Shown: positions 1 through 53,126 of the stretch, in pieces
How positions within the stretch are numbered: position 1 is the stretch's first letter
Layout: the number at the start of each line of letters is the position of its first letter
NCBI GenBank assembly: GCA_024710705.1
Contig: JANJUF010000066.1
Coordinates: 1 to 53,126 of the forward strand
From: Gemmatimonadaceae bacterium
GTDB lineage: Bacteria > Gemmatimonadota > Gemmatimonadetes > Gemmatimonadales > Gemmatimonadaceae
Reading direction: 5' to 3'
Length of the DNA: 53,126 bases
Notes under the pieces: generated by a model
The model's input: the letters and a program-made list of their open reading frames with translations, nothing else
Told to the model about the DNA's origin: nothing
Databases searched by the model: none
Position numbers and translations under genes: made by a program

Positions 1-80
1 GCGCGGGGCGGCGCACCCCTTCTGTCTTTCTGTTTGCCGTGCTCGGTCGCGCGCGGGGTCCCGGGCCGGCTGTGGCCGCG

Positions 81-91
81 CCCCCCCCCCC
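81..91. repeat. C11 homopolymer tract
   Basis: An uninterrupted run of eleven C lies in the non-coding DNA at the left edge of the window. Apart from this tract and the hairpin at 108-128, bases 1-129 hold no gene that I can support. Long homopolymers are prone to slippage and to sequencing error, so the exact length is uncertain. Confidence 0.6.
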
Positions 92-107
92 TCGGTGCAT
101 GCGTCTC

Positions 108-128
108 ATCGCCCCACGAATGGGCGAT
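108..128 (-). terminator. Stem-loop directly after the antitoxin gene
   Basis: ATCGCCC (108-114) and GGGCGAT (122-128) form a perfect 7-bp stem with a 7-nt loop. The stem begins one base after the antitoxin stop codon (130-132, minus strand). There is no U-tract on the minus-strand side, so it is not a textbook intrinsic terminator. It could stabilise the mRNA 3' end or act with Rho. Confidence 0.35.
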
Positions 129-129
129 G

Positions 130-363
130 CTACCTCGGTCGACGCTTTCGCGCCGGCGGACGCGCGGATTCTCGCATCACGCGGCGTAAAGCTGCGTTGA
201 CGGCGCGCGCCGTGGGGAAGGCAGCCGCGACATCGTCCTCAAGCACGACAGCAAACGCGGTGTCGTGACCGGCCTGGAAGTACTTTCCGCGAACTCCGCC
301 GCGAAAATCATACTCGGCGCGAATCGTGGACTCCTCGCGGACCCTACTGGGGTTCCTCTTCAT
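130..363 (-). CDS. Antitoxin partner of BrnT-like toxin
   Basis: A 77-residue protein with the pattern EYDFRGGVRGKY followed by a short hydrophobic strand and a terminal VNAALRRV helix. This resembles the small antitoxins found next to DUF497/BrnT toxins, which bind and neutralise the toxin and usually repress the operon. The start is taken as ATG at 363 (MKRNPSRV); a further-upstream start in the same frame would add twelve residues of poor character. The gene overlaps the last 20 bases of the toxin gene, the usual toxin-then-antitoxin order with translational coupling. No ribbon-helix-helix signature is obvious, so it is probably not classical BrnA. Family placement is by pattern recognition only. 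Confidence 0.7.
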   Translation of the reverse strand: MKRNPSRVREESTIRAEYDFRGGVRGKYFQAGHDTAFAVVLEDDVAAAFPTARAVNAALRRVMRESARPPARKRRPR

Positions 364-625
364 ACGCGCGGCGCTCCGTTCGAGTGGCAGGTCGTGCACT
401 AATAATACGAATCAGTTTCGGTGTCCACTCGGCGTGCACGACGACGAGAAGTCGAGATCGGCGCGACATTCCGACCAGCACCAGGCGTGGCTCCTGTTCA
501 GAGTGATCTGGATCAGGAATGGTGATGCAAAGCGGATCTGCGAAGGCGGTGGCGGCCTCCCCGAACGTTACCCCGTGCTTGAGAAGGTTTGCCAAGGCCT
601 TCTGACGGTCCCAGGTGAAGTACAT
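344..625 (-). CDS. BrnT-family (DUF497) ribonuclease toxin
   Basis: BrnT toxins are small RelE-like ribonucleases that arrest translation under stress. The 93 residues from ATG 625 carry the family landmarks in order: FTWDRQKALANLLKHGV, a FGEAATAFADP block, the DHS..E.R segment, a beta strand LLVVVHAE, and the C-terminal RIISARPAT..ERRAYE motif. An in-frame GTG at 655 would add ten residues; I prefer 625 because family members normally begin just before the F.WD motif, but neither start has a clear ribosome-binding site. It is followed, with 20 bases of overlap, by the antitoxin gene and is divergent from the XRE regulator at 731. Key residues appear intact, so the toxin is probably functional. 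Confidence 0.85.
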   Translation of the reverse strand: MYFTWDRQKALANLLKHGVTFGEAATAFADPLCITIPDPDHSEQEPRLVLVGMSRRSRLLVVVHAEWTPKLIRIISARPATRTERRAYEEEPQ

Positions 626-703
626 GCCCGAAGGAACGGGCCGCAGCCCCGCCACCCGTGATTGATCCTTCGCAGACGGTGTCGGCGTGTCCCGCTAGCC
701 TGC

Positions 704-722
704 TATACGCCGTTGGCGTATA
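704..722. promoter_or_regulatory. Perfect operator palindrome overlapping a -10 box
   Basis: TATACGCC (704-711), GTT, GGCGTATA (715-722) is a perfect inverted repeat of two 8-bp arms. Its right arm overlaps TATATT (719-724), a -10-like hexamer that ends 6 nt before the ATG of the XRE regulator at 731. The site lies in the spacer between that gene and the divergent BrnT-like toxin. XRE antitoxins of HigA/NadS type bind such palindromes to repress their own promoter, so autoregulation is the simplest reading. Control of the toxin operon from the same site is inference. Confidence 0.75.
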
Positions 723-730
723 TTGGGAGC

Positions 731-1060
731 ATGAGGAAGAAATTGTTCGACCAGCTCGTCGAGAGCGTGAAGGAAATGAAGGAAATCCAGGCTGGCGCGC
801 GAAAGCCCGCTCGCGTCACACGTGCCGAGGACTTGCTCGGCGCAGGCACGCCCGATGTGGCTGCTTTGCGCAGGCAATTCCAGCTGAGTCAGGCGAAATT
901 CGCTGCGCTGCTCGGCATCAGTGTGGACACGCTTCAGAACTGGGAACAGGGGCGTCGGAGCCCCGAGGGGCCTGCACGGGTGCTCTTGCGCGTTGCCGCC
1001 GCGCATCCCGAGGCATTGCTCTCCGTCACTTTGAAAGCCCCCAAGCGGCGTGCGGGCTGA
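731..1060 (+). CDS. XRE-family (NadS/HigA-like) antitoxin-type regulator
   Basis: A 109-residue DNA-binding protein. The N-terminus (MRKKLFDQLVESVKEMKEI) and the helix-turn-helix core (LSQAKFAALLGISVDTLQNWEQGR, about residues 57-80, then SPEGPARVLLRVAAAHPEAL) match NadS-type XRE proteins, which usually serve as antitoxin to a RelE/HigB-like toxin. ATG 731 is chosen over an upstream in-frame start because it is preceded by GGGAG and by the TATATT hexamer, and because the family starts here. No RelE/HigB toxin gene lies upstream or downstream on this strand; the only toxin nearby is the divergent BrnT homologue. It may be an orphan antitoxin or a regulator of that module. Confidence 0.85.
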   Translation: MRKKLFDQLVESVKEMKEIQAGARKPARVTRAEDLLGAGTPDVAALRRQFQLSQAKFAALLGISVDTLQNWEQGRRSPEGPARVLLRVAAAHPEALLSVTLKAPKRRAG

Positions 1061-1130
1061 GAGATAGCGGTCCAGCCCCGCCATGCGTAACCTTCGCGGA
1101 CCTCCTCACCCACTCTGGAGCGAACGCGTC

Positions 1131-2654
1131 GTGAATTTCTCGCGCCCCCTGGCCGGCCTCGCTGCCGCTGCCCTGGTGTCCCTCCCCCTCGCACTCGATG
1201 CGCAGGGTTCCACCCCCGCCACGCACGCCACCCGCGCGCGCAGCCTCGCGATCCGCAACGCGACGATCGTAGACGGCAACGGCACCCCGGCCCGCGGCCC
1301 CGCCGACATCCTCATCGTGGGCGACACCATCGCCCAAGTGGTGTGGCTGGATCCGGTGGCGGTGAGCAGCGGCACCGCGCGACGTCCGGCAGCGGACGCG
1401 GAGATTGATGCCACGGGCAAGTTCGTCCTCCCGGGCCTCATCAACGCCCACGCGCATCTCCAGAAGGGCCGCGCGAACTACCCGATGCCCTACGAGTACA
1501 CGCTGAAGATCTGGCTGGCCTCGGGCATCACGAGCTTCCGCGAAGTGGGCTCCGACTCGGTGCAGGGCCTGCTCGCGGTGCGCGCCGCCGAGCGTGCGGG
1601 GACGATGATCTCGCCGCGGGCGTATGCGTATTTGCGGCCGGGCAGCGCGCGCACACCGGCGCAGATGCGCGAGCGCGTGCGCGCGCTGAAGGCGCAAGGC
1701 GCCGACGGCATCAAGATCGGCGGCATGGATCGCGACCTGTTGATGGCGCTGCTCGACGAAGCGCAGAAGCAGGGCCTGCGCGTGGCGCACCACGTGGGCG
1801 TGGAAGAGACAAACGTGTGGGACGACATCGCCGGCGGCACGACGACGATTGAACACTGGTACGGCATTCCCGACGCGGCGATTCCCGACAAGCGCCAGAA
1901 CTTCCCGTCGGATTACAACTACAACGACGAGACCGATCGTTTCCGTTGGGCAGGGCGTCTGTGGCGCGAAGCCGAGCCGAGGCTGATGGACTCGGTGCTG
2001 ACGATGATGGTGCGCCGCAGCGTGGGCTGGGTGCCAACGCTGGTGATCTACGAAGCGAGCCGCGATCTCCAGCGCGCACAGACGCAGCCCTGGTTCCGCG
2101 ACTACCTGCACCCGGCGCTCGAAGAGTTCTTCAAGCCGGATCCATCGAACCACGGCAGCTACTTCATTGGATGGAGCTCCACCGACGAGACGTATTGGAA
2201 GGAGAACTACCAGATCTGGTTCCGCGCCCTGCGCGAGTACGAGCGGAAGGGCGGCGTGATTGCCTGCGGCGACGACGCGGGCTTCATCTACCAGCTCTAC
2301 GGCTTCGGCCTGATCCGCGAGATGGAACTGCACCAGGAAGCGGGTTTCCATCCCACCAAGGTGATTGAGCACTGCACGGGCAACGCGGCGCGCCTGATGG
2401 GCGAAGAGAACCGCCTGGGCCGCGTGCGCGCTGGCTGGCTGGCCGATCTCATCGTGGTAGACGGCAACCCCCTCGAGGACATGAAGGTCATGTACCCGGG
2501 CGGCACCACACGCATCGTGAACGGCCGCGAAGAACGCACGCAGGGTGTGGAATGGACCATCAAGGGCGGCATGCCATATCACGGCCCAACGCTCTTGAGA
2601 GAAGTGAAGGCAATTGTGGACCAGGCCCGCGCCGCGCGCCCCGCACCGCGGTAA
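1131..2654 (+). CDS. Secreted amidohydrolase-superfamily protein
   Basis: A 507-residue metal-dependent hydrolase with a signal peptide (hydrophobic stretch LAGLAAAALVSLPLAL ending near AQG), so probably periplasmic. Superfamily landmarks are present: HxH at H107/H109 in INAHAHLQKG, a lysine candidate for carboxylation at K195 (GIKIGG), histidines at H220/H221 (AHHVG) and H242 (TIEHWYG), and an aspartate at D381 in CGDDAGF. The C-terminal LADLIVVDGNPLEDM is typical of the imidazolonepropionase-like and prolidase-like branch. Start GTG 1131 has GGAG ten bases upstream; the ATG at 1083 would put sixteen unlikely residues before the signal peptide. Substrate unknown. A peptide-hydrolysis role would fit the downstream S9 peptidase, but that is inference. 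Confidence 0.85.
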   Translation: MNFSRPLAGLAAAALVSLPLALDAQGSTPATHATRARSLAIRNATIVDGNGTPARGPADILIVGDTIAQVVWLDPVAVSSGTARRPAADAEIDATGKFVLPGLINAHAHLQKGRANYPMPYEYTLKIWLASGITSFREVGSDSVQGLLAVRAAERAGTMISPRAYAYLRPGSARTPAQMRERVRALKAQGADGIKIGGMDRDLLMALLDEAQKQGLRVAHHVGVEETNVWDDIAGGTTTIEHWYGIPDAAIPDKRQNFPSDYNYNDETDRFRWAGRLWREAEPRLMDSVLTMMVRRSVGWVPTLVIYEASRDLQRAQTQPWFRDYLHPALEEFFKPDPSNHGSYFIGWSSTDETYWKENYQIWFRALREYERKGGVIACGDDAGFIYQLYGFGLIREMELHQEAGFHPTKVIEHCTGNAARLMGEENRLGRVRAGWLADLIVVDGNPLEDMKVMYPGGTTRIVNGREERTQGVEWTIKGGMPYHGPTLLREVKAIVDQARAARPAPR

Positions 2655-2686
2655 GGAGTAGTTCCCCGCATCGCCGTTGCCCCACC

Positions 2687-2752
2687 CCGCACTCCGCATC
2701 GTCCCGCATCCGGGTCCCGCTCCCCGTTCCGCAGGGCACCCCGCACCGAAGT
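2687..2752 (+). repeat. Dispersed intergenic repeat, copy 1
   Basis: This 66-bp GC-rich element lies in the 128-bp spacer between the amidohydrolase and S9 peptidase genes. An inverted copy with about five mismatches occurs at 53019-53084, at the other end of the window. Both copies begin within a few dozen bases of the stop codon of a peptidase or amidohydrolase gene. It contains several CCGCAT-like hexamers. It is not coding. Confidence 0.85.
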
Positions 2753-2782
2753 ACGCAGGAAAACTCTCACGCCACTCGACCC

Positions 2783-5158
2783 ATGCTCCGCTCCGCCCTG
2801 CTGCTACTCGCATTCACCACAGTAGCAAGTGCCCAGTCCCTCCCCCTCAGGCAGTCCACCCTCGACTTCTCCGCACGCGACCCAAACTTCCGCGTCGAAC
2901 TTGATTCGACCGTGAACGCGCGATGGCTGGGCGGCGGCGTATCAGCCCCCCGCTGGAGCCCTGACGGCGCCTGGCTCTATTTCCAGTACGCACTCGATCC
3001 GCAGCCCATCCTCCCGGGTCTGCAACCCGATGACCCTTGGTGGCGCGTCTCCCGCGACGGCCGCCGCGTGGAATCCGTCACGCGAGCCGCGGCCCTCGAG
3101 ATCCCGACGCAGATGCGCCACACTCGCGACGCTCGGCGCGCCGTCTGGTTCCACCGCGGCTCCCTCTCGTACTGGAAACGCGGCGCCCCAACCAAAGTTC
3201 TGCTCACCCGCGCCGACGGCATCAACCCCTTCTGGACCCCTGACGAACGCGCCATCCGTTGGCTCGAAGACCGCAACCTCTGGGAGATGGATCCCGAGAC
3301 TGGCGTGACCCGCCAACTCACCCGCGCCCACCAGCAGCGCGACACCGCCCGCACCGACAAGCAACGCGCCGAGCTCGTGCGGCAGCAGATCGAGATCTTC
3401 GAGTTCGCCCGCCGCAATCGCGACGCCCGCGACTCGACCTACCGTCGGCAGGTCGCCGAGCGCTGGGCAGCGCCGATCACGGTACCGTACAAGGATGGCG
3501 AGACCATCAGCGCCCTCCAGCTCTCGGCGGGTGGCAGCTACGCCACCTATGTGATCACCCCGCGCGTCACCACCACACAGACGACGTTCAGCGACTACGT
3601 GAACGACTCCGGCGTGGTGGTACAACGCACCTCGCGCCCCAAAGTGGGTTCGCCGGTGCCCGTGCGCCGCGCCATGATCGTGGCGGCCGATCCGCTCGCG
3701 ACGCCTGACTCCGTGAAGGCGATTGCCGTGGACATGGACACGGCGAAGTTCGGCGGCAAGAAAGTCACCGCGGTGAACGCCTTCTGGAACGACCAAGGCA
3801 CGCGCTTCGTGGTGGAGTTCCAATCGCTCGACCACAAGGACCGCTGGTTCGTCCTCGTGAACCCGGCCGACGGCAAGCACGAACGCGTGCTGCACCACAT
3901 CCACGATCCCGCGTGGTTCGGCGGCGCCGGGCAGGCCCAAGGCTGGCTGGGCACGTCGTGGGCGGAGTTCCTGCCCGACGGCGAGACGCTCGCCATCACC
4001 AGCGAAGAGACCGGCTGGGCGCACCTGTACCTCGTGACGATGCAGGGCGAGTCGCGCGCGCTCACGAGCGGAGACTGGGAAGTCCGCAACATCTCGCGCT
4101 CGAACGACGGCACCGCGTGGTGGATCCGCGCTGGCGTGGAGCATCCCAACGAGATGCATCTCTACGAACTCCCGCTCCGGGGCGGCACGCTCACGCGCAT
4201 CAATCCGCCGGGCGAGGGCGAGGCCCTCCCGACGCCCTCGCCAGACGGTTCGACGCTGGCGTACCGATGGAGCACGCCCACGGAGATGATGGACCTGTAC
4301 ATCATGCCGCGCCGCGCCGGTGCCGCCGCCACGCGGGTCACGCGCTCGGGCACGGACGCCTTCTATAGAATTGCCTGGCCGGAGAGCGAGTTCATCTCCT
4401 TCCCCGATGACCGTGGCCAGCCGGTGTTCGCCCGCGTGTACAAGCCGCTCAGCACCCACGCGAATCGCCCGGCGGTGATGGAGATCCACGGCGCCGGCTA
4501 CGCCCAGGGCGTGCACAAGACCTTCGCCGGTTCCTCGGCGCACGGCGGCGCGCTCACGGCGCAGTACCTGGCCGCGCGCGGCGTGACCTACGTGGTTCTC
4601 GACTACCGCGGCTCAGCGGGCTACGGCCGCGACATGCGCACCGACATCTACCGCTCGATGGGCGACCGCGACGTGAAGTCGGCAGTGGCGGCGATCCCGG
4701 TGCTGCAGCAGCGCTACGGCGTGAACGCGCAGAAGGTGGGACTCTTCGGCTGCTCGTACGGCGGCTTCTTCACGCTGATGGCGTTGTTCCAGCACCCGGG
4801 CGTGTTCCAGGGCGGCGTGGCGCAGTGCTCGGTGACGGATTGGTCGCACTACAACCACGGTTACACGGCCCGCATCCTGAACGGCGCACCGGTGGACGAC
4901 ACCACGGCCTACCGCGTGAGCGCGCCGATCAACTACGCCGAGGGCCTGCGGGACCGCCTGATCCTCCAGCACGGCCTCGTGGACGGCAACGTCCAGTATC
5001 AAGATGCCGTCCGGCTCGTCCAGAGGTTGATGGAACTGGGCAAGGATTTCGAGTTCGTCACGTATCCGATTGACGCACACGGGTGGGGCACGCGCTGGGC
5101 GCGCATTGACTCGCAGCGTCGAATGATGAAGCTCTGGGACGAGGTACTCTTGCGATGA
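2783..5158 (+). CDS. Secreted S9 (DPP-IV-like) prolyl oligopeptidase family peptidase
   Basis: A 791-residue serine peptidase that would remove dipeptides, often after proline, from peptides in the periplasm. A signal peptide (MLRSALLLLAFTTVASAQ) marks the start at ATG 2783; the open frame extends further upstream but crosses the repeat at 2687. The N-terminal about 500 residues have beta-propeller-like repeats (SPDGAWLYF, SPDGSTLAY). The alpha/beta hydrolase domain carries the catalytic Ser658 in GCSYGGFF, Asp734 in HGLVDGNVQ and His766 in DAHGWG, plus the GSAGYGRDMR block. This is the full DPP-IV triad at the expected spacing. Its stop overlaps the next gene's ATG (ATGA). No ribosome-binding site is obvious. 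Confidence 0.93.
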   Translation: MLRSALLLLAFTTVASAQSLPLRQSTLDFSARDPNFRVELDSTVNARWLGGGVSAPRWSPDGAWLYFQYALDPQPILPGLQPDDPWWRVSRDGRRVESVTRAAALEIPTQMRHTRDARRAVWFHRGSLSYWKRGAPTKVLLTRADGINPFWTPDERAIRWLEDRNLWEMDPETGVTRQLTRAHQQRDTARTDKQRAELVRQQIEIFEFARRNRDARDSTYRRQVAERWAAPITVPYKDGETISALQLSAGGSYATYVITPRVTTTQTTFSDYVNDSGVVVQRTSRPKVGSPVPVRRAMIVAADPLATPDSVKAIAVDMDTAKFGGKKVTAVNAFWNDQGTRFVVEFQSLDHKDRWFVLVNPADGKHERVLHHIHDPAWFGGAGQAQGWLGTSWAEFLPDGETLAITSEETGWAHLYLVTMQGESRALTSGDWEVRNISRSNDGTAWWIRAGVEHPNEMHLYELPLRGGTLTRINPPGEGEALPTPSPDGSTLAYRWSTPTEMMDLYIMPRRAGAAATRVTRSGTDAFYRIAWPESEFISFPDDRGQPVFARVYKPLSTHANRPAVMEIHGAGYAQGVHKTFAGSSAHGGALTAQYLAARGVTYVVLDYRGSAGYGRDMRTDIYRSMGDRDVKSAVAAIPVLQQRYGVNAQKVGLFGCSYGGFFTLMALFQHPGVFQGGVAQCSVTDWSHYNHGYTARILNGAPVDDTTAYRVSAPINYAEGLRDRLILQHGLVDGNVQYQDAVRLVQRLMELGKDFEFVTYPIDAHGWGTRWARIDSQRRMMKLWDEVLLR

Positions 5159-6012
5159 CGTTCGCGCCCGACCTCTTGAAAGGCAAAGTGGCCCTCATCA
5201 CCGGTGGGGGCACGGGGCTCGGGCGCGCGATGGGCGAGCGCTTCCTGCAACTCGGCGCCAAGCTGGCGATCTGCGGGCGGCGCGAGCAGGTGTTGAAGGA
5301 CGCCGCCGCCGAGATGGTGGCGGCGCACGGCGGCGAGGTGCTGCCGATCGTATGCGACGTGCGCGATGCCAACGCCGTGGGCCTGATGATCGAGGAAGCC
5401 TGGGCGAAGTACGGCGGCATTGATATCCTGGTGAACAACGCGGCCGGCAACATCGCCTCGCCCACCGAGCGGCTCTCGAGCCGTGCGGTGGATGCGGTGA
5501 TTGGCATTGTGCTCAGTGGCTCGTTCTACTGCACGCTGGCGCTGGGCAAGAAGTGGTTGCAGGCGGGGCGGCGCGGGAAGGTGCTGTCGATTGTGACGAC
5601 GTATGCCGAAGGCGGCAGCGCGTATGTGGTGCCGAGTGCGGCGGCAAAGGCCGGCGTGCTGGCGATGACGCGTTCGCTGGCGGTGGAGTGGGGCCCGCGC
5701 GGGATCATCTGCAATGCGATTGCGCCGGGGCCGTTTCCGACCAAGGGCGCTTGGGACCGCTTGATGCCGGACCCGAAGATGCTCGAGATGGCGATTGAAC
5801 GCATTCCGCTGCGGCGTCCGGGCGAGCTGATCGAGCTCGCGGACCTGGCGTCGTTCCTGGTGAGTGACAAGTCGGACTACATCAATGGCGAGTGCATCAC
5901 CATTGATGGTGGCGAGAAGCTGAAGGGGGCGGGGCAGTTCGCCTGGATGGGGATGCTGACGCCGGAGCAGTGGGCGGCGCTCGAGGCGTCGGCGCGCGGG
6001 ACCAAGGCGTGA
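5155..6012 (+). CDS. SDR oxidoreductase, 2,4-dienoyl-CoA reductase-like
   Basis: A 285-residue short-chain dehydrogenase/reductase. The NAD(P) motif TGGGTGLG is at residues 16-23 and a NNAAG motif is near residue 97. Instead of the usual YxxxK it has SAAAK (Ser161, Lys165) with an earlier TTYAE containing Tyr150. This arrangement is diagnostic of mitochondrial-type 2,4-dienoyl-CoA reductases (DECR1), where the catalytic tyrosine is displaced. NADPH-dependent reduction of dienoyl-CoA from unsaturated fatty acids is the best guess. The start overlaps the peptidase stop (ATGA) and the stop overlaps the acyl-CoA dehydrogenase start (GTGA), so it belongs to the downstream acyl-CoA operon. An alternative role on a 4-oxoacyl-CoA, as for LvaD, cannot be excluded. 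Confidence 0.85.
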   Translation: MTFAPDLLKGKVALITGGGTGLGRAMGERFLQLGAKLAICGRREQVLKDAAAEMVAAHGGEVLPIVCDVRDANAVGLMIEEAWAKYGGIDILVNNAAGNIASPTERLSSRAVDAVIGIVLSGSFYCTLALGKKWLQAGRRGKVLSIVTTYAEGGSAYVVPSAAAKAGVLAMTRSLAVEWGPRGIICNAIAPGPFPTKGAWDRLMPDPKMLEMAIERIPLRRPGELIELADLASFLVSDKSDYINGECITIDGGEKLKGAGQFAWMGMLTPEQWAALEASARGTKA

Positions 6013-7238
6013 CCGAACGCTCGGAGGCGCAGGATGCATTGAATGCGCAGTTCCGCGCCTTCCTGGAGACGCACGCCTTTCCGATGGAGCGGGAGTTTCT
6101 CTCGCGTCCCTTCCGCGAGCTGGTGCCGCAGTTGGCGGAGCTCCGCGCCAAGGTGAAGGAGGCGAAGCTCTGGGCGCCGCACCTGCCGAAGGCGCTGGGC
6201 GGGCTGGGGTTGTCGTTGCCGGAATTCGCCGAGGTGAGTGCGGTGTTGGGAGAGAGCCCCATTGGGCACTACCTCCTCAACTGCAATGCGCCGGATATCG
6301 GCAACCAGGAGCTGCTGCACGCGCACGGGACGGAAGCGCAGCGCTCGCAGTGGTTCATCCCGCTGGCGCGCGGGGAGATCCGTAGCTGCTTTGCGATGAC
6401 GGAGCCGGAGTTCGCGGGATCGAACCCGGTGTGGATGGACACGCAGGCCGTTCGCGATGGCGACGACTATGTGATCACGGGGCACAAGTGGTTCACGTCG
6501 AGCGCGGAAGGTGCGGCGTTTGCGATCGTGATGGCGGTGACGGATCCGATGGCGGCGCCGCACAAGCGGGCAAGCCAGATCATCGTGCCGATGGACGCCA
6601 AGGGTGTGGTGTTCGTACGGAACATCCCGGTGATGGGAGAGGGCGGCTCTGACTATGCGAGCCACGCCGAGCTGCGCTTTGAATCGGTGCGTGTGCCGGT
6701 GACGAACCGCATTGGCGATGAGGGCGCGGGCTTCGCGTTGGCGCAGGAGCGCTTGGGGCCGGGGCGGATCCATCACTGCATGCGCTGGCTGGGGATCTGC
6801 GAGCGGGCGTTCCGGTTGATGGTTCAACGCGCGGCGACGCGGGAGCTCTCGCCGGGGGAGCCGTTAGGGCGCCAGCAGGGGGTGCAGCATTGGATCGCCG
6901 AATGCCGGGCGGAGATGGATGCGGCGCGGCTGCTGGTGCTCGATGTGGCGCATCGGATCGAGCGCGAAGGGTCGCATGCGACGCGCGATGGGATCTCGAT
7001 GATCAAGTTCCACGTGGCCGGGGTGTTGCAGCGGGTGTTGGATCGGGCGATCCAGGTGCACGGGGCGCTGGGGATGACGGACGACACGCCGTTGGCGTAT
7101 TGGTATCGGCACGAGCGTGGGGCGCGGATCTATGATGGGCCGGATGAGGTGCACAAGTCGGCGGTAGCGCGCCGAATTTTGGCGGCGGCGGGGATGGACG
7201 TGGGACGGAAGACGGAAGACGGAAGGAAACGGCGATGA
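6009..7238 (+). CDS. Acyl-CoA dehydrogenase (ACAD11/LvaC-like context)
   Basis: A 409-residue FAD-dependent acyl-CoA dehydrogenase family protein. The middle beta domain shows CFAMTEPEFAGSNP and VITGHKWFTSSAEG, and the C-terminal four-helix domain includes VQHWIAECRAEMDAARLLVLD, QVHGALGMTDDTPL and IYDGPDEVH. The last segment and the roughly 400-residue length fit the ACAD10/ACAD11 branch. Start GTG 6009 overlaps the SDR stop (GTGA); longer frames upstream are artefacts. The C-terminus (DVGRKTEDGRKRR) is encoded by a 7-bp tandem repeat and looks like a recent extension. The stop overlaps the start of an APH-type kinase gene, the same two domains that are fused in mammalian ACAD10/11. Confidence 0.92.
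   Translation: MTERSEAQDALNAQFRAFLETHAFPMEREFLSRPFRELVPQLAELRAKVKEAKLWAPHLPKALGGLGLSLPEFAEVSAVLGESPIGHYLLNCNAPDIGNQELLHAHGTEAQRSQWFIPLARGEIRSCFAMTEPEFAGSNPVWMDTQAVRDGDDYVITGHKWFTSSAEGAAFAIVMAVTDPMAAPHKRASQIIVPMDAKGVVFVRNIPVMGEGGSDYASHAELRFESVRVPVTNRIGDEGAGFALAQERLGPGRIHHCMRWLGICERAFRLMVQRAATRELSPGEPLGRQQGVQHWIAECRAEMDAARLLVLDVAHRIEREGSHATRDGISMIKFHVAGVLQRVLDRAIQVHGALGMTDDTPLAYWYRHERGARIYDGPDEVHKSAVARRILAAAGMDVGRKTEDGRKRR
7204..7224. repeat. Heptamer tandem repeat (GACGGAA)3
   Basis: Three perfect copies of GACGGAA lie in the last codons of the acyl-CoA dehydrogenase gene. Two related heptamers occur inverted at 47276-47289 (TTCTGTC, TTCCGTC). Such short tandem arrays are slippage-prone and are found dispersed in some genomes. 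Confidence 0.7.
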
Positions 7239-7288
7239 AGGGTGCGGGGGATATCACGGCGATGAAGGGTGCGGGGGATACAACGGCG
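7235..7288 (+). repeat. 27-bp tandem duplication at a gene start
   Basis: Two adjacent 27-bp units (7235-7261 and 7262-7288) differ at only two positions. They encode MKGAGDITA and MKGAGDTTA. Each unit supplies its own in-frame ATG, so the kinase gene has two candidate starts. Confidence 0.85.
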
Positions 7289-8317
7289 GTGCGGGGTGGG
7301 GAGGAGCTTCCGCTGGCTCCTCTCAATGCTTGGCTTGCCGCGGCGGCGCCTTCGGTGGGTACTGTTTCGGCGGTGGAGCAGTTTCCGGGTGGGTTCTCCA
7401 ACCTTACCTACCTGCTGATCACGTCATCGGGCGAGTACGTCTTGCGGCGGCCTCCGCTCGGTGTGGGGGTGGGGGTGGCGCACGATATGCCGCGTGAGGC
7501 GCGGATTCTTTCCGTCTGTGAGCTGCGGGGGATTCCGGCGCCGCGGCACATCGCGACCTGTGAAGACCTCTCGGTGATGGGTGTGCCGTTCTATGTCATG
7601 GAGCGGGTGCGCGGGGTGATCCTGCGTGGGGCGACGCCACCTTCGTTCTATGATGCCGCGGCGTTTGCCGTGCTCGGCGAGCGCTTCCTTGATACGCTCG
7701 TTGCCATTCATGGCGCGACGCCGAGTGATCCGGTGATCGGTGGGCTCGGCAAGCCGCTGGGATATGTGCAGCGCCAAGTGGAGGGGTGGACGGCGCGCTA
7801 CGAGAAGGCGCGCACCGATACGGTGCCTTCGGTCGAACAGTTGGCGGCTTGGCTGGCGGAGCATCAGCCCAGCGAGAGTGGGGCCTGCCTGGTGCACAAC
7901 GACTACAAGTACGACAACATCGTGCTCGATCCGGTGCAGCCAGGGAAGATCATTGCCGTGCTCGACTGGGAGATGGCGACAGTGGGCGACCCCTTGCTCG
8001 ATGTAGGCACGACGCTGGGCTACTGGGTGGAGGCGGGGGACCATCCGGCCTTCAAGGCGCTGGGCCTGGGGATGACGGCGCTGCCGGGCAACCTCACGCG
8101 GGCGCAGCTCTGGGAGCGCTACCTGAAGAAGAGCGGGCGGGCGGATCGCCCGAGCGTGTGGTACCAAGCGTTCGGCGTGTTCAAGATCGCCGTGATCGCG
8201 CAGCAGATCCACGCGCGGTACAAGAAGGGGCTCACCGCCGATGAGCGCTTCGCCAAGCTCGGCGACGCGGTGCGGCTGATGGGGGAGATGGGCGGCGCGC
8301 TGATCGCCAAAGCCTAG
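7235..8317 (+). CDS. APH-family small-molecule kinase (LvaA/ACAD11 kinase-domain-like)
   Basis: A protein-kinase-like phosphotransferase of up to 360 residues. It has a catalytic-loop motif VHNDYKYDNIVLDP (Asp223, Asn228) and a metal-binding VLDWEMATVGDP (Asp244), followed by the conserved LGYW. This branch is the one fused to acyl-CoA dehydrogenases in mammalian ACAD10/11 and represented by LvaA in levulinate catabolism, where 4-hydroxyacyl-CoA is phosphorylated. It is not expected to be an antibiotic resistance enzyme. The gene starts inside the dehydrogenase gene (ATGA overlap). The first 18 codons are a tandem duplication, so ATG 7262 or GTG 7289 could also serve as start. Confidence 0.88.
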   Translation: MKGAGDITAMKGAGDTTAVRGGEELPLAPLNAWLAAAAPSVGTVSAVEQFPGGFSNLTYLLITSSGEYVLRRPPLGVGVGVAHDMPREARILSVCELRGIPAPRHIATCEDLSVMGVPFYVMERVRGVILRGATPPSFYDAAAFAVLGERFLDTLVAIHGATPSDPVIGGLGKPLGYVQRQVEGWTARYEKARTDTVPSVEQLAAWLAEHQPSESGACLVHNDYKYDNIVLDPVQPGKIIAVLDWEMATVGDPLLDVGTTLGYWVEAGDHPAFKALGLGMTALPGNLTRAQLWERYLKKSGRADRPSVWYQAFGVFKIAVIAQQIHARYKKGLTADERFAKLGDAVRLMGEMGGALIAKA

Positions 8318-8360
8318 GGAGCAGCTCGCCGCGCGACTTTGTGCGCGCCGAGTTCAGCTG

Positions 8361-8834
8361 ATGCCGAGCTTCGACCTTTCCTCTCCGCTCGTCGCGCTTG
8401 GTTCGGCGGCGCTGCTGGGATTCTTGTCTGGCATCTTGCCAACGGGGATGGCCGAGGCGCTGGCGGTGGCGATTGGGTTCGTGGAGCCTCCGGAGCTCTC
8501 GCTGGGGATGTACCTCGCGTTCACGGTGTCGCACGTGGCGGCGAAACTGCCGTGGTACTGCGCGGGCACCCACGCGGATCGCATCACATCGCCGCGGGTG
8601 GTGCAGGCCGTGGCGCGCGCGCGGGACTTGCTGCGGCAGCGGCCGAGCTACGGCGTGGGGGTGTTGGCGCTCAGCGCGGTGGCGAGCGTGCCGCCGTTCC
8701 ATCTCTCGAGCATCGCGGCGGGGATCACGCGGATTCCGGTGCTGCCGTTCGCCCTGATCTGCCTGGGTGGGCGGCTGGTGCGGTTCGGCGTGTTGGCGGG
8801 GGTGCCGTTGCTGCTGCGGGCGTGGTGGGGCTGA
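8361..8834 (+). CDS. Small VTT/DedA-like membrane protein
   Basis: A 157-residue integral membrane protein with about four hydrophobic segments (LVALGSAALLGFLSGILPTG, LGMYLAFTVSHVAAKLPW, GVGVLALSAVASVPPFHLSSIAAG, LPFALICLGGRLVRFGVLAG). The PPFHLSSIAAG and GGRLVRFGVL blocks resemble the VTT/SNARE-associated (DedA-like) family, whose members move lipids or small molecules across membranes. It follows the kinase gene by 43 bases on the same strand and ends four bases before a convergent gene. No clear ribosome-binding site is visible. Function is not assignable beyond family resemblance. Confidence 0.65.
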   Translation: MPSFDLSSPLVALGSAALLGFLSGILPTGMAEALAVAIGFVEPPELSLGMYLAFTVSHVAAKLPWYCAGTHADRITSPRVVQAVARARDLLRQRPSYGVGVLALSAVASVPPFHLSSIAAGITRIPVLPFALICLGGRLVRFGVLAGVPLLLRAWWG

Positions 8835-8838
8835 GGCG

Positions 8839-9531
8839 CTAGCCCTCGTCCTTGCTGCCGGTGATGCGCAGCAGGCGATCGGCCACCTCGTCCATCTGCA
8901 GGCGACGCGTCTTGCGCCAGCGCGGGAGTTGCAGCAGGCCAGCGCCGAAGAGCGTGGCGCCGATCAAGAACAGGCTCCCGAAGCTGTCGATGGCGTTGTT
9001 GAGCGTGTCGAGGCCGGCGGTTGCGGCTGCGGCGACGGAGATGCCCGTGATCGACGCCAGGACCAGTCCACCAGCTATGTACGCCCGCGCCCTGCCGTGC
9101 GAGGTGCGGAAGCGGACAAGCTGGCCCTCGCCGCTGGGTTCGACGAGGACGTGGAGATTGCCGTTGCTCCAGGTGCGGAAGGCACCTTGCACGGTGATGA
9201 GCCCGCGCGCCTCGAAGGTGTCGCGGAGGCGGACGACGAGGGCATCCCACTCGTCGTCGGTGAGGCGGCGCTCGAGGCGGATGGTGCGGGCGACGCCGGT
9301 GGGGATGCCGAGCAGGCTCGAGACGCGCGGCGTGGCGGGTTGGTCGAGCTCGCGGGCGGCCTGGGCGACGAGCTCGGGCGCGATCCCGGCCTCGCGTCCG
9401 ATGCTCTGCAGCTCGGCGAGACTCATCCCTTCGCTGGGCGGGAGCTGCTGCTGGGGCGCGCGCTGCTGCACCTCCGTGGCGCGGCGGAAGATCTCGGAGA
9501 TCTCGTCATCGGAGTAGCGGCGGTCGGCCAT
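8839..9531 (-). CDS. Conserved hypothetical two-helix membrane protein
   Basis: A 230-residue protein of unknown function. The N-terminus (MADRRYSDDEISEIFRRATE) is followed by a linker and a second helical block (MSLAELQSIGREAGIAPELV), a pattern I associate with small bacterial regulators that precede a membrane anchor. A mixed alpha/beta region (LERRLTDDEWDALVVRLRDTF) comes next, then two transmembrane segments near residues 158-180 and 190-208, and a basic C-terminus. ATG 9531 is preferred to an upstream start that adds 22 residues and overlaps the divergent VOC gene at 9578. It converges on the VTT-like gene with a four-base gap. Confidence 0.65.
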   Translation of the reverse strand: MADRRYSDDEISEIFRRATEVQQRAPQQQLPPSEGMSLAELQSIGREAGIAPELVAQAARELDQPATPRVSSLLGIPTGVARTIRLERRLTDDEWDALVVRLRDTFEARGLITVQGAFRTWSNGNLHVLVEPSGEGQLVRFRTSHGRARAYIAGGLVLASITGISVAAAATAGLDTLNNAIDSFGSLFLIGATLFGAGLLQLPRWRKTRRLQMDEVADRLLRITGSKDEG

Positions 9532-9577
9532 CGGTGAAATGTTGTAGGCGGACCCCCACGAGGCAAATGGAGCGGCG

Positions 9578-9955
9578 ATGACGATCCGGCTGGGCAAGAT
9601 CCAACAGATCGCGCTGGTGCAGCACGATGTGGACCGGGCGGTGCCGTTCTACCGCGACGGCTTGGGCCTGCCGCTGCAGTTCGCGATGGCGGGGATGGCC
9701 TTCTTCGACGCCGGTGGCGTGCGGCTGATGCTCTCGAAGCCGTCATCGCCGGAGGTGGACCACAAGAACTCGATTCTCTACTTCGAGGTGGAGAACTGCG
9801 CGGCGGCGCACGCGGCGCTCAAGGCGCGCGGGGTGCCGTTCGATGACGAACCGCACTTGGTGGGGAAGACCGGCACGCACGAGCTGTGGATGGCGTTTTG
9901 TCGGGATCCGGAGGGGAATCTGATTGCCATTTCGGAGTCGCGACCGATTTCCTGA
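9578..9955 (+). CDS. VOC-family (glyoxalase/dioxygenase fold) protein
   Basis: A 125-residue vicinal-oxygen-chelate protein with one full betaalphabeta-betabeta module pair: IQQIALVQHDVDRAVPFYRDGLGLPL at the N-terminus, FFDAGGVRLML, then LYFEVENCAAAHAALKARGV and FCRDPEGNLIAISE. Family members use a metal to act on or bind small electrophiles, for example glyoxalase, dioxygenase or fosfomycin-resistance enzymes. The exact substrate cannot be read from sequence. GGAG lies several bases upstream of ATG 9578. It is a single gene, divergent from the hypothetical membrane protein and convergent with the next gene across a large inverted repeat. Confidence 0.88.
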   Translation: MTIRLGKIQQIALVQHDVDRAVPFYRDGLGLPLQFAMAGMAFFDAGGVRLMLSKPSSPEVDHKNSILYFEVENCAAAHAALKARGVPFDDEPHLVGKTGTHELWMAFCRDPEGNLIAISESRPIS

Positions 9956-9963
9956 ACTGCCTT

Positions 9964-10079
9964 GCCACAGAGACACAGAGGCACAGAGAACCGCAATGAT
10001 TGGGGGGAGCGCCACCGAGACATTCGGCAGCGCTCCCCCTAAGGCTTTGTTGTCCTCTGTGTCCCTGTGCCTCTGTGGC
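9964..10079. repeat. Nested inverted repeat between convergent genes
   Basis: Two nested palindromes fill most of the 140-bp spacer between convergent genes. Outer arms: about 27 bp at 9964-9990 (GCCACAGAGACACAGAGGC...) and 10053-10079, about 23 of 27 positions pairing. Inner arms: GGGGGAGCGC (10003-10012) and GCGCTCCCCC (10030-10039), a perfect 10-bp stem, with CCGA/TCGG inside the loop. It may end both transcripts, or it may be a mobile palindromic element of REP/MITE type. Confidence 0.8.
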
Positions 10080-10095
10080 CGAGCAGTTGAGAAGC

Positions 10096-10440
10096 TCAGC
10101 CCTCGTACAGATCCCGGCTGAGCAGCAACTGGATGTGCTCCGACGACTCAGACTCGATCGCCTGCACCGAGAGCGGCAGCGTGCCGTCAGGCCGCACCAT
10201 TCCTTTCACTTCGTCATACAGCGCCGCCACAAAATCGAGCACGTCGTCGCGATTGCCACCGATGCGCATCTGCGTCTGGAAGGCCGTGCGGATGGGCGGC
10301 TTGGACAGCGAAATGTGCAGCCGCGCGGCTGGGCGCGGGGCGCGGGCACGGATCTCCGTCTCGATCGCGTCGAGCTTGGCGGCGCGCGACATGGCGGTGG
10401 AGCGGTCCATACGGTCGGCGATGGTGAGGGGCTGGGCCAT
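10096..10440 (-). CDS. Hypothetical small protein downstream of fadA
   Basis: A 114-residue soluble protein that I do not recognise. It begins MAQPLTIADRMDRSTAMSRAAKLDAIETEIRARAPRP, has a central PIRTAFQTQMRIGGNRDDVLDFVAALYDEV helix region, and ends in SVQAIESESSEHIQLLLSRDLYEG. There is no signal peptide, membrane segment or cysteine motif. ATG 10440 is used because the upstream in-frame start adds seventeen residues without a ribosome-binding site. It lies 81 bases after the thiolase gene on the same strand and may be co-transcribed with it. Its transcript would end at the inverted repeat 9964-10079. Confidence 0.55.
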   Translation of the reverse strand: MAQPLTIADRMDRSTAMSRAAKLDAIETEIRARAPRPAARLHISLSKPPIRTAFQTQMRIGGNRDDVLDFVAALYDEVKGMVRPDGTLPLSVQAIESESSEHIQLLLSRDLYEG

Positions 10441-10521
10441 GGCGAATCTCTGGAGAAGGGAACGCAGAGGGGGTCCGAACCATTCCCACACGCAAGAACA
10501 ATACCGGACCCCCCATTCCGC

Positions 10522-11688
10522 TCAGTACACCTCGAAGAGTCCTGCGGCTCCCATGCCCCCACCGATGCACATGGTCACCATGCCTGTGCCACCGCCGCGA
10601 CGCCCCAGCTCATGCACGAGCTGCACCGTGAGCTTGGCCCCGGTGGCCCCCAACGGATGACCGAGAGCGATGGCCCCGCCGTTCACGTTCACGTTGCCGG
10701 TGTCCATCTCGAGGTCCTTGATGACCGCCAGCGCCTGGGCGGCGAAGGCCTCGTTGAACTCGATCAGCTTCACGTCCTTGAGCGCCATTCCCGCACGCTT
10801 GAGGGCCTTGGGCACGGCCTTCACGGGGCCGATGCCCATCACGTCGGGCTCCACGCCGGCGGTGGCGAAGGTGATGAAGCGGGCCAGCGGCTTCAAGCCC
10901 AGCGCCTTGGCCTTGACGGCGCTCATCATCAGCACGCCCGCCGAGCCGTCGCTGAGCGGCGAGGAGTTGCCGGCCGTCACCGAGCCGCCGGGCTTGAATG
11001 CCGGTGGCAGCTTGGCGAGGCCTTCGATGGTCGTGGCGGCGCGCACCATCTCATCGGTGATGAAGAGCGACTTCTCGACTGTCTTCTTGGCCCCATTCCA
11101 CGTGACGCGCTCCACCTCGATCGGAATGATCTCGGCGGCGAAGGCGTTGCGCTTGATGGCTGCCGCGGCCTTCTGCTGCGAGCCCAACGCGAACTGATCC
11201 TGCATCTCCCGCGTGATGCCCCAACGCTTGGCCACGCGCTCGGCGGTGAAGCCCATGCCGATGTTGGCTTCGGTCATCTCGGGTGCCAGGCGGGTGTGAT
11301 ATCCGCTCATGGGTACGGCGCTCATCATCTCGGTGCCGCCGGCGAGGATGACATCGGCCATGCCGCTCATGATGGCCTGCGCGCCCTGCGCCACGGTCTG
11401 CAGCCCGCTGGAGCAGAAGCGGTTTACCGTCATGGCGCTCACATCCACCGGGAATCCGGCCCGCAGCACGGCGAGGCGCGCGTGGTTCAAGCCCTGGCCG
11501 GCCTCGGGCATGGCGCAGCCCCAGACCACGTCATCAATCAGCATCGGGTCGAGCTTCACGCGATCCACCACGGCGCGCATCACGGCCGCCGAGAGATCCA
11601 CCGGGTGCGTATTGGCGAGCGAACCATCCTTCTTGCCGCGCCCGACAGCCGAACGGGCGGCGCTCACGATCACGACTTCCTGCGACAT
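10522..11688 (-). CDS. fadA: Acetyl-CoA C-acyltransferase (3-ketoacyl-CoA thiolase)
   Basis: A 388-residue thiolase that performs the last step of beta-oxidation, cleaving 3-ketoacyl-CoA with CoA. The nucleophilic cysteine is C92 in NRFCSSG. The C-terminal acid/base residues are H344 in GGAIALGHPLGATGA and C374 in TMCIGGGMG; the NEAFAAQ motif is also present. Length and motifs are standard. It follows the FadN-like gene with a 26-base gap on the minus strand, giving the fadN-fadA order seen in Bacillus. Start ATG 11688 has GAGAGAACGAT just upstream. It should work with the FadN-like protein and the acyl-CoA genes at 5.2-8.3 kb. Confidence 0.95.
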   Translation of the reverse strand: MSQEVVIVSAARSAVGRGKKDGSLANTHPVDLSAAVMRAVVDRVKLDPMLIDDVVWGCAMPEAGQGLNHARLAVLRAGFPVDVSAMTVNRFCSSGLQTVAQGAQAIMSGMADVILAGGTEMMSAVPMSGYHTRLAPEMTEANIGMGFTAERVAKRWGITREMQDQFALGSQQKAAAAIKRNAFAAEIIPIEVERVTWNGAKKTVEKSLFITDEMVRAATTIEGLAKLPPAFKPGGSVTAGNSSPLSDGSAGVLMMSAVKAKALGLKPLARFITFATAGVEPDVMGIGPVKAVPKALKRAGMALKDVKLIEFNEAFAAQALAVIKDLEMDTGNVNVNGGAIALGHPLGATGAKLTVQLVHELGRRGGGTGMVTMCIGGGMGAAGLFEVY

Positions 11689-11714
11689 ATCGTTCTCTCC
11701 GTGATGTGAAGCGC

Positions 11715-14042
11715 TCAGTTCCTGAGCGGCTTGCCGGTGGTGAGGGTGTGGGCGATGCGTTCCTGCGTCTCCTTGGTGCCAAGGAGTCTCAGGAACGAAT
11801 CGCGCTCGAGGTCGAGGAGGTCCTGCTCGGTCACTTCACGCGCCGGGCCATCGCCGCCGGCGAGGATGAGGGCGACCTCGTGGCCGATGCGCACGTCGTG
11901 GGCGCTGGCCTGGCCGGCCTCCTGGAAGGACCACAGCGCGTAGTCGAGATTGGCCACGGCCTGCTTGCCGAGGGCCATCATCTTGCGCGGCTGCGGCGCC
12001 ACGTAGTCCGGTGCGAGGTCGAGCACGCGGGCCTTGGCGTCGGCGATGAGCACGTCGCGGTTCATGGTGATGCGGTCGGCCACGGGGCGCAGGAAGCCGA
12101 AACTGCGGGCTTCATGGGCGCTGGTGCTTGTCTGCGCGAGGGCGATGAGCTTGAAGGCGCGCTTCAGGCCCTCGAACGGATCGGCCTCGTCGTACGGCGC
12201 GAGCGCGTTGGTGAAGCGGAAGGCGAGCTCCTTGGTGCCACCGCCGCCGGGAATGAGGCCGACGCCCACTTCCACGAGTCCCATATACAGCTCGGCGTGG
12301 GCCTGGATGCGATCGCAATGCAGCGAGATCTCGCAGCCGCCGCCGAGCGTGAGGCCGAAGGGCGCGGCCACCACCGGGAACGGCGCGAAGCGGAAGGACA
12401 TCACGGTGTCCTGGAACCGCTTGGTCATCTGCTCGAGCGTCTTCCAGTCGCCCTTCTCGAGCGCGGCGCGCGGTGCGGCGAGATTCGCGCCAGCGGTGAA
12501 GGTGCGCGGGTCATCGTTGCCGATCACCAATCCGGCGTGCCCCTTGGCGGCGATGAACTCCAGCGACTCGGCCACGAGATCCATCACGCCGGCGCCGAGG
12601 GTGTTCATCTTGCCGCAGAATTCGAGGCAGAGCACGCCATCGCCGATGTCCACGAGGCGGGCCTCGGCGTTCTCCTTCAGCACCTTGCCGGCGCGACGGA
12701 GGTCGGCGAGGGCGATCTGTCCCGGTATCGCGGGAACGGCGATGCGCTTGGATGGTGCGTCGAGCGCAGGAATAGTGGGAGAAGGCGCGGAGTCGTCGTA
12801 GAAACGCGCCCCGGCATCGGCCAGCAGCGGCGGGACGTCCTTGCCCGCTGCCTGCATGGCGCCGCGCAGCCACTCGAGCCCGAAGGCGTCCATGGCGCGG
12901 AAGGGGCCGACTTCCCAGCCGTAGCCCCACTCCATGGCACGATCGATTGCCGCGAGGTCATAGGCGAGCTGCGGCGCGAGCAGGCAGGCGTAGTGGCACT
13001 GCTCCACGAGCAAGTCGCGAAGGAAATCGCCGTGCTTACCACCGATCTCACGCGCCTTGGCCAAGCGTTCGGCGATGGGCTTCTTGGTGATGGCATCGAT
13101 CTCCGGCGTGCCGAAGCGTCCCATGTCCTCGTAGTCGAGCGTCTTCCAGTTGAGGGCGAGGATGCTCTTGCCGTCCTTCTTGTAGAACCCGGCCTTCGTC
13201 TTGTCGCCCAGGCGGCCGGTCTTCACGAGCTCGTGCACGAAGGGCACGAGGGCCAGGTCCTCGCCGGTGGTCTGCGAGAGGCCGGCGGTGACGTGCACGA
13301 GCACGTCGAGTCCGGAGAGATCGCCGGTGCGGAAGGTGGCGGTCTTGGCGCGGCCAATGAACGCGCCGGTGAGCGTGTCCACCTCGGGAATGGTGAGATC
13401 GTGCTTCAGCATCAAGCGACCGGCGACGACCATGCCGTGCACGCCCAGGCGATTGGCCACGAAGCCCGGCACATCCTTGGCGAGCACGATGCCCTTGCCG
13501 AGCACGCGCTCTTGGAAGTGGCGGATGGACGACAGCACCTCGGCCGACGTGGAGCTCGTGGGGATGAGCTCCAGCAGGTGCATGTAGCGCGGCGGATTGA
13601 AGTAGTGCGTGCCGAGGAAGCGTTCGCGGAAGCGTGGCGTGCGGCCTTCGAGGAGGATCGCCATCGGGATGCCGGAGGTGTTGCTGGTGACGATGGCGTC
13701 CGGGGCGAGCTGCTCGAGCTTGGCGAAGAGTTCCTGCTTGGGGGCCGGCTTCTCGATGATGGCTTCGCAGATCCACGAACAATCGGCGAGCAGCGAGAGA
13801 TGGTCGGCGGTGTTGCCGGTGGTGATCAGCGCCGCGGCCTTGGGGTCCATGAATGCGGCGGGCTTGGCTTTGCGGGCGCGGTCGAGGCCGTCGCGGGCGG
13901 GCTTGGAGCGGTCTGGGTGCTTGGGGTCGTCGTGGCCCGGGATGTCGAGCAGGACGACGGGGAGGCCGGCCGAGGCGGCGAGGGCGGCAATGCCGGCCCC
14001 CATGGCGCCAGCGCCGATCACTCCGACTTTCGTGATCCGCAT
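11715..14042 (-). CDS. fadN: Bifunctional 3-hydroxyacyl-CoA dehydrogenase/enoyl-CoA hydratase, FadN-type
   Basis: A 775-residue enzyme for the hydration and oxidation steps of beta-oxidation. The dehydrogenase half comes first: NAD motif GAGAMG at 10-15, then the SNTSGIPM and GTHYFNPP blocks. The hydratase half (about residues 445-660) follows, with NTLGAGVMD, FTAGANL and LGGGCEISLHCDR. This order is the reverse of E. coli FadB and matches Bacillus FadN. It is first in a minus-strand operon with fadA. The N-terminal NAD-binding residues and the acyl-CoA oxyanion region look intact. It is divergent from the methylase gene across a 133-bp spacer (14043-14175). GGAG lies about ten bases before the ATG. 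Confidence 0.93.
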   Translation of the reverse strand: MRITKVGVIGAGAMGAGIAALAASAGLPVVLLDIPGHDDPKHPDRSKPARDGLDRARKAKPAAFMDPKAAALITTGNTADHLSLLADCSWICEAIIEKPAPKQELFAKLEQLAPDAIVTSNTSGIPMAILLEGRTPRFRERFLGTHYFNPPRYMHLLELIPTSSTSAEVLSSIRHFQERVLGKGIVLAKDVPGFVANRLGVHGMVVAGRLMLKHDLTIPEVDTLTGAFIGRAKTATFRTGDLSGLDVLVHVTAGLSQTTGEDLALVPFVHELVKTGRLGDKTKAGFYKKDGKSILALNWKTLDYEDMGRFGTPEIDAITKKPIAERLAKAREIGGKHGDFLRDLLVEQCHYACLLAPQLAYDLAAIDRAMEWGYGWEVGPFRAMDAFGLEWLRGAMQAAGKDVPPLLADAGARFYDDSAPSPTIPALDAPSKRIAVPAIPGQIALADLRRAGKVLKENAEARLVDIGDGVLCLEFCGKMNTLGAGVMDLVAESLEFIAAKGHAGLVIGNDDPRTFTAGANLAAPRAALEKGDWKTLEQMTKRFQDTVMSFRFAPFPVVAAPFGLTLGGGCEISLHCDRIQAHAELYMGLVEVGVGLIPGGGGTKELAFRFTNALAPYDEADPFEGLKRAFKLIALAQTSTSAHEARSFGFLRPVADRITMNRDVLIADAKARVLDLAPDYVAPQPRKMMALGKQAVANLDYALWSFQEAGQASAHDVRIGHEVALILAGGDGPAREVTEQDLLDLERDSFLRLLGTKETQERIAHTLTTGKPLRN

Positions 14043-14163
14043 GGGTGTGCGTACTCCGAGAAGGGTGACGCGGGGGGAGCGGCCTGGGCCGCTCGGCCGT
14101 CGCAGGGCTCGGGCCGTGAGGCGGAATCTAGCGCGGGTGCTGGTCGCCAGCGGAACGGCGTCC

Positions 14164-14169
14164 TACTTT
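14164..14169 (+). promoter_or_regulatory. -10-like hexamer, leaderless start of methylase
   Basis: TACTTT ends exactly 6 nt before the GTG at 14176, so transcription would start at or next to the start codon. A TGGTCG sequence lies 17 bases upstream, but I do not consider it a proven -35 box. Confidence 0.55.
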
Positions 14170-14175
14170 GGGCGG

Positions 14176-15234
14176 GTGATCAAGTACATCGGCTCGAAGC
14201 GGAAGCTGGTTTCCCGGATCGTGGCCCTGGCGCAGGCGATTCCCGGGGCCCGTACGGCCCTGGACCTGTTCACCGGCACCACGCGGGTGGCGCAGGGGCT
14301 GAAGCAGGCGGGATTCCACGTGACGGCCAACGACCTTGCCACCTACAGCGAGGTGCTGGCCACGGCCTACATCGCCACCGATGCGCGCCGCGTGGACCTC
14401 GATGCGCTCGACGCGCACCTGGTGGAACTGAACGCGCTCGACGGGGAGCGTGGCTACTTCACGCGCACCTTCTGCGAGGAGGCGCGCTACGTGCAGCCGA
14501 AGAACGGGATGCGGGTGGATGCGATCCGTGCGCGGATTGCGGCGATGGCGGTGGACGACACCATGCGGAGCATCCTGCTCACGGCATTGCTGGAAGCCAC
14601 CGATCGGGTGGATTCCACCACGGGTCTGCAGATGTCGTACCTGAAGGCCTGGTCCACGCGAAGCCATCGCGAGCTGCGGCTGCGGCGCCCTCTCTTGCTG
14701 GCCGGCGCGGGGCGGGCCATCCGCGCCGACGCCCGGGTGACGGTGCGCCAGCCTGATGGGTATGACATCGCGTATCTCGACCCGCCGTACAACCAGCATT
14801 CGTACTTCAACAACTATCACGTGTGGGAGACGCTGGTGCGCGGCGACACGCCGCCGGCCTACGGCGTGGCGCGGAAGCGCGAAGACTGTCGTACCACCAA
14901 GAGCGCGTTCAACCGACGCCTCGAGGCCGACGGGGCGCTCGCCGAAGTGCTCGGTGCGCTGCGCGCGCGGCACGTGATCCTCTCGTTCTCCGACGAAGGA
15001 TTCCTCTCGCTGGCGCGGTTGCGGGAGATGCTGGCGGCGCGGTTCGGCGAGGTGGGCGGCATCGCGATCCCGTCCAAGCGCTACGTGGGAGCGAAGATCG
15101 GCATTCACGACCTACGCGGCGTGCTCGTGGGGGAGGTGGGGCACCTGGAGAACACCGAGTGGCTGTTCGTGGCGGGACCCGACGCGATGGAGATCGCGCG
15201 GGCGGGCACGGCACCATTGGCGGAGGTGGCATGA
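14176..15234 (+). CDS. D12-class N6-adenine DNA methyltransferase (solitary)
   Basis: A 352-residue DNA adenine methylase. The N-terminal IKYIGSKRKL and the AdoMet-binding FTGTTR (residues 32-37) are typical of the Dam/D12 class. The catalytic DPPY is at residues 202-205, followed by NQHSYFNNYHVWET. The long region between the two motifs holds a variable recognition domain. GTG 14176 is the start because the family begins at VIKYIGSK; the frame stays open far upstream only as the antisense of fadN. No restriction endonuclease gene is adjacent, so the methylase may have a regulatory or self-protection role. Its stop overlaps the next gene (ATGA), a kinase-like protein. Confidence 0.9.
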   Translation: MIKYIGSKRKLVSRIVALAQAIPGARTALDLFTGTTRVAQGLKQAGFHVTANDLATYSEVLATAYIATDARRVDLDALDAHLVELNALDGERGYFTRTFCEEARYVQPKNGMRVDAIRARIAAMAVDDTMRSILLTALLEATDRVDSTTGLQMSYLKAWSTRSHRELRLRRPLLLAGAGRAIRADARVTVRQPDGYDIAYLDPPYNQHSYFNNYHVWETLVRGDTPPAYGVARKREDCRTTKSAFNRRLEADGALAEVLGALRARHVILSFSDEGFLSLARLREMLAARFGEVGGIAIPSKRYVGAKIGIHDLRGVLVGEVGHLENTEWLFVAGPDAMEIARAGTAPLAEVA

Positions 15235-15887
15235 CGGACGTGCGATCGGCGGTGGCAGCGCACGACTGGGCGCCGGTGCACGACGAGCTCCTGGCCGGTG
15301 TGGTCCATGCCTGCAACAATCGCGTGGCGGCGCTGGGCGCACTCTGCGAGCTGCAGGAGGCGGGGCTCTCGACGGAACAGGAAGGCCTGCTGGCGCTGCG
15401 TACCGAGGTGGGCAAGCTCCGCGCGATGATGGAGCTGCTGCGGGCCTTGATGCTCAAGACCGGCGCCAAGAAGGAGCCGTCGCGATTCGGGGATGCGGTG
15501 GCGGGTGCGGCGTCCTTGCTGACGCACCACATGGTCGCGCGGCAGTGGACGATTTCCGTGGCGGATGAGCCGACGGAGACGGAGCCGGTGCTGATGTGGC
15601 CGAGCGATCCGCTGCGGTTCGCGGTGCTGCTGCTGTTGGCCGCGGGCGGGCAGGCGCCGTCCGGGGAGCTGCGGGTGACGGTAATGCCGACCGGCACAGA
15701 CGTGGAGATCTCCGTGCTGGCCAAAGGCTCGGCCGCCGAGGTCGAAGCGCGAGCGGAATACTTGGCGCTGCGCCGGGCCGCGGAACAGGAGCGCGGTGGC
15801 GTGCGCTGCCGGCCTTACGTGGACAAGACCAGCGTGAAGGTGACGCTCACGCTGCCCGGACTCACCAAGGCGCGCACACAGCGCTGA
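15231..15887 (+). CDS. Histidine-kinase-like protein (DHp plus degenerate ATPase)
   Basis: A 218-residue soluble protein. The first third is a helical hairpin containing VVHACNNRVAALGAL, with His26 and Asn29/Asn30 spaced as in the H-box of histidine kinases (HExxN). The remainder looks like a reduced GHKL fold (DPLRFAVLLLLAAGG, then a beta strand pair and VKVTLTLPG), but I see no clear N-box, G1 (DxGxG) or G2 motif. It may be a phosphotransfer protein or a pseudokinase. It overlaps the methylase gene by four bases, so the two are probably made together. An NtrC-type regulator without its own kinase lies 1.6 kb downstream. A functional link is only a suggestion. Confidence 0.55.
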   Translation: MTDVRSAVAAHDWAPVHDELLAGVVHACNNRVAALGALCELQEAGLSTEQEGLLALRTEVGKLRAMMELLRALMLKTGAKKEPSRFGDAVAGAASLLTHHMVARQWTISVADEPTETEPVLMWPSDPLRFAVLLLLAAGGQAPSGELRVTVMPTGTDVEISVLAKGSAAEVEARAEYLALRRAAEQERGGVRCRPYVDKTSVKVTLTLPGLTKARTQR

Positions 15888-15898
15888 GGTGCCCGCGC

Positions 15899-16333
15899 CT
15901 AGAAGGCGCGGCGGGCGTCGAAACGGAGGTCCTGCGCCCACGTGGGCGTCGCACCGTCGGCGATGCGGACGCGGATCGTGATCTCGGTGCCGTTGGTCGG
16001 CGTGCCGGTGGCGGTGGTGGCGCCCTCGCGGATCCAATCGCCCTGCGTGTCGAGTACGGTGACGCCAGCCGGGACGGTGTTGGCCACCAGATCCCAGCGC
16101 ACGTTGCCGGCGACCTGATACTTCAACGTGTACTCGGTGAAGGTGTCGCCTTGCCAGGTGGCCGTGGGCTGCGCCGTCTGGCGGAGGTTGAGGATCTCGG
16201 GGATCGTGGCGCCGCCGGTCACGCGCACGCTGCCACTCCCAGCACCCACGACCATCGCGACGTTCTGCGCCGTGAGGTCGGCGGCAGTCGTCGCGAGGAG
16301 CAGTGCGATGAGGAGGAAGGTGGCTTTGCGCAT
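15899..16333 (-). CDS. Secreted hypothetical protein
   Basis: A 144-residue protein with a clear signal peptide (MRKATFLLIALLLATTAADLTAQ). The mature part is beta-rich and of immunoglobulin or surface-protein character (SVRVTGGATIPEILNLRQTAQPT, then TEITIRVRIADGATPTW). There are no cysteines in the mature region. Function is unknown; a periplasmic or cell-surface location is likely. The gene lies downstream of the sigma factor gene on the same strand, but a strong hairpin at 16446-16481 separates them and a candidate promoter at 16409-16438 suggests independent transcription. Confidence 0.7.
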   Translation of the reverse strand: MRKATFLLIALLLATTAADLTAQNVAMVVGAGSGSVRVTGGATIPEILNLRQTAQPTATWQGDTFTEYTLKYQVAGNVRWDLVANTVPAGVTVLDTQGDWIREGATTATGTPTNGTEITIRVRIADGATPTWAQDLRFDARRAF

Positions 16334-16408
16334 GGGGAGTTAGTGGTCTCTACACTCCCTCTATTTCACTATTCGTGCCACGCAGCCAGTTCAGCTAACC
16401 TATTGCTG

Positions 16409-16438
16409 TGTATGCATTTAGATGGTGTGCTAGGTCAA
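16409..16438 (-). promoter_or_regulatory. Candidate sigma-70-type promoter of the secreted protein gene
   Basis: On the minus strand TTGACC (16438-16433) and CATACA (16414-16409) are separated by 18 bases, close to -35/-10 spacing. They lie about 75 bases upstream of the ATG at 16333. The spacer 16334-16506 is also noticeably more AT-rich than its surroundings. Low certainty. Confidence 0.35.
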
Positions 16439-16445
16439 TACGAAG

Positions 16446-16481
16446 CCCGGCAAGAACCGCCGTATGGCAATTCTTGCCGGG
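16446..16481. terminator. Strong hairpin terminator
   Basis: CCCGGCAAGAA (16446-16456) and TTCTTGCCGGG (16471-16481) form a perfect 11-bp stem with a 14-nt loop. On the plus strand it is followed by a T-rich stretch (TTCTTTCTGTGATTCTTT), on the minus strand by little T. As it lies 25 bases after the sigma-factor stop it may end that transcript, but the U-tract points to a plus-strand RNA. Confidence 0.7.
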
Positions 16482-16506
16482 TTCTTTCTGTGATTCTTTC
16501 GGAGGC

Positions 16507-17319
16507 CTAGGCGGCCAACGGGCGACGGCTGCGCAGGTGATCGCGCAACTGTCGCAGGGCGCGGGTGCGGATTCGTGAGACGCCCGATTCGGAGAGGCCG
16601 AGTGCCGGTGCGATCTCGCGCAGGGATCGCTCCTCGAAGAAGGAGAGCTGCATGATGCGCCGCGCAGTGGGGTCGAGGGAGTTGAGCGCGTCCCGGAGTC
16701 GCTCGCGTTCTACTTCGCGATCAATCTCGAGGTCGAGGTCGAGGTCCGGCGCGGGGAGGCGATCGCCCATCGGGTGGTCGGCTGATGGCGTCTCCTCGAT
16801 CGGCGCATCAATGCTGCAGTGCACGCCCGAATGGAGTGCGGCTTCCCACTCCCAGAGTTCGCGGACGGTCATGCCGAGTGCCTCGGCGAGCTCGTGGGCG
16901 GCAGGCGCGTGCCCGAGCTGGTGGCTGAGCGCGTTGCGCATGCTGTCGATGAGGCGCGCCCGCTCGCGGGTGGTGCGCGTGAGCGGGTCGAGGCGGCGCA
17001 GTTCGTCGAGCATGGCGCCGCGGATGCGCGGTGTGGCGTGCGTGGAGAAGGCGAGGCCGCGATGCGCCTCAAACGTGGTGGCGGCCGCGAGCAGGCCGCA
17101 CATGCCGGCGCTCACCAGCTCATCGAGCTCGGCGTCGTCGGCCAAGGTCTTGTGCATCCGTCGGGCGAGGTAGTGCACCAGGCCAGAGTGTTGGCGGACG
17201 AGGGAGTCGCGGTTATCGGCAGCGGTGAGCACAGGGGGGTCATCTCGTGATAGTGGTTCGATGACCACATGTGCAGGAACCGCGCCTCGGCGGGCTAGCC
17301 GTAACTCATTATTCAGCAA
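16507..17319 (-). CDS. FliA/WhiG-family sigma factor (sigma-28 type)
   Basis: A roughly 270-residue alternative sigma factor. Region 2 is seen in HSGLVHYLARRM, ELDELVSAGMCGLLAAATTFEAHRGLAFSTHATPRIRGAMLDELR, and the sigma-28 hallmark RRLDPLTRTTR follows. Region 3 (LGHAPAAHELAEALGMTVREL) and region 4 (RIMQLSFFEERSLREIAPALGLSESGVSRI) are complete. Such factors control motility or development genes. No flagellar gene is present in this window. The annotated start is TTG 17319; the first 20-25 residues are poorly conserved in character, and an internal GTG (MVIEPLSRDD) is an alternative. No anti-sigma gene is adjacent. Transcription seems independent of the NtrC-type gene because a hairpin separates them. 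Confidence 0.88.
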   Translation of the reverse strand: MLNNELRLARRGAVPAHVVIEPLSRDDPPVLTAADNRDSLVRQHSGLVHYLARRMHKTLADDAELDELVSAGMCGLLAAATTFEAHRGLAFSTHATPRIRGAMLDELRRLDPLTRTTRERARLIDSMRNALSHQLGHAPAAHELAEALGMTVRELWEWEAALHSGVHCSIDAPIEETPSADHPMGDRLPAPDLDLDLEIDREVERERLRDALNSLDPTARRIMQLSFFEERSLREIAPALGLSESGVSRIRTRALRQLRDHLRSRRPLAA

Positions 17320-17418
17320 CGAGTTAGAAAAATCTCTGGCACAAAACCACTAGGCGACTAATGCCGAGCGGCAAATTGTGCCGAGTGGACCGGCGTTGGT
17401 GCGCGGGACTGGAAAGGA

Positions 17419-17437
17419 CTTTGCCTCTGTGGCAAAG
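17419..17437 (-). terminator. Stem-loop after the NtrC-type gene
   Basis: CTTTGCC (17419-17425) and GGCAAAG (17431-17437) form a 7-bp stem with a 5-nt loop. On the minus strand it is followed by TCCTTTCC. It lies 22 bases after the stop codon of the regulator at 17460 and is a plausible intrinsic terminator with a weak U-tract. Confidence 0.55.
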
Positions 17438-17459
17438 CAGCTCCCCGCCGAGTCGCGAA

Positions 17460-18821
17460 CTACTCGGGACTATTCAGCCGCGAGCGCAGCGTGCGGATCG
17501 AAATGCCGAGCAGCTCGGCGGCCTTGGTGCGGTTCCCTTCGGTACGCGCGAGGGCGGCCTCGATCAGCTTCGTCTCGGCTTCGCCGATGTTCAGCGACTT
17601 GAGGACCACCGCGCCTTCCTCGGCGACGACGGCCTTGGGTGCGGACGAGGGCGTGGACGGCCGATGGCCACCGAAGGCGTGGAGGCCGAGCGTCGGCTCG
17701 CGGGAGAGCACCACCGCGCGCTCCACGAGGTGTTGCAGCTCGCGCACGTTGCCCGGCCAGGTCTGGGCGCGCAGCCACTCGATTGCCTCCGGCGTGATGC
17801 CGGCGATCTCCTTCTTGTACTCCTGCGCCGCCCGCATCGCGAATCGCATCGCCAAGAGCGGGATGTCGTTGGCGCGGTCGCGCAGCGGCGGGATCTTCAC
17901 CGGGATCACGCTGAGCCGGAAGTAGAGGTCTTGCCGGAACTTTCCTTCGGCCGCATCGGCGGCGAGATCGCGGTTGGACGTGGCGATGATGCGCACGTCC
18001 ACCTTGATGGGCGTCTCGCCCCCGACGCGCTCGAACTCGCCTTCCTGCAGCACGCGCAGGAGCTTGGCCTGGAGGTCGAGGCGCATCTCACTGACTTCAT
18101 CGAGCAGCAGGGTGCCGCGGTGGGCGCGTTCGAAGGCGCCTTCCACGCGGCGAATGGCGCCGGTGAACGCGCCCTTCTCGTGACCGAAGAGCGCGCTCTC
18201 GATCAGGCCTTCGGGGATGGCCGCGCAATTGATCTTGATGAACGGGCCATCGCGGCGCTCGCTCTGCTCGTGGATGGCGCGGGCGAAGAGTTCCTTGCCG
18301 GTGCCGCTCTCGCCCAGGAGGAGGACGGTGGCGCGGGTGGGCGCGGCCATGGCGACTTCGGTGAGCGCGTGCTGGATGGCCGGACTCTCGCCGAGGATCT
18401 GCTGGTTCTGGCGTAGCGCCATCACCTCGCGGCGCAGCGCCTCGTTCTCCTGCTTGAGTCGCGAGACCTTGAGGGCCTGGTCCACCGCGATCTCGAGATG
18501 CTGGGCATCCACCGGCTTCGTGATGTAATCCACCGCGCCGGCCTTGATGGCGGCGACGGCGTGCTCGATGCTGGCATAGCCGGTGAGCATGATGAGGGGG
18601 ATGTCGTGACCCTCCTGCTTCATGAACTCGAGGAGGTCGAGTCCCGTGAGCCCCGGCATCTGGTGGTCGGAGATGACGAGGTCCACGCCGCCGCGGGCGA
18701 GGGCCTGCAAGGCTTCCTGCACGGATTTCGCGCCGACCGCGTGGTGGCCTGCCTGCTCGATATGATGCCCGAGCAGCATGCCGACCGCGGGTTCGTCATC
18801 AACGTACAGGATGGTGGCCAT
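17460..18821 (-). CDS. NtrC-family sigma-54-dependent response regulator
   Basis: A 453-residue transcription activator. The receiver domain has acidic residues DDE at 8-10 and phospho-acceptor Asp52 (ISDHQMPG). The AAA+ domain has Walker A GESGTGKE at 170-177, the sigma-54-contact motif GAFTGA at 217-222 and Walker B LLLDE near 241. The C-terminus is a Fis-type helix-turn-helix (NRTKAAELLGISIRTLRSRL). It should activate sigma-54 promoters when phosphorylated. The start is ATG 18821 (MATILYVDDE); an upstream in-frame start adds twelve residues. No sensor kinase gene is directly linked; the kinase-like protein at 15231 is the only candidate nearby. Divergent from the DNA glycosylase gene. Confidence 0.95.
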   Translation of the reverse strand: MATILYVDDEPAVGMLLGHHIEQAGHHAVGAKSVQEALQALARGGVDLVISDHQMPGLTGLDLLEFMKQEGHDIPLIMLTGYASIEHAVAAIKAGAVDYITKPVDAQHLEIAVDQALKVSRLKQENEALRREVMALRQNQQILGESPAIQHALTEVAMAAPTRATVLLLGESGTGKELFARAIHEQSERRDGPFIKINCAAIPEGLIESALFGHEKGAFTGAIRRVEGAFERAHRGTLLLDEVSEMRLDLQAKLLRVLQEGEFERVGGETPIKVDVRIIATSNRDLAADAAEGKFRQDLYFRLSVIPVKIPPLRDRANDIPLLAMRFAMRAAQEYKKEIAGITPEAIEWLRAQTWPGNVRELQHLVERAVVLSREPTLGLHAFGGHRPSTPSSAPKAVVAEEGAVVLKSLNIGEAETKLIEAALARTEGNRTKAAELLGISIRTLRSRLNSPE

Positions 18822-18835
18822 TGCCCGGACGAAGG

Positions 18836-18841
18836 TAACTT
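18836..18841 (+). promoter_or_regulatory. -10-like hexamer, leaderless start of glycosylase
   Basis: TAACTT ends exactly 6 nt before ATG 18848, as at several other gene starts in the window. It lies in the 26-base gap between divergent genes. Confidence 0.55.
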
Positions 18842-18847
18842 CGGTGG

Positions 18848-19468
18848 ATGCCACCACGCCACGCGCGCGCCATCGCGCATCTCACGCAGTCGGATCCGGT
18901 CCTCGGGAAATGGATCGCCCAGGCGGGTCCGTGTTCGCTCACCCGCGAGCGCCGCGGGACCCATTTTGCGGCCGTCGCGCGTTCAATTGTGTACCAGCAG
19001 CTCAGCGGCAAGGCGGCGGCCACGATCCACAGCCGTTTCGAGGCGCTCTACGGCGGACGCACGCCGGAACCGCGCGAGTTGGTGAAGACGGCCGACGCGA
19101 CGTTGCGCGCCTGCGGCCTCTCGGGGCGCAAGGCCGAGTACCTGAAGGGGCTGGCCGAGGACGTGTTGACGAAGCGTGTGCCGATGGATGTGCTGGACGA
19201 CCTCGACGATGCGGCGGTAATCGAGGCGCTGACGACGGTGCGTGGCGTCGGGGAGTGGACCGCGCAGATGTTCCTGATGTTCCGGCTGGGACGCCCTGAC
19301 GTCCTGCCGACGCTTGACCTCGGCGTGCAGACGGCGATCAAGCGGCTCTACAAACTGCGCGCGCACCCCACGCCCCAACGCGTCGCGACGATCGGCGCGA
19401 AGTGGGCTCCCTATCGAACGGTGGCTTCGTGGTATCTCTGGAGAGTGGTGGACGATCCCCCGCAGTGA
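18848..19468 (+). CDS. DNA-3-methyladenine glycosylase II (AlkA-like, HhH-GPD)
   Basis: A 206-residue base-excision repair glycosylase that removes alkylated purines. The helix-hairpin-helix is seen in LTTVRGVGEWTAQMFLMFRLGR and is followed by the catalytic aspartate candidate Asp157 in LPTLDLGVQ. The N-terminal HFAAVARSIVYQQLSGKAA block is typical of the short AlkA/MagIII-type proteins. It lacks the E. coli AlkA N-terminal domain, as many family members do. The start ATG 18848 is preceded at 6 nt by TAACTT and lacks a Shine-Dalgarno sequence. Its stop overlaps the GTG of the next gene (GTGA). Confidence 0.92.
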   Translation: MPPRHARAIAHLTQSDPVLGKWIAQAGPCSLTRERRGTHFAAVARSIVYQQLSGKAAATIHSRFEALYGGRTPEPRELVKTADATLRACGLSGRKAEYLKGLAEDVLTKRVPMDVLDDLDDAAVIEALTTVRGVGEWTAQMFLMFRLGRPDVLPTLDLGVQTAIKRLYKLRAHPTPQRVATIGAKWAPYRTVASWYLWRVVDDPPQ

Positions 19469-20844
19469 GCGCGTCCGGGCGCGGCACGGAAGTGCTGCTG
19501 CGCTCGGAGATGCCGGTGAGCGCAGAGGCGTTGTTCGCCTGGCACGAACGTCCCGGAGCGTTTGAGCGACTCTCGCCCGCGTTCATGCCGGCGACGGTGT
19601 TGGAACGCAGCGGCGGGATTCGCGACGGCGCGCGGGTGGTGCTGGGCGTGCCGCTGGGGCCGCTCACCACGAAGTGGGAGATCGTGCACGAGGGCTACCA
19701 GGCAGGGCGACAGTTCCGTGACGTGCAGGTGAAGGGGCCATTCGCGCGCTGGGAGCACACGCACCGCATGGAGCCGCTGGGGGCGGACGCGAGCGTGCTC
19801 GAGGATCACATCGTGTACGAACTGCCGGCAGCTCCCTTCGGCGAACTCGTGGCCGGGCACTTCACGCGCGGGAAGCTCGAACGCTTGATGCGGTGGCGGC
19901 ACGCGCTGACGCGGCTGGACCTGGAGCGCCACGCGACGTTCGCGTCGCGCGGGCCACTGACCATCGCCATCACTGGCGCCAGCGGATTTCTCGGCACGGC
20001 GCTGGTGGCCTTCCTGCGCACCGGCGGGCATACGGTGCGCACGATCGGTCGCGGGAAGGGAAACGACTTCCAGTGGGATCCCTCGCGCGGGCAGCTCGAC
20101 GCCGCGGCGTTCGCGGGTGCCGATGCGGTGATCCACTTGGCGGGCGCGTCGGTGGCCGAGCGTTGGACGGCTGAGCGAAAGCGGGCGATCCGGGAGAGTC
20201 GCGTGCAGAGCACGCGGCTCGTGGCCGAAACGCTGGCGAAGATGTCGTCGCGGCCGGCGGTGCTGTTGTGTGGATCGGCGGTGGGGATTTACGGCGATCG
20301 CGGCGATGCGGTGCTCGAGGAATCGAGCGCGCTGGGCGAAGACTTCCTGGCGGATGTGGGGAAGGAGTGGGAAGGCGCGACGGCCGCGGCGCGGGATGCC
20401 GGCGTGCGCGTGGTGCACCTGCGCACGGGGATCGTGCTGAATCCCGGCGGCGGGGCGTTGGGGAAGATGCTGCTGCCCTTCCAGGCGGGCGTGGGCGGGA
20501 AGCTGGGCAGCGGCAAGCAGTGGATGAGTTGGATCAGCCGCGAGGATTGGATCGGCGCGGCCCACTTCGCGCTGCACACGGCGTCGCTGCAGGGAGCGGT
20601 GAATCTCACGGCGCCAGAGCCGGTGACCGGTGCGACGTTCGCCTCGACGCTGGCGCGCGTGCTGCATCGTCCGGCGCTGTTCCCGGTACCGACCATCGCG
20701 TTGACGACGATGTTCGGCGAGATGGCGCGGGGGACGATCCTCGCGAGCCAGCGCGCGCTGCCGCGGGCGCTCGAGGACGCGGGGTTCCGCTTCGCGCATC
20801 CGACCTTGGCGAGCGCGCTGCGCTTCGAGCTCGGGTTGCTGTAG
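19465..20844 (+). CDS. SRPBCC domain fused to TIGR01777-type NAD-dependent epimerase
   Basis: A 459-residue two-domain protein. The N-terminal about 150 residues form a START/SRPBCC-like ligand-binding fold (EVLLRSEMPVSAEALFAWHERPGAFERLSP...). From about residue 165 an extended SDR begins with the NAD(P) motif TGASGFLG, then DAVIHLAGASVAERW, VGIYGDRGD and the C-terminal MFGEMARGTILASQRALP. The latter part is the TIGR01777/SDR39U1 family, linked to cell-division proteins (YfcH) in other bacteria but with no firm substrate. GTG 19465 overlaps the glycosylase stop. The fusion is common in Actinobacteria and related phyla. It has no membrane segment. Confidence 0.9.
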   Translation: MSASGRGTEVLLRSEMPVSAEALFAWHERPGAFERLSPAFMPATVLERSGGIRDGARVVLGVPLGPLTTKWEIVHEGYQAGRQFRDVQVKGPFARWEHTHRMEPLGADASVLEDHIVYELPAAPFGELVAGHFTRGKLERLMRWRHALTRLDLERHATFASRGPLTIAITGASGFLGTALVAFLRTGGHTVRTIGRGKGNDFQWDPSRGQLDAAAFAGADAVIHLAGASVAERWTAERKRAIRESRVQSTRLVAETLAKMSSRPAVLLCGSAVGIYGDRGDAVLEESSALGEDFLADVGKEWEGATAAARDAGVRVVHLRTGIVLNPGGGALGKMLLPFQAGVGGKLGSGKQWMSWISREDWIGAAHFALHTASLQGAVNLTAPEPVTGATFASTLARVLHRPALFPVPTIALTTMFGEMARGTILASQRALPRALEDAGFRFAHPTLASALRFELGLL

Positions 20845-20874
20845 TCCGCCGGTGATTCCGGCGCGTCCCGCGCG

Positions 20875-20880
20875 CATATT
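20875..20880 (+). promoter_or_regulatory. -10-like hexamer before antiporter gene
   Basis: CATATT ends 5 nt before ATG 20886. It differs from TAnnnT at the first position and has one base less spacing than the main group. Weaker example of the leaderless pattern. Confidence 0.35.
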
Positions 20881-20885
20881 GTGGG

Positions 20886-22367
20886 ATGCTCCCCGAACCG
20901 AACGCCACCGCACTGTTGCTGGCCCTGCTCGGGATCCTGCTGGGCGCGAGCGTGCTGTCGAGCCGCGCGTCGGAGAAGACGGGCGTGCCGGCGGTGCTGG
21001 TCTTCCTCTTCGTGGGGATGCTGGCGGGATCGAATGGCGTGTTGAACATCGCGTTCGAGGACTACGGGCTGGCGTTCCGGGTAGGCACGTTCTCGCTCGT
21101 GCTAATCCTCTTCGATGGCGGGATGAACACGCCGCTGAAGTACGTGCGCCCGTTCTGGGCACCGGCGGTGTCGCTGGCCACGGTGGGCGTGCTGGTGACG
21201 GCGGGCGTGGTGGCGGTGGGTGCGCAGCTGCTCGGATTGCCGTGGCCGCTGGCGCTCCTGCTGGGTGCGACGGTGTCGTCCACCGACGCGGCGGCGGTGT
21301 TCAGCGTGCTGCGCGGCAGCGGCCTCTCGGCGCAACGGCGCGTGAGCGCCACGTTGGAGTTGGAGTCGGGGCTCAACGATCCGCTGGCCGTCCTGCTGAC
21401 CCTGGCGTTCACCACCGCGCTCACGGTTGGCGCCGCGGACGTGTCGTGGCCGATGCTCGGGCTGCAGGTGGTGAAGGAACTCGTGCTCGGTGGCGTGCTG
21501 GGTTGGCTGGGCGGAAAGGGCGGCGTGTGGGTGCTCACCCACGTGCGCCTGCGGGCCAGCGGCCTGTATCCGGCGCTCACGGTAGCCATCGCCTTCCTCT
21601 CGTTCGGCATGACGTCGCTGGCGGGCGGCAGCGGATTCCTCGCGGCGTACGTCACGGCGCTGGTGGTGGGGAATGCGGAACTGCCCTATCGCTCGAGCGT
21701 GGTGCGCGTGCACGATGCGCTGGCCTGGCTGTCGCAGATCGGAATGTTCCTGCTGCTTGGCTTGCTGGTGTTCCCGGCGCGGCTGCTGGAGATCGCGCCG
21801 CTGGGGCTCGGCGTGGTGGCGGTGCTGATGTTCCTGGCGCGGCCGGCGGCCGTGTTCGTGTCCCTCCTGCCGTTTCGGTATCCGCTGCGCGACGGCGCGT
21901 TCATCGCGTGGGGGGGACTGCGCGGTGCGGTGCCGATCATCCTGGCGACCTTCCCCGTGCTGCGTGGCGTGGAAGGCGCCGAGCGGCTGTTCGACCTCAC
22001 GTTCTTCGTGGTTTTGGTCAACGTGCTGATCACCGGCGGCACCGTGCCCTGGATGCTGCGGAAGCTCGATCTCGAGGGGGACGAACCCCCGCCGCCGCAC
22101 GCGGTGCTGGAGATCTCGTCCACGCAGAAGCTCTCGGGGCAGCTACTCAGCTTCTTCGTGGAGGAGGAGCTGGACGTGACCGGCGTGCCGCTCAGCGAGA
22201 TTCCGTTTCCCGAGGGCAGCGCGGTGACGCTGATCCTGCGCGGCGAGGACCTGCTCGTGCCCAAGGGGCACACGATGCTCCTGCCTGGGGACCACGTGTA
22301 CGTGGCGACGACCCACGAGGACCGCCCGTTCGTACAGCTGATGTTCGGTCGGCCCGAGGACGCCTAG
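20886..22367 (+). CDS. Potassium (or sodium)/proton antiporter, NhaP2/CvrA-type
   Basis: A 493-residue CPA-family antiporter of the inner membrane. There are about twelve hydrophobic segments, with the family motifs LILFDGGMNT, GATVSSTDAAAVFSVLR and ELESGLNDPLAVLLT (the ND pair for ion binding), and FIAWGGLRGAVPIILA. The last about 90 residues (LSFFVEEELDVTGVPL...LLVPKGHTMLLPGDHVYVATT) are a TrkA-C-type cytoplasmic domain as in NhaP2/CvrA, which export K+ and aid osmotic adaptation. ATG 20886 follows GTGGG and a CATATT hexamer. It stands between two unrelated genes and seems to be transcribed alone. Ion preference cannot be read from sequence. Confidence 0.93.
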   Translation: MLPEPNATALLLALLGILLGASVLSSRASEKTGVPAVLVFLFVGMLAGSNGVLNIAFEDYGLAFRVGTFSLVLILFDGGMNTPLKYVRPFWAPAVSLATVGVLVTAGVVAVGAQLLGLPWPLALLLGATVSSTDAAAVFSVLRGSGLSAQRRVSATLELESGLNDPLAVLLTLAFTTALTVGAADVSWPMLGLQVVKELVLGGVLGWLGGKGGVWVLTHVRLRASGLYPALTVAIAFLSFGMTSLAGGSGFLAAYVTALVVGNAELPYRSSVVRVHDALAWLSQIGMFLLLGLLVFPARLLEIAPLGLGVVAVLMFLARPAAVFVSLLPFRYPLRDGAFIAWGGLRGAVPIILATFPVLRGVEGAERLFDLTFFVVLVNVLITGGTVPWMLRKLDLEGDEPPPPHAVLEISSTQKLSGQLLSFFVEEELDVTGVPLSEIPFPEGSAVTLILRGEDLLVPKGHTMLLPGDHVYVATTHEDRPFVQLMFGRPEDA

Positions 22368-22377
22368 CGAAAGCGAT

Positions 22378-22383
22378 TAGATT
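22378..22383 (+). promoter_or_regulatory. -10-like hexamer, leaderless start
   Basis: TAGATT ends exactly 6 nt before ATG 22390. The same hexamer with the same spacing is found before 28585 and 33922. It lies in the 22-base gap after the antiporter stop codon. Confidence 0.6.
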
Positions 22384-22389
22384 CGTCGG

Positions 22390-22896
22390 ATGCCGCTCGT
22401 CTCCCTCGACACCCTCCCCGACGATTCGCGCCTGTGGATTTTCGGCGCGCGCGCCCCGCTCGATGACGTGGACGCGCCGCGCCTGCTCGGCGCGGTGGAC
22501 CGCTTCCTCAAGGAGTGGAAGGCGCACGGCGAGCCGCTGACCTGTGCCCGCGAGTTCCTCGAGGAGTACTTCCTCGTGGTGGCGGTGGATGAGCGGACGT
22601 CGGATGCGTCGGGGTGTTCGATTGACGGCCTGTTCCGGTTGCTGCAGCAGGCCGAGGCCGGCATTGGCACCACGATGGTTGGTGGCGGCACGGTGTACTT
22701 CCGCGACACGCTCGGCCTCGTGCACTGCGTGCCGCGTGCGGACTTTGCCGTGATGGGCCAGGATGGCGACGTGACCGGCGACACGCCGGTGTTCGACACC
22801 ACCCTGACCTCACTCGGCGATTTCCGTGCGCGCTTCGAGCGGCCGGCGCGCGACAGCTGGCACGCCGACCTGCTCCCGCCTCAGGCGCGCAAGTAG
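22390..22896 (+). CDS. Conserved hypothetical protein
   Basis: A 168-residue soluble protein. It contains RLWIFGARAPLDDVDAPRLLGAVDRFLKEWKAHGEPL, then EYFLVVAVDERTSDASGCSIDGLFRLLQQAE. This pattern occurs in small proteins of Bacteroidota and related phyla that are often labelled ABC-transporter ATPase, but there is no Walker A, signature or Walker B motif. One cysteine sits in a conserved-looking SGCSID block. Function unknown. The gene overlaps the convergent DUF6526 gene by 16 bases. It begins right after a TAGATT hexamer and has no Shine-Dalgarno sequence. Confidence 0.75.
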   Translation: MPLVSLDTLPDDSRLWIFGARAPLDDVDAPRLLGAVDRFLKEWKAHGEPLTCAREFLEEYFLVVAVDERTSDASGCSIDGLFRLLQQAEAGIGTTMVGGGTVYFRDTLGLVHCVPRADFAVMGQDGDVTGDTPVFDTTLTSLGDFRARFERPARDSWHADLLPPQARK

Positions 22897-23318
22897 TCGG
22901 GCTGCCAGTCGGTCACCGCGCGCTTGATGTCGCGCGGCTTGGCGAACTCTCCCCTGAGCGTGCGTTCCACCAGCGTCGGCAACTCGGCGTCGCTGGCGAA
23001 TCGCAGCGCGATCAACTGGCGCACCGTGAGCTCGGCGATGCGCGCGGCGAGCGCAGCCGGGAGGACTTCCTTGAGGCGGAGCCGCATCTCGAGGCGGATC
23101 ACGCGGTTCTGCACCGTGATGGCCATGATGCGCGAGGAGATGACGGCGGCGAAGATGGCGACGCCGTAGAGGGCCTCGAAGAAATGCGGGGTGCTGGGGT
23201 TAGTGATGAAGTGCCACACCATGTGCACCGCGGCGAGGCCGGTGATGGGTGAGGCGAGGAAGTGGTAGATGGGAAACCAGCGGGCGTGGTTCTCGAAGGA
23301 CTGTTTTGGCTTGGGCAT
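22881..23318 (-). CDS. DUF6526-like two-helix membrane protein
   Basis: A 145-residue membrane protein. It begins MPKPKQSFENHARWFPIYHFLASPITGLAAVHMVWHF, with a second hydrophobic segment (FFEALYGVAIFAAVISSRIMAI), then a cytoplasmic helical tail (VIRLEMRLRLKEVLPAALAARI...). The SFENHARW.P.YHF opening is characteristic of DUF6526. No function is known for the family. ATG 23318 is chosen over an upstream start that adds 52 arginine-rich, repeat-like residues. It converges with the previous gene. Confidence 0.75.
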   Translation of the reverse strand: MPKPKQSFENHARWFPIYHFLASPITGLAAVHMVWHFITNPSTPHFFEALYGVAIFAAVISSRIMAITVQNRVIRLEMRLRLKEVLPAALAARIAELTVRQLIALRFASDAELPTLVERTLRGEFAKPRDIKRAVTDWQPDYLRA

Positions 23319-23404
23319 GGGAGTTCTGGGGTTGGGAGGCGTGCGGGGTACGGAAAGATGAACGGCATGGGGGGCTTGCGCGCTCTTAACTGAGCGATTA
23401 ATTA

Positions 23405-24043
23405 ATGGGGGTGACCGACGCAAATCCCTCCTCCAAAGACGCCATCCTCGACGCCGCCGAAGCCCGCTTCGCACGCCAGGGCTTCGCCCCCACGACCATC
23501 AAGCAGATCGCCGGCGACGCCGGCGTGAACAGCGCCCTCCTCTACTACTACTACGCCGATAAAGAAGCCCTCTACGGCGAAGTCGTCGCCCGCCTGATCC
23601 GCGGCGTAGCCGGCACCATGACGCAGGCAATCGCCGGCATCACCGATCCGGTGGAAGCCGTGCGCACCTTCGCCACGCAGCACCTCGCCATGCTCGAGGC
23701 CAACCCGCGGCTCCGCAAAGTCATCGGTCGCGAACTCATCGACCACGACGCCGCCCACGCACAGGAAGCCATCCGCCACATGGCGGCGACCATCTTCGAC
23801 AAGCTCCAGGGCGCCATCGCCGCCGGCCAACGCGCCGGCCTCTTCCGCGCCGATCTCGATCCGCGCTTCACCGCCATCTCCATCGTCGCCCAGACGACCT
23901 ACTTCCACCTCGCCCGCCCGGCCGTCGAGATCCTGCTCGCCGGCGGGAAGCCGATTCCCGCCGCGACGACCCGTGCCTTCGGCGAGCACGTGGCCGCGCT
24001 CACGTTGGCGGCGCTGAAACCCGTGCCCCAGGGGACTGCATGA
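23405..24043 (+). CDS. TetR/AcrR-family transcriptional regulator
   Basis: A 212-residue repressor. The N-terminal helix-turn-helix is DAILDAAEARFARQGFAPTTIKQIAGDAGVNSALLYYYYADKEALY; the rest is a helical ligand-binding domain. It is the first gene of an operon with adaptor, ATPase and permease, the same order as E. coli cecR-ybhG-ybhFSR. It most likely represses this operon until the exporter's substrate binds. ATG 23405 lies just after an AT-rich stretch (GATTAATTAATG), unusual here and a possible operator or promoter; GTG 23411 with a G-run before it is an alternative start. The stop overlaps the adaptor start (ATGA). Confidence 0.92.
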   Translation: MGVTDANPSSKDAILDAAEARFARQGFAPTTIKQIAGDAGVNSALLYYYYADKEALYGEVVARLIRGVAGTMTQAIAGITDPVEAVRTFATQHLAMLEANPRLRKVIGRELIDHDAAHAQEAIRHMAATIFDKLQGAIAAGQRAGLFRADLDPRFTAISIVAQTTYFHLARPAVEILLAGGKPIPAATTRAFGEHVAALTLAALKPVPQGTA

Positions 24044-25011
24044 TGCTCCGCCCGTTGATGCTCCCGGTGCTCCTCCCGCTCCTGCTCGTCGCCTGCACCA
24101 CGAAGAATCACACGGCCGACTTCGAAGCCACCGGCGTGCTGGAGGTCGTGGAAGTGGAAATCGCGACCCTCACGGCCGGCCGCGTGATGCGCGTGTTGGT
24201 GGAGGAAGGTGATCGCGTGCGTGCCGGCGATACGCTCGCGCTGTTGGAACTGCCGACCCTCGCCGCCGACCTGCAACAGCGTGCGGCACGCGTGGCCTCG
24301 GCCCGCGCGGTGGTGCAGGAAATGGTCGCCGGCGCCCTCCCGGCCGAGCTCGCCCGCGCCGAAGCCGAACTTGCCGCGCTCACCGCCGAGGCTGATCGCG
24401 CGAGCTCCGACGTGCGGCGCCTCGCCCCGTTGGCCGAGCGCGATTTCATGAGCGTGCAACTGTTCGAAGCTGCCGAGGCGGCGTCGCGCACGGCCTCGGC
24501 GCGTCGCGATGCCGCGGCCGCCCAACTCCAGCTGCTGCGCGACGGCCCCCGCGCCGAGCGCCGTGCCGCCGCGCGCGCCGAGCTCGCTGCCGCCGAGGCA
24601 TCGCTGGCCGCACTCGAGGCCACGCAGCGCGACCTCGTCCTGCGCGCCCCAGTGGATGGCCGCGTGCTCGTCCGCGCGGTGGAGCCTGGGGAAACGCTCG
24701 CTGCCGGCGGTCGCGCGCTGATCATCGCCGAAACGGGACGCCAGCGCGCCCGCATCTTCGTGGGGCAGGCGGTCTTCCCCACGCTCAGCGTCGGCATGGC
24801 CGTGACGGCCACGCTCGATGCATTCCCCGACGCCCCGATCACCGGGCGCATTGCCGCCCTCGCCACGCAGGCCGAGTACACGCCGCGCGTGGCGCTCACC
24901 GAGCAGGAGCGCGGCGACCTGCTCTTCGCCGTGCGCGTGGAGTTCGCCGATTCCACCGAGCGCCTCAAGGCCGGGCTCCCCGTGACCGTGCGGCGGGCGC
25001 CGGAGCGCTGA
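24040..25011 (+). CDS. HlyD-family periplasmic adaptor lipoprotein (YbhG-like)
   Basis: A 323-residue membrane-fusion protein. The lipobox LLLVAC puts the lipidated cysteine at residue 19, so it is anchored in a membrane from the periplasmic side. A lipoyl-like half (VLEVVEVEIATLTAGRVMRVLVEEGDRVRAGDTLALLE) is followed by a long alanine-rich coiled coil (about residues 75-185) and the second lipoyl half (DLVLRAPVDGRVLVRAVEPGETLAAGG), then a beta-barrel domain. It would link the inner-membrane ABC exporter to an outer-membrane channel, which is not encoded here. The gene is coupled at both ends by overlapping codons. Confidence 0.92.
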   Translation: MMLRPLMLPVLLPLLLVACTTKNHTADFEATGVLEVVEVEIATLTAGRVMRVLVEEGDRVRAGDTLALLELPTLAADLQQRAARVASARAVVQEMVAGALPAELARAEAELAALTAEADRASSDVRRLAPLAERDFMSVQLFEAAEAASRTASARRDAAAAQLQLLRDGPRAERRAAARAELAAAEASLAALEATQRDLVLRAPVDGRVLVRAVEPGETLAAGGRALIIAETGRQRARIFVGQAVFPTLSVGMAVTATLDAFPDAPITGRIAALATQAEYTPRVALTEQERGDLLFAVRVEFADSTERLKAGLPVTVRRAPER

Positions 25012-25748
25012 TGCCGGCTGCCGTCGAGACCCTGGGGCTCACCCGCCGCTTCGGCGACTTCGTCGCCGTGCAGGGGCTCGACCTCACCATCCGGCGCGGC
25101 GAAGTGTTCGGACTCCTCGGCCCCAACGGCTCGGGAAAGACGACCACCATCCGCATGCTCACCGGCCTGCTGCCGCCCAGCGGCGGGCGCGCCACCGTGG
25201 TGGGGCACGACGTGGCGACGGGCTCCGAGCGGATCCGGCGCGCCATCGGCTACATGTCGCAGCGCTACGGCCTGTACGACGACCTCACCGTGGCCGAGAA
25301 CCTGCGGTTCTACTCCTCCGTGTACGGCGTGCTCGGCCCGACGCGTCGGGCCGTGCTGGATGCGCACCTGGAGTCGCTGGGCCTGAGCGCGCGCCGCGAT
25401 CAGCTGGCGGGCACGCTGTCCGGTGGATGGAAGCAGCGGCTGGCACTGGCCTGCGCCACCGCGCACAAGCCGGAGATGCTCTTCCTCGACGAGCCGACGG
25501 CCGGCGTGGACCCCGCGGCGCGGCGCGCGTTCTGGGAGACGATCTACGCCATGGCGCGCGGCGGCACGACCATCCTCGTGACCACGCACTACATGGACGA
25601 GGCCCAGCGCTGCCAGCGGCTGGCCTTTCTCTCGCGCGGGCACCTGATCGGCGTGGGCACGCCGGACGAGATCACGCGGCAGTTCAACCAGCCGACCATC
25701 GAGGACGTGTTCATCGCGCTGCAGCAGGCCGACGAGGCCCGCGCGTGA
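25011..25748 (+). CDS. ABC exporter ATP-binding protein (YbhF/DrrA-like)
   Basis: A 245-residue ATPase. Walker A is GPNGSGKTT at 37-45, the Q-loop sits in YMSQRYGLYDDLT, the signature is LSGGWKQRL (W instead of Q, as in YbhF/DrrA relatives), and Walker B is MLFLDEPTAGVDP, with H-loop VTTHYMDEA. It is a single nucleotide-binding domain, whereas E. coli YbhF has two. The ATG shares one base with the adaptor stop (TGATG). The C-terminal segment TIEDVFIALQQ is typical of ABC-2 drug exporters. Confidence 0.95.
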   Translation: MPAAVETLGLTRRFGDFVAVQGLDLTIRRGEVFGLLGPNGSGKTTTIRMLTGLLPPSGGRATVVGHDVATGSERIRRAIGYMSQRYGLYDDLTVAENLRFYSSVYGVLGPTRRAVLDAHLESLGLSARRDQLAGTLSGGWKQRLALACATAHKPEMLFLDEPTAGVDPAARRAFWETIYAMARGGTTILVTTHYMDEAQRCQRLAFLSRGHLIGVGTPDEITRQFNQPTIEDVFIALQQADEARA

Positions 25749-26881
25749 GCTTCCGCGAGCGGCTCCGTCGCTGGCCCTTCTGGCCGATGCTCTGGAAGGA
25801 GTTCATCCAGATGCGTCGCGACCGCATCACCTTCGGCATGATGACCGTGTTGCCGGCGGTGCAGCTGCTGCTCTTCGGCTATGCCATCCAGACGGACGTG
25901 CGCAACCTGCCAATGGTGGTGTACGACCAATCGCGATCGGCGGAGTCGCGGCTGTTGGCCGAAACGCTGGTGAACACGGATGTGTTCGTGATCGTGGGCG
26001 AGGTCGCGAGCGACGCCGCGGTGCGCGTCGCGATCGAGCGCGGAGATGCGCGCGCGGCCCTGGTGATCCCGCCCGACTACGCGCGGCAGATCGCGCAGGG
26101 CGCGCCGGCCACGGCGCAGTTGATCGTGGATGCGGCCGACCCGCAGACGGCGGGGGCGGCGCTCTCCGGATCGCAGCTGGCGGCGCAGGCCCGCGGGGTG
26201 GCCATCCTCACCGAGCGCATCGGGGCCGCGCCGGTGTCGCCGGTGGACCTGCGCGTGCGCCCCTGGTACAACCCCTCGCAGCGCAGCGCGGTGTTCATCG
26301 TGCCCGGCGTGATCGGCATCCTGCTCACGCTGACGCTGACGATCATCACCAGCACGGCGATCGTGCGGGAACGCGAGCGCGGGACGCTCGAGCAGCTGGT
26401 GGTCACGCCGATTGACAAGACCTCGCTGATGCTGGGCAAGCTCGTGCCCTTCGTGCTGGTGGGCTACGTGCAGATGACCGTGGTGCTGGCGCTGGGCCGG
26501 CTGATCTTCGACGTGCCGATGCGCGGCAGCCTGCCGCTGCTCTACGCGCTCACGCTGCCGTTCATCCTCGCCAGCCTGGGCGTGGGGCTGCTGGTGTCCA
26601 CGGTGGCGCGCACGCAGGGGCAGGCCTTCCAGCTGAGCTTCTTCTTCATGCTCCCGAACATCCTGCTTTCGGGCTACATCTTCCCGCGCGAGGCCATGCC
26701 GGAGCCGGCGCAGTGGATCGGATTGGCGCTGCCGCTCACGTACTACCTGGAGATCCTGCGCGGGATCATGCTCAAGGGGATCGGGGTGTTGCCGGTGGCG
26801 GGTGAAGTGGCGGCGCTGGTCGTCTTTGCCGTGGCCCTCGTGGCGGTGAGCGTGCGGCGCTTCCACAAGACGATCGAGTAG
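25745..26881 (+). CDS. ABC-2 exporter permease (YbhR/YbhS-like)
   Basis: A 378-residue inner-membrane permease. One N-terminal transmembrane segment (ITFGMMTVLPAVQLLLFGYAI) is followed by a periplasmic domain of about 150 residues, then five membrane segments from SAVFIVPGVIGILLTLTL to the C-terminus, with the cytoplasmic coupling motif TAIVRERERGTLEQLVVTPI and the LSGYIFPREAMPEPAQ element. It starts at GTG 25745, overlapping the ATPase stop (GTGA). Only one permease gene is present; E. coli has two, so this one may form a homodimer. Substrate unknown; homologues export drugs, dyes or ions. Confidence 0.93.
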   Translation: MSFRERLRRWPFWPMLWKEFIQMRRDRITFGMMTVLPAVQLLLFGYAIQTDVRNLPMVVYDQSRSAESRLLAETLVNTDVFVIVGEVASDAAVRVAIERGDARAALVIPPDYARQIAQGAPATAQLIVDAADPQTAGAALSGSQLAAQARGVAILTERIGAAPVSPVDLRVRPWYNPSQRSAVFIVPGVIGILLTLTLTIITSTAIVRERERGTLEQLVVTPIDKTSLMLGKLVPFVLVGYVQMTVVLALGRLIFDVPMRGSLPLLYALTLPFILASLGVGLLVSTVARTQGQAFQLSFFFMLPNILLSGYIFPREAMPEPAQWIGLALPLTYYLEILRGIMLKGIGVLPVAGEVAALVVFAVALVAVSVRRFHKTIE

Positions 26882-26921
26882 GACCCTGTCCGGCGCGGGA
26901 ACCCTGGAGCCCTTTTGGCTC

Positions 26922-26927
26922 TACATT
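26922..26927 (+). promoter_or_regulatory. -10-like hexamer before msrP
   Basis: TACATT ends 5 nt before ATG 26933. The GGAG directly after it touches the start codon with one base between, too close for a Shine-Dalgarno sequence, so a leaderless start is more likely. Confidence 0.5.
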
Positions 26928-26932
26928 GGAGT

Positions 26933-27892
<960 letters not shown>

Positions 27893-27904
27893 CCACGCGC
27901 TGAC

Positions 27905-28558
27905 GTGGCGGCGCTTGGGGGCATCGAGAAGCAGCCGCGCGGGTTCAGCCTGCTGCTCCTCGTGGCGGTGGCGATTCCCGCGTTCTGGTACGCGTGGGCC
28001 ATCTACTCCGACTTCACCCGCGGCACGCGCTTCCTCGGCTCCGATCCCATCAAGGAGGCGGAACACGCCTACGGCGCCTGGACGCTGCGCTTCCTGATCC
28101 TCACGCTGGCCATCACGCCGCTGCGCCAGTGGACGGGCTGGAACTGGCTGGCCAAGCACCGGCGCACGCTCGGGCTCACCGCCTTCACCTACGGCGTGCT
28201 GCACCTGGGCGTGTGGATGATCCTCGACGTGCAGCTGATCATTGACGACCTCGTGGGCTGGGACGTGGTGTGGACCGACATCACGAAGCGCCCGTTCATC
28301 ACGATCGGGATGTTGGCGCTGCTACTGATGCTGCCGCTGGCGCTAACCTCAACGAAGAAGATGATCGCGCGGCTGGGGAAGAAGTGGCGGCCGTTGCATC
28401 GGTTGATCTACGTCGTGGCCGTGCTGGGGCTGGTGCACTTCTGGATGGCGGTGAAGCTCGACATCCGCGAGCCGGCGGTCTACGCGGCCATCGTGGCGGC
28501 GCTGTTCGGGTGGCGTGCGATCGATGCCCGACGCCGCAAGGCCGCGGCGACCGCCTAG
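27905..28558 (+). CDS. msrQ: Heme-binding membrane subunit MsrQ
   Basis: A 217-residue inner-membrane cytochrome b that passes electrons from the quinone pool or flavin reductase to MsrP. Six hydrophobic segments of the ferric-reductase-like fold are present, with histidines in candidate heme-ligand positions (KHRRTLGLTAFTYGVLHLGVWMI, RPLHRLIYVVAVLGLVHFW). The block AYGAWTLRFLILTLAITPLRQ is a family signature. Start GTG 27905 is 12 bases after the msrP stop. The pair is an intact MsrPQ system and indicates a periplasm exposed to oxidants. Confidence 0.95.
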   Translation: MAALGGIEKQPRGFSLLLLVAVAIPAFWYAWAIYSDFTRGTRFLGSDPIKEAEHAYGAWTLRFLILTLAITPLRQWTGWNWLAKHRRTLGLTAFTYGVLHLGVWMILDVQLIIDDLVGWDVVWTDITKRPFITIGMLALLLMLPLALTSTKKMIARLGKKWRPLHRLIYVVAVLGLVHFWMAVKLDIREPAVYAAIVAALFGWRAIDARRRKAAATA

Positions 28559-28572
28559 GTCGCAGCGTCAGG

Positions 28573-28578
28573 TAGATT
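28573..28578 (+). promoter_or_regulatory. -10-like hexamer, leaderless start
   Basis: TAGATT ends exactly 6 nt before GTG 28585, identical in sequence and spacing to those at 22378 and 33910. It lies in the 26-base gap after the msrQ stop. Confidence 0.6.
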
Positions 28579-28584
28579 GCGGGG

Positions 28585-29760
28585 GTGAGTCCATCTCCCG
28601 CCGCGCAGTTCGTCTACGACGCCTGGGCCGTCGCCTCGCCGGGCTTCGAGCCGCTGGTGGCGGCTGAACTCCGGGCACTGGGCTTCGCCGACGCCACCGA
28701 ATCCACCGGCGGCGTGAGCTTCCATACCGATGGAGCCGGCATCGCGCGGGCGAACCTCCACTCGCGCATCGCGAGCCGGATCGTGGTGCGCTTGGCCAGC
28801 TTCCGGGCGACGGCCTTTCACGAGCTCGAGCGTGCGGCCCGCAAGGTGGAGTGGGCGCGGATGCTGGCGCCGGACGCGGCCTTCCAGCTGCGCGTGACGG
28901 CGAAGAAGTCGCGCCTCTACCACTCGGACGCGATCGCCGAGCGGGTGGCGGATGCGATCGCGCGATCGGTGAAGGGCGCGACGCGTGGCGCGGTGCCGGT
29001 GAAGGACGAAGAGGATGCCGAGGGTGAGCTGGCACCGGCCGCCGAAGCGCAGTTGTTCGTGGTGCGGTTCGACCACGACCGATGCACGATCAGCGCCGAT
29101 GCGTCGGGGGCGCTGCTCCACCGCCGCGGCTACCGACTGGCGGTGGCGCGCGCGCCGCTGCGCGAGACGGTGGCGGCGGCGATGCTGGCGGCGGCGCGCT
29201 ACGATGCCAACCAGCCGGTGGTGGATCCGTTCTGCGGTTCGGGCACGCTGCTGATTGAGGCGGCGCAGTCGGCGCGGCGGATGGCACCGGGCCTCGCTCG
29301 GGGTTTCGCGGCGGAGCGCTGGCCGGAGCTGCGAACGGAGGTGTGGCGCGCGGCGCGTGATGCGGCGCGCACGGAGATCCTTCCGCGCGCTGCGGCACCG
29401 ATCATCGGGTCGGACCGGGATGAAGGCGCGGTGCAGGCGGCGCTGGCGAACGCGGCGCGCGCCGGCGTGAGCGACGACGTTCGGTTCGTGCAGCGTGCGT
29501 TGTCGGATCTGACGCTTCCGGCAGGGCCGGGGTTGGTGATCACGAACCCGCCTTACGGCGTGCGCGTGGGCGAGCGCGCGCCGTTGCGCGATCTGTACGC
29601 GCGCTTCGGCCAGGTGATGCGCGCGCAGGCTGCAGGCTGGCGCGTGGCGATGCTCTCGGCGGATCGGGCGCTCGATGGGCACACGGGGCTGGGGTTCCGC
29701 GATCTCGTACGCACGTCGAATGGGGGGATTCCGGTGCGGATCATTGAGTGCGCGGTTTAG
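28585..29760 (+). CDS. THUMP-domain class I methyltransferase (RlmL N-terminal-type)
   Basis: A 391-residue RNA methyltransferase. The N-terminal part (ASPGFEPLVAAELRALGF, THUMP region to about residue 165) binds RNA; the C-terminal Rossmann-fold domain has DPFCGSGTLLIEAA from residue 214 and the base-flipping catalytic motif NPPYGVR at 321-327. This is the architecture of the guanine-N2 methyltransferases RlmL/YpsC that act on 23S rRNA. It lacks the second RlmK-type domain of E. coli RlmL. GTG 28585 follows TAGATT by 6 nt. It is convergent with the beta-barrel protein gene. Confidence 0.9.
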   Translation: MSPSPAAQFVYDAWAVASPGFEPLVAAELRALGFADATESTGGVSFHTDGAGIARANLHSRIASRIVVRLASFRATAFHELERAARKVEWARMLAPDAAFQLRVTAKKSRLYHSDAIAERVADAIARSVKGATRGAVPVKDEEDAEGELAPAAEAQLFVVRFDHDRCTISADASGALLHRRGYRLAVARAPLRETVAAAMLAAARYDANQPVVDPFCGSGTLLIEAAQSARRMAPGLARGFAAERWPELRTEVWRAARDAARTEILPRAAAPIIGSDRDEGAVQAALANAARAGVSDDVRFVQRALSDLTLPAGPGLVITNPPYGVRVGERAPLRDLYARFGQVMRAQAAGWRVAMLSADRALDGHTGLGFRDLVRTSNGGIPVRIIECAV

Positions 29761-29789
29761 GATCTCCTGAACTGCGACGACAGCGCGCG

Positions 29790-29828
29790 CTGAGTCCCTC
29801 CGTGGCTCCGTGGTAATGCAGGACTCAG
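29790..29828. terminator. Stem-loop between convergent genes
   Basis: CTGAGTCC (29790-29797) and GGACTCAG (29821-29828) form an 8-bp stem that includes the stop codon of the minus-strand gene at 29825. The loop holds two direct CTCCGTGG copies, reminiscent of the CTCTGTGG motif in the repeat at 9964-10079. It may end one or both transcripts. Confidence 0.5.
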
Positions 29829-31117
29829 AACTCAAACCCGAACGCGAGATTGATATGCGTGTTCGGATAATCCGACGCCGCATAGCGCGTGCGCGTCGAG
29901 CGCCACTCGAGGCCGAACACCAGCGGTCCTGACGGACGCCAGTGCACGTGGAACTCCTGCGTGGCATTCAGGAGCAGCTGTGGAACGTCATCGTCGTTGG
30001 GATCGTCGAAGCCGTAGCCGGCGCCGATGAGCCATCGCGGTGACGGGCGATAGTTGAGCTGCGCCCAACCACCCACGGTGCGGAGTGGGGTGAGCGTATC
30101 CACGCCGAAGTTGTGCCCGATCCCGCCGCCACCGAGGCCGGCGAGCACTTGGCCACTGAAGGCCTCGCCGCGGATCTCGAACATGCTGAAGAACGGAATC
30201 AGGAAATCGACGGTGACCGCCGTGCTCGGCTGTGCTTCCTCGGCGAGATTGTTCACTTGCCCGCTGTGGTAGCCGACGCCGATCTCGGCGCCTTCCACCT
30301 CGTCGCCCCAGCCGAGATGCACGCGGGCCTGCGCGAAGGGCACGCCCGTGCGCTCGGCGTTGTCAAAGCCGGTGGCGAAGACCGCCGCGGGGTCGCCGCT
30401 TGTGGGAGCAAGGATCGCCGCCTGCGCGCCGTAGCGCAGCGCGCCCTGCGAGCGCAGGCTGTAGCGGATCTGCGGGAGCCAGAGCCAGAGGTTGCCGGCG
30501 TAGGAGAAGTTCGGTGCGCCCACCGAGGCCAGCGAGAGGGGGTTAAGCCCCGAGACCAGGGGTTGCTCCTGCCCGAGCATCAGCTCCGAGCGGCCCCAGT
30601 CAATCGTCGCACGCGCGGTGCGGATGCGGAGCAGGGGGAACGTCCGCCCGCCGGGGCTCGGCACCTGCCCACCGAAGAAGTCCACGTCAATGTCACCGGT
30701 GAAGGTGCCACCGAGCACGTCGTGGACCGTGAGGGCGCCCCCGAGCACCGTCTGCCGCACCGACATGCCCATTCCGCCCTTGAGGGAACCGTCGGGGACC
30801 TGCTTGCGGTACATGGGGACATCGGCGTTGTTCGTCTCCTTGTTGTTCGTGAAGACGTTCATGAGGACGCGCCCCGAGAGCTCGAACCCGACGCGGGAGC
30901 GGGTGCGGACCCCGCTTTCGGCCTCGGTGGCGAGCTGCTGCTGCAGCATCTCGAGCATCGCTTCGGCGTCCTCGAGACGGAGCTGGAGCGAGTCGAGGCG
31001 CCGTTGTTCCGGAGTCTGGGCGCGCAGCGGGTTGGCGAGCGCAGTGACGAGCGTCACGAGCAGTGCCGCGCCGAGGGCGGAATGCGTGACGCTCGTGCTT
31101 GACCGCGGCTTCTGCAT
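29825..31117 (-). CDS. Outer-membrane beta-barrel (porin-like) protein with N-terminal coiled coil
   Basis: A 430-residue secreted protein. A signal peptide (ALGAALLVTLVTALANPLRAQ) is followed by a short coiled coil (RLDSLQLRLEDAEAMLEMLQQQL) and a long series of alternating beta strands rich in aromatic residues and glycine, ending in a terminal phenylalanine (NLAFGFEF), the signal for barrel assembly. This is the layout of DcaP-like or OprP-like trimeric porins. Substrate is not evident. Start ATG 31117 is chosen from the signal peptide; an upstream ATG at 31162 overlaps the divergent cupredoxin start. The 43-bp divergent spacer suggests shared control with that gene. Confidence 0.82.
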   Translation of the reverse strand: MQKPRSSTSVTHSALGAALLVTLVTALANPLRAQTPEQRRLDSLQLRLEDAEAMLEMLQQQLATEAESGVRTRSRVGFELSGRVLMNVFTNNKETNNADVPMYRKQVPDGSLKGGMGMSVRQTVLGGALTVHDVLGGTFTGDIDVDFFGGQVPSPGGRTFPLLRIRTARATIDWGRSELMLGQEQPLVSGLNPLSLASVGAPNFSYAGNLWLWLPQIRYSLRSQGALRYGAQAAILAPTSGDPAAVFATGFDNAERTGVPFAQARVHLGWGDEVEGAEIGVGYHSGQVNNLAEEAQPSTAVTVDFLIPFFSMFEIRGEAFSGQVLAGLGGGGIGHNFGVDTLTPLRTVGGWAQLNYRPSPRWLIGAGYGFDDPNDDDVPQLLLNATQEFHVHWRPSGPLVFGLEWRSTRTRYAASDYPNTHINLAFGFEF

Positions 31118-31160
31118 TGGGGTACCCTTGGGTTCAGGCGAGTCTGAGGAGCGAACGACC

Positions 31161-31868
31161 ATGGCGGACAATCAGCGAAGGAATCGGTACGTCCTGCCGT
31201 GCGCGGCGTCACTGCTGGCCGCGTTGTTGGCGGGGGCGACACCGATGGCCGCGCAGGGCACGGTTTCCGGACGCGTGTCCCTCACCGAGCGGGCCGGCGA
31301 AGAGACCACCGACATCGGCAACACCATTATCTACCTCGTGCGGAACGGGAGCGCGAGTGTGCGCTTGCCCTCGGCCGATGCGACCATCGCCATGAACGGG
31401 CGAGCCTTCGTGCCGCGGGTGCGTGTGGTGCCGGTGGGGAGCAAGGTGGCGTTCCCCAACCAGGATCCCTTCCAGCACAACATCTTCTCGACCTCGACGG
31501 GCGCGCGGTTCGACCTTGGCCTCTACGCGTCGGGCCGTTCGCGCGACGTGACCTTCCGCCGGGCGGGCGTGGTGCCGGTGTACTGCAACATCCATCCGCG
31601 CATGACGTCGTTCGTGGTGGCGGTGCCGACGCCGTACTATGTGCAGGCTGGGGAGGATGGCCGGTGGAGCATCCCGAACGTGCCGGCCGGGGACTACACG
31701 GTGCACATCTGGCACGAGCGGGCGACGGCGGTGGAGCGCCCCCTGACGGTGGTGGCGAGCGGCAATCCCGGCTTTGACGTGACGCTGGACGCCCGTGGCT
31801 TCCGCTTCGCGCAGCATCGCAACAAGTTCGGCCGGGAATACGACCGCTCCGGTCGCGACCGCTACTAG
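31161..31868 (+). CDS. Secreted cupredoxin-domain protein with carboxypeptidase-regulatory-like tail
   Basis: A 235-residue exported protein. After the signal peptide (CAASLLAALLAGATPMAAQG) comes a cupredoxin fold with the four ligands of a type 1 copper site: His106 (FQHNIFS), Cys142, His145 and Met148 in VYCNIHPRM. The region after residue 160 (DGRWSIPNVPAGDYTVHIWHE) is a small carboxypeptidase-regulatory-like beta sandwich. It could carry electrons or bind copper in the periplasm. GAGGAG lies about ten bases before ATG 31161. The kinase gene follows after 27 bases, so both are probably co-transcribed. Confidence 0.88.
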   Translation: MADNQRRNRYVLPCAASLLAALLAGATPMAAQGTVSGRVSLTERAGEETTDIGNTIIYLVRNGSASVRLPSADATIAMNGRAFVPRVRVVPVGSKVAFPNQDPFQHNIFSTSTGARFDLGLYASGRSRDVTFRRAGVVPVYCNIHPRMTSFVVAVPTPYYVQAGEDGRWSIPNVPAGDYTVHIWHERATAVERPLTVVASGNPGFDVTLDARGFRFAQHRNKFGREYDRSGRDRY

Positions 31869-31895
31869 TCGGCCCTTCCTCACAGCCCATTCGCC

Positions 31896-33896
31896 GTGGC
31901 CTCGCGCGGTCTGTCGCTCTCGGTCAAGATCTTCCTTGGGACGTCGTTGGTCGTCGTGATCGTGATGGGGGCCACGTTGGCCATCACGGCGCGCTCGGCG
32001 CAGACGGCGGCCGACGCCTCGGTGGGACGGGTGCTCAACTCGGCGCGCGAGGCAGTCACGGCACAGTTGGCGGGGCGGGCCGAGGCGATGGAGCGGGCGG
32101 CCGAGGTGTTCGCCGGCAGCTCGAACTTCCGCGCCGTGGTGGTGAGCCGCGACACCGGGACGATCCTTGACCAGTCGGTGGTGGCGGTCGAGCAGGTCAA
32201 CGTGGACTGGGTGCAGATCGTGGACGCCAACGGGATCCTGCTCGCCCGTAGCGACCAGCCCGACGCAACGCCGATCTCGCTCGCAAACTCGCCGGCGATC
32301 GGCGGAGCACTGGAGGGCAACTTCGTTTCCGCCTTCGGCGCCACCGACGACACGCTCCTGGCCCAGGTGAGCGTGGTGCCGATCGCCGACGGCGACGTCG
32401 TGTACGGCGCGCTGATGGCGGCGAAGTATCTCACCGACGAGTTCGCGGGAGAGATCCGCAACGCCGCCTTCGACCAGGTGGACGTGGTGTTCTATGCGCT
32501 CGACACCCTCGACGTGCCGCACGTGAACGGCACGACGCTCGAACGCTCGGCGCTCACGCCAGAGTTGCTGGCGCGCTTACATGCGGCTGCGGCGGGCGAG
32601 GGTGAGGACGTGCGCTCGGATCTCACCGTCGCCGGGCACCGCTACGTCGCGCTTGGCGGCCTCCTGCGGTCGGCGGGCGGCACGCCCTTGGGTGGTTTCG
32701 CCATCATGCGCGATCGCGATGCCGAGTTCGCGCTGTTCAATGAGCTCCAGCGCACCATCCTGCTGAGTGCGGCGCTGGGCCTGCTCTTCGCGTTCCTCTT
32801 CTCGCTGCTGGTGGCCCGCTGGGTGACGCGTCCGGTGGCCAAGCTGGCGGACGCCGCGCGTCGTGCATCGGACGGTGATTACCAGGCCGAGATCTCGGCG
32901 GTGAGCCGCGACGAGATCGGCGCGTTGGCGGGGGCCTTCCGCCGCCTCCTCGCCGACCTGCGCGAGAAGCAGCAGCTGGTGGAGTTCCTCTCCAGCGCCG
33001 ACGAGGCCAAGACGGTGCAGATGCCCACCCTCTCGGGGACGTCGGGTCAGCGGATCGTGGAGCAGGGTCTCGTGCCCGGCAGCGTGTTCGCCAACCGCTA
33101 CGACGTGAAGGAGATCCTCGGCCAAGGCGGGATGGGCACCGTGTTCAAGGCCGTGGACCGCGAACTGGGCGAGGTGATCGCCATCAAGACGCTCAAGCAG
33201 GACTTCCTGCAGCAGGACCCCACGGCGCTGGAGCGCTTCAAGAGCGAGATCCGCCTCGCCCGCCGCATCTCGCACCGCAACGTGGTGCGGACGCACGACC
33301 TCGGCGAGCGCGAGGGGTTCTACTTCATCACGATGGAGTACGTGGAGGGGACCTCGCTCAAGCAGCTGATCCGCCAACGCGGCCGCCTGCCGGTGGCGGT
33401 GACGCTGTCGGTGGGCAAGCAGTTGGCGCGGGCGCTCGAGATCGCCCACGAGCAGGGGATCATCCACCGCGACATCAAGCCGCACAACATGGTGCTGCAG
33501 GCCGACGGCGTGCTCAAGGTGATGGACTTCGGCATCGCCCGGCTGGCCCAGCGGCCGCAGGAGTCGGGGGTCACCCAACAGGGGATGATCGTGGGGACGC
33601 CGGAGTACATGGCTCCCGAGCAGGTCACCGGGGAACCGGTGGACCAGCGGGCCGACCTGTACGCGGCCGGCTGCGTACTCTACGAGTGCTTGGTGGGCCA
33701 GCCTCCACTCACCGGGGAGACGCCCTACCAGCTGGTGGCCAAGCTGCTCGAGGAGATGCCGCCCCGGCCGCGATCGGTGAACCCCGAAGTGCCCGACGCG
33801 CTCGACGCCCTGGTCATGGAGTTGCTGGCCAAGAAGGCCGCCCAACGGCCCCAAAGCGCCCTCATCCTGCACGACCGACTCGCGGCCATCGGTTGA
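31896..33896 (+). CDS. Transmembrane sensor Ser/Thr protein kinase (extracytoplasmic sensor-HAMP-PKc)
   Basis: A 666-residue signalling protein with an unusual order. TM1 (about 10-31) is followed by a periplasmic sensor domain of about 250 residues of dCache-like character (QLAGRAEAMERAAEVFAGSSNF, QIVDANGILLARSD), TM2 (about 288-310), a HAMP domain (RWVTRPVAKLADAARRASDGDY), and a C-terminal Hanks-type kinase from residue 402. The kinase is complete: glycine loop GQGGMG, Lys431, HRDIKPHN with Asp526, DFG Asp544 and GTPEYMAPEQ. PknB-type kinases usually have the kinase at the N-terminus and the sensor outside; here the histidine-kinase-style input drives a Ser/Thr kinase. Start GTG 31896. It may sense the state of the upstream cupredoxin. 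Confidence 0.92.
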   Translation: MASRGLSLSVKIFLGTSLVVVIVMGATLAITARSAQTAADASVGRVLNSAREAVTAQLAGRAEAMERAAEVFAGSSNFRAVVVSRDTGTILDQSVVAVEQVNVDWVQIVDANGILLARSDQPDATPISLANSPAIGGALEGNFVSAFGATDDTLLAQVSVVPIADGDVVYGALMAAKYLTDEFAGEIRNAAFDQVDVVFYALDTLDVPHVNGTTLERSALTPELLARLHAAAAGEGEDVRSDLTVAGHRYVALGGLLRSAGGTPLGGFAIMRDRDAEFALFNELQRTILLSAALGLLFAFLFSLLVARWVTRPVAKLADAARRASDGDYQAEISAVSRDEIGALAGAFRRLLADLREKQQLVEFLSSADEAKTVQMPTLSGTSGQRIVEQGLVPGSVFANRYDVKEILGQGGMGTVFKAVDRELGEVIAIKTLKQDFLQQDPTALERFKSEIRLARRISHRNVVRTHDLGEREGFYFITMEYVEGTSLKQLIRQRGRLPVAVTLSVGKQLARALEIAHEQGIIHRDIKPHNMVLQADGVLKVMDFGIARLAQRPQESGVTQQGMIVGTPEYMAPEQVTGEPVDQRADLYAAGCVLYECLVGQPPLTGETPYQLVAKLLEEMPPRPRSVNPEVPDALDALVMELLAKKAAQRPQSALILHDRLAAIG

Positions 33897-33909
33897 GGGG
33901 TCGCCCTGT

Positions 33910-33915
33910 TAGATT
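33910..33915 (+). promoter_or_regulatory. -10-like hexamer, leaderless start of sucA
   Basis: TAGATT ends exactly 6 nt before ATG 33922. There is no Shine-Dalgarno sequence between. It suggests that sucA and its coupled downstream genes have a promoter separate from the kinase. Confidence 0.6.
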
Positions 33916-33921
33916 TCGGTC

Positions 33922-36678
33922 ATGGCACAGGAGCCGATTGCGAGCGTCTTCAACGACGCCTACGCCGCTGAGCAGTTCGAGGCATACCGTCAGGATCCAT
34001 CGTCCGTCGAGGAGTCCTGGAGACAGTTCTTTCGTTTCGCCGAAGAGGCGTTGGGGCGCGGACCATCCGCCGGCGCCGGAGGTGACGAGGCCTACGCGCG
34101 CATCGCCGCCGCCGCCTCGCGCTACACCGCCGCCATCCGCGCCTACGGCCACCTCGCCGTGCAGCTCGATCCGCTCGGATCGCCGCCGCCCGGTGCGCAG
34201 GAACTGACGCCGGAGTTCCACCGCATCACCGAGGAGGAGCTCACGCAGGTGTCGGGCGCCGCGCTCGGGTTCCCGCACCTGGCCACGGCCAAGGATGTGG
34301 CCGAGCGGCTCAAGAAGCGCTACACGCGCAACCTGGCCGTGGAAGTCGGGCACCTCGGCAGCGACGAGGAGCGCATGTGGTTCCGGCAGCTCTTCACGGA
34401 GGAGCAGCTCACGCGCCCGCTCACCGCTGAGGAGAAGCGGCAGGTCCTGCGTCGCCTCACCGAAGTGGACGGCTTCGAGCGCTTCCTCGGCCGCACCTTC
34501 GTGGGCTACAAGCGCTTCAGCATCGAGGGCACCGACGCGCTGGTCCCGATGCTCGACACGGCCATCGCCGAATCGGCGCTGCAGGGGGCGCGGCACATCG
34601 CCGTCTCGATGGCGCATCGCGGTCGCATCTCGGTCCTCGCCCACGTGCTCGGCAAGCCGCTGCCGCTGATCCTCGGCGAGTTCCAGGGCAAGCACGGCCA
34701 CCTGGCCGGCGCATCCACCGGCGACGTGAAGTACCACCTGGGCTTCGAGGGCGAGCGCCAGATCGGCGAGCACCGCGTGCACGTGACGTTGGTGCCGAAC
34801 CCCAGCCACCTGGAGATCGTGAACCCGGTGCTGGCCGGCACGGCCCGCGCGCTCCAGCGCGACGCCGCCGACCGTTCGCGGCGCGATGAGTCGCGGGTGG
34901 TGCCGATCTGCATCCATGGTGACGCCGCCTTTCCGGGCGAGGGCATCGTCCCCGAGACGTTCAATCTCTCGCGGCTGCGCGCGTTCCGCGTGGGCGGCAC
35001 GCTACACATCATCGTCAACAACCAGATCGGATTCACCACCGACCCCATCGATTCGCGTTCGACGCGGTACGCGTCGGACATTGCGAAGGGGTTCGAGATG
35101 CCGATCATCCACGTGAATGCCGACGACGCCGAGGGCTGCATCATCGCGATGCGGATCGCGGTGGCCTACCGTGCGCGCTTCAAGAAGGATTTCCTGGTGG
35201 ACCTCGTCGGCTACCGCCGCTGGGGCCACAACGAGGGCGACGAGCCGACCTACACGCAGCCGCAGCTCTACGAGCGGGTGAAGGCGCATCCCACGGCGCG
35301 GCAGGTGTGGGCCAGCCGCCTCACGAAGGAACAGCTCGTGTCGCCGGAGCAGGTGGAGGCGCTCGACAAGGAGATCGCGGCCGGTTTCCAGGCCGCCTAC
35401 GAGGCGTCGAAGGCAGACGATGACGAGCATCACCTCGCGCCGCCCACCGAGCCGGCCTCGATGTCGGTGCCGACAGCGGTGAGCGCCGAGAAGCTGCGCG
35501 CGTGGAACGAGGCCCTGCTCACGTACCCGCGCGACTTCACCCCGCACCCGCGCCTGGCCAAGCAGCTCGAGCGCCGGCGCGAGGCCCTCGGTGGCGAGGC
35601 GGCGATCGACTGGGGCCACGCCGAACAGTTGGCCTTCGCGAGCATCCTGGCGGAAGGCACGCACATCCGGATGACGGGGCAAGACGTGGAGCGCGGGACC
35701 TTCTCGCACCGCCACGCCGTGCTCAGCGACGTCAGCACCGGCGCCAAGTACACACCGCTCGCCCACCTTGGCGGTGCGAGCGGCACGATGGAGCTATACA
35801 ACTCGGCGCTCTCGGAGATGGCGGTGCTCGGCTTCGAGTACGGCTTCAGCGTGGTCGCGTCGGACACCCTCACGCTCTGGGAAGCGCAGTTCGGAGACTT
35901 CGCCAACGTGGCGCAACCGATGATCGACCAGTTCATCGCGTCGGACCGGGCGAAGTGGGCGCAGGATTCCGGGCTGGTGATGCTGCTGCCGCACGGATAC
36001 GAGGGGCAGGGGCCGGAGCACTCCAGCGCGCGGCTGGAGCGGTTCCTGCAGCTTTGCGCGGAAGGGAATCTCCGCGTGGCCTACCCGAGCTCGCCGGCCC
36101 AGTACTTCCACATCCTGCGGCGCCAGGCGAAGGTCTCGCGGCGGCCCTTGGTGCTCATGCAGCCGAAGTCGCTCCTGCGGCTGGCCGCCGCGGCGAGCAC
36201 CGTGAAGGAGCTCTCCGAGGGCAGCTTCCGCACGGTGATTGACGATCCCAAGGGCGCCGAGAAGCGGGCGGTGGTGAAGCGGCTGATCTTCTGCACCGGC
36301 AAGGTCTATTACGACCTCGTGGCGGCGGGCATCCCCGACAGCGTCGCGGTGGTGCGGGTGGAGGAGCTGTATCCCTGGCCGCACGAGGAAGTGGCTCGTG
36401 TGGTGGACCTGTACCCCTCCATTGACGAAGTGGCGTGGGTGCAGGAAGAGCCGAAGAACATGGGCGCGTGGACCTTCGTGGCGCCGCGGCTCCGCGTCTC
36501 CACCGGGAACGCGCTGGTGATCCGCTTCTACGGCCGCGCCGAGCGCGCGAGTCCGGCCGAGGGCTATCCGGCGACGCACACCGAGGAGCAGACCCGCATC
36601 ATCACCGAGGCGCTCTCGGCACCGGTGCGCCACACCGGTGCGCGTCGCGTCACGGCGATGGCGATGCGCGCCCCATGA
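33922..36678 (+). CDS. sucA: 2-oxoglutarate dehydrogenase E1 component
   Basis: A 918-residue thiamine-diphosphate enzyme of the citric acid cycle that decarboxylates 2-oxoglutarate and passes the succinyl group to E2. The N-terminal YAAEQFEAYRQDPSSVEESWRQFF is the E2-binding segment. Core motifs include MAHRGRISVLAHVLGKP, GDAAFPGEGIVPETFNL, HIIVNNQIGFTTDP and GYRRWGHNEGDEPTYTQP, and in the second half FSHRHAVL and LPHGYEGQGPEHSSARLERFLQ. Length is normal. No sucB or lpd gene is present here. Instead the stop overlaps a PIG-L deacetylase start (ATGA). Confidence 0.97.
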   Translation: MAQEPIASVFNDAYAAEQFEAYRQDPSSVEESWRQFFRFAEEALGRGPSAGAGGDEAYARIAAAASRYTAAIRAYGHLAVQLDPLGSPPPGAQELTPEFHRITEEELTQVSGAALGFPHLATAKDVAERLKKRYTRNLAVEVGHLGSDEERMWFRQLFTEEQLTRPLTAEEKRQVLRRLTEVDGFERFLGRTFVGYKRFSIEGTDALVPMLDTAIAESALQGARHIAVSMAHRGRISVLAHVLGKPLPLILGEFQGKHGHLAGASTGDVKYHLGFEGERQIGEHRVHVTLVPNPSHLEIVNPVLAGTARALQRDAADRSRRDESRVVPICIHGDAAFPGEGIVPETFNLSRLRAFRVGGTLHIIVNNQIGFTTDPIDSRSTRYASDIAKGFEMPIIHVNADDAEGCIIAMRIAVAYRARFKKDFLVDLVGYRRWGHNEGDEPTYTQPQLYERVKAHPTARQVWASRLTKEQLVSPEQVEALDKEIAAGFQAAYEASKADDDEHHLAPPTEPASMSVPTAVSAEKLRAWNEALLTYPRDFTPHPRLAKQLERRREALGGEAAIDWGHAEQLAFASILAEGTHIRMTGQDVERGTFSHRHAVLSDVSTGAKYTPLAHLGGASGTMELYNSALSEMAVLGFEYGFSVVASDTLTLWEAQFGDFANVAQPMIDQFIASDRAKWAQDSGLVMLLPHGYEGQGPEHSSARLERFLQLCAEGNLRVAYPSSPAQYFHILRRQAKVSRRPLVLMQPKSLLRLAAAASTVKELSEGSFRTVIDDPKGAEKRAVVKRLIFCTGKVYYDLVAAGIPDSVAVVRVEELYPWPHEEVARVVDLYPSIDEVAWVQEEPKNMGAWTFVAPRLRVSTGNALVIRFYGRAERASPAEGYPATHTEEQTRIITEALSAPVRHTGARRVTAMAMRAP

Positions 36679-39347
36679 CGCTACGCCGCGCCCTGGGCGG
36701 CGCAGTGTTGGTCGCGTCGGTGCTCGCGCCGCGCCCTGCCTTCGGGCAGGAGCGCGGCGCGGCGGCGTTGGACCAGCTGCTGCGCGGGGTCACCGTCTCT
36801 GGACGGGTCCTCATGGTGGCCGCCCATCCCGATGATGAGGACACCAACCTCCTCGCTCAACTGGTGCGTGGCCACCAGGTACATGCCGCGTACCTCTCGC
36901 TCACCCGCGGTGACGGCGGGCAGAACCTGATCGGCAACGAACTGGGCGAAGGCCTGGGCGCCATCCGCACCGAGGAGCTGTTGGCGGCGCGGCGCGTGGA
37001 CGGGGCGCAGCAGTTCTTCTCGCGGGCCTATGATTTCGGATTCTCCAAGAACGCCACCGAGACCTTCGAGCACTGGGACCGGGAGGCGTTGCTCGGCGAC
37101 GTGGTGCGGGTGATCCGGGCCTTCCGCCCGCAGGTGATGGTCGCGGTGTTCAGCGGCACGCGCGCCGATGGCCACGGGCACCACGAGGCGTCGGGGCTCC
37201 TCGCGCGCGAGGGATTCGAGGCGGCGCGGGATACGGTGCGCTTCCCGGTGTTCACGCACGGGCGGCCGTGGCAGCCGCAGAAGTTCTATCGGGGCGCCTG
37301 GTCACGGAATCGTCCGCACACGCTGAGCATGGACGTCGGCGAGTATGACCCGGTGCTCGGGCGGAGTGCGGCCGAGATCGCTGGCGAGAGCCGCTCGCAG
37401 CACCGCTCGCAGGGCTTCGGCGTGGTGCAACGGCGCGGCGCGGTGCAGACGCGGCTCACCCGCGAGGTCACGCTCGTGAACGATTCGGTTCCCGCCGAAC
37501 AGGAGCAGTCGCTATTCGATGGCGTGGACACGACCTTCGCGCGACTCACCCGGCTGGGTGGCGGTCGCGCCGCCGCCCTGGCGCCGATCGCCGCGTTGAT
37601 GGATTCGTTGGCGCAGGTGGTGGATCTGCGTCGCCCCGGGGCCATCGTGCCCGGACTTGCGCGCGTGGTCACGCTGGCCGAGCAGGCGCGTGATTCGGTG
37701 AAGGCGTGCGGCATCATTCCGTTCCGGCGGTATCCGGGCATCACCGGCGCCCCACCGACCTGCGACGGCGACGAACTGGATCTCGATGAATCGCTGACGC
37801 GGCTGCTGGCGCGGGCGCGGGCGGCGCTGCTGCAGGCCGGGCGCGTGCTGGTGGAGGCCACGGCGTCGCAGGAGCTGGTGGCCTTCGGCGATGCGCTGGT
37901 CGTGCGCGTCACCATCTACAATCGCGGCACGCAGCCGGTGCAGCTGCACGAGATGCAGCTGAGTGGCGCGCGCCCCTTGAAGTTCGAGGCGCCGCTGGAG
38001 ATCGCGGCCGGGACGGACAGCACGTTCCTCGTGCCGGTGGTGGGGCTGGTGGATGCCCGCCCGTGGTGGCTGGGACCGCGCGCGAGCAAGGCGATGTTCC
38101 TCGACACGCGCTCGCCGGTGGATGGCATCGCCAAGGTGTCGTACGGCGTGGCCGACGAGCTGATCCCCAGCGTGGCGCTGGCCGAGGATGTGCGGCGCGT
38201 GACGGCGTTGAAGGTGCGGTTGGGCCTCGCCGGTGCCACCACGACGGTGGACGCCGGCGAGATCATCTATCGCTTTGCCGATCCCGTGCTGGGCGAGCAG
38301 AACCGGCCGGTGGGTGGCGTGCCGCCGATCACCGTGGCGCTGGACCGCACCCTGGAGATGGTGCGCGCCAACGAACCCATTGATCGGATGATTCGCGTGA
38401 CGCTCAAGTCGCACACCCAGCAGCGGCGCGTGCTGCGGTTCCGTCCGCTGATCCCGGCTGGGGTGACGGGCACCGGTCTGCCCGACTCGTTGGTGCTCGA
38501 GCCGGGTGCGTCGCGCGAGCTCTACCTCACGCTCAAGGGACGCCTGGCCCCGGGCAGGCACGATTTCGGCATCGGGGTGGAGTCCGAGAACACGCTATTC
38601 GTCGAGGGATTCTCGACGATCGAGTATCCCCACATCCGCCCGATCCGCATGTATCGGCAGGCGGCGGCGTATCTCGTGGCGGTGCCGGTGACGGTGCCGC
38701 GGGCGTTGCGCGTGGCCTACGTGCTCGGGGTGTCGGATGCGGTCTCGCCGGTGCTCTCGCAACTGGGCGTGCCGACGGCGGTGATCACGGCGGCGCAGCT
38801 GCCCTTGCTGGACCTGAAGGAGTTCACCACCGTGGTGATCGGGCCGCGCGCGTACGAGACGAGTCCGGAACTGGCGGCGGCGAATCCGCGGCTCTTCGAG
38901 TGGGTGCGCAGCGGAGGCACGTTGGTGGTGCAGTACGGGCAGTTCGAGATGCAGGATGAGGGCATGACGCCGGCGATGATCGCCTTCTCGCGGCCCGCCG
39001 CACGCGTGACCCTCGAGGGCGCGCCGGTGCGCGTGCTTGATGCACAGTCGAAGTTGCTGCGCTTCCCCAACCGCATCACCGACACCGATTGGGCCGATTG
39101 GGTGCAGGAGCGCGCGCTCTACATGCCCTCGGCGATCGACCCGAGCTATCGCACGCCGATTGCCATGAACGATCCCGAGGAACCGGAGCAGCGCGGGGCA
39201 ATCCTCGACCTGCCCATGGGTCGTGGCCGCTACATCTACACCTCGCTTTCGCTGTTCCGGCAGTTGCCGAGCGGCGTGCCGGGTAGCGCGCGGCTCTTCG
39301 TGAACCTCCTCTCGGCAGGGCTTCCCGAGGAACGGACCACGCCATGA
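36675..39347 (+). CDS. Secreted PIG-L-family deacetylase with large C-terminal region
   Basis: An 890-residue exported protein with signal peptide (ALGGAVLVASVLAPRPAFG). The PIG-L domain (about 42-330) has the zinc motif AHPDDE at 50-55 and a GHGHHEA motif that supplies a further histidine ligand. PIG-L enzymes remove N-acetyl groups from GlcNAc-type sugars. The remaining about 550 residues contain an Ig-like region (DALVVRVTIYNRGTQPVQLHEMQLSG) and a glutamine-amidotransferase-like fold near the C-terminus (ITAAQLPLLDLKEFTTVVIGP...FEWVRSGGTLVVQYG). Long versions like this occur in Bacteroidota and Gemmatimonadota. Start ATG 36675 is coupled to sucA and the stop to the NDH-2 gene. Substrate unknown; cell-surface polysaccharide is possible. 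Confidence 0.9.
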   Translation: MTLRRALGGAVLVASVLAPRPAFGQERGAAALDQLLRGVTVSGRVLMVAAHPDDEDTNLLAQLVRGHQVHAAYLSLTRGDGGQNLIGNELGEGLGAIRTEELLAARRVDGAQQFFSRAYDFGFSKNATETFEHWDREALLGDVVRVIRAFRPQVMVAVFSGTRADGHGHHEASGLLAREGFEAARDTVRFPVFTHGRPWQPQKFYRGAWSRNRPHTLSMDVGEYDPVLGRSAAEIAGESRSQHRSQGFGVVQRRGAVQTRLTREVTLVNDSVPAEQEQSLFDGVDTTFARLTRLGGGRAAALAPIAALMDSLAQVVDLRRPGAIVPGLARVVTLAEQARDSVKACGIIPFRRYPGITGAPPTCDGDELDLDESLTRLLARARAALLQAGRVLVEATASQELVAFGDALVVRVTIYNRGTQPVQLHEMQLSGARPLKFEAPLEIAAGTDSTFLVPVVGLVDARPWWLGPRASKAMFLDTRSPVDGIAKVSYGVADELIPSVALAEDVRRVTALKVRLGLAGATTTVDAGEIIYRFADPVLGEQNRPVGGVPPITVALDRTLEMVRANEPIDRMIRVTLKSHTQQRRVLRFRPLIPAGVTGTGLPDSLVLEPGASRELYLTLKGRLAPGRHDFGIGVESENTLFVEGFSTIEYPHIRPIRMYRQAAAYLVAVPVTVPRALRVAYVLGVSDAVSPVLSQLGVPTAVITAAQLPLLDLKEFTTVVIGPRAYETSPELAAANPRLFEWVRSGGTLVVQYGQFEMQDEGMTPAMIAFSRPAARVTLEGAPVRVLDAQSKLLRFPNRITDTDWADWVQERALYMPSAIDPSYRTPIAMNDPEEPEQRGAILDLPMGRGRYIYTSLSLFRQLPSGVPGSARLFVNLLSAGLPEERTTP

Positions 39348-40696
39348 GCGGCGCCACGCCAAAGGCCCGCGTTGTCATCATCGGTGGCGGGTTCGGTGGA
39401 CTGAATGCGGCACGGGCGCTCGGGAAGGCGGATGTGGACGTGCTGCTCATTGACCGCACCAATCACCACCTCTTCCAGCCGTTGCTGTACCAGGTGGCGA
39501 CGACGGCGCTGGCGCCGAGCGACATCACCGCGCCCATCCGCTGGATCCTGCGCGACCAGAAGAACGTCACGACGCTGCTCGGCACGGTGGAGAAGATCGA
39601 GCGACGCAATCGGGCGATCCGCGTGGTGGGCGAGCCAGAGCCGCTGCACTACGACTACCTGATCGTCGCGTCGGGCACGAGGCACTCGTACTTCGGAAAC
39701 GACCACTGGGAGCGGTGGGCACCGGGATTGAAGAGCGTCGAGGACTCGCGCCGGATCCGCAAACGCTTCCTGCTGGCATTCGAGCGCGCCGAGTGGGAGG
39801 AGGACGAGGCAGCGCGGCGGGCACTGCTCACCTTCGTGATCGTGGGTGGCGGCCCGACCGGTGTGGAGCTCGCCGGCGTGTTGCCGGAGATGTGCCGCAT
39901 GGCCTTCCGTCCGGACTTCCGGCGCATCGATACCGCGATGGTGCGGGTGATCCTGCTTGAGGGTGGGCCGCGCATCCTGCCGGCGTTCCCCGACAAGCTC
40001 TCGGCGCGCGCCTGCCGTGACCTCGAGAAGCTCGGCGTCGAGGTCCGCGTGAACACGCTCGTCACGGACATTGACGAGCAGGGCGTGCACGTCGGTGAGG
40101 AGTTCATCCCCACGCAGTCGGTGTTCTGGGCGGCCGGCAATGCGGCGTCGCCACTGGTGCGCACGCTCGACGTGCCGCTGGACAAGGTCGGGCGCGCGCT
40201 GGTGGAGCCGGACCTCTCGATTCCGGGCGATCCGCGCGTGTTCGTGATCGGCGACGTCGCGGCAGTGAAGCAACCCGATGGGCGTTGGGTGCCTGGCGTG
40301 GCGCCGGCGGCGAACCAGATGGGCAAGCACGCGGCCAAGAACATCCGCCGGCACCTGGCGGGCGAACCGTCGCTCCCGTTCGAGTACTTCAACAAGGGCG
40401 ACCTCGCGACGATCGGCCGGCACAAGGCGGTGGCGAGCTTCTTCGACGGCAAGCTGAGCTTCACCGGCTACCTGGCCTGGTTCCTCTGGCTGTTCGTGCA
40501 CATCGCGTACCTGGTGGGCTTCCGCAACCGGATCAGCGTGCTGCTGCAGTGGGCGTACAACTACATCTTCTTCGAGCGCGGCGTGCGGTTGATCACCGAG
40601 ACCGAGGATGCGTCGATGTCACGGCATCCGGCCACGCAGGGGCGCACCGGGGAGTTCCACGCGCGGGGTGCTGCCGAGGGCGTGCCTTCGTGGTGA
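39344..40696 (+). CDS. ndh: Type II NADH:quinone oxidoreductase
   Basis: A 450-residue flavoprotein that oxidises NADH at the inner membrane without pumping protons. FAD-binding IIGGGFGGLNAARAL is at the N-terminus, followed by HHLFQPLLYQVATTALAPSDI, the second nucleotide motif IVGGGPTGVELAG and the FAD-contacting VFVIGDVA. The C-terminal region (AWFLWLFVHIAYLVGFRNRISVLLQW) is the membrane-binding segment. It overlaps the PIG-L stop (ATGA), so it is translated from the sucA transcript. It could use the NADH made by the citric acid cycle, which gives the operon a metabolic sense. Confidence 0.95.
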   Translation: MSGATPKARVVIIGGGFGGLNAARALGKADVDVLLIDRTNHHLFQPLLYQVATTALAPSDITAPIRWILRDQKNVTTLLGTVEKIERRNRAIRVVGEPEPLHYDYLIVASGTRHSYFGNDHWERWAPGLKSVEDSRRIRKRFLLAFERAEWEEDEAARRALLTFVIVGGGPTGVELAGVLPEMCRMAFRPDFRRIDTAMVRVILLEGGPRILPAFPDKLSARACRDLEKLGVEVRVNTLVTDIDEQGVHVGEEFIPTQSVFWAAGNAASPLVRTLDVPLDKVGRALVEPDLSIPGDPRVFVIGDVAAVKQPDGRWVPGVAPAANQMGKHAAKNIRRHLAGEPSLPFEYFNKGDLATIGRHKAVASFFDGKLSFTGYLAWFLWLFVHIAYLVGFRNRISVLLQWAYNYIFFERGVRLITETEDASMSRHPATQGRTGEFHARGAAEGVPSW

Positions 40697-40708
40697 TTGT
40701 CGTCGAAG

Positions 40709-41923
40709 CTACGCCGCCCGCACCGGCCGCTCGGGAATGTGCCGCTCGATGCCGAGTCCGAGCACGATCGTGAGCCCAGCGAGCGCCGCGCCCGTGTAGA
40801 AGGGCACGCCCTTCCCGAGATAATCGAAGGCGAAGCCGGCCCAGATGGGCCCGATCACGCGCGCGATCCCGCCGAAGGTTTGCTGCACGCCCATGTACAG
40901 CCCGCGCTCGTGGTTGGGGATCACCTGCGAGAGCATCCCCGTCACGCAAGGGAAGGTGAACGCGGTGCCGAGCGGGATGAGTGCCACCGCGAGCGCCAAC
41001 GAGAGCGTGTTGGTGGTGAAGGGCAGCGCCAGCATGCCGAGGGCGAGGAACGCGCCACCATAGCGCGAGAGCCGCGGTTCGTGGTAACGGTCCACTGCCG
41101 GGCCGAGGAGCACCGCCCGCGCGAACACCGAGAGCACGCCGATGTAGACGAAGACCCAGCCGATGGTCGTTTCGTCGATGCCGTGGCGATCGAGGAGGAA
41201 GAGCGCGAGGATCGCCGTCATGCCCTGGAAGGCCCCCATGCCGATGGCGTAGATGAAGATCAGGCGGCTGGCCGGCAGTGCCGGATGCGTCACCACGCGC
41301 GTGAGGGTCTCGCGCGAGCCCGACACCTTGGGGCGGTCGGCCGTCTTCGCGCCGGCGTGCACGTTCGATTCCGAGAGATAGCGCCAGGCAAACACGATGT
41401 TCACGAGCGTGATCATCGCGGCGATCAACCCCGGCCACTCCGTCCCGATGCGCGCGGCGAAGGACCCGATGGCCGGCCCCAACGCCACGCCGGCGTTCGT
41501 TGCCGCCGAGAGCCAGCCCAGGGCCTTCGCCCTATCCTGCGGTTCGGTGGCGTCGGCCACGTAGGCTTGGATGACGCCCACCGTGCCCCCGCCCGCCCCC
41601 TGCACGATGCGCGAGAGGAAGAGGATCTCCAGCGAGCCGGCGTAGGCGAACACGATATACGCGATGCCGCTGCTGATGAGCCCGATGAGCAGGGCGGGGC
41701 GGCGGCCGTAGCGATCGGACACGCGGCCCCAGAGGGGCGCGCTCAACAGCTGCGCCACCGCGAAGCTGGAAACCAGGATGGCGATCACCGTGCCCTCGCC
41801 ACCCATGCCGACGGAATCCATCGCGCGCCACAGCGGACCGTGGCCGACGAAGCGGGTCGCGTAGTACGGGAGCAAGGGGAGCACCATGAGGAGCCCCACC
41901 ATGTCCACGAACGCGGTGACCAT
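40709..41923 (-). CDS. MFS transporter (TetA-like drug:proton antiporter family)
   Basis: A 404-residue secondary transporter with about twelve membrane segments. Family motifs are visible: motif A in APLWGRVSDRYGRRPALL, motif C-like GWLSAATNAGVALGPAIG, and a repeated motif in the second half. It resembles the TetA/multidrug group, but the substrate is unknown. ATG 41923 truncates the first helix; the frame continues upstream through GKLVIL, and a CTG at 41944 lies 6 nt after GAGGGA, so translation may begin there. It is convergent with ndh, with a 12-base gap, and divergent from mlaE. Confidence 0.9.
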   Translation of the reverse strand: MVTAFVDMVGLLMVLPLLPYYATRFVGHGPLWRAMDSVGMGGEGTVIAILVSSFAVAQLLSAPLWGRVSDRYGRRPALLIGLISSGIAYIVFAYAGSLEILFLSRIVQGAGGGTVGVIQAYVADATEPQDRAKALGWLSAATNAGVALGPAIGSFAARIGTEWPGLIAAMITLVNIVFAWRYLSESNVHAGAKTADRPKVSGSRETLTRVVTHPALPASRLIFIYAIGMGAFQGMTAILALFLLDRHGIDETTIGWVFVYIGVLSVFARAVLLGPAVDRYHEPRLSRYGGAFLALGMLALPFTTNTLSLALAVALIPLGTAFTFPCVTGMLSQVIPNHERGLYMGVQQTFGGIARVIGPIWAGFAFDYLGKGVPFYTGAALAGLTIVLGLGIERHIPERPVRAA

Positions 41924-42035
41924 CAGGATGACGAGCTTGCCCAGGGTGCTTCCCTCACGTGGGGCGACTGCCCGAGGCGATGCCCCGCGGCGACCCGAAA
42001 GCTAATGGCCCTCTGGTCGGCCTGCCGCGCAAGGG

Positions 42036-42041
42036 TATACT
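42036..42041 (+). promoter_or_regulatory. -10-like hexamer, leaderless start of mlaE
   Basis: TATACT ends exactly 6 nt before GTG 42048. A TGGTCG sequence lies 16 bases upstream, as it does 17 bases upstream of the methylase -10. This is the best match to the bacterial -10 consensus in the window. Confidence 0.6.
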
Positions 42042-42047
42042 CCAGTC

Positions 42048-42824
42048 GTGATCGAGTCCCTCGGGAATTCCCTGCGACGTGGCCTCGGCACGGTCGGGGC
42101 GGCCAGCCGCCTGACCGTCGAGGCCTTCAAGGCCTTGCGGGACGTGTCCACCTGGGGTCCGAACTTCTCGGCGCAGGCCCGCCAGCTGGGTGTGGATTCG
42201 ATTCCCATCGGCGTCCTGATCGCCGGCTTCACGGGCATCGTGCTCGCCCTCCTGGCCAGCTATAGCTTCACCGGCGCGGTGCCGCGCTACCTCGTGGGAA
42301 CGCTCGTCCAGAAGACGATTATGATGGAGCTGGCCCCGGTGCTCACCGGGTTGGCGTTGGCCGGGCGCGTCGGGGCGAACATCGCCGCCGAGATCGGCAC
42401 GATGCGGGTGACGGAGCAGGTGGACGCCCTGGAGACCCTGGCCTTTGACCCGGTGGCCTACCTTGTCGTCCCCCGGGTGCTGGCCGGGACGCTGATGTTC
42501 CCGGTGGTGGTGGGGGCGGCGATGTTCTTCGGGATGATCGCCGGGTGGGGCGCGTCCCTGCTGTTGCTGGGGCTGTCCACGCCGGAGTTCCTGAAGGGGG
42601 CGCGGCTCTTCTTCGATTCCTTCGACGTGCGCTACGGCTTGGTGAAGGCGGCGAGTTTCGGTTTTGCGGTGACGATCCTGGCCTGCGCGGCGGGCCTCCG
42701 GACGCGTGGTGGGGCGCAGGGCGTGGGCGGTGCGGCCACCCGCGCGGTGGTGCAGTCGGCGGTGATGATCCTCGTCCTCGATGCCTTCTGGGCGATGGTG
42801 TGGCTTCTCGGGAGAGCGCGATGA
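42048..42824 (+). CDS. mlaE: Phospholipid/ MCE ABC transporter permease MlaE
   Basis: A 258-residue inner-membrane permease of the Mla/MCE lipid transport system that moves phospholipids between the two membranes. Five to six hydrophobic segments are present with the conserved MMELAPVLTGLALAGRVGANIAAEIGTMRVTEQVDAL block, which is the MlaE signature. GTG 42048 follows TATACT by 6 nt and lacks a Shine-Dalgarno sequence. The next gene, coupled by ATGA, is the substrate-binding MlaD. The ATPase gene mlaF is not in the cluster. Confidence 0.95.
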   Translation: MIESLGNSLRRGLGTVGAASRLTVEAFKALRDVSTWGPNFSAQARQLGVDSIPIGVLIAGFTGIVLALLASYSFTGAVPRYLVGTLVQKTIMMELAPVLTGLALAGRVGANIAAEIGTMRVTEQVDALETLAFDPVAYLVVPRVLAGTLMFPVVVGAAMFFGMIAGWGASLLLLGLSTPEFLKGARLFFDSFDVRYGLVKAASFGFAVTILACAAGLRTRGGAQGVGGAATRAVVQSAVMILVLDAFWAMVWLLGRAR

Positions 42825-43831
42825 GCAAGCGGGCAAACGACTGGTTGGTCGGCACGGTGGTGCTCGTCACGATGGTCGTGCTGATCGCCGCGACGATGTA
42901 CCTGCAGCAGGCCGAATTGGGGACGCGACGCACCAGCGTCACGGCCCGCTTCCGCGACGTCGGCAACATGCAGGTCGGGAACGTGGTGGTGATCCGCGGC
43001 GTCCAGGCCGGGCGGATTGCGCAGATCTCGCTGGCCGACGAGGGGTGGGTCGCGGTCGAGATGAAGCTGAACGAAGGCATCGAGCTCCCCGCCGATCCGG
43101 TGGTGCTCCTCCAGGCGGCCACGCTCTTCGGCGAATGGCAGGCGGTGATCACGGCCCGCGGTGCAGCTCCGGGAATCCGCGAGGTGCTGATGCAGCTGGA
43201 GGACACGGCGGGGGCGCCTCCGGCCACCCTGCCCGGCGCGGTGCTGCCTGATATCGCGCAGCTGACCTCCGTGGCCGGTGGCATCGCCGGCAACGTGGCC
43301 TCCATCTCCGAACGGGTGCGCCTGGCCTTCGACGACAGTGCCGCCCGCGAGATGCGCGCCACGATCCGCAACTTCAACACGATGTCCACCCAACTCGCGC
43401 GCACGGTGCGCGAGCAGTCGCGCAACCTCGACTCGGTGGCCGTGGACGTGCGCGCCGGCGCCAACGACCTGTCGGCCGGCATGACCTCGCTGCAACGCTC
43501 GCTCGGCCGCCTCGACTCGGCCACCTCGCAGGGGGAGCTCGAGACCATCATCGCCGAGTCGAAGCAGACCGCCACCAACCTCCGCGCCATGAGCGAACGG
43601 CTGGCGGCGATGAGTCTCTCGCTCGAGCGCGCCGAGGCCTCGCTGCGGGGCGTGGTGATCAAGGCCGACACCGTGCTCTCGCGCATCGAGGCGGGCCAAG
43701 GGACCATCGGCCTGCTCGTGAACGACGCATCCTTGTACAGGAACTCGGACTCGCTGGTCATTGACCTGCGCGCCTTCCTCGCCGATTTCCGCCGGAACCC
43801 CAAGCGCTACCTGAACATCAGTATCTTCTGA
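42821..43831 (+). CDS. mlaD: MCE-domain substrate-binding protein MlaD-like
   Basis: A 336-residue protein anchored by one N-terminal transmembrane segment (WLVGTVVLVTMVVLIAATMYL). The MCE domain follows (TSVTARFRDVGNMQVGNVVVIRGVQAGRIAQISL, to about residue 115). The rest is a long helical region (about 150-320), which in longer MCE proteins forms a channel or needle. The C-terminal LLVNDASLYRNSDSLVIDLRAFLADFRRNPKRYLNISIF is the typical end of this group. It binds lipid in the periplasm. The start overlaps the mlaE stop (ATGA). nadB starts two bases after its stop. Confidence 0.93.
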   Translation: MSKRANDWLVGTVVLVTMVVLIAATMYLQQAELGTRRTSVTARFRDVGNMQVGNVVVIRGVQAGRIAQISLADEGWVAVEMKLNEGIELPADPVVLLQAATLFGEWQAVITARGAAPGIREVLMQLEDTAGAPPATLPGAVLPDIAQLTSVAGGIAGNVASISERVRLAFDDSAAREMRATIRNFNTMSTQLARTVREQSRNLDSVAVDVRAGANDLSAGMTSLQRSLGRLDSATSQGELETIIAESKQTATNLRAMSERLAAMSLSLERAEASLRGVVIKADTVLSRIEAGQGTIGLLVNDASLYRNSDSLVIDLRAFLADFRRNPKRYLNISIF

Positions 43832-43833
43832 GG

Positions 43834-45345
43834 ATGGCCGAGCGCATTCGCACGCGGTTCCTCGTTGTCGGATCGGGCATCGCGGGACTGCACACGGCCC
43901 AACGCGCGTCCGACCACGGCGACGTCATCGTCCTCACGAAGCGCACGTTGCGCGACTCGGCGACGGCCTACGCGCAGGGGGGCATCGCCGCCGCGCTCGG
44001 CGCCGGTGACTCCACCGACCTCCACCGCCAGGACACCCTGGCCGCCGGTGCCGCGCTCTGCGATGCGGCGGCCGTGGAAGTGCTGGTGGAGGAGGGCCCT
44101 GCGCGCGTGCGCGAGCTGGCCGAATCGGGCGCCCAGTTCGACCTCGACGCCGACGGGCGCTTCACGTTGGGCAAGGAAGCCGCGCACTCGCGCAAGCGCA
44201 TCGTGCACGCCAAGGGTGACCAGACCGGCGCCGAGGTCGCCCGCGCCCTGATCCATCGCGTGTCGGAGCGCGCGAACATCGACGTGCTCGAGACCGCCCG
44301 CGCGCTCGACCTGATCGTATCCAACGGGCGCTGCTGTGGGGTCAAGGCGAACGTGGCCGGCAAGGCGGTGGAGATCATCGCCGATGCGACGATCCTCGCG
44401 ACCGGCGGCTGCGGGCAGTTGTACCGCCACACCACCAACCCGTTGGTCGCGACCGGGGACGGCTACGCCATCGCCCACCGTGCCGGCGCCAAGGTCGCCG
44501 ACCTCGAGTTCGTGCAGTTCCATCCCACCGCGCTCGACACGCCGGAAAATCCGCTCTCGCTCATCTCCGAAGCGGTGCGCGGCGAAGGGGCGGTGCTGCT
44601 CAACGACCGCGGCACGCGCTTCATGTCGAAGCGCCACAAGCTCGCCGAGCTCGCACCGCGAGACATCGTCGCCCGCGAGATCTTCCGCGAGCAACAGGGC
44701 GGGAGTCGCGTCTGGCTGGACGCGCGCAAGCTGTCACGCACCTTCGCGCGCCGCTTCCCGGGCATCCTCGCGCTCTGCTTGGCCCGCGGCATTGACCCGC
44801 GGCGCGACTTGATCCCGGTGACGCCGGCCGCCCACTACATGATGGGGGGCATCGTCACCGACCTGGCCGGCCGTTCGTCGTTGGCGCGACTCTACGCCTG
44901 CGGTGAAGTCTCGCGCACCGGCGTGCACGGGGCGAACCGGTTGGCCTCGAACTCCCTTCTCGAAGGCCTGGTGTTCGCCGAACGCGTGGCCCGTGATGCG
45001 GTGAATCAGCCGAAGCTGCCACGCGTGCCGCGCCTGGCCGCCTGGAAGGTCTCGCGGCTGGTGGACCGCGGCGCAGCCCAGGTGGCGGCCGACGAAATCC
45101 GCCACGTGATGTGGGCGCACGCCGGGATCGACCGCAATGCGGCGGGGCTCCGCACGGCACGCAAGGCCCTCGATGCCATCCGCGCGCGCCTGGTCCCCGG
45201 GGCCACCGAGGAGCTGAACATGGTCGAGACCGCCCGGCTCATCGTGGACAGCGCGCTGCTGCGCCGCGAGTCGCGCGGCGGGCACTTCCGCTCCGATTTC
45301 CCGAAGCCCAAGAACAAGTGGCGCGGAAAGCACGTCGAGTGGTGA
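43834..45345 (+). CDS. nadB: L-aspartate oxidase
   Basis: A 503-residue FAD enzyme that oxidises aspartate to iminoaspartate, the first step of de novo NAD synthesis. The FAD motif VGSGIAGLHTAQRA is followed by SATAYAQGGIAAALG, HRQDTLAAGAALCD, the HRTNP-like GCGQLYRHTTNPLVATGDGYA, and the catalytic region EFVQFHPTAL with PAAHYMMGGIVTD. The C-terminal helical domain of the fumarate-reductase family is present. It starts two bases after mlaD, so the nad genes may be read from the mlaE promoter as well as their own. Confidence 0.96.
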   Translation: MAERIRTRFLVVGSGIAGLHTAQRASDHGDVIVLTKRTLRDSATAYAQGGIAAALGAGDSTDLHRQDTLAAGAALCDAAAVEVLVEEGPARVRELAESGAQFDLDADGRFTLGKEAAHSRKRIVHAKGDQTGAEVARALIHRVSERANIDVLETARALDLIVSNGRCCGVKANVAGKAVEIIADATILATGGCGQLYRHTTNPLVATGDGYAIAHRAGAKVADLEFVQFHPTALDTPENPLSLISEAVRGEGAVLLNDRGTRFMSKRHKLAELAPRDIVAREIFREQQGGSRVWLDARKLSRTFARRFPGILALCLARGIDPRRDLIPVTPAAHYMMGGIVTDLAGRSSLARLYACGEVSRTGVHGANRLASNSLLEGLVFAERVARDAVNQPKLPRVPRLAAWKVSRLVDRGAAQVAADEIRHVMWAHAGIDRNAAGLRTARKALDAIRARLVPGATEELNMVETARLIVDSALLRRESRGGHFRSDFPKPKNKWRGKHVEW

Positions 45346-45362
45346 GGGCCCTCGCGGGCGGC

Positions 45363-45368
45363 TAGGTT
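45363..45368 (+). promoter_or_regulatory. Possible -10 hexamer before nadA
   Basis: TAGGTT ends 9 nt before ATG 45378, with AAGGA between. Unlike the 6-nt group, this allows a short leader, or the AAGGA may be a Shine-Dalgarno sequence used on a longer nadB-nadA mRNA. Confidence 0.35.
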
Positions 45369-45377
45369 CCAAGGACG

Positions 45378-46400
45378 ATGCCTACCGTGCCGAAGCCTAA
45401 AGCTGACCGAGAGACGGCCGAGCTCACCCGCCGCATCCGCGCGCTCGCCAACGAACGCAACGCCGTCATCCTGGCCCACAACTACGAGCGCCCCGAGATC
45501 CAGGACGCCGCCGATTTCGTCGGCGATTCCCTTGGGCTCTCGCGCGAGGCCGCCAAGACCGACGCCGAGGTGATCGTCTTCTGCGGCGTGCACTTCATGG
45601 CCGAGACGGCGGCCATCCTCTCGCCGAACAAGACGGTGCTCCTCCCCGACCTCGCCGCCGGCTGTTCGCTGGCCTCGACGATTGACGCCGAGCAGTTGCG
45701 CGCGTGGAAGGCCGAGCATCCGGGGGCGGTGGTGGTGTCCTACGTGAACACCTCGGCCGAGGTGAAGGCCGAGAGTGACTACTGCTGCACGTCGGGAAAC
45801 GCGGTGGACGTGATCAACGCCATCCCGGCCGACCAGGAGATCCTCTTCCTTCCCGACATGTTCCTCGGCGCGCACGTGCGCCGCATCACCGGGCGCGACA
45901 ACATCCACGTGTGGATGGGGGAGTGCCACGTGCACGCCGGGATTGATCCCGAGAACATCCGCCTGCAACGGTCGTTGCATCCGGAGGCCGAATTCCTGAT
46001 CCATCCGGAGTGCGGCTGCGCCACGAGCGTGGTCGAGGCCGTGAGTGCCGGCGACGTGGATCCGGAGGGGGTGCACATCCTCTCCACGGAAGGGATGATC
46101 AAGCGCCCGGGGGAGTCCGACGCGAAGACCTTCATCGTCGCCACCGAGGTGGGAATCCTGCATCGGTTGGAGCGGGCGTACCCGAAGAAGAAGTTCTTCG
46201 CGGCGAATGAACGCGCGTCCTGCGCGTACATGAAGGTGACGACCTTGCCCAAGGTGCTGCGGGCGCTCGAGCACCTGGAGCACAGGATCACCGTGCCGCC
46301 GGAGATCGCCGCGCGGGCGAAGCTGGCGATCGAGCGCATGGTGAGCATCGGCGGCTCGCAGGCGACGCCGCCCGGACCAGGGGTGGATCCCGGCGAGTGA
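45378..46400 (+). CDS. nadA: Quinolinate synthase A
   Basis: A 340-residue [4Fe-4S] enzyme that condenses iminoaspartate with dihydroxyacetone phosphate to quinolinate. Candidate cluster ligands are Cys96 (LAAGCSLA), Cys182 (WMGECHVH) and Cys282 (ASCAYMK). The triplicated fold is recognisable by VILAHNYERPEIQDAADFVGDSL and SYVNTSAEVKAESD. AAGGA precedes ATG 45378. The stop overlaps the nadC start. The order nadB-nadA-nadC completes the pathway from aspartate to nicotinate mononucleotide; the iron-sulfur cluster makes it sensitive to oxygen. Confidence 0.97.
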   Translation: MPTVPKPKADRETAELTRRIRALANERNAVILAHNYERPEIQDAADFVGDSLGLSREAAKTDAEVIVFCGVHFMAETAAILSPNKTVLLPDLAAGCSLASTIDAEQLRAWKAEHPGAVVVSYVNTSAEVKAESDYCCTSGNAVDVINAIPADQEILFLPDMFLGAHVRRITGRDNIHVWMGECHVHAGIDPENIRLQRSLHPEAEFLIHPECGCATSVVEAVSAGDVDPEGVHILSTEGMIKRPGESDAKTFIVATEVGILHRLERAYPKKKFFAANERASCAYMKVTTLPKVLRALEHLEHRITVPPEIAARAKLAIERMVSIGGSQATPPGPGVDPGE

Positions 46401-47257
46401 TGCCGCGCGCGCTCGAGTTCCCGCTGCCGGAAGCGGCGCTGCACGCGTTGGTCCGCGCCGCGCTCGAGGAAGACCGCGCCTTCGACGACGTCACCACGAT
46501 CGCGACCGTCTCGCCGGGCCACAAGGCGCGGGCGGACCTCGTGGCGCGCCGCAACGGCGTGCTCTGCGGCGTGCCGCTCGCGATCGCCGCCTTCCGCATC
46601 CTCGATCCCAAGGGCGGCATTCGCGTGGATGCGGTGGACGGCGCCGCGCTCGAGCAGGGCACCATCATCCTCCATCTCTCGGGTGAGGCGCGCGGCCTGC
46701 TCTCGGCCGAACGCGTGGCGCTCAACTTCCTGCAGCGGCTCTCGGGCATCGCCACGCTGACCTCGCTCTACGTGGCGGCGGTTCAGGGCACGTCCGCCCG
46801 CATCCTCGACACACGCAAGACCACGCCGGGATGGCGCATGCTCGAGAAGTACGCCGTGCTGTGCGGGGGCGGCATGAACCACCGCGCGACCTTGGCCGAC
46901 GCCGTGCTGATCAAGGACAACCACCTGGCCGCCTGCGGCGGGGACGTGGGCGTGGCGATCCTCCGCGCCCGCACCCATGCACCGAAAGGCATGCTCATCC
47001 AGGTGGAGTGTGACACCGTCGCCCAGGTGAAGGCGGCCATCGCCGCCGGCGCCGACGCCCTGCTGCTGGACAACATGCCGAACCACGCCCTGCGGGAATG
47101 CGTGCAGCTGGCGCATGGCCACTGCTGGACGGAAGCCTCGGGCGGCGTCTCCCTCGAGACGGTCCGCGGCATCGCCGAGACGGGAGTGGACCGCATCTCG
47201 ATCGGGGCGCTCACGCACAGCGCCCCAAGCCTCGACCTCGCGCTGGATTTCGAGTAG
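46400..47257 (+). CDS. nadC: Nicotinate-nucleotide pyrophosphorylase (carboxylating)
   Basis: A 285-residue quinolinate phosphoribosyltransferase that makes nicotinate mononucleotide. Landmarks are ALEEDRAFDDVTT, LNFLQRLSGIATLT, ILDTRKTTPGWRMLEKYAV, GGGMNHRATLADAVLIKDNHL, and VECDTVAQVKAAIAAGADALLLDNM, with the EASGGVSLE phosphate-binding segment. The ATG at 46400 shares one base with the nadA stop (TGATG); GTG 46397 in the same frame is equally close and would add one residue. Confidence 0.97.
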   Translation: MPRALEFPLPEAALHALVRAALEEDRAFDDVTTIATVSPGHKARADLVARRNGVLCGVPLAIAAFRILDPKGGIRVDAVDGAALEQGTIILHLSGEARGLLSAERVALNFLQRLSGIATLTSLYVAAVQGTSARILDTRKTTPGWRMLEKYAVLCGGGMNHRATLADAVLIKDNHLAACGGDVGVAILRARTHAPKGMLIQVECDTVAQVKAAIAAGADALLLDNMPNHALRECVQLAHGHCWTEASGGVSLETVRGIAETGVDRISIGALTHSAPSLDLALDFE

Positions 47258-47275
47258 GCTGACGACCGCAGTCTC

Positions 47276-47289
47276 TTCTGTCTTCCGTC
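47276..47289. repeat. Pair of heptamers related to (GACGGAA)n
   Basis: TTCTGTC and TTCCGTC are adjacent in the 34-bp spacer before the cytochrome bd remnant. They are the reverse complement type of the heptamer at 7204-7224, with one mismatch in the first unit. Confidence 0.5.
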
Positions 47290-47291
47290 TC

Positions 47292-47790
47292 ATGTCTGAT
47301 CTACTCGCCGCGCGCACCCAGATGGCCCTCAGCCTGGGCTTCCACATCATCTTCGCGGTGCTGGGCATCGGCATGCGGGCGCTGATGGTGCTGGCCGAGC
47401 GGAAATGGTTGAAGACCGGCGACCCGGTGTGGCTCGACCTCGCCAAGCGCTGGAGCAAGGGCACGGCGATCCTCTTCGCCGTGGGCGCCGTGAGCGGCAC
47501 GGTGCTCTCGTTCGAGCTCGGCCTGCTCTGGCCGGTGTTCATGGAATACGCCGGCCCGATCATCGGGATGCCATTCTCGCTCGAGGGCTTCGCCTTCTTC
47601 ACCGAAGCGATCTTCCTCGGCATCTATACTCTACGGGTGGACCAAGCTCTCGCCGCGCGCGCATTGGTGGGCCGGCGGGGCGGTTGTGCTGGTGTCCTCG
47701 CTCTGGTACCTGTTCCGCGTGTTCAAGTCGGATTCGACAAGCGCGTTCGAGCGGGTGGACACGGCCGAGTACGGGGTGCCGGGAGAGTGA
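47292..47790 (+). pseudogene. Broken cytochrome bd oxidase gene (cydA 5' part, frameshift, CydB-like tail)
   Basis: The first 112 codons from ATG 47292 are a good CydA N-terminus: LLAARTQMALSLGFHIIFAVLGIG, then SGTVLSFELGLLWPVFMEYAGPIIGMPFSLEGFAFFTEAIFLGIY. His18 would be a heme ligand. After GIY one extra base (A at 47628) shifts the frame; reading from 47629 restores LYGWTKLSPRAHWW, the expected CydA continuation. Then, instead of the remaining about 300 residues, comes AVVLVSSLWYLFRVFKSD and a stop at 47788-47790, a segment like the C-terminal helix of CydB. Quinol loop and other heme ligands are missing. A deletion joining cydA to cydB, or an assembly join, would explain it. The stop overlaps the next gene's ATG. 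Confidence 0.82.
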
Positions 47791-47951
47791 TGTCGGATTC
47801 CAAGCAGACGACGCGCGACGAGGCCCCGGCTGACGGTCCCGCCCCCGGCGAGACCTGCGACTACTGTGGCTCCACCGCCCTCCGCTGGCGCAAGTGCAAG
47901 CTGATCTGCGACGACTGCCGGCAGATCAACAAGTCCTGCGCGGATCTCTAG
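47790..47951 (+). CDS. Small zinc-ribbon protein
   Basis: A 53-residue protein. The N-terminal half is acidic and probably disordered; the C-terminal half has CDYCGS, then CKLICDDC, giving two CxxC pairs (Cys23/Cys26 and Cys40/Cys43) plus Cys36, suited to bind one zinc ion, and ends KSCADL. Tiny proteins with a YCGS...WRKCKLIC..C pattern and a CADL end are, as far as I recall, common as hypothetical genes in several phyla, function unknown. ATG 47790 shares one base with the stop of the cytochrome bd remnant and GGGAG lies six bases upstream. Its stop shares the CTAG of 47948-47951 with the convergent DUF255 gene. Confidence 0.75.
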
Positions 47952-50002
47952 CCGCTGCCCTGCGCGGCCTCCCGAAGCTGTTGCACGAGCGTCGTCGGCG
48001 AATCGGTCGGCAGCTGGCAGGCATACCCACGGCACACAAACGCCAGCGCCGATCCCCCTTCCGCGCGGCGCTCCGCCATCAGCGGAAGCCCGGCCACTGC
48101 TGCGCCCTCGCCCCCCGCCAGCACAAGCGACGGCACGTACACACCCGCAGCCGCGCGAGCGAGCGTGGCGAATCGTTCCGCGCCTGGCGCGCCGGCGATC
48201 GCCAACTGCACGGCACCGTTCACGCTCAAGTCCGCCGCGCCCAGCAAGTGCCCGAACGCCAGCGGACTCCGCTGCATCGGCTGCGCCATCGTCGCCAGCA
48301 CGTACTCGCCGCGCCGTCGCGCGCTCGCGTCGCCAACGTACTCCGCGACCAGGAGCTGCAACTCCACGGCCAGCGAGGTGCCCGAGGGAATCGCGTTGTC
48401 TGTCACGTCGCGGGGACGCGTGACCAGCGGCTCGGCGTCATGCGCGGTGTCGAAGAACGCCCCGGCATCATCGGACCAATAGTCGCGCACACAGACCTCG
48501 TGCAGCGCCACCGCGGCATCGAGCCAACGGCGCTCGGACGTCAGCTGGTACAGCGCGAGGAACCCGAGCGCGACGGCCGCGTGATCCTCGAGGAACCCTT
48601 GGATGCGCGACACGCCGTCCCGCCACGAACGGCGTACCCGGCCGTCGACCACCATCTCGCGACGCAAGAACTCGCCCGCTTGCAGCGCGGAGTCGCGCAG
48701 CACCGGGTCGTCAAACGCGCGCGCGCCCTCGGCCATCGCCCGGAGCATCAGGCCGTTCCAGGACGCAAGCACCTTCTCGTCCCGCGCCGGCCGCTCGCGG
48801 GGGGCGCGCTTAGCGAAAAGCACCTGGCGCGCGCGCCGGAGCGCGGCCAGCACCTCCGTGACCGGCCGTCCGAGCTTCGTTGCGACGTCCTCGATCGACA
48901 CCGCGACGTGAAGGATGTTCACGCCCTCGAAATTTCCACCCGGTGACACGCCCCAATGCAACGCTGCGACTTCGGCGTCCTCGCCGAGCAGGGTCGCAAA
49001 CTCCGAGAAGCCCCACAGATAGAACCTTCCCTCGTGCCCTTCGCTGTCGGCGTCGAGCGACGCGTACCAGCCGCCGGAGGGATCCGTCATCTCGCGCCGC
49101 ACCCACGCGAACGTCTCCTCGGCGATCCGACGCGCCTCCGCATCGCCCGTGGCCTGCCAGAGGTGCACCGCCAGCCTCGCCAACAGTGCGTTGTCGTAGA
49201 GCATCTTCTCGAAGTGCGGCACCAGCCAGATGGCATCCACGCAGTAGCGATGGAAGCCCCCGCCGAGCTGGTCGTAGAGACCGCCCCGCGCCATCTTCGC
49301 GAAGGAGTGCTGCACCATCGCCAACGAATCGGCGCTGCCCGTGCGCGCCCAGTGCCTGAGCAGCGCGTCGAGCACCATCGCCTGCGGAAACTTCGGTGCG
49401 CCGCCGAAACCTCCTTCGCGCGCGTCGAACCAGTTGCGTAGCGCCGAGAGCGTGTCGCGCCACATCGCGTCGGTAAAGCGCCCTTCGGCGCTCGTCGGTG
49501 CCTCGGCCGCCGCGTAGATGCCCCTCAACGACGACGCACCCTTGAGCACCTCGTCGCGACGCGTGCGCCACGCCTCGCTCACCGAGACGAGGATCCGCTT
49601 GAAGGAGGGCAGGCCGTGCCGATCCTCGGGCGGGAAGTAGGTCCCGCCGAAGAACGGCACGCCGTCCGGCGTGAGGAACATCGTCATCGGCCAGCCACCG
49701 TGCCCGCTGATGGCCTGCACCGCCTGCATGTAGATCGAGTCCACGTCAGGGCGCTCCTCGCGATCCACCTTCACGTTCACGAAGAGTTGGTTCATCACCT
49801 GCGCCGTGGACGCATCCTCGAAGGACTCGTGGGCCATCACGTGGCACCAATGGCAGGCGGCGTAGCCGATGCTCAGCAGGACGGGGCGGTCGGTCTCCTT
49901 GGCGAGCGCAAAGGCTTCGGCGCCCCACGCATGCCAGTCCACCGGGTTGTCGGCGTGCTGTTGGAGATAGGGACTGGATTCGGCGGCGAGTCGGTTGGGC
50001 AT
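47948..50002 (-). CDS. DUF255 (YyaL/SSP411-like) thioredoxin-domain protein
   Basis: A 684-residue protein. The N-terminal thioredoxin-like domain has the family block [28 protein letters not shown] and the redox motif CHWC (Cys50-Cys53) in [16 protein letters not shown]. The rest is an (alpha/alpha)6-barrel of the six-hairpin glycosidase type ([48 protein letters not shown]). The family is widespread but its reaction is not settled. ATG 50002 has AAAGG nearby and a TAGACT hexamer (minus strand, 50017-50012) nine bases upstream, a possible promoter with a very short leader. It shares stop-codon bases with the zinc-ribbon gene. Confidence 0.93.
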
Positions 50003-50058
50003 CTACCTTTCAGTCTAGTGCTCCGCATGCCCTTCGTGCTCCCCCGACGCTGCCTGCG

Positions 50059-51612
50059 ATGACGGCTTCCCCCATTCCCGAGAGCGACCACCGCGGGCCG
50101 TGGGCCCAGGCCAGCGCGCTGGTGGTCGCGGCCACGCTGCTCCGCCTCGCGCTCGGCGCCTCCGTTCCGCTGGTGGCCGACGAGGCCTACTACTGGGAGT
50201 GGTCGCGCCGGCTCGAGTTCGGCTACTTCGACCATCCCCCGGCCATCGCGTGGCTCATCGCCGGTGGCACGCGGATTTTCGGCGATACGTCGCTGGGCGT
50301 GCGATTCTTCCCCATTCTCGCAGGCGCCGTGGGCTGCCTCGCAATCGTCGGCATGGCCGAGCGCCTGGCCGGCGCCGCCGCCGCGCGCTTCGCTGCCCTG
50401 CTCACGGCGGTGCTGCCGCTCTCGGCGGTGGGACTCGTGCTGGCGACGCCCGACGCGCCGCTCTTCGCCGCGATCGCCGTCACCCTGCTCTGCCTCCTCA
50501 TGGCCACCGAGCCAGGTACCGCGCCGCGGGAGCAACTGGGATGGTGGCTGGCCGCCGGATTCGCCGTCGGCGTCGCGATGGCCTCGAAGTTCACTGGCAT
50601 CCTCGTGCCGATGGCGGTCACGCTGGCCTTGGTGGTGAATCCTCGCCTGCGGCCGCAGCTGCGCCGCCCCGGTCCCTGGATTGCGGTGTTGGTGGCCTCG
50701 GTGGTTATGCTGCCGGTGCTGCTGTGGAATGCCGAGCATGACTGGATCGCGTTCCGATTCCAGCTCGGCCACGGCCTCGGCACCGCGGCTCGCGGAAGTT
50801 GGTGGCAACGGGAGCTCGAGCTCCTCGGCGGACAGATTGGACTGGCGACGCCGATTCTCTTCGTGCTGCTTGTGGGTGCCGTGTATCGCGCCTTCGCGCC
50901 CGCCGAGGACCAGCGCCGCTACCTGCTCGCGCAGGTGGCGCTGTTCTGTTTCCTGTTCTTCGTCTACAGCGCCACGAAGAAGCCGGTGGAGGCCAACTGG
51001 CCGGCCATCGCGTGGATACCGGCCATCGCGCTGCTGGCCGCGGCGCAGGCGGGGTCGCGCACCCGATGGGAACGCGCCGGTGCGTGGCTGGCGGGCGGAC
51101 TCACGGCGATCGTCCTGCTGCACACGGTGCGCCCCTTTCTCCCGATTCCCGCGTCGCGCGATCCCATCTCCCGCACGCATGGGTGGAGCGCGGTAGGAAA
51201 TATCGTGGAGGCGAACGGGGCGTTCGTCGCCCCAACCGTACCTGCACTGCACATCGCCGCCAATCGGTATCAGGACGCGGCGTTCCTCGCCTTCCATCTT
51301 CCGTCCCACCCCGGGGTGTTCGCGCTCAACCTGCGGTCCCGCCGCAACCAGTACGACCTCTGGCCACGATTCCGCGACGTGGCCGACTCCGGCGCGGCGC
51401 TGATGCTGTTGATGCCAGAGCGCACGGACAGCACCGAGCCGCCGGCCATAGCGGATCTTCGCGCCCACTTCGCCGAGGTCGAGCGACTCGATCGCATCCC
51501 GGTGCTGCGCGGCAGCGACGAGATCACCGCCCGGCGCCTCTGGCTCCTGAAGGGCTGGCGCGGCAGTTGGCCCGACGACTCCACCGACCCACTCGCCCAG
51601 AATCCACGATGA
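50059..51612 (+). CDS. GT39-like membrane glycosyltransferase (ArnT/PMT fold)
   Basis: A 517-residue integral membrane enzyme that would transfer sugar from a polyprenyl-phosphate donor on the periplasmic side. Eleven or so hydrophobic segments are present. The first periplasmic loop has the catalytic-type acidic pair in VADEAYYWEWSRRLEFGYFDHPPAIAWL (Asp41-Glu42, then Asp58-His59), the hallmark of the ArnT/GT39/GT83 group. The C-terminal soluble part (about residues 375-517) is variable. The acceptor, lipid A, protein or other glycan, is unknown. It is divergent from the DUF255 gene and coupled to the dipeptidase gene by an ATGA overlap. No ribosome-binding site is clear. Confidence 0.9.
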   Translation: MTASPIPESDHRGPWAQASALVVAATLLRLALGASVPLVADEAYYWEWSRRLEFGYFDHPPAIAWLIAGGTRIFGDTSLGVRFFPILAGAVGCLAIVGMAERLAGAAAARFAALLTAVLPLSAVGLVLATPDAPLFAAIAVTLLCLLMATEPGTAPREQLGWWLAAGFAVGVAMASKFTGILVPMAVTLALVVNPRLRPQLRRPGPWIAVLVASVVMLPVLLWNAEHDWIAFRFQLGHGLGTAARGSWWQRELELLGGQIGLATPILFVLLVGAVYRAFAPAEDQRRYLLAQVALFCFLFFVYSATKKPVEANWPAIAWIPAIALLAAAQAGSRTRWERAGAWLAGGLTAIVLLHTVRPFLPIPASRDPISRTHGWSAVGNIVEANGAFVAPTVPALHIAANRYQDAAFLAFHLPSHPGVFALNLRSRRNQYDLWPRFRDVADSGAALMLLMPERTDSTEPPAIADLRAHFAEVERLDRIPVLRGSDEITARRLWLLKGWRGSWPDDSTDPLAQNPR

Positions 51613-52994
51613 GTACGCCTGCCCAGCTTGATTCGGCGCTCGGCGCCTGGCTCGACGCCAACGACCAGCGCCTGCACGACGATCTCTTCGAGTTCCTGCG
51701 CATCCCAAGTGTGAGTGCACGTTCGGAGCACACGAAGGATGTTCGCGCTGCCGCCGAGTGGTTGCATCGCCATCTCGCGCGCATCGGCTTCGCCACCGAG
51801 ACGCTCGACACGCCCGGGCATCCGGTGGTGCTGGCCGAGTGGCGCAAGGCGCCGAAGGGCGCGCCGACGGTGCTGATCTACGGGCATTACGACGTGCAGC
51901 CGGCGGAGCCCCTCGAGCTGTGGACATCGCCAGCCTTCGAGCCGACGATCCGCAACGGCAACATCTACGCGCGTGGCAGCGTGGACGACAAAGGGCAGCT
52001 GTGGCTACACGTGGCCGCGCTGGAGGCGCACTTGGCGGCCCGCGGAACGCTGCCGGTGAACGTGATCGTCCTGGCCGAGGGCGAAGAGGAAGTCGGCTCC
52101 GAGCATCTCGCGCCGTTCATCGAGCAGCACAAGCAGCGTCTCGCGTGCGACGCGGTCGTGATCTCCGATTCCACGATGTTCGCGCCGGGCATCCCGAGCA
52201 TCCTGAGTTCGCTGCGCGGTCTCGCCTACTTGCAGGTGGACGTGACGGGTCCGAACTCGGACCTGCACTCGGGGATGTACGGCGGTGCGGTGGTGAATCC
52301 GGCGACGGCGTTGGCCCGCATCGTGGCGAGCTTCCACGACGCCGAGGGACGTGTAGCGATCCCCGGGTTCTACGACAAGGTGCGTCCGTTCCCCGACGCC
52401 GTGCGCAAGGGCATGCGTGCACTGCCGTTCGACGAAGCAGAGTTCACACAGCATCTTGCGGTTGACGCACTCGGTGGCGAACCGGGTTACACCACGCTCG
52501 AGAAACTGTGGACGCGTCCCACCTGCGAGGTGAACGGCCTGCTGAGCGGCTACACCGGCGAAGGCGCGAAGACCGTACTGCCGGGCCAGGCAATGCTGAA
52601 GGTGAGCTGTCGGCTCGTGCCGGATCAGGATCCGGCCGAGATCGGGCGTTTGCTCGAAGCCCACGTGCGCAAGGTCGCACCGAAGGGTGTGACGGTGAAG
52701 GTCACGCACTTGCATGGCGGCAACGCCTGGCGCGCGGAGCTGGAAGGGCCGTTGTACGATGCGGCCGCGCGCGCGTTGCACGGGGCGTTTGGACGCGCCC
52801 CGGTGATCACTGGCGAGGGCGGATCGATCCCGGTCGTCGGCGATTTCGCCAGCATTCTCGGCGCGCCGGTGCTGCTGATCGGATTCGGGCTGCCGGGCGA
52901 GAATGCGCATGCGCCCGACGAATGGATCAGCCAGGAGAACTTCCGGAAGGGAATGCGGGCGGTGGCGAGCTTGTGGGACGAGCTGAGGACGTAG
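51609..52994 (+). CDS. M20-family dipeptidase
   Basis: A 461-residue di-zinc dipeptidase of the cytosolic carnosinase/PepV-like branch. Metal ligands and catalytic residues are recognisable: His93 and Asp95 (YGHYDVQP), Asp127 (ARGSVDDKGQ), the catalytic Glu pair 159-160 in AEGEEEVGSE, Asp187 (VISDSTM) and His434 (ENAHAPDE). The lid domain includes TGPNSDLHSGMYGGAVVNPA. There is no signal peptide, so it would split dipeptides in the cytoplasm. The start overlaps the glycosyltransferase stop. A copy of the dispersed repeat begins 25 bases after its stop codon. Confidence 0.95.
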   Translation: MSTPAQLDSALGAWLDANDQRLHDDLFEFLRIPSVSARSEHTKDVRAAAEWLHRHLARIGFATETLDTPGHPVVLAEWRKAPKGAPTVLIYGHYDVQPAEPLELWTSPAFEPTIRNGNIYARGSVDDKGQLWLHVAALEAHLAARGTLPVNVIVLAEGEEEVGSEHLAPFIEQHKQRLACDAVVISDSTMFAPGIPSILSSLRGLAYLQVDVTGPNSDLHSGMYGGAVVNPATALARIVASFHDAEGRVAIPGFYDKVRPFPDAVRKGMRALPFDEAEFTQHLAVDALGGEPGYTTLEKLWTRPTCEVNGLLSGYTGEGAKTVLPGQAMLKVSCRLVPDQDPAEIGRLLEAHVRKVAPKGVTVKVTHLHGGNAWRAELEGPLYDAAARALHGAFGRAPVITGEGGSIPVVGDFASILGAPVLLIGFGLPGENAHAPDEWISQENFRKGMRAVASLWDELRT

Positions 52995-53018
52995 CGCGCA
53001 CCGCGGATGCGGGGGTGA

Positions 53019-53084
53019 ACTTCGATGCGGGGTGCCCTGCGACGCGGGGAGCGGGACCCGGATGCGGGACGATGCGGGGTGCGG
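53019..53084 (-). repeat. Dispersed intergenic repeat, copy 2 (inverted)
   Basis: The reverse complement of this 66-bp stretch matches 2687-2752 at about 61 of 66 positions. The differences are one base near the start of the unit, three adjacent bases in the middle and one near the end. It follows the dipeptidase stop. The remaining bases to the window end (53085-53126) are G-rich and hold no gene that I can support. Confidence 0.85.
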
Positions 53085-53126
53085 GGGGAGTTAACGGCGG
53101 TGCGGGGGGAGGGAGGAGCACAACAC

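What the first reader, a model, noticed from the sequence alone, without database searches (positions are those of the whole stretch)
14164..42050. Fixed TAnnnT-N6-start geometry: leaderless genes as a rule
At seven first-gene starts a TAnnnT hexamer ends exactly 6 nt before ATG or GTG: 719 (TATATT, XRE gene 731), 14164 (TACTTT, 14176), 18836 (TAACTT, 18848), 22378, 28573 and 33910 (all TAGATT), and 42036 (TATACT, 42048). Two more have 5-nt spacing (26922 TACATT; 20875 CATATT). With A and T each near 17 percent, a given position matches TAnnnT by chance about once in 200. A -10 box at this distance puts the transcription start on the start codon. Seven of the nine have no usable Shine-Dalgarno sequence. 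The pattern decides start codons (for example GTG 28585 and GTG 14176) and suggests this lineage uses leaderless mRNA for operon heads and coupling for later genes.
Basis: partly seen in the sequence, partly recalled or inferred. Interest (0 to 1): 0.85.

Follow-up and report, generated by a model that had tools for sequence, protein, structure and literature searches.

The report
Promoter boxes touching start codons
In this bacterium of the phylum Gemmatimonadota, a sizeable minority of genes appear to start transcription right at the start codon, so their messages lack the usual leader; this way of starting genes is already known from other bacteria, but we found no description of it for this phylum.

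Summary
At starts called from coding signal alone, TANNNT ends exactly 6 nt before the start in 39 of 585 genes, against about 1 per distance at gaps 12-29. In the raw 3.0 Mb genome TAGATT-N6-ATG occurs 22 times, its reversed control once. The box looks like a promoter -10 element: TTG of a -35 lies 17-18 bp upstream in 9 of 87 cases, and 7 of 21 tRNA genes carry TANNNT 9-11 nt upstream. Before sucA the box is kept in 27 of 28 loci examined while its distance to the start slides from 5 to 10 nt. Leaderless or near-leaderless transcription is the best reading. 'As a rule' and 'fixed' are too strong: a mixture model gives 37-44% of divergently transcribed heads and 14-24% of all genes in the two sets of sampled contigs, with Shine-Dalgarno dominant inside operons. 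The genome groups with Gemmatimonadota (one gene). The mechanism is known from Actinobacteria and Deinococcus (PMC3160421, PMC12340547). No 5' end was mapped.

The parts
719..724 (+). -10 box TATATT, gap 6, of the XRE/HTH gene starting at ATG 731
   Evidence: HTH_3; 11.0 bits. Not in my gene set; not testable in G004
14164..14169 (+). -10 box TACTTT, gap 6, of GTG 14176 (D12 class N6-adenine DNA methyltransferase)
   Evidence: posterior 0.95; TAGCTT in G004. Pfam profile position 1 aligns at residue 4 of this start
18836..18841 (+). -10 box TAACTT, gap 6, of ATG 18848 (HhH-GPD DNA repair protein); TAA is also an in-frame stop at -12
   Evidence: 0.99; identical in G004, but the region is conserved throughout
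20875..20880 (+). -10-like box CATATT, gap 5, of ATG 20886 (Na+/H+ exchanger with TrkA-C domain)
   Evidence: 0.95; CATATT in G004
22378..22383 (+). -10 box TAGATT, gap 6, of ATG 22390 (no Pfam match); TAG is also an in-frame stop
   Evidence: 1.00; TAGATT in G004
26922..26927 (+). -10 box TACATT, gap 5, of ATG 26933 (molybdopterin oxidoreductase)
   Evidence: 0.98; TACATT, gap 5, in G004
28573..28578 (+). -10 box TAGATT, gap 6, of GTG 28585 (RlmL-like rRNA methyltransferase); TAG is also an in-frame stop
   Evidence: 1.00; box in 12 of 30 family loci examined, this genome included
33910..33915 (+). -10 box TAGATT, gap 6, of ATG 33922 (sucA, 2-oxoglutarate dehydrogenase E1); TAG is also an in-frame stop
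   Evidence: 1.00; box in 27 of 28 family loci examined, this genome included, gap 5-10
42036..42041 (+). -10 box TATACT, gap 6, of GTG 42048 (MlaE permease)
   Evidence: 0.99; TAACTT in G004; 5 of 24 loci examined, this genome and its four closest matches
   Evidence: (0.99)
   Evidence: 0.99
   Evidence: 0.87

Best explanation
The TAnnnT hexamer (here TANNTT, most often TAGATT) is the -10 element of a housekeeping sigma-70-type promoter placed directly against the open reading frame. RNA polymerase would start about 6-8 bp downstream of the box (general knowledge, recalled), on the A or G of the start codon or up to about 4 nt before it, so the mRNA has no or almost no leader and no Shine-Dalgarno sequence, and the ribosome must recognise the AUG or GUG at the 5' end. 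About two fifths of divergently transcribed genes and roughly one gene in four to seven use this; most genes inside operons use Shine-Dalgarno sites. Shown by sequence: the distance peak, the motif, the -35 trace, the tRNA-gene boxes, the conservation and the context bias. Inferred: the position of the transcription start, and translation of the leaderless message.
For: Peak at gap 6 with starts called from coding signal only: 39 of 585, against about 1 per distance at gaps 12-29 and 2.6 expected from composition. Whole-genome raw peak without gene calling: 85 TAGATT-N(0-20)-RTG matches against 13 of the reversed control; of the 49 ending in ATG, gaps 0-5 hold 6, gap 6 holds 21, gaps 7-10 hold 18, gaps 11-14 none and gaps 15-20 four; of the 36 ending in GTG, gap 6 holds 9 and no other gap more than 4. 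A sharp lower edge with a short upper tail is what a start codon that cannot lie upstream of the transcript's 5' end predicts. EM mixture, 570 genes: leaderless share 0.42 divergent, 0.28 mid-spaced, 0.17 far-spaced, 0.07 internal; decoy internal ATG/GTG 0.01-0.03; a start from the reversed motif converged on the same motif. -35: TTG at spacer 17/18 in 9 of 87 leaderless genes against 3 of 227 others (Fisher p 7e-4). tRNA genes, which have no translation start: TANNNT 9-11 nt upstream in 7 of 21 (3 of 15 in this genome, 4 of 6 in relatives; 0.3 expected in all; the range was picked after seeing the profile). Conservation: sucA box in 27 of 28 loci examined; 8 of 8 alignable window sites keep a box in G004, one of them CATATT. 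ATG 71 of 87 in leaderless genes against 106 of 164 in Shine-Dalgarno genes (p 0.006).
Against: No RNA evidence. The gap is not fixed, so some messages may carry 1-4 nt leaders. More than half of divergent heads are not assigned to this class. The contigs were chosen because they hold the motif; contigs not so chosen give a lower overall share, 0.14 against 0.24, and the model was fitted on both together. The -35 is visible in only about a tenth of cases. MlaE and RlmL boxes are not found in most distant relatives (5 of 24, 12 of 30). In the smaller samples the intended negative controls were not clean: fixed-motif shares for divergent heads were 0.19 in Paraburkholderia and 0.25 in Anaeromyxobacter, not far below the same-family genomes G129 (0.27), G019 (0.29) and G004 (0.35). 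There the gap-6 counts separate better: 6 of 149, 3 of 68 and 6 of 68 against 1 of 69 and 1 of 83, though Anaeromyxobacter has 5 more at gaps 7-8.
Confidence: 0.9

Rival explanations
1. Same promoters, but the messages mostly carry a very short leader (1-4 nt) rather than none; strictly leaderless mRNA is only part of the class.
For: Gap weights of 7, 8 and 9 together about 0.23; sucA orthologues slide from 5 to 10 nt; tRNA boxes sit 9-11 nt from the mature 5' end.
Against: Gap 6 alone holds about 60% of the weight, and the base there is the A or G of the start codon; purines are favoured start bases (recalled).
Confidence: 0.3
2. The hexamer is a translation signal (an AT-rich, S1-type or other non-Shine-Dalgarno ribosome site), not a promoter.
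For: It lies where a ribosome site would lie, and genes that have it lack a usable Shine-Dalgarno sequence.
Against: tRNA genes carry it too (7 of 21); a -35 trace sits at the proper spacing; it is rare before operon-internal genes, which need a ribosome site most.
Confidence: 0.04
3. Artefact: starts were chosen because of the motif, or TAG/TAA boxes mimic stop codons that limit the open frame.
For: At gap 6 the TAG/TAA is in frame, and 30 of 39 gap-6 boxes are of that kind against 12 of 19 at gaps 5, 7 and 8, so some ascertainment may be present.
Against: Raw pattern counts need no gene calls (22 against 1 control); boxes starting TAC/TAT, which are not stops, also peak at gap 6 (9, against 0-3 at gaps 0-5 and 7-13); gaps 3 and 9, equally in frame, hold 3 each.
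Confidence: 0.02
4. The TAG/TAA of the box is the stop codon of an overlapping upstream gene and the spacing reflects translational coupling.
For: Many boxes begin TAG or TAA.
Against: In the window the preceding genes end elsewhere (for example 22367, 28558 and 33896), the box is commonest at divergent genes that have no upstream neighbour on the strand, and TAC/TAT boxes occur.
Confidence: 0.01

Closest known systems
TA-led (leaderless) genes of bacteria, Zheng et al. 2011 (PMC3160421; passages read)
   Same: TANNNT about 12 bp (first T) before the start codon, taken as a -10 box; in G+C-rich genomes the middle positions carry little information; average share of genes 19.2% in Actinobacteria
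   Different: Fifth position is mostly T here (TANNTT; 91% of 87 sites). The passages I saw do not name Gemmatimonadota; their table lists Chloroflexi at 4.7% and 'Other Bacteria' at 7.8%
-10-motif adjacent to ORFs in Deinococcus-Thermus (PMC12340547; passages read)
   Same: TANNNT about 6-7 bp before the ORF, reported there with experiments to work as a -10 region for leaderless genes; a GGAG ribosome motif at other genes
   Different: Commonest form there TACACT, here TAGATT; nearly one third of genes there, about 14-24% here; no experiment here
Leaderless transcripts of Mycobacterium (PMC3898074, PMC4633059; search listings and abstract openings only)
   Same: A bacterium with an extensive leaderless transcriptome, by the titles
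   Different: Phylum; RNA-seq and ribosome profiling data exist there

Membership tests
Bacterial leaderless (TA-led) genes | TANNNT -10-like hexamer ending about 6-7 bp before the start codon, above chance | tested here: met
   39 of 585 at gap 6; 22 raw matches against 1 control
Bacterial leaderless (TA-led) genes | No Shine-Dalgarno sequence at these genes | tested here: met
   Seven of nine window sites have none, two have GGAG 1 nt from the start; the classes separate in the mixture model
Bacterial leaderless (TA-led) genes | Enriched at first genes of transcription units | tested here: met
   0.42 divergent against 0.07 closely spaced internal genes; 0.37 against 0.04 on contigs not chosen by the motif
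Bacterial leaderless (TA-led) genes | The hexamer is a promoter element | tested here: met
   By sequence only: -35 TTG at spacer 17/18 in 9 of 87; box before 7 of 21 tRNA genes
Bacterial leaderless (TA-led) genes | Transcript 5' end at, or within a few nt of, the start codon | not testable with these tools
   No RNA data
Bacterial leaderless (TA-led) genes | Leaderless message is translated | not testable with these tools
   No ribosome profiling or proteomics; only the ATG preference and conserved open frames
Gemmatimonadota (taxon) | Marker phylogeny places the genome with named Gemmatimonadetes | tested here: met
   GyrA tree of 23 rows: the one named Gemmatimonadetes row used (L055) falls inside the 11-row clade of the window's class (SH-aLRT 100). 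One gene only; the two phylum-level rows G001 and G003 dropped out at extraction; 16S and RpoB were not found in the bin

The most novel reading that the evidence does not exclude
Gemmatimonadaceae are a further bacterial lineage, beside Deinococcus-Thermus and Actinobacteria, in which leaderless initiation is a main route at transcription-unit heads, with its own -10 form TAGATT. At gap 6 the TAG of that box doubles as an in-frame stop codon 12 nt before the start, which would block in-frame translation of read-through transcripts into the leaderless gene. In-frame TAG/TAA boxes are somewhat commoner at gap 6 (30 of 39) than at gaps 5, 7 and 8 (12 of 19), but start-calling bias could explain that.
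Probability: 0.2. Interest if true: 0.55.

Novelty: new member of a known kind. Interest (0 to 1): 0.4.

Why it matters
It extends leaderless initiation to a phylum for which I found no report of it. By TAGATT-N6-ATG counts the signal is strong in the window's genus, family and order and weaker beyond. It gives a practical rule for annotation: TANNTT ending 5-10 nt before an in-frame ATG/GTG helps to fix the start codon, as for GTG 28585 and GTG 14176. It also gives a -10 consensus for expression work in Gemmatimonadota, and one more lineage for asking whether leaderless initiation is ancestral.

Tried and rejected
Identifying the organism by 16S and RpoB failed because neither was found in the bin. 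Two GyrA trees were wrong because I read minus-strand matches in the wrong frame; they are discarded and only one search is used (23 of 25 rows; G001 and G003 dropped at extraction; loci L146-L150 not used). Kinship of named genomes is not told by the genome search, so the phylum rests on the GyrA tree.

In one search (50 of the 80 named loci were given) AT-richer genomes often show similar real and control counts (36:32 in L046, 50:53 in L052), though some lean to real (34:11 in L072, 45:25 in L058). High-GC genomes mostly give low counts: 1:2 in Rubrobacteraceae L041, 1:0 in Anaeromyxobacter L091, 1:0 in Gemmatimonadetes L055; but 9:1 in a Chloroflexia bin, L043, and 7:1 in Gemmatimonadetes L050. 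The signal is therefore not confined to this phylum, nor strong in every member of it.

Considered and rejected: the box as stop codon of the upstream gene, and the box as ribosome site (see rivals). In class-level relatives G017 and G158 (100 kb each) I saw no gap-6 peak (0 of 66 and 0 of 68), and refits of the motif there drifted to other motifs. The strong form of the claim therefore holds for the family (and, by pattern counts, the order), not for the class. Refit shares in the 66-149-gene samples (up to 0.67) are overfitted and not used.

Rows dropped: of 30 sucA loci 2 were left out (matches at contig ends); of 30 MlaE loci 6 were left out (one at a contig end, five with only 45-47% identity). 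Of 612 called genes 585 entered the distance profile and 570 the mixture model; the rest run off a stretch, lie too near an end, are short or have no upstream neighbour. The caller misses some short genes, such as 731.
Full report
What was checked. The nine hexamers and distances in the finding are exact. The background figure is also right: from upstream composition a position matches TANNNT once in 222. Seven of the nine starts have no Shine-Dalgarno-like tetramer within 22 nt; the two others have GGAG only 1 nt from the start.

Is it more than chance? The finding asked for a genome-wide scan at each distance. I called 612 genes from coding signal alone and measured TANNNT at every gap for 585 of them. 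Gap 6 holds 39; gaps 5, 7 and 8 hold 5, 7 and 8; gaps 12-29 average 1.0. The contigs were picked because they hold TAGATT-N6-ATG, those were not; both are reported apart below. Without any gene calling, the whole 3.0 Mb genome has 22 TAGATT-N6-ATG and 1 reversed control. It has 85 TAGATT-N(0-20)-RTG matches against 13 of the control; of the 49 ending in ATG, 6 fall at gaps 0-5, 21 at gap 6 (one of the 22 is listed there at a shorter gap), 18 at gaps 7-10, none at gaps 11-14 and 4 at gaps 15-20; of the 36 ending in GTG, 9 fall at gap 6 and at most 4 at any other gap. At gap 6 a TAG or TAA box is an in-frame stop, which could bias start calls: 30 of 39 gap-6 boxes are of that kind. But boxes beginning TAC/TAT also peak at gap 6 (9, against 0-3 at the other gaps up to 13).

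How common is it? An EM mixture of leaderless, Shine-Dalgarno and neither, summed over candidate starts and with box gaps 3-11 allowed, was fitted to 570 genes. The leaderless motif came out as T59 A90 G54 A47 T77 T96 with 60% of its weight at gap 6, and a start from the reversed motif converged on the same answer. Leaderless shares: 0.42 of 148 divergent genes, 0.28 of 85 genes 21-80 nt after a same-strand neighbour, 0.17 of 104 farther ones, 0.07 of 233 closely spaced internal genes. Shine-Dalgarno share in the last group is 0.71. Decoy internal start codons score 0.01-0.03 for leaderless. Overall 0.21 of genes are leaderless. On contigs not chosen by the motif (201 genes) the figures are 0.37 of divergent genes, 0.04 of internal genes and 0.14 overall; on the chosen ones (326 genes) 0.44, 0.09 and 0.24; in the window (43 genes) 0.42, 0.10 and 0.32. 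'As a rule' is therefore too strong; 'a main route at heads' is fair.

Is the box a promoter? Among 87 confident leaderless genes the box is TANNTT, TAGATT in 23. A TTG, as the first half of a -35, stands 17 or 18 bp upstream in 9 of 87, against 3 of 227 other genes at the same offset. tRNA genes have no start codon, yet 7 of 21 carry TANNNT 9-11 nt before the tRNA, 0.3 expected: 3 of 15 in this genome and 4 of 6 in relatives of its genus and family; the 9-11 nt range was chosen after seeing the profile. Leaderless genes favour ATG (71 of 87 against 106 of 164; p 0.006). The lower edge of the gap distribution at 5-6 nt and its short upper tail are what one expects if the start codon cannot lie upstream of the transcript's first base.

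Conservation. A 60 kb region of the same-genus genome G004 is collinear with the window at 71-83% DNA identity in the pieces listed. A box is found at 8 of 8 alignable sites, one of them CATATT; site 731 could not be aligned, and at 18848 the whole region is conserved, so that case is weak. For sucA (33922) 57 of 59 family genomes have a match; of 28 loci examined, this genome included, 27 have TANNNT 5-10 nt before an in-frame start (gaps 5:2, 6:10, 7:3, 8:7, 9:3, 10:2). For the RlmL-like gene (28585) it is 12 of 30, and for MlaE (42048) 5 of 24, these being this genome and its four closest matches. Chance would give roughly one per set (my estimate from candidate starts, gaps and composition). 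So the promoter position looks old at sucA and younger, or less kept, elsewhere.

Who is it? GyrA places the genome's class in one clade with a named Gemmatimonadetes bin (L055; SH-aLRT 100, 23 rows). Across 298 genomes of the phylum, TAGATT-N6-ATG against reversed control is 22:1 in the window's genome, 164:1 in 12 of its genus, 856:42 in 91 of its family, 551:32 in 69 of its order, 517:118 in 119 of its class and 45:17 in 6 of its phylum, each group without the nearer ones. The signal is strong to the level of order and fades beyond. In 100 kb samples of two class-level relatives no gap-6 peak was visible (0 of 66 and 0 of 68). The intended negative controls were not clean: with the fixed motif divergent heads score 0.19 in Paraburkholderia and 0.25 in Anaeromyxobacter, against 0.27, 0.29 and 0.35 in G129, G019 and G004. 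So I lean on the larger own-genome sample and on raw pattern counts.

Start codons. GTG 28585 has an in-frame stop 12 nt upstream, and G004 also has GTG after a TAGATT. For GTG 14176, similarity to G004 is high from the GTG on and lower before it, and the Pfam D12 profile begins at residue 4, although coding signal alone had picked GTG 14137.

Known or new? Passages of PMC3160421 describe TANNNT about 12 bp before bacterial start codons as the mark of leaderless genes, on average 19.2% in Actinobacteria and 39.4% in Deinococcus-Thermus, and list lower or patchier shares in many other groups (Aquificae, with 26.5% in 2 of 5 genomes, lies between). Passages of PMC12340547 report with experiments that the same motif 6-7 bp before ORFs is the -10 region in Deinococcus. 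In the held library no paper has both 'Gemmatimonas' and 'leaderless', and three have 'Gemmatimonadota' and 'leaderless'. Of these I read passages of one, which lists the Gemmatimonadetes anti-Shine-Dalgarno type; the other two I saw only as listings, on composting and on a soil coassembly. A wider search (20 of 214 papers listed) showed no other paper that names Gemmatimonadetes; PMC5397173 does not name the group; a search on Gemmatimonas aurantiaca promoters and start sites gave one sigma-54 survey, seen as a listing only. That is not proof of absence: most subscription papers and supplements are not held. I file it as a new member of a known kind.

Noticed in passing
window 18819-18848: Divergent starts only 27 nt apart: by eye the minus-strand gene begins at ATG 18821 (reading MATILYVDDEP, like a response-regulator receiver start; no family search was run), and its box TACCTT (gap 10) overlaps the plus-strand box TAACTT, so one near-palindromic -10 may fire both ways. 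My gene caller had placed the minus start at 18722.
   Followed up: partly
G000 contig C33, 1-114 and 4269-5055: A second RlmL fragment (74% identity) and a second sucA fragment (87%), with TAGATT 7 nt before its ATG, lie on another contig of the same bin: possibly a co-binned relative.
   Followed up: no
L007, L009, L038, L181, L184, L218 (upstream of tRNA genes): Seven tRNA genes carry TAGCTT, TACGTT, TAGGTT, TAGTTT, TACTTT or TATCTT 9-11 nt upstream, in L038 with TTGACT 17 bp before it: useful as reference promoters of the lineage.
   Followed up: partly
L151-L179 (sucA loci), for example L157, L160 and L161: The sucA box slides 5-10 nt from ATG between genera while mostly staying TAGATT, TAAATT or TACATT, a natural series for testing how short a leader is tolerated.
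   Followed up: partly
L043 genome (Chloroflexia bacterium Co_bin.259): TAGATT-N6-ATG is 9 real to 1 control in this Chloroflexia bin, suggesting leaderless starts there too.
   Followed up: no
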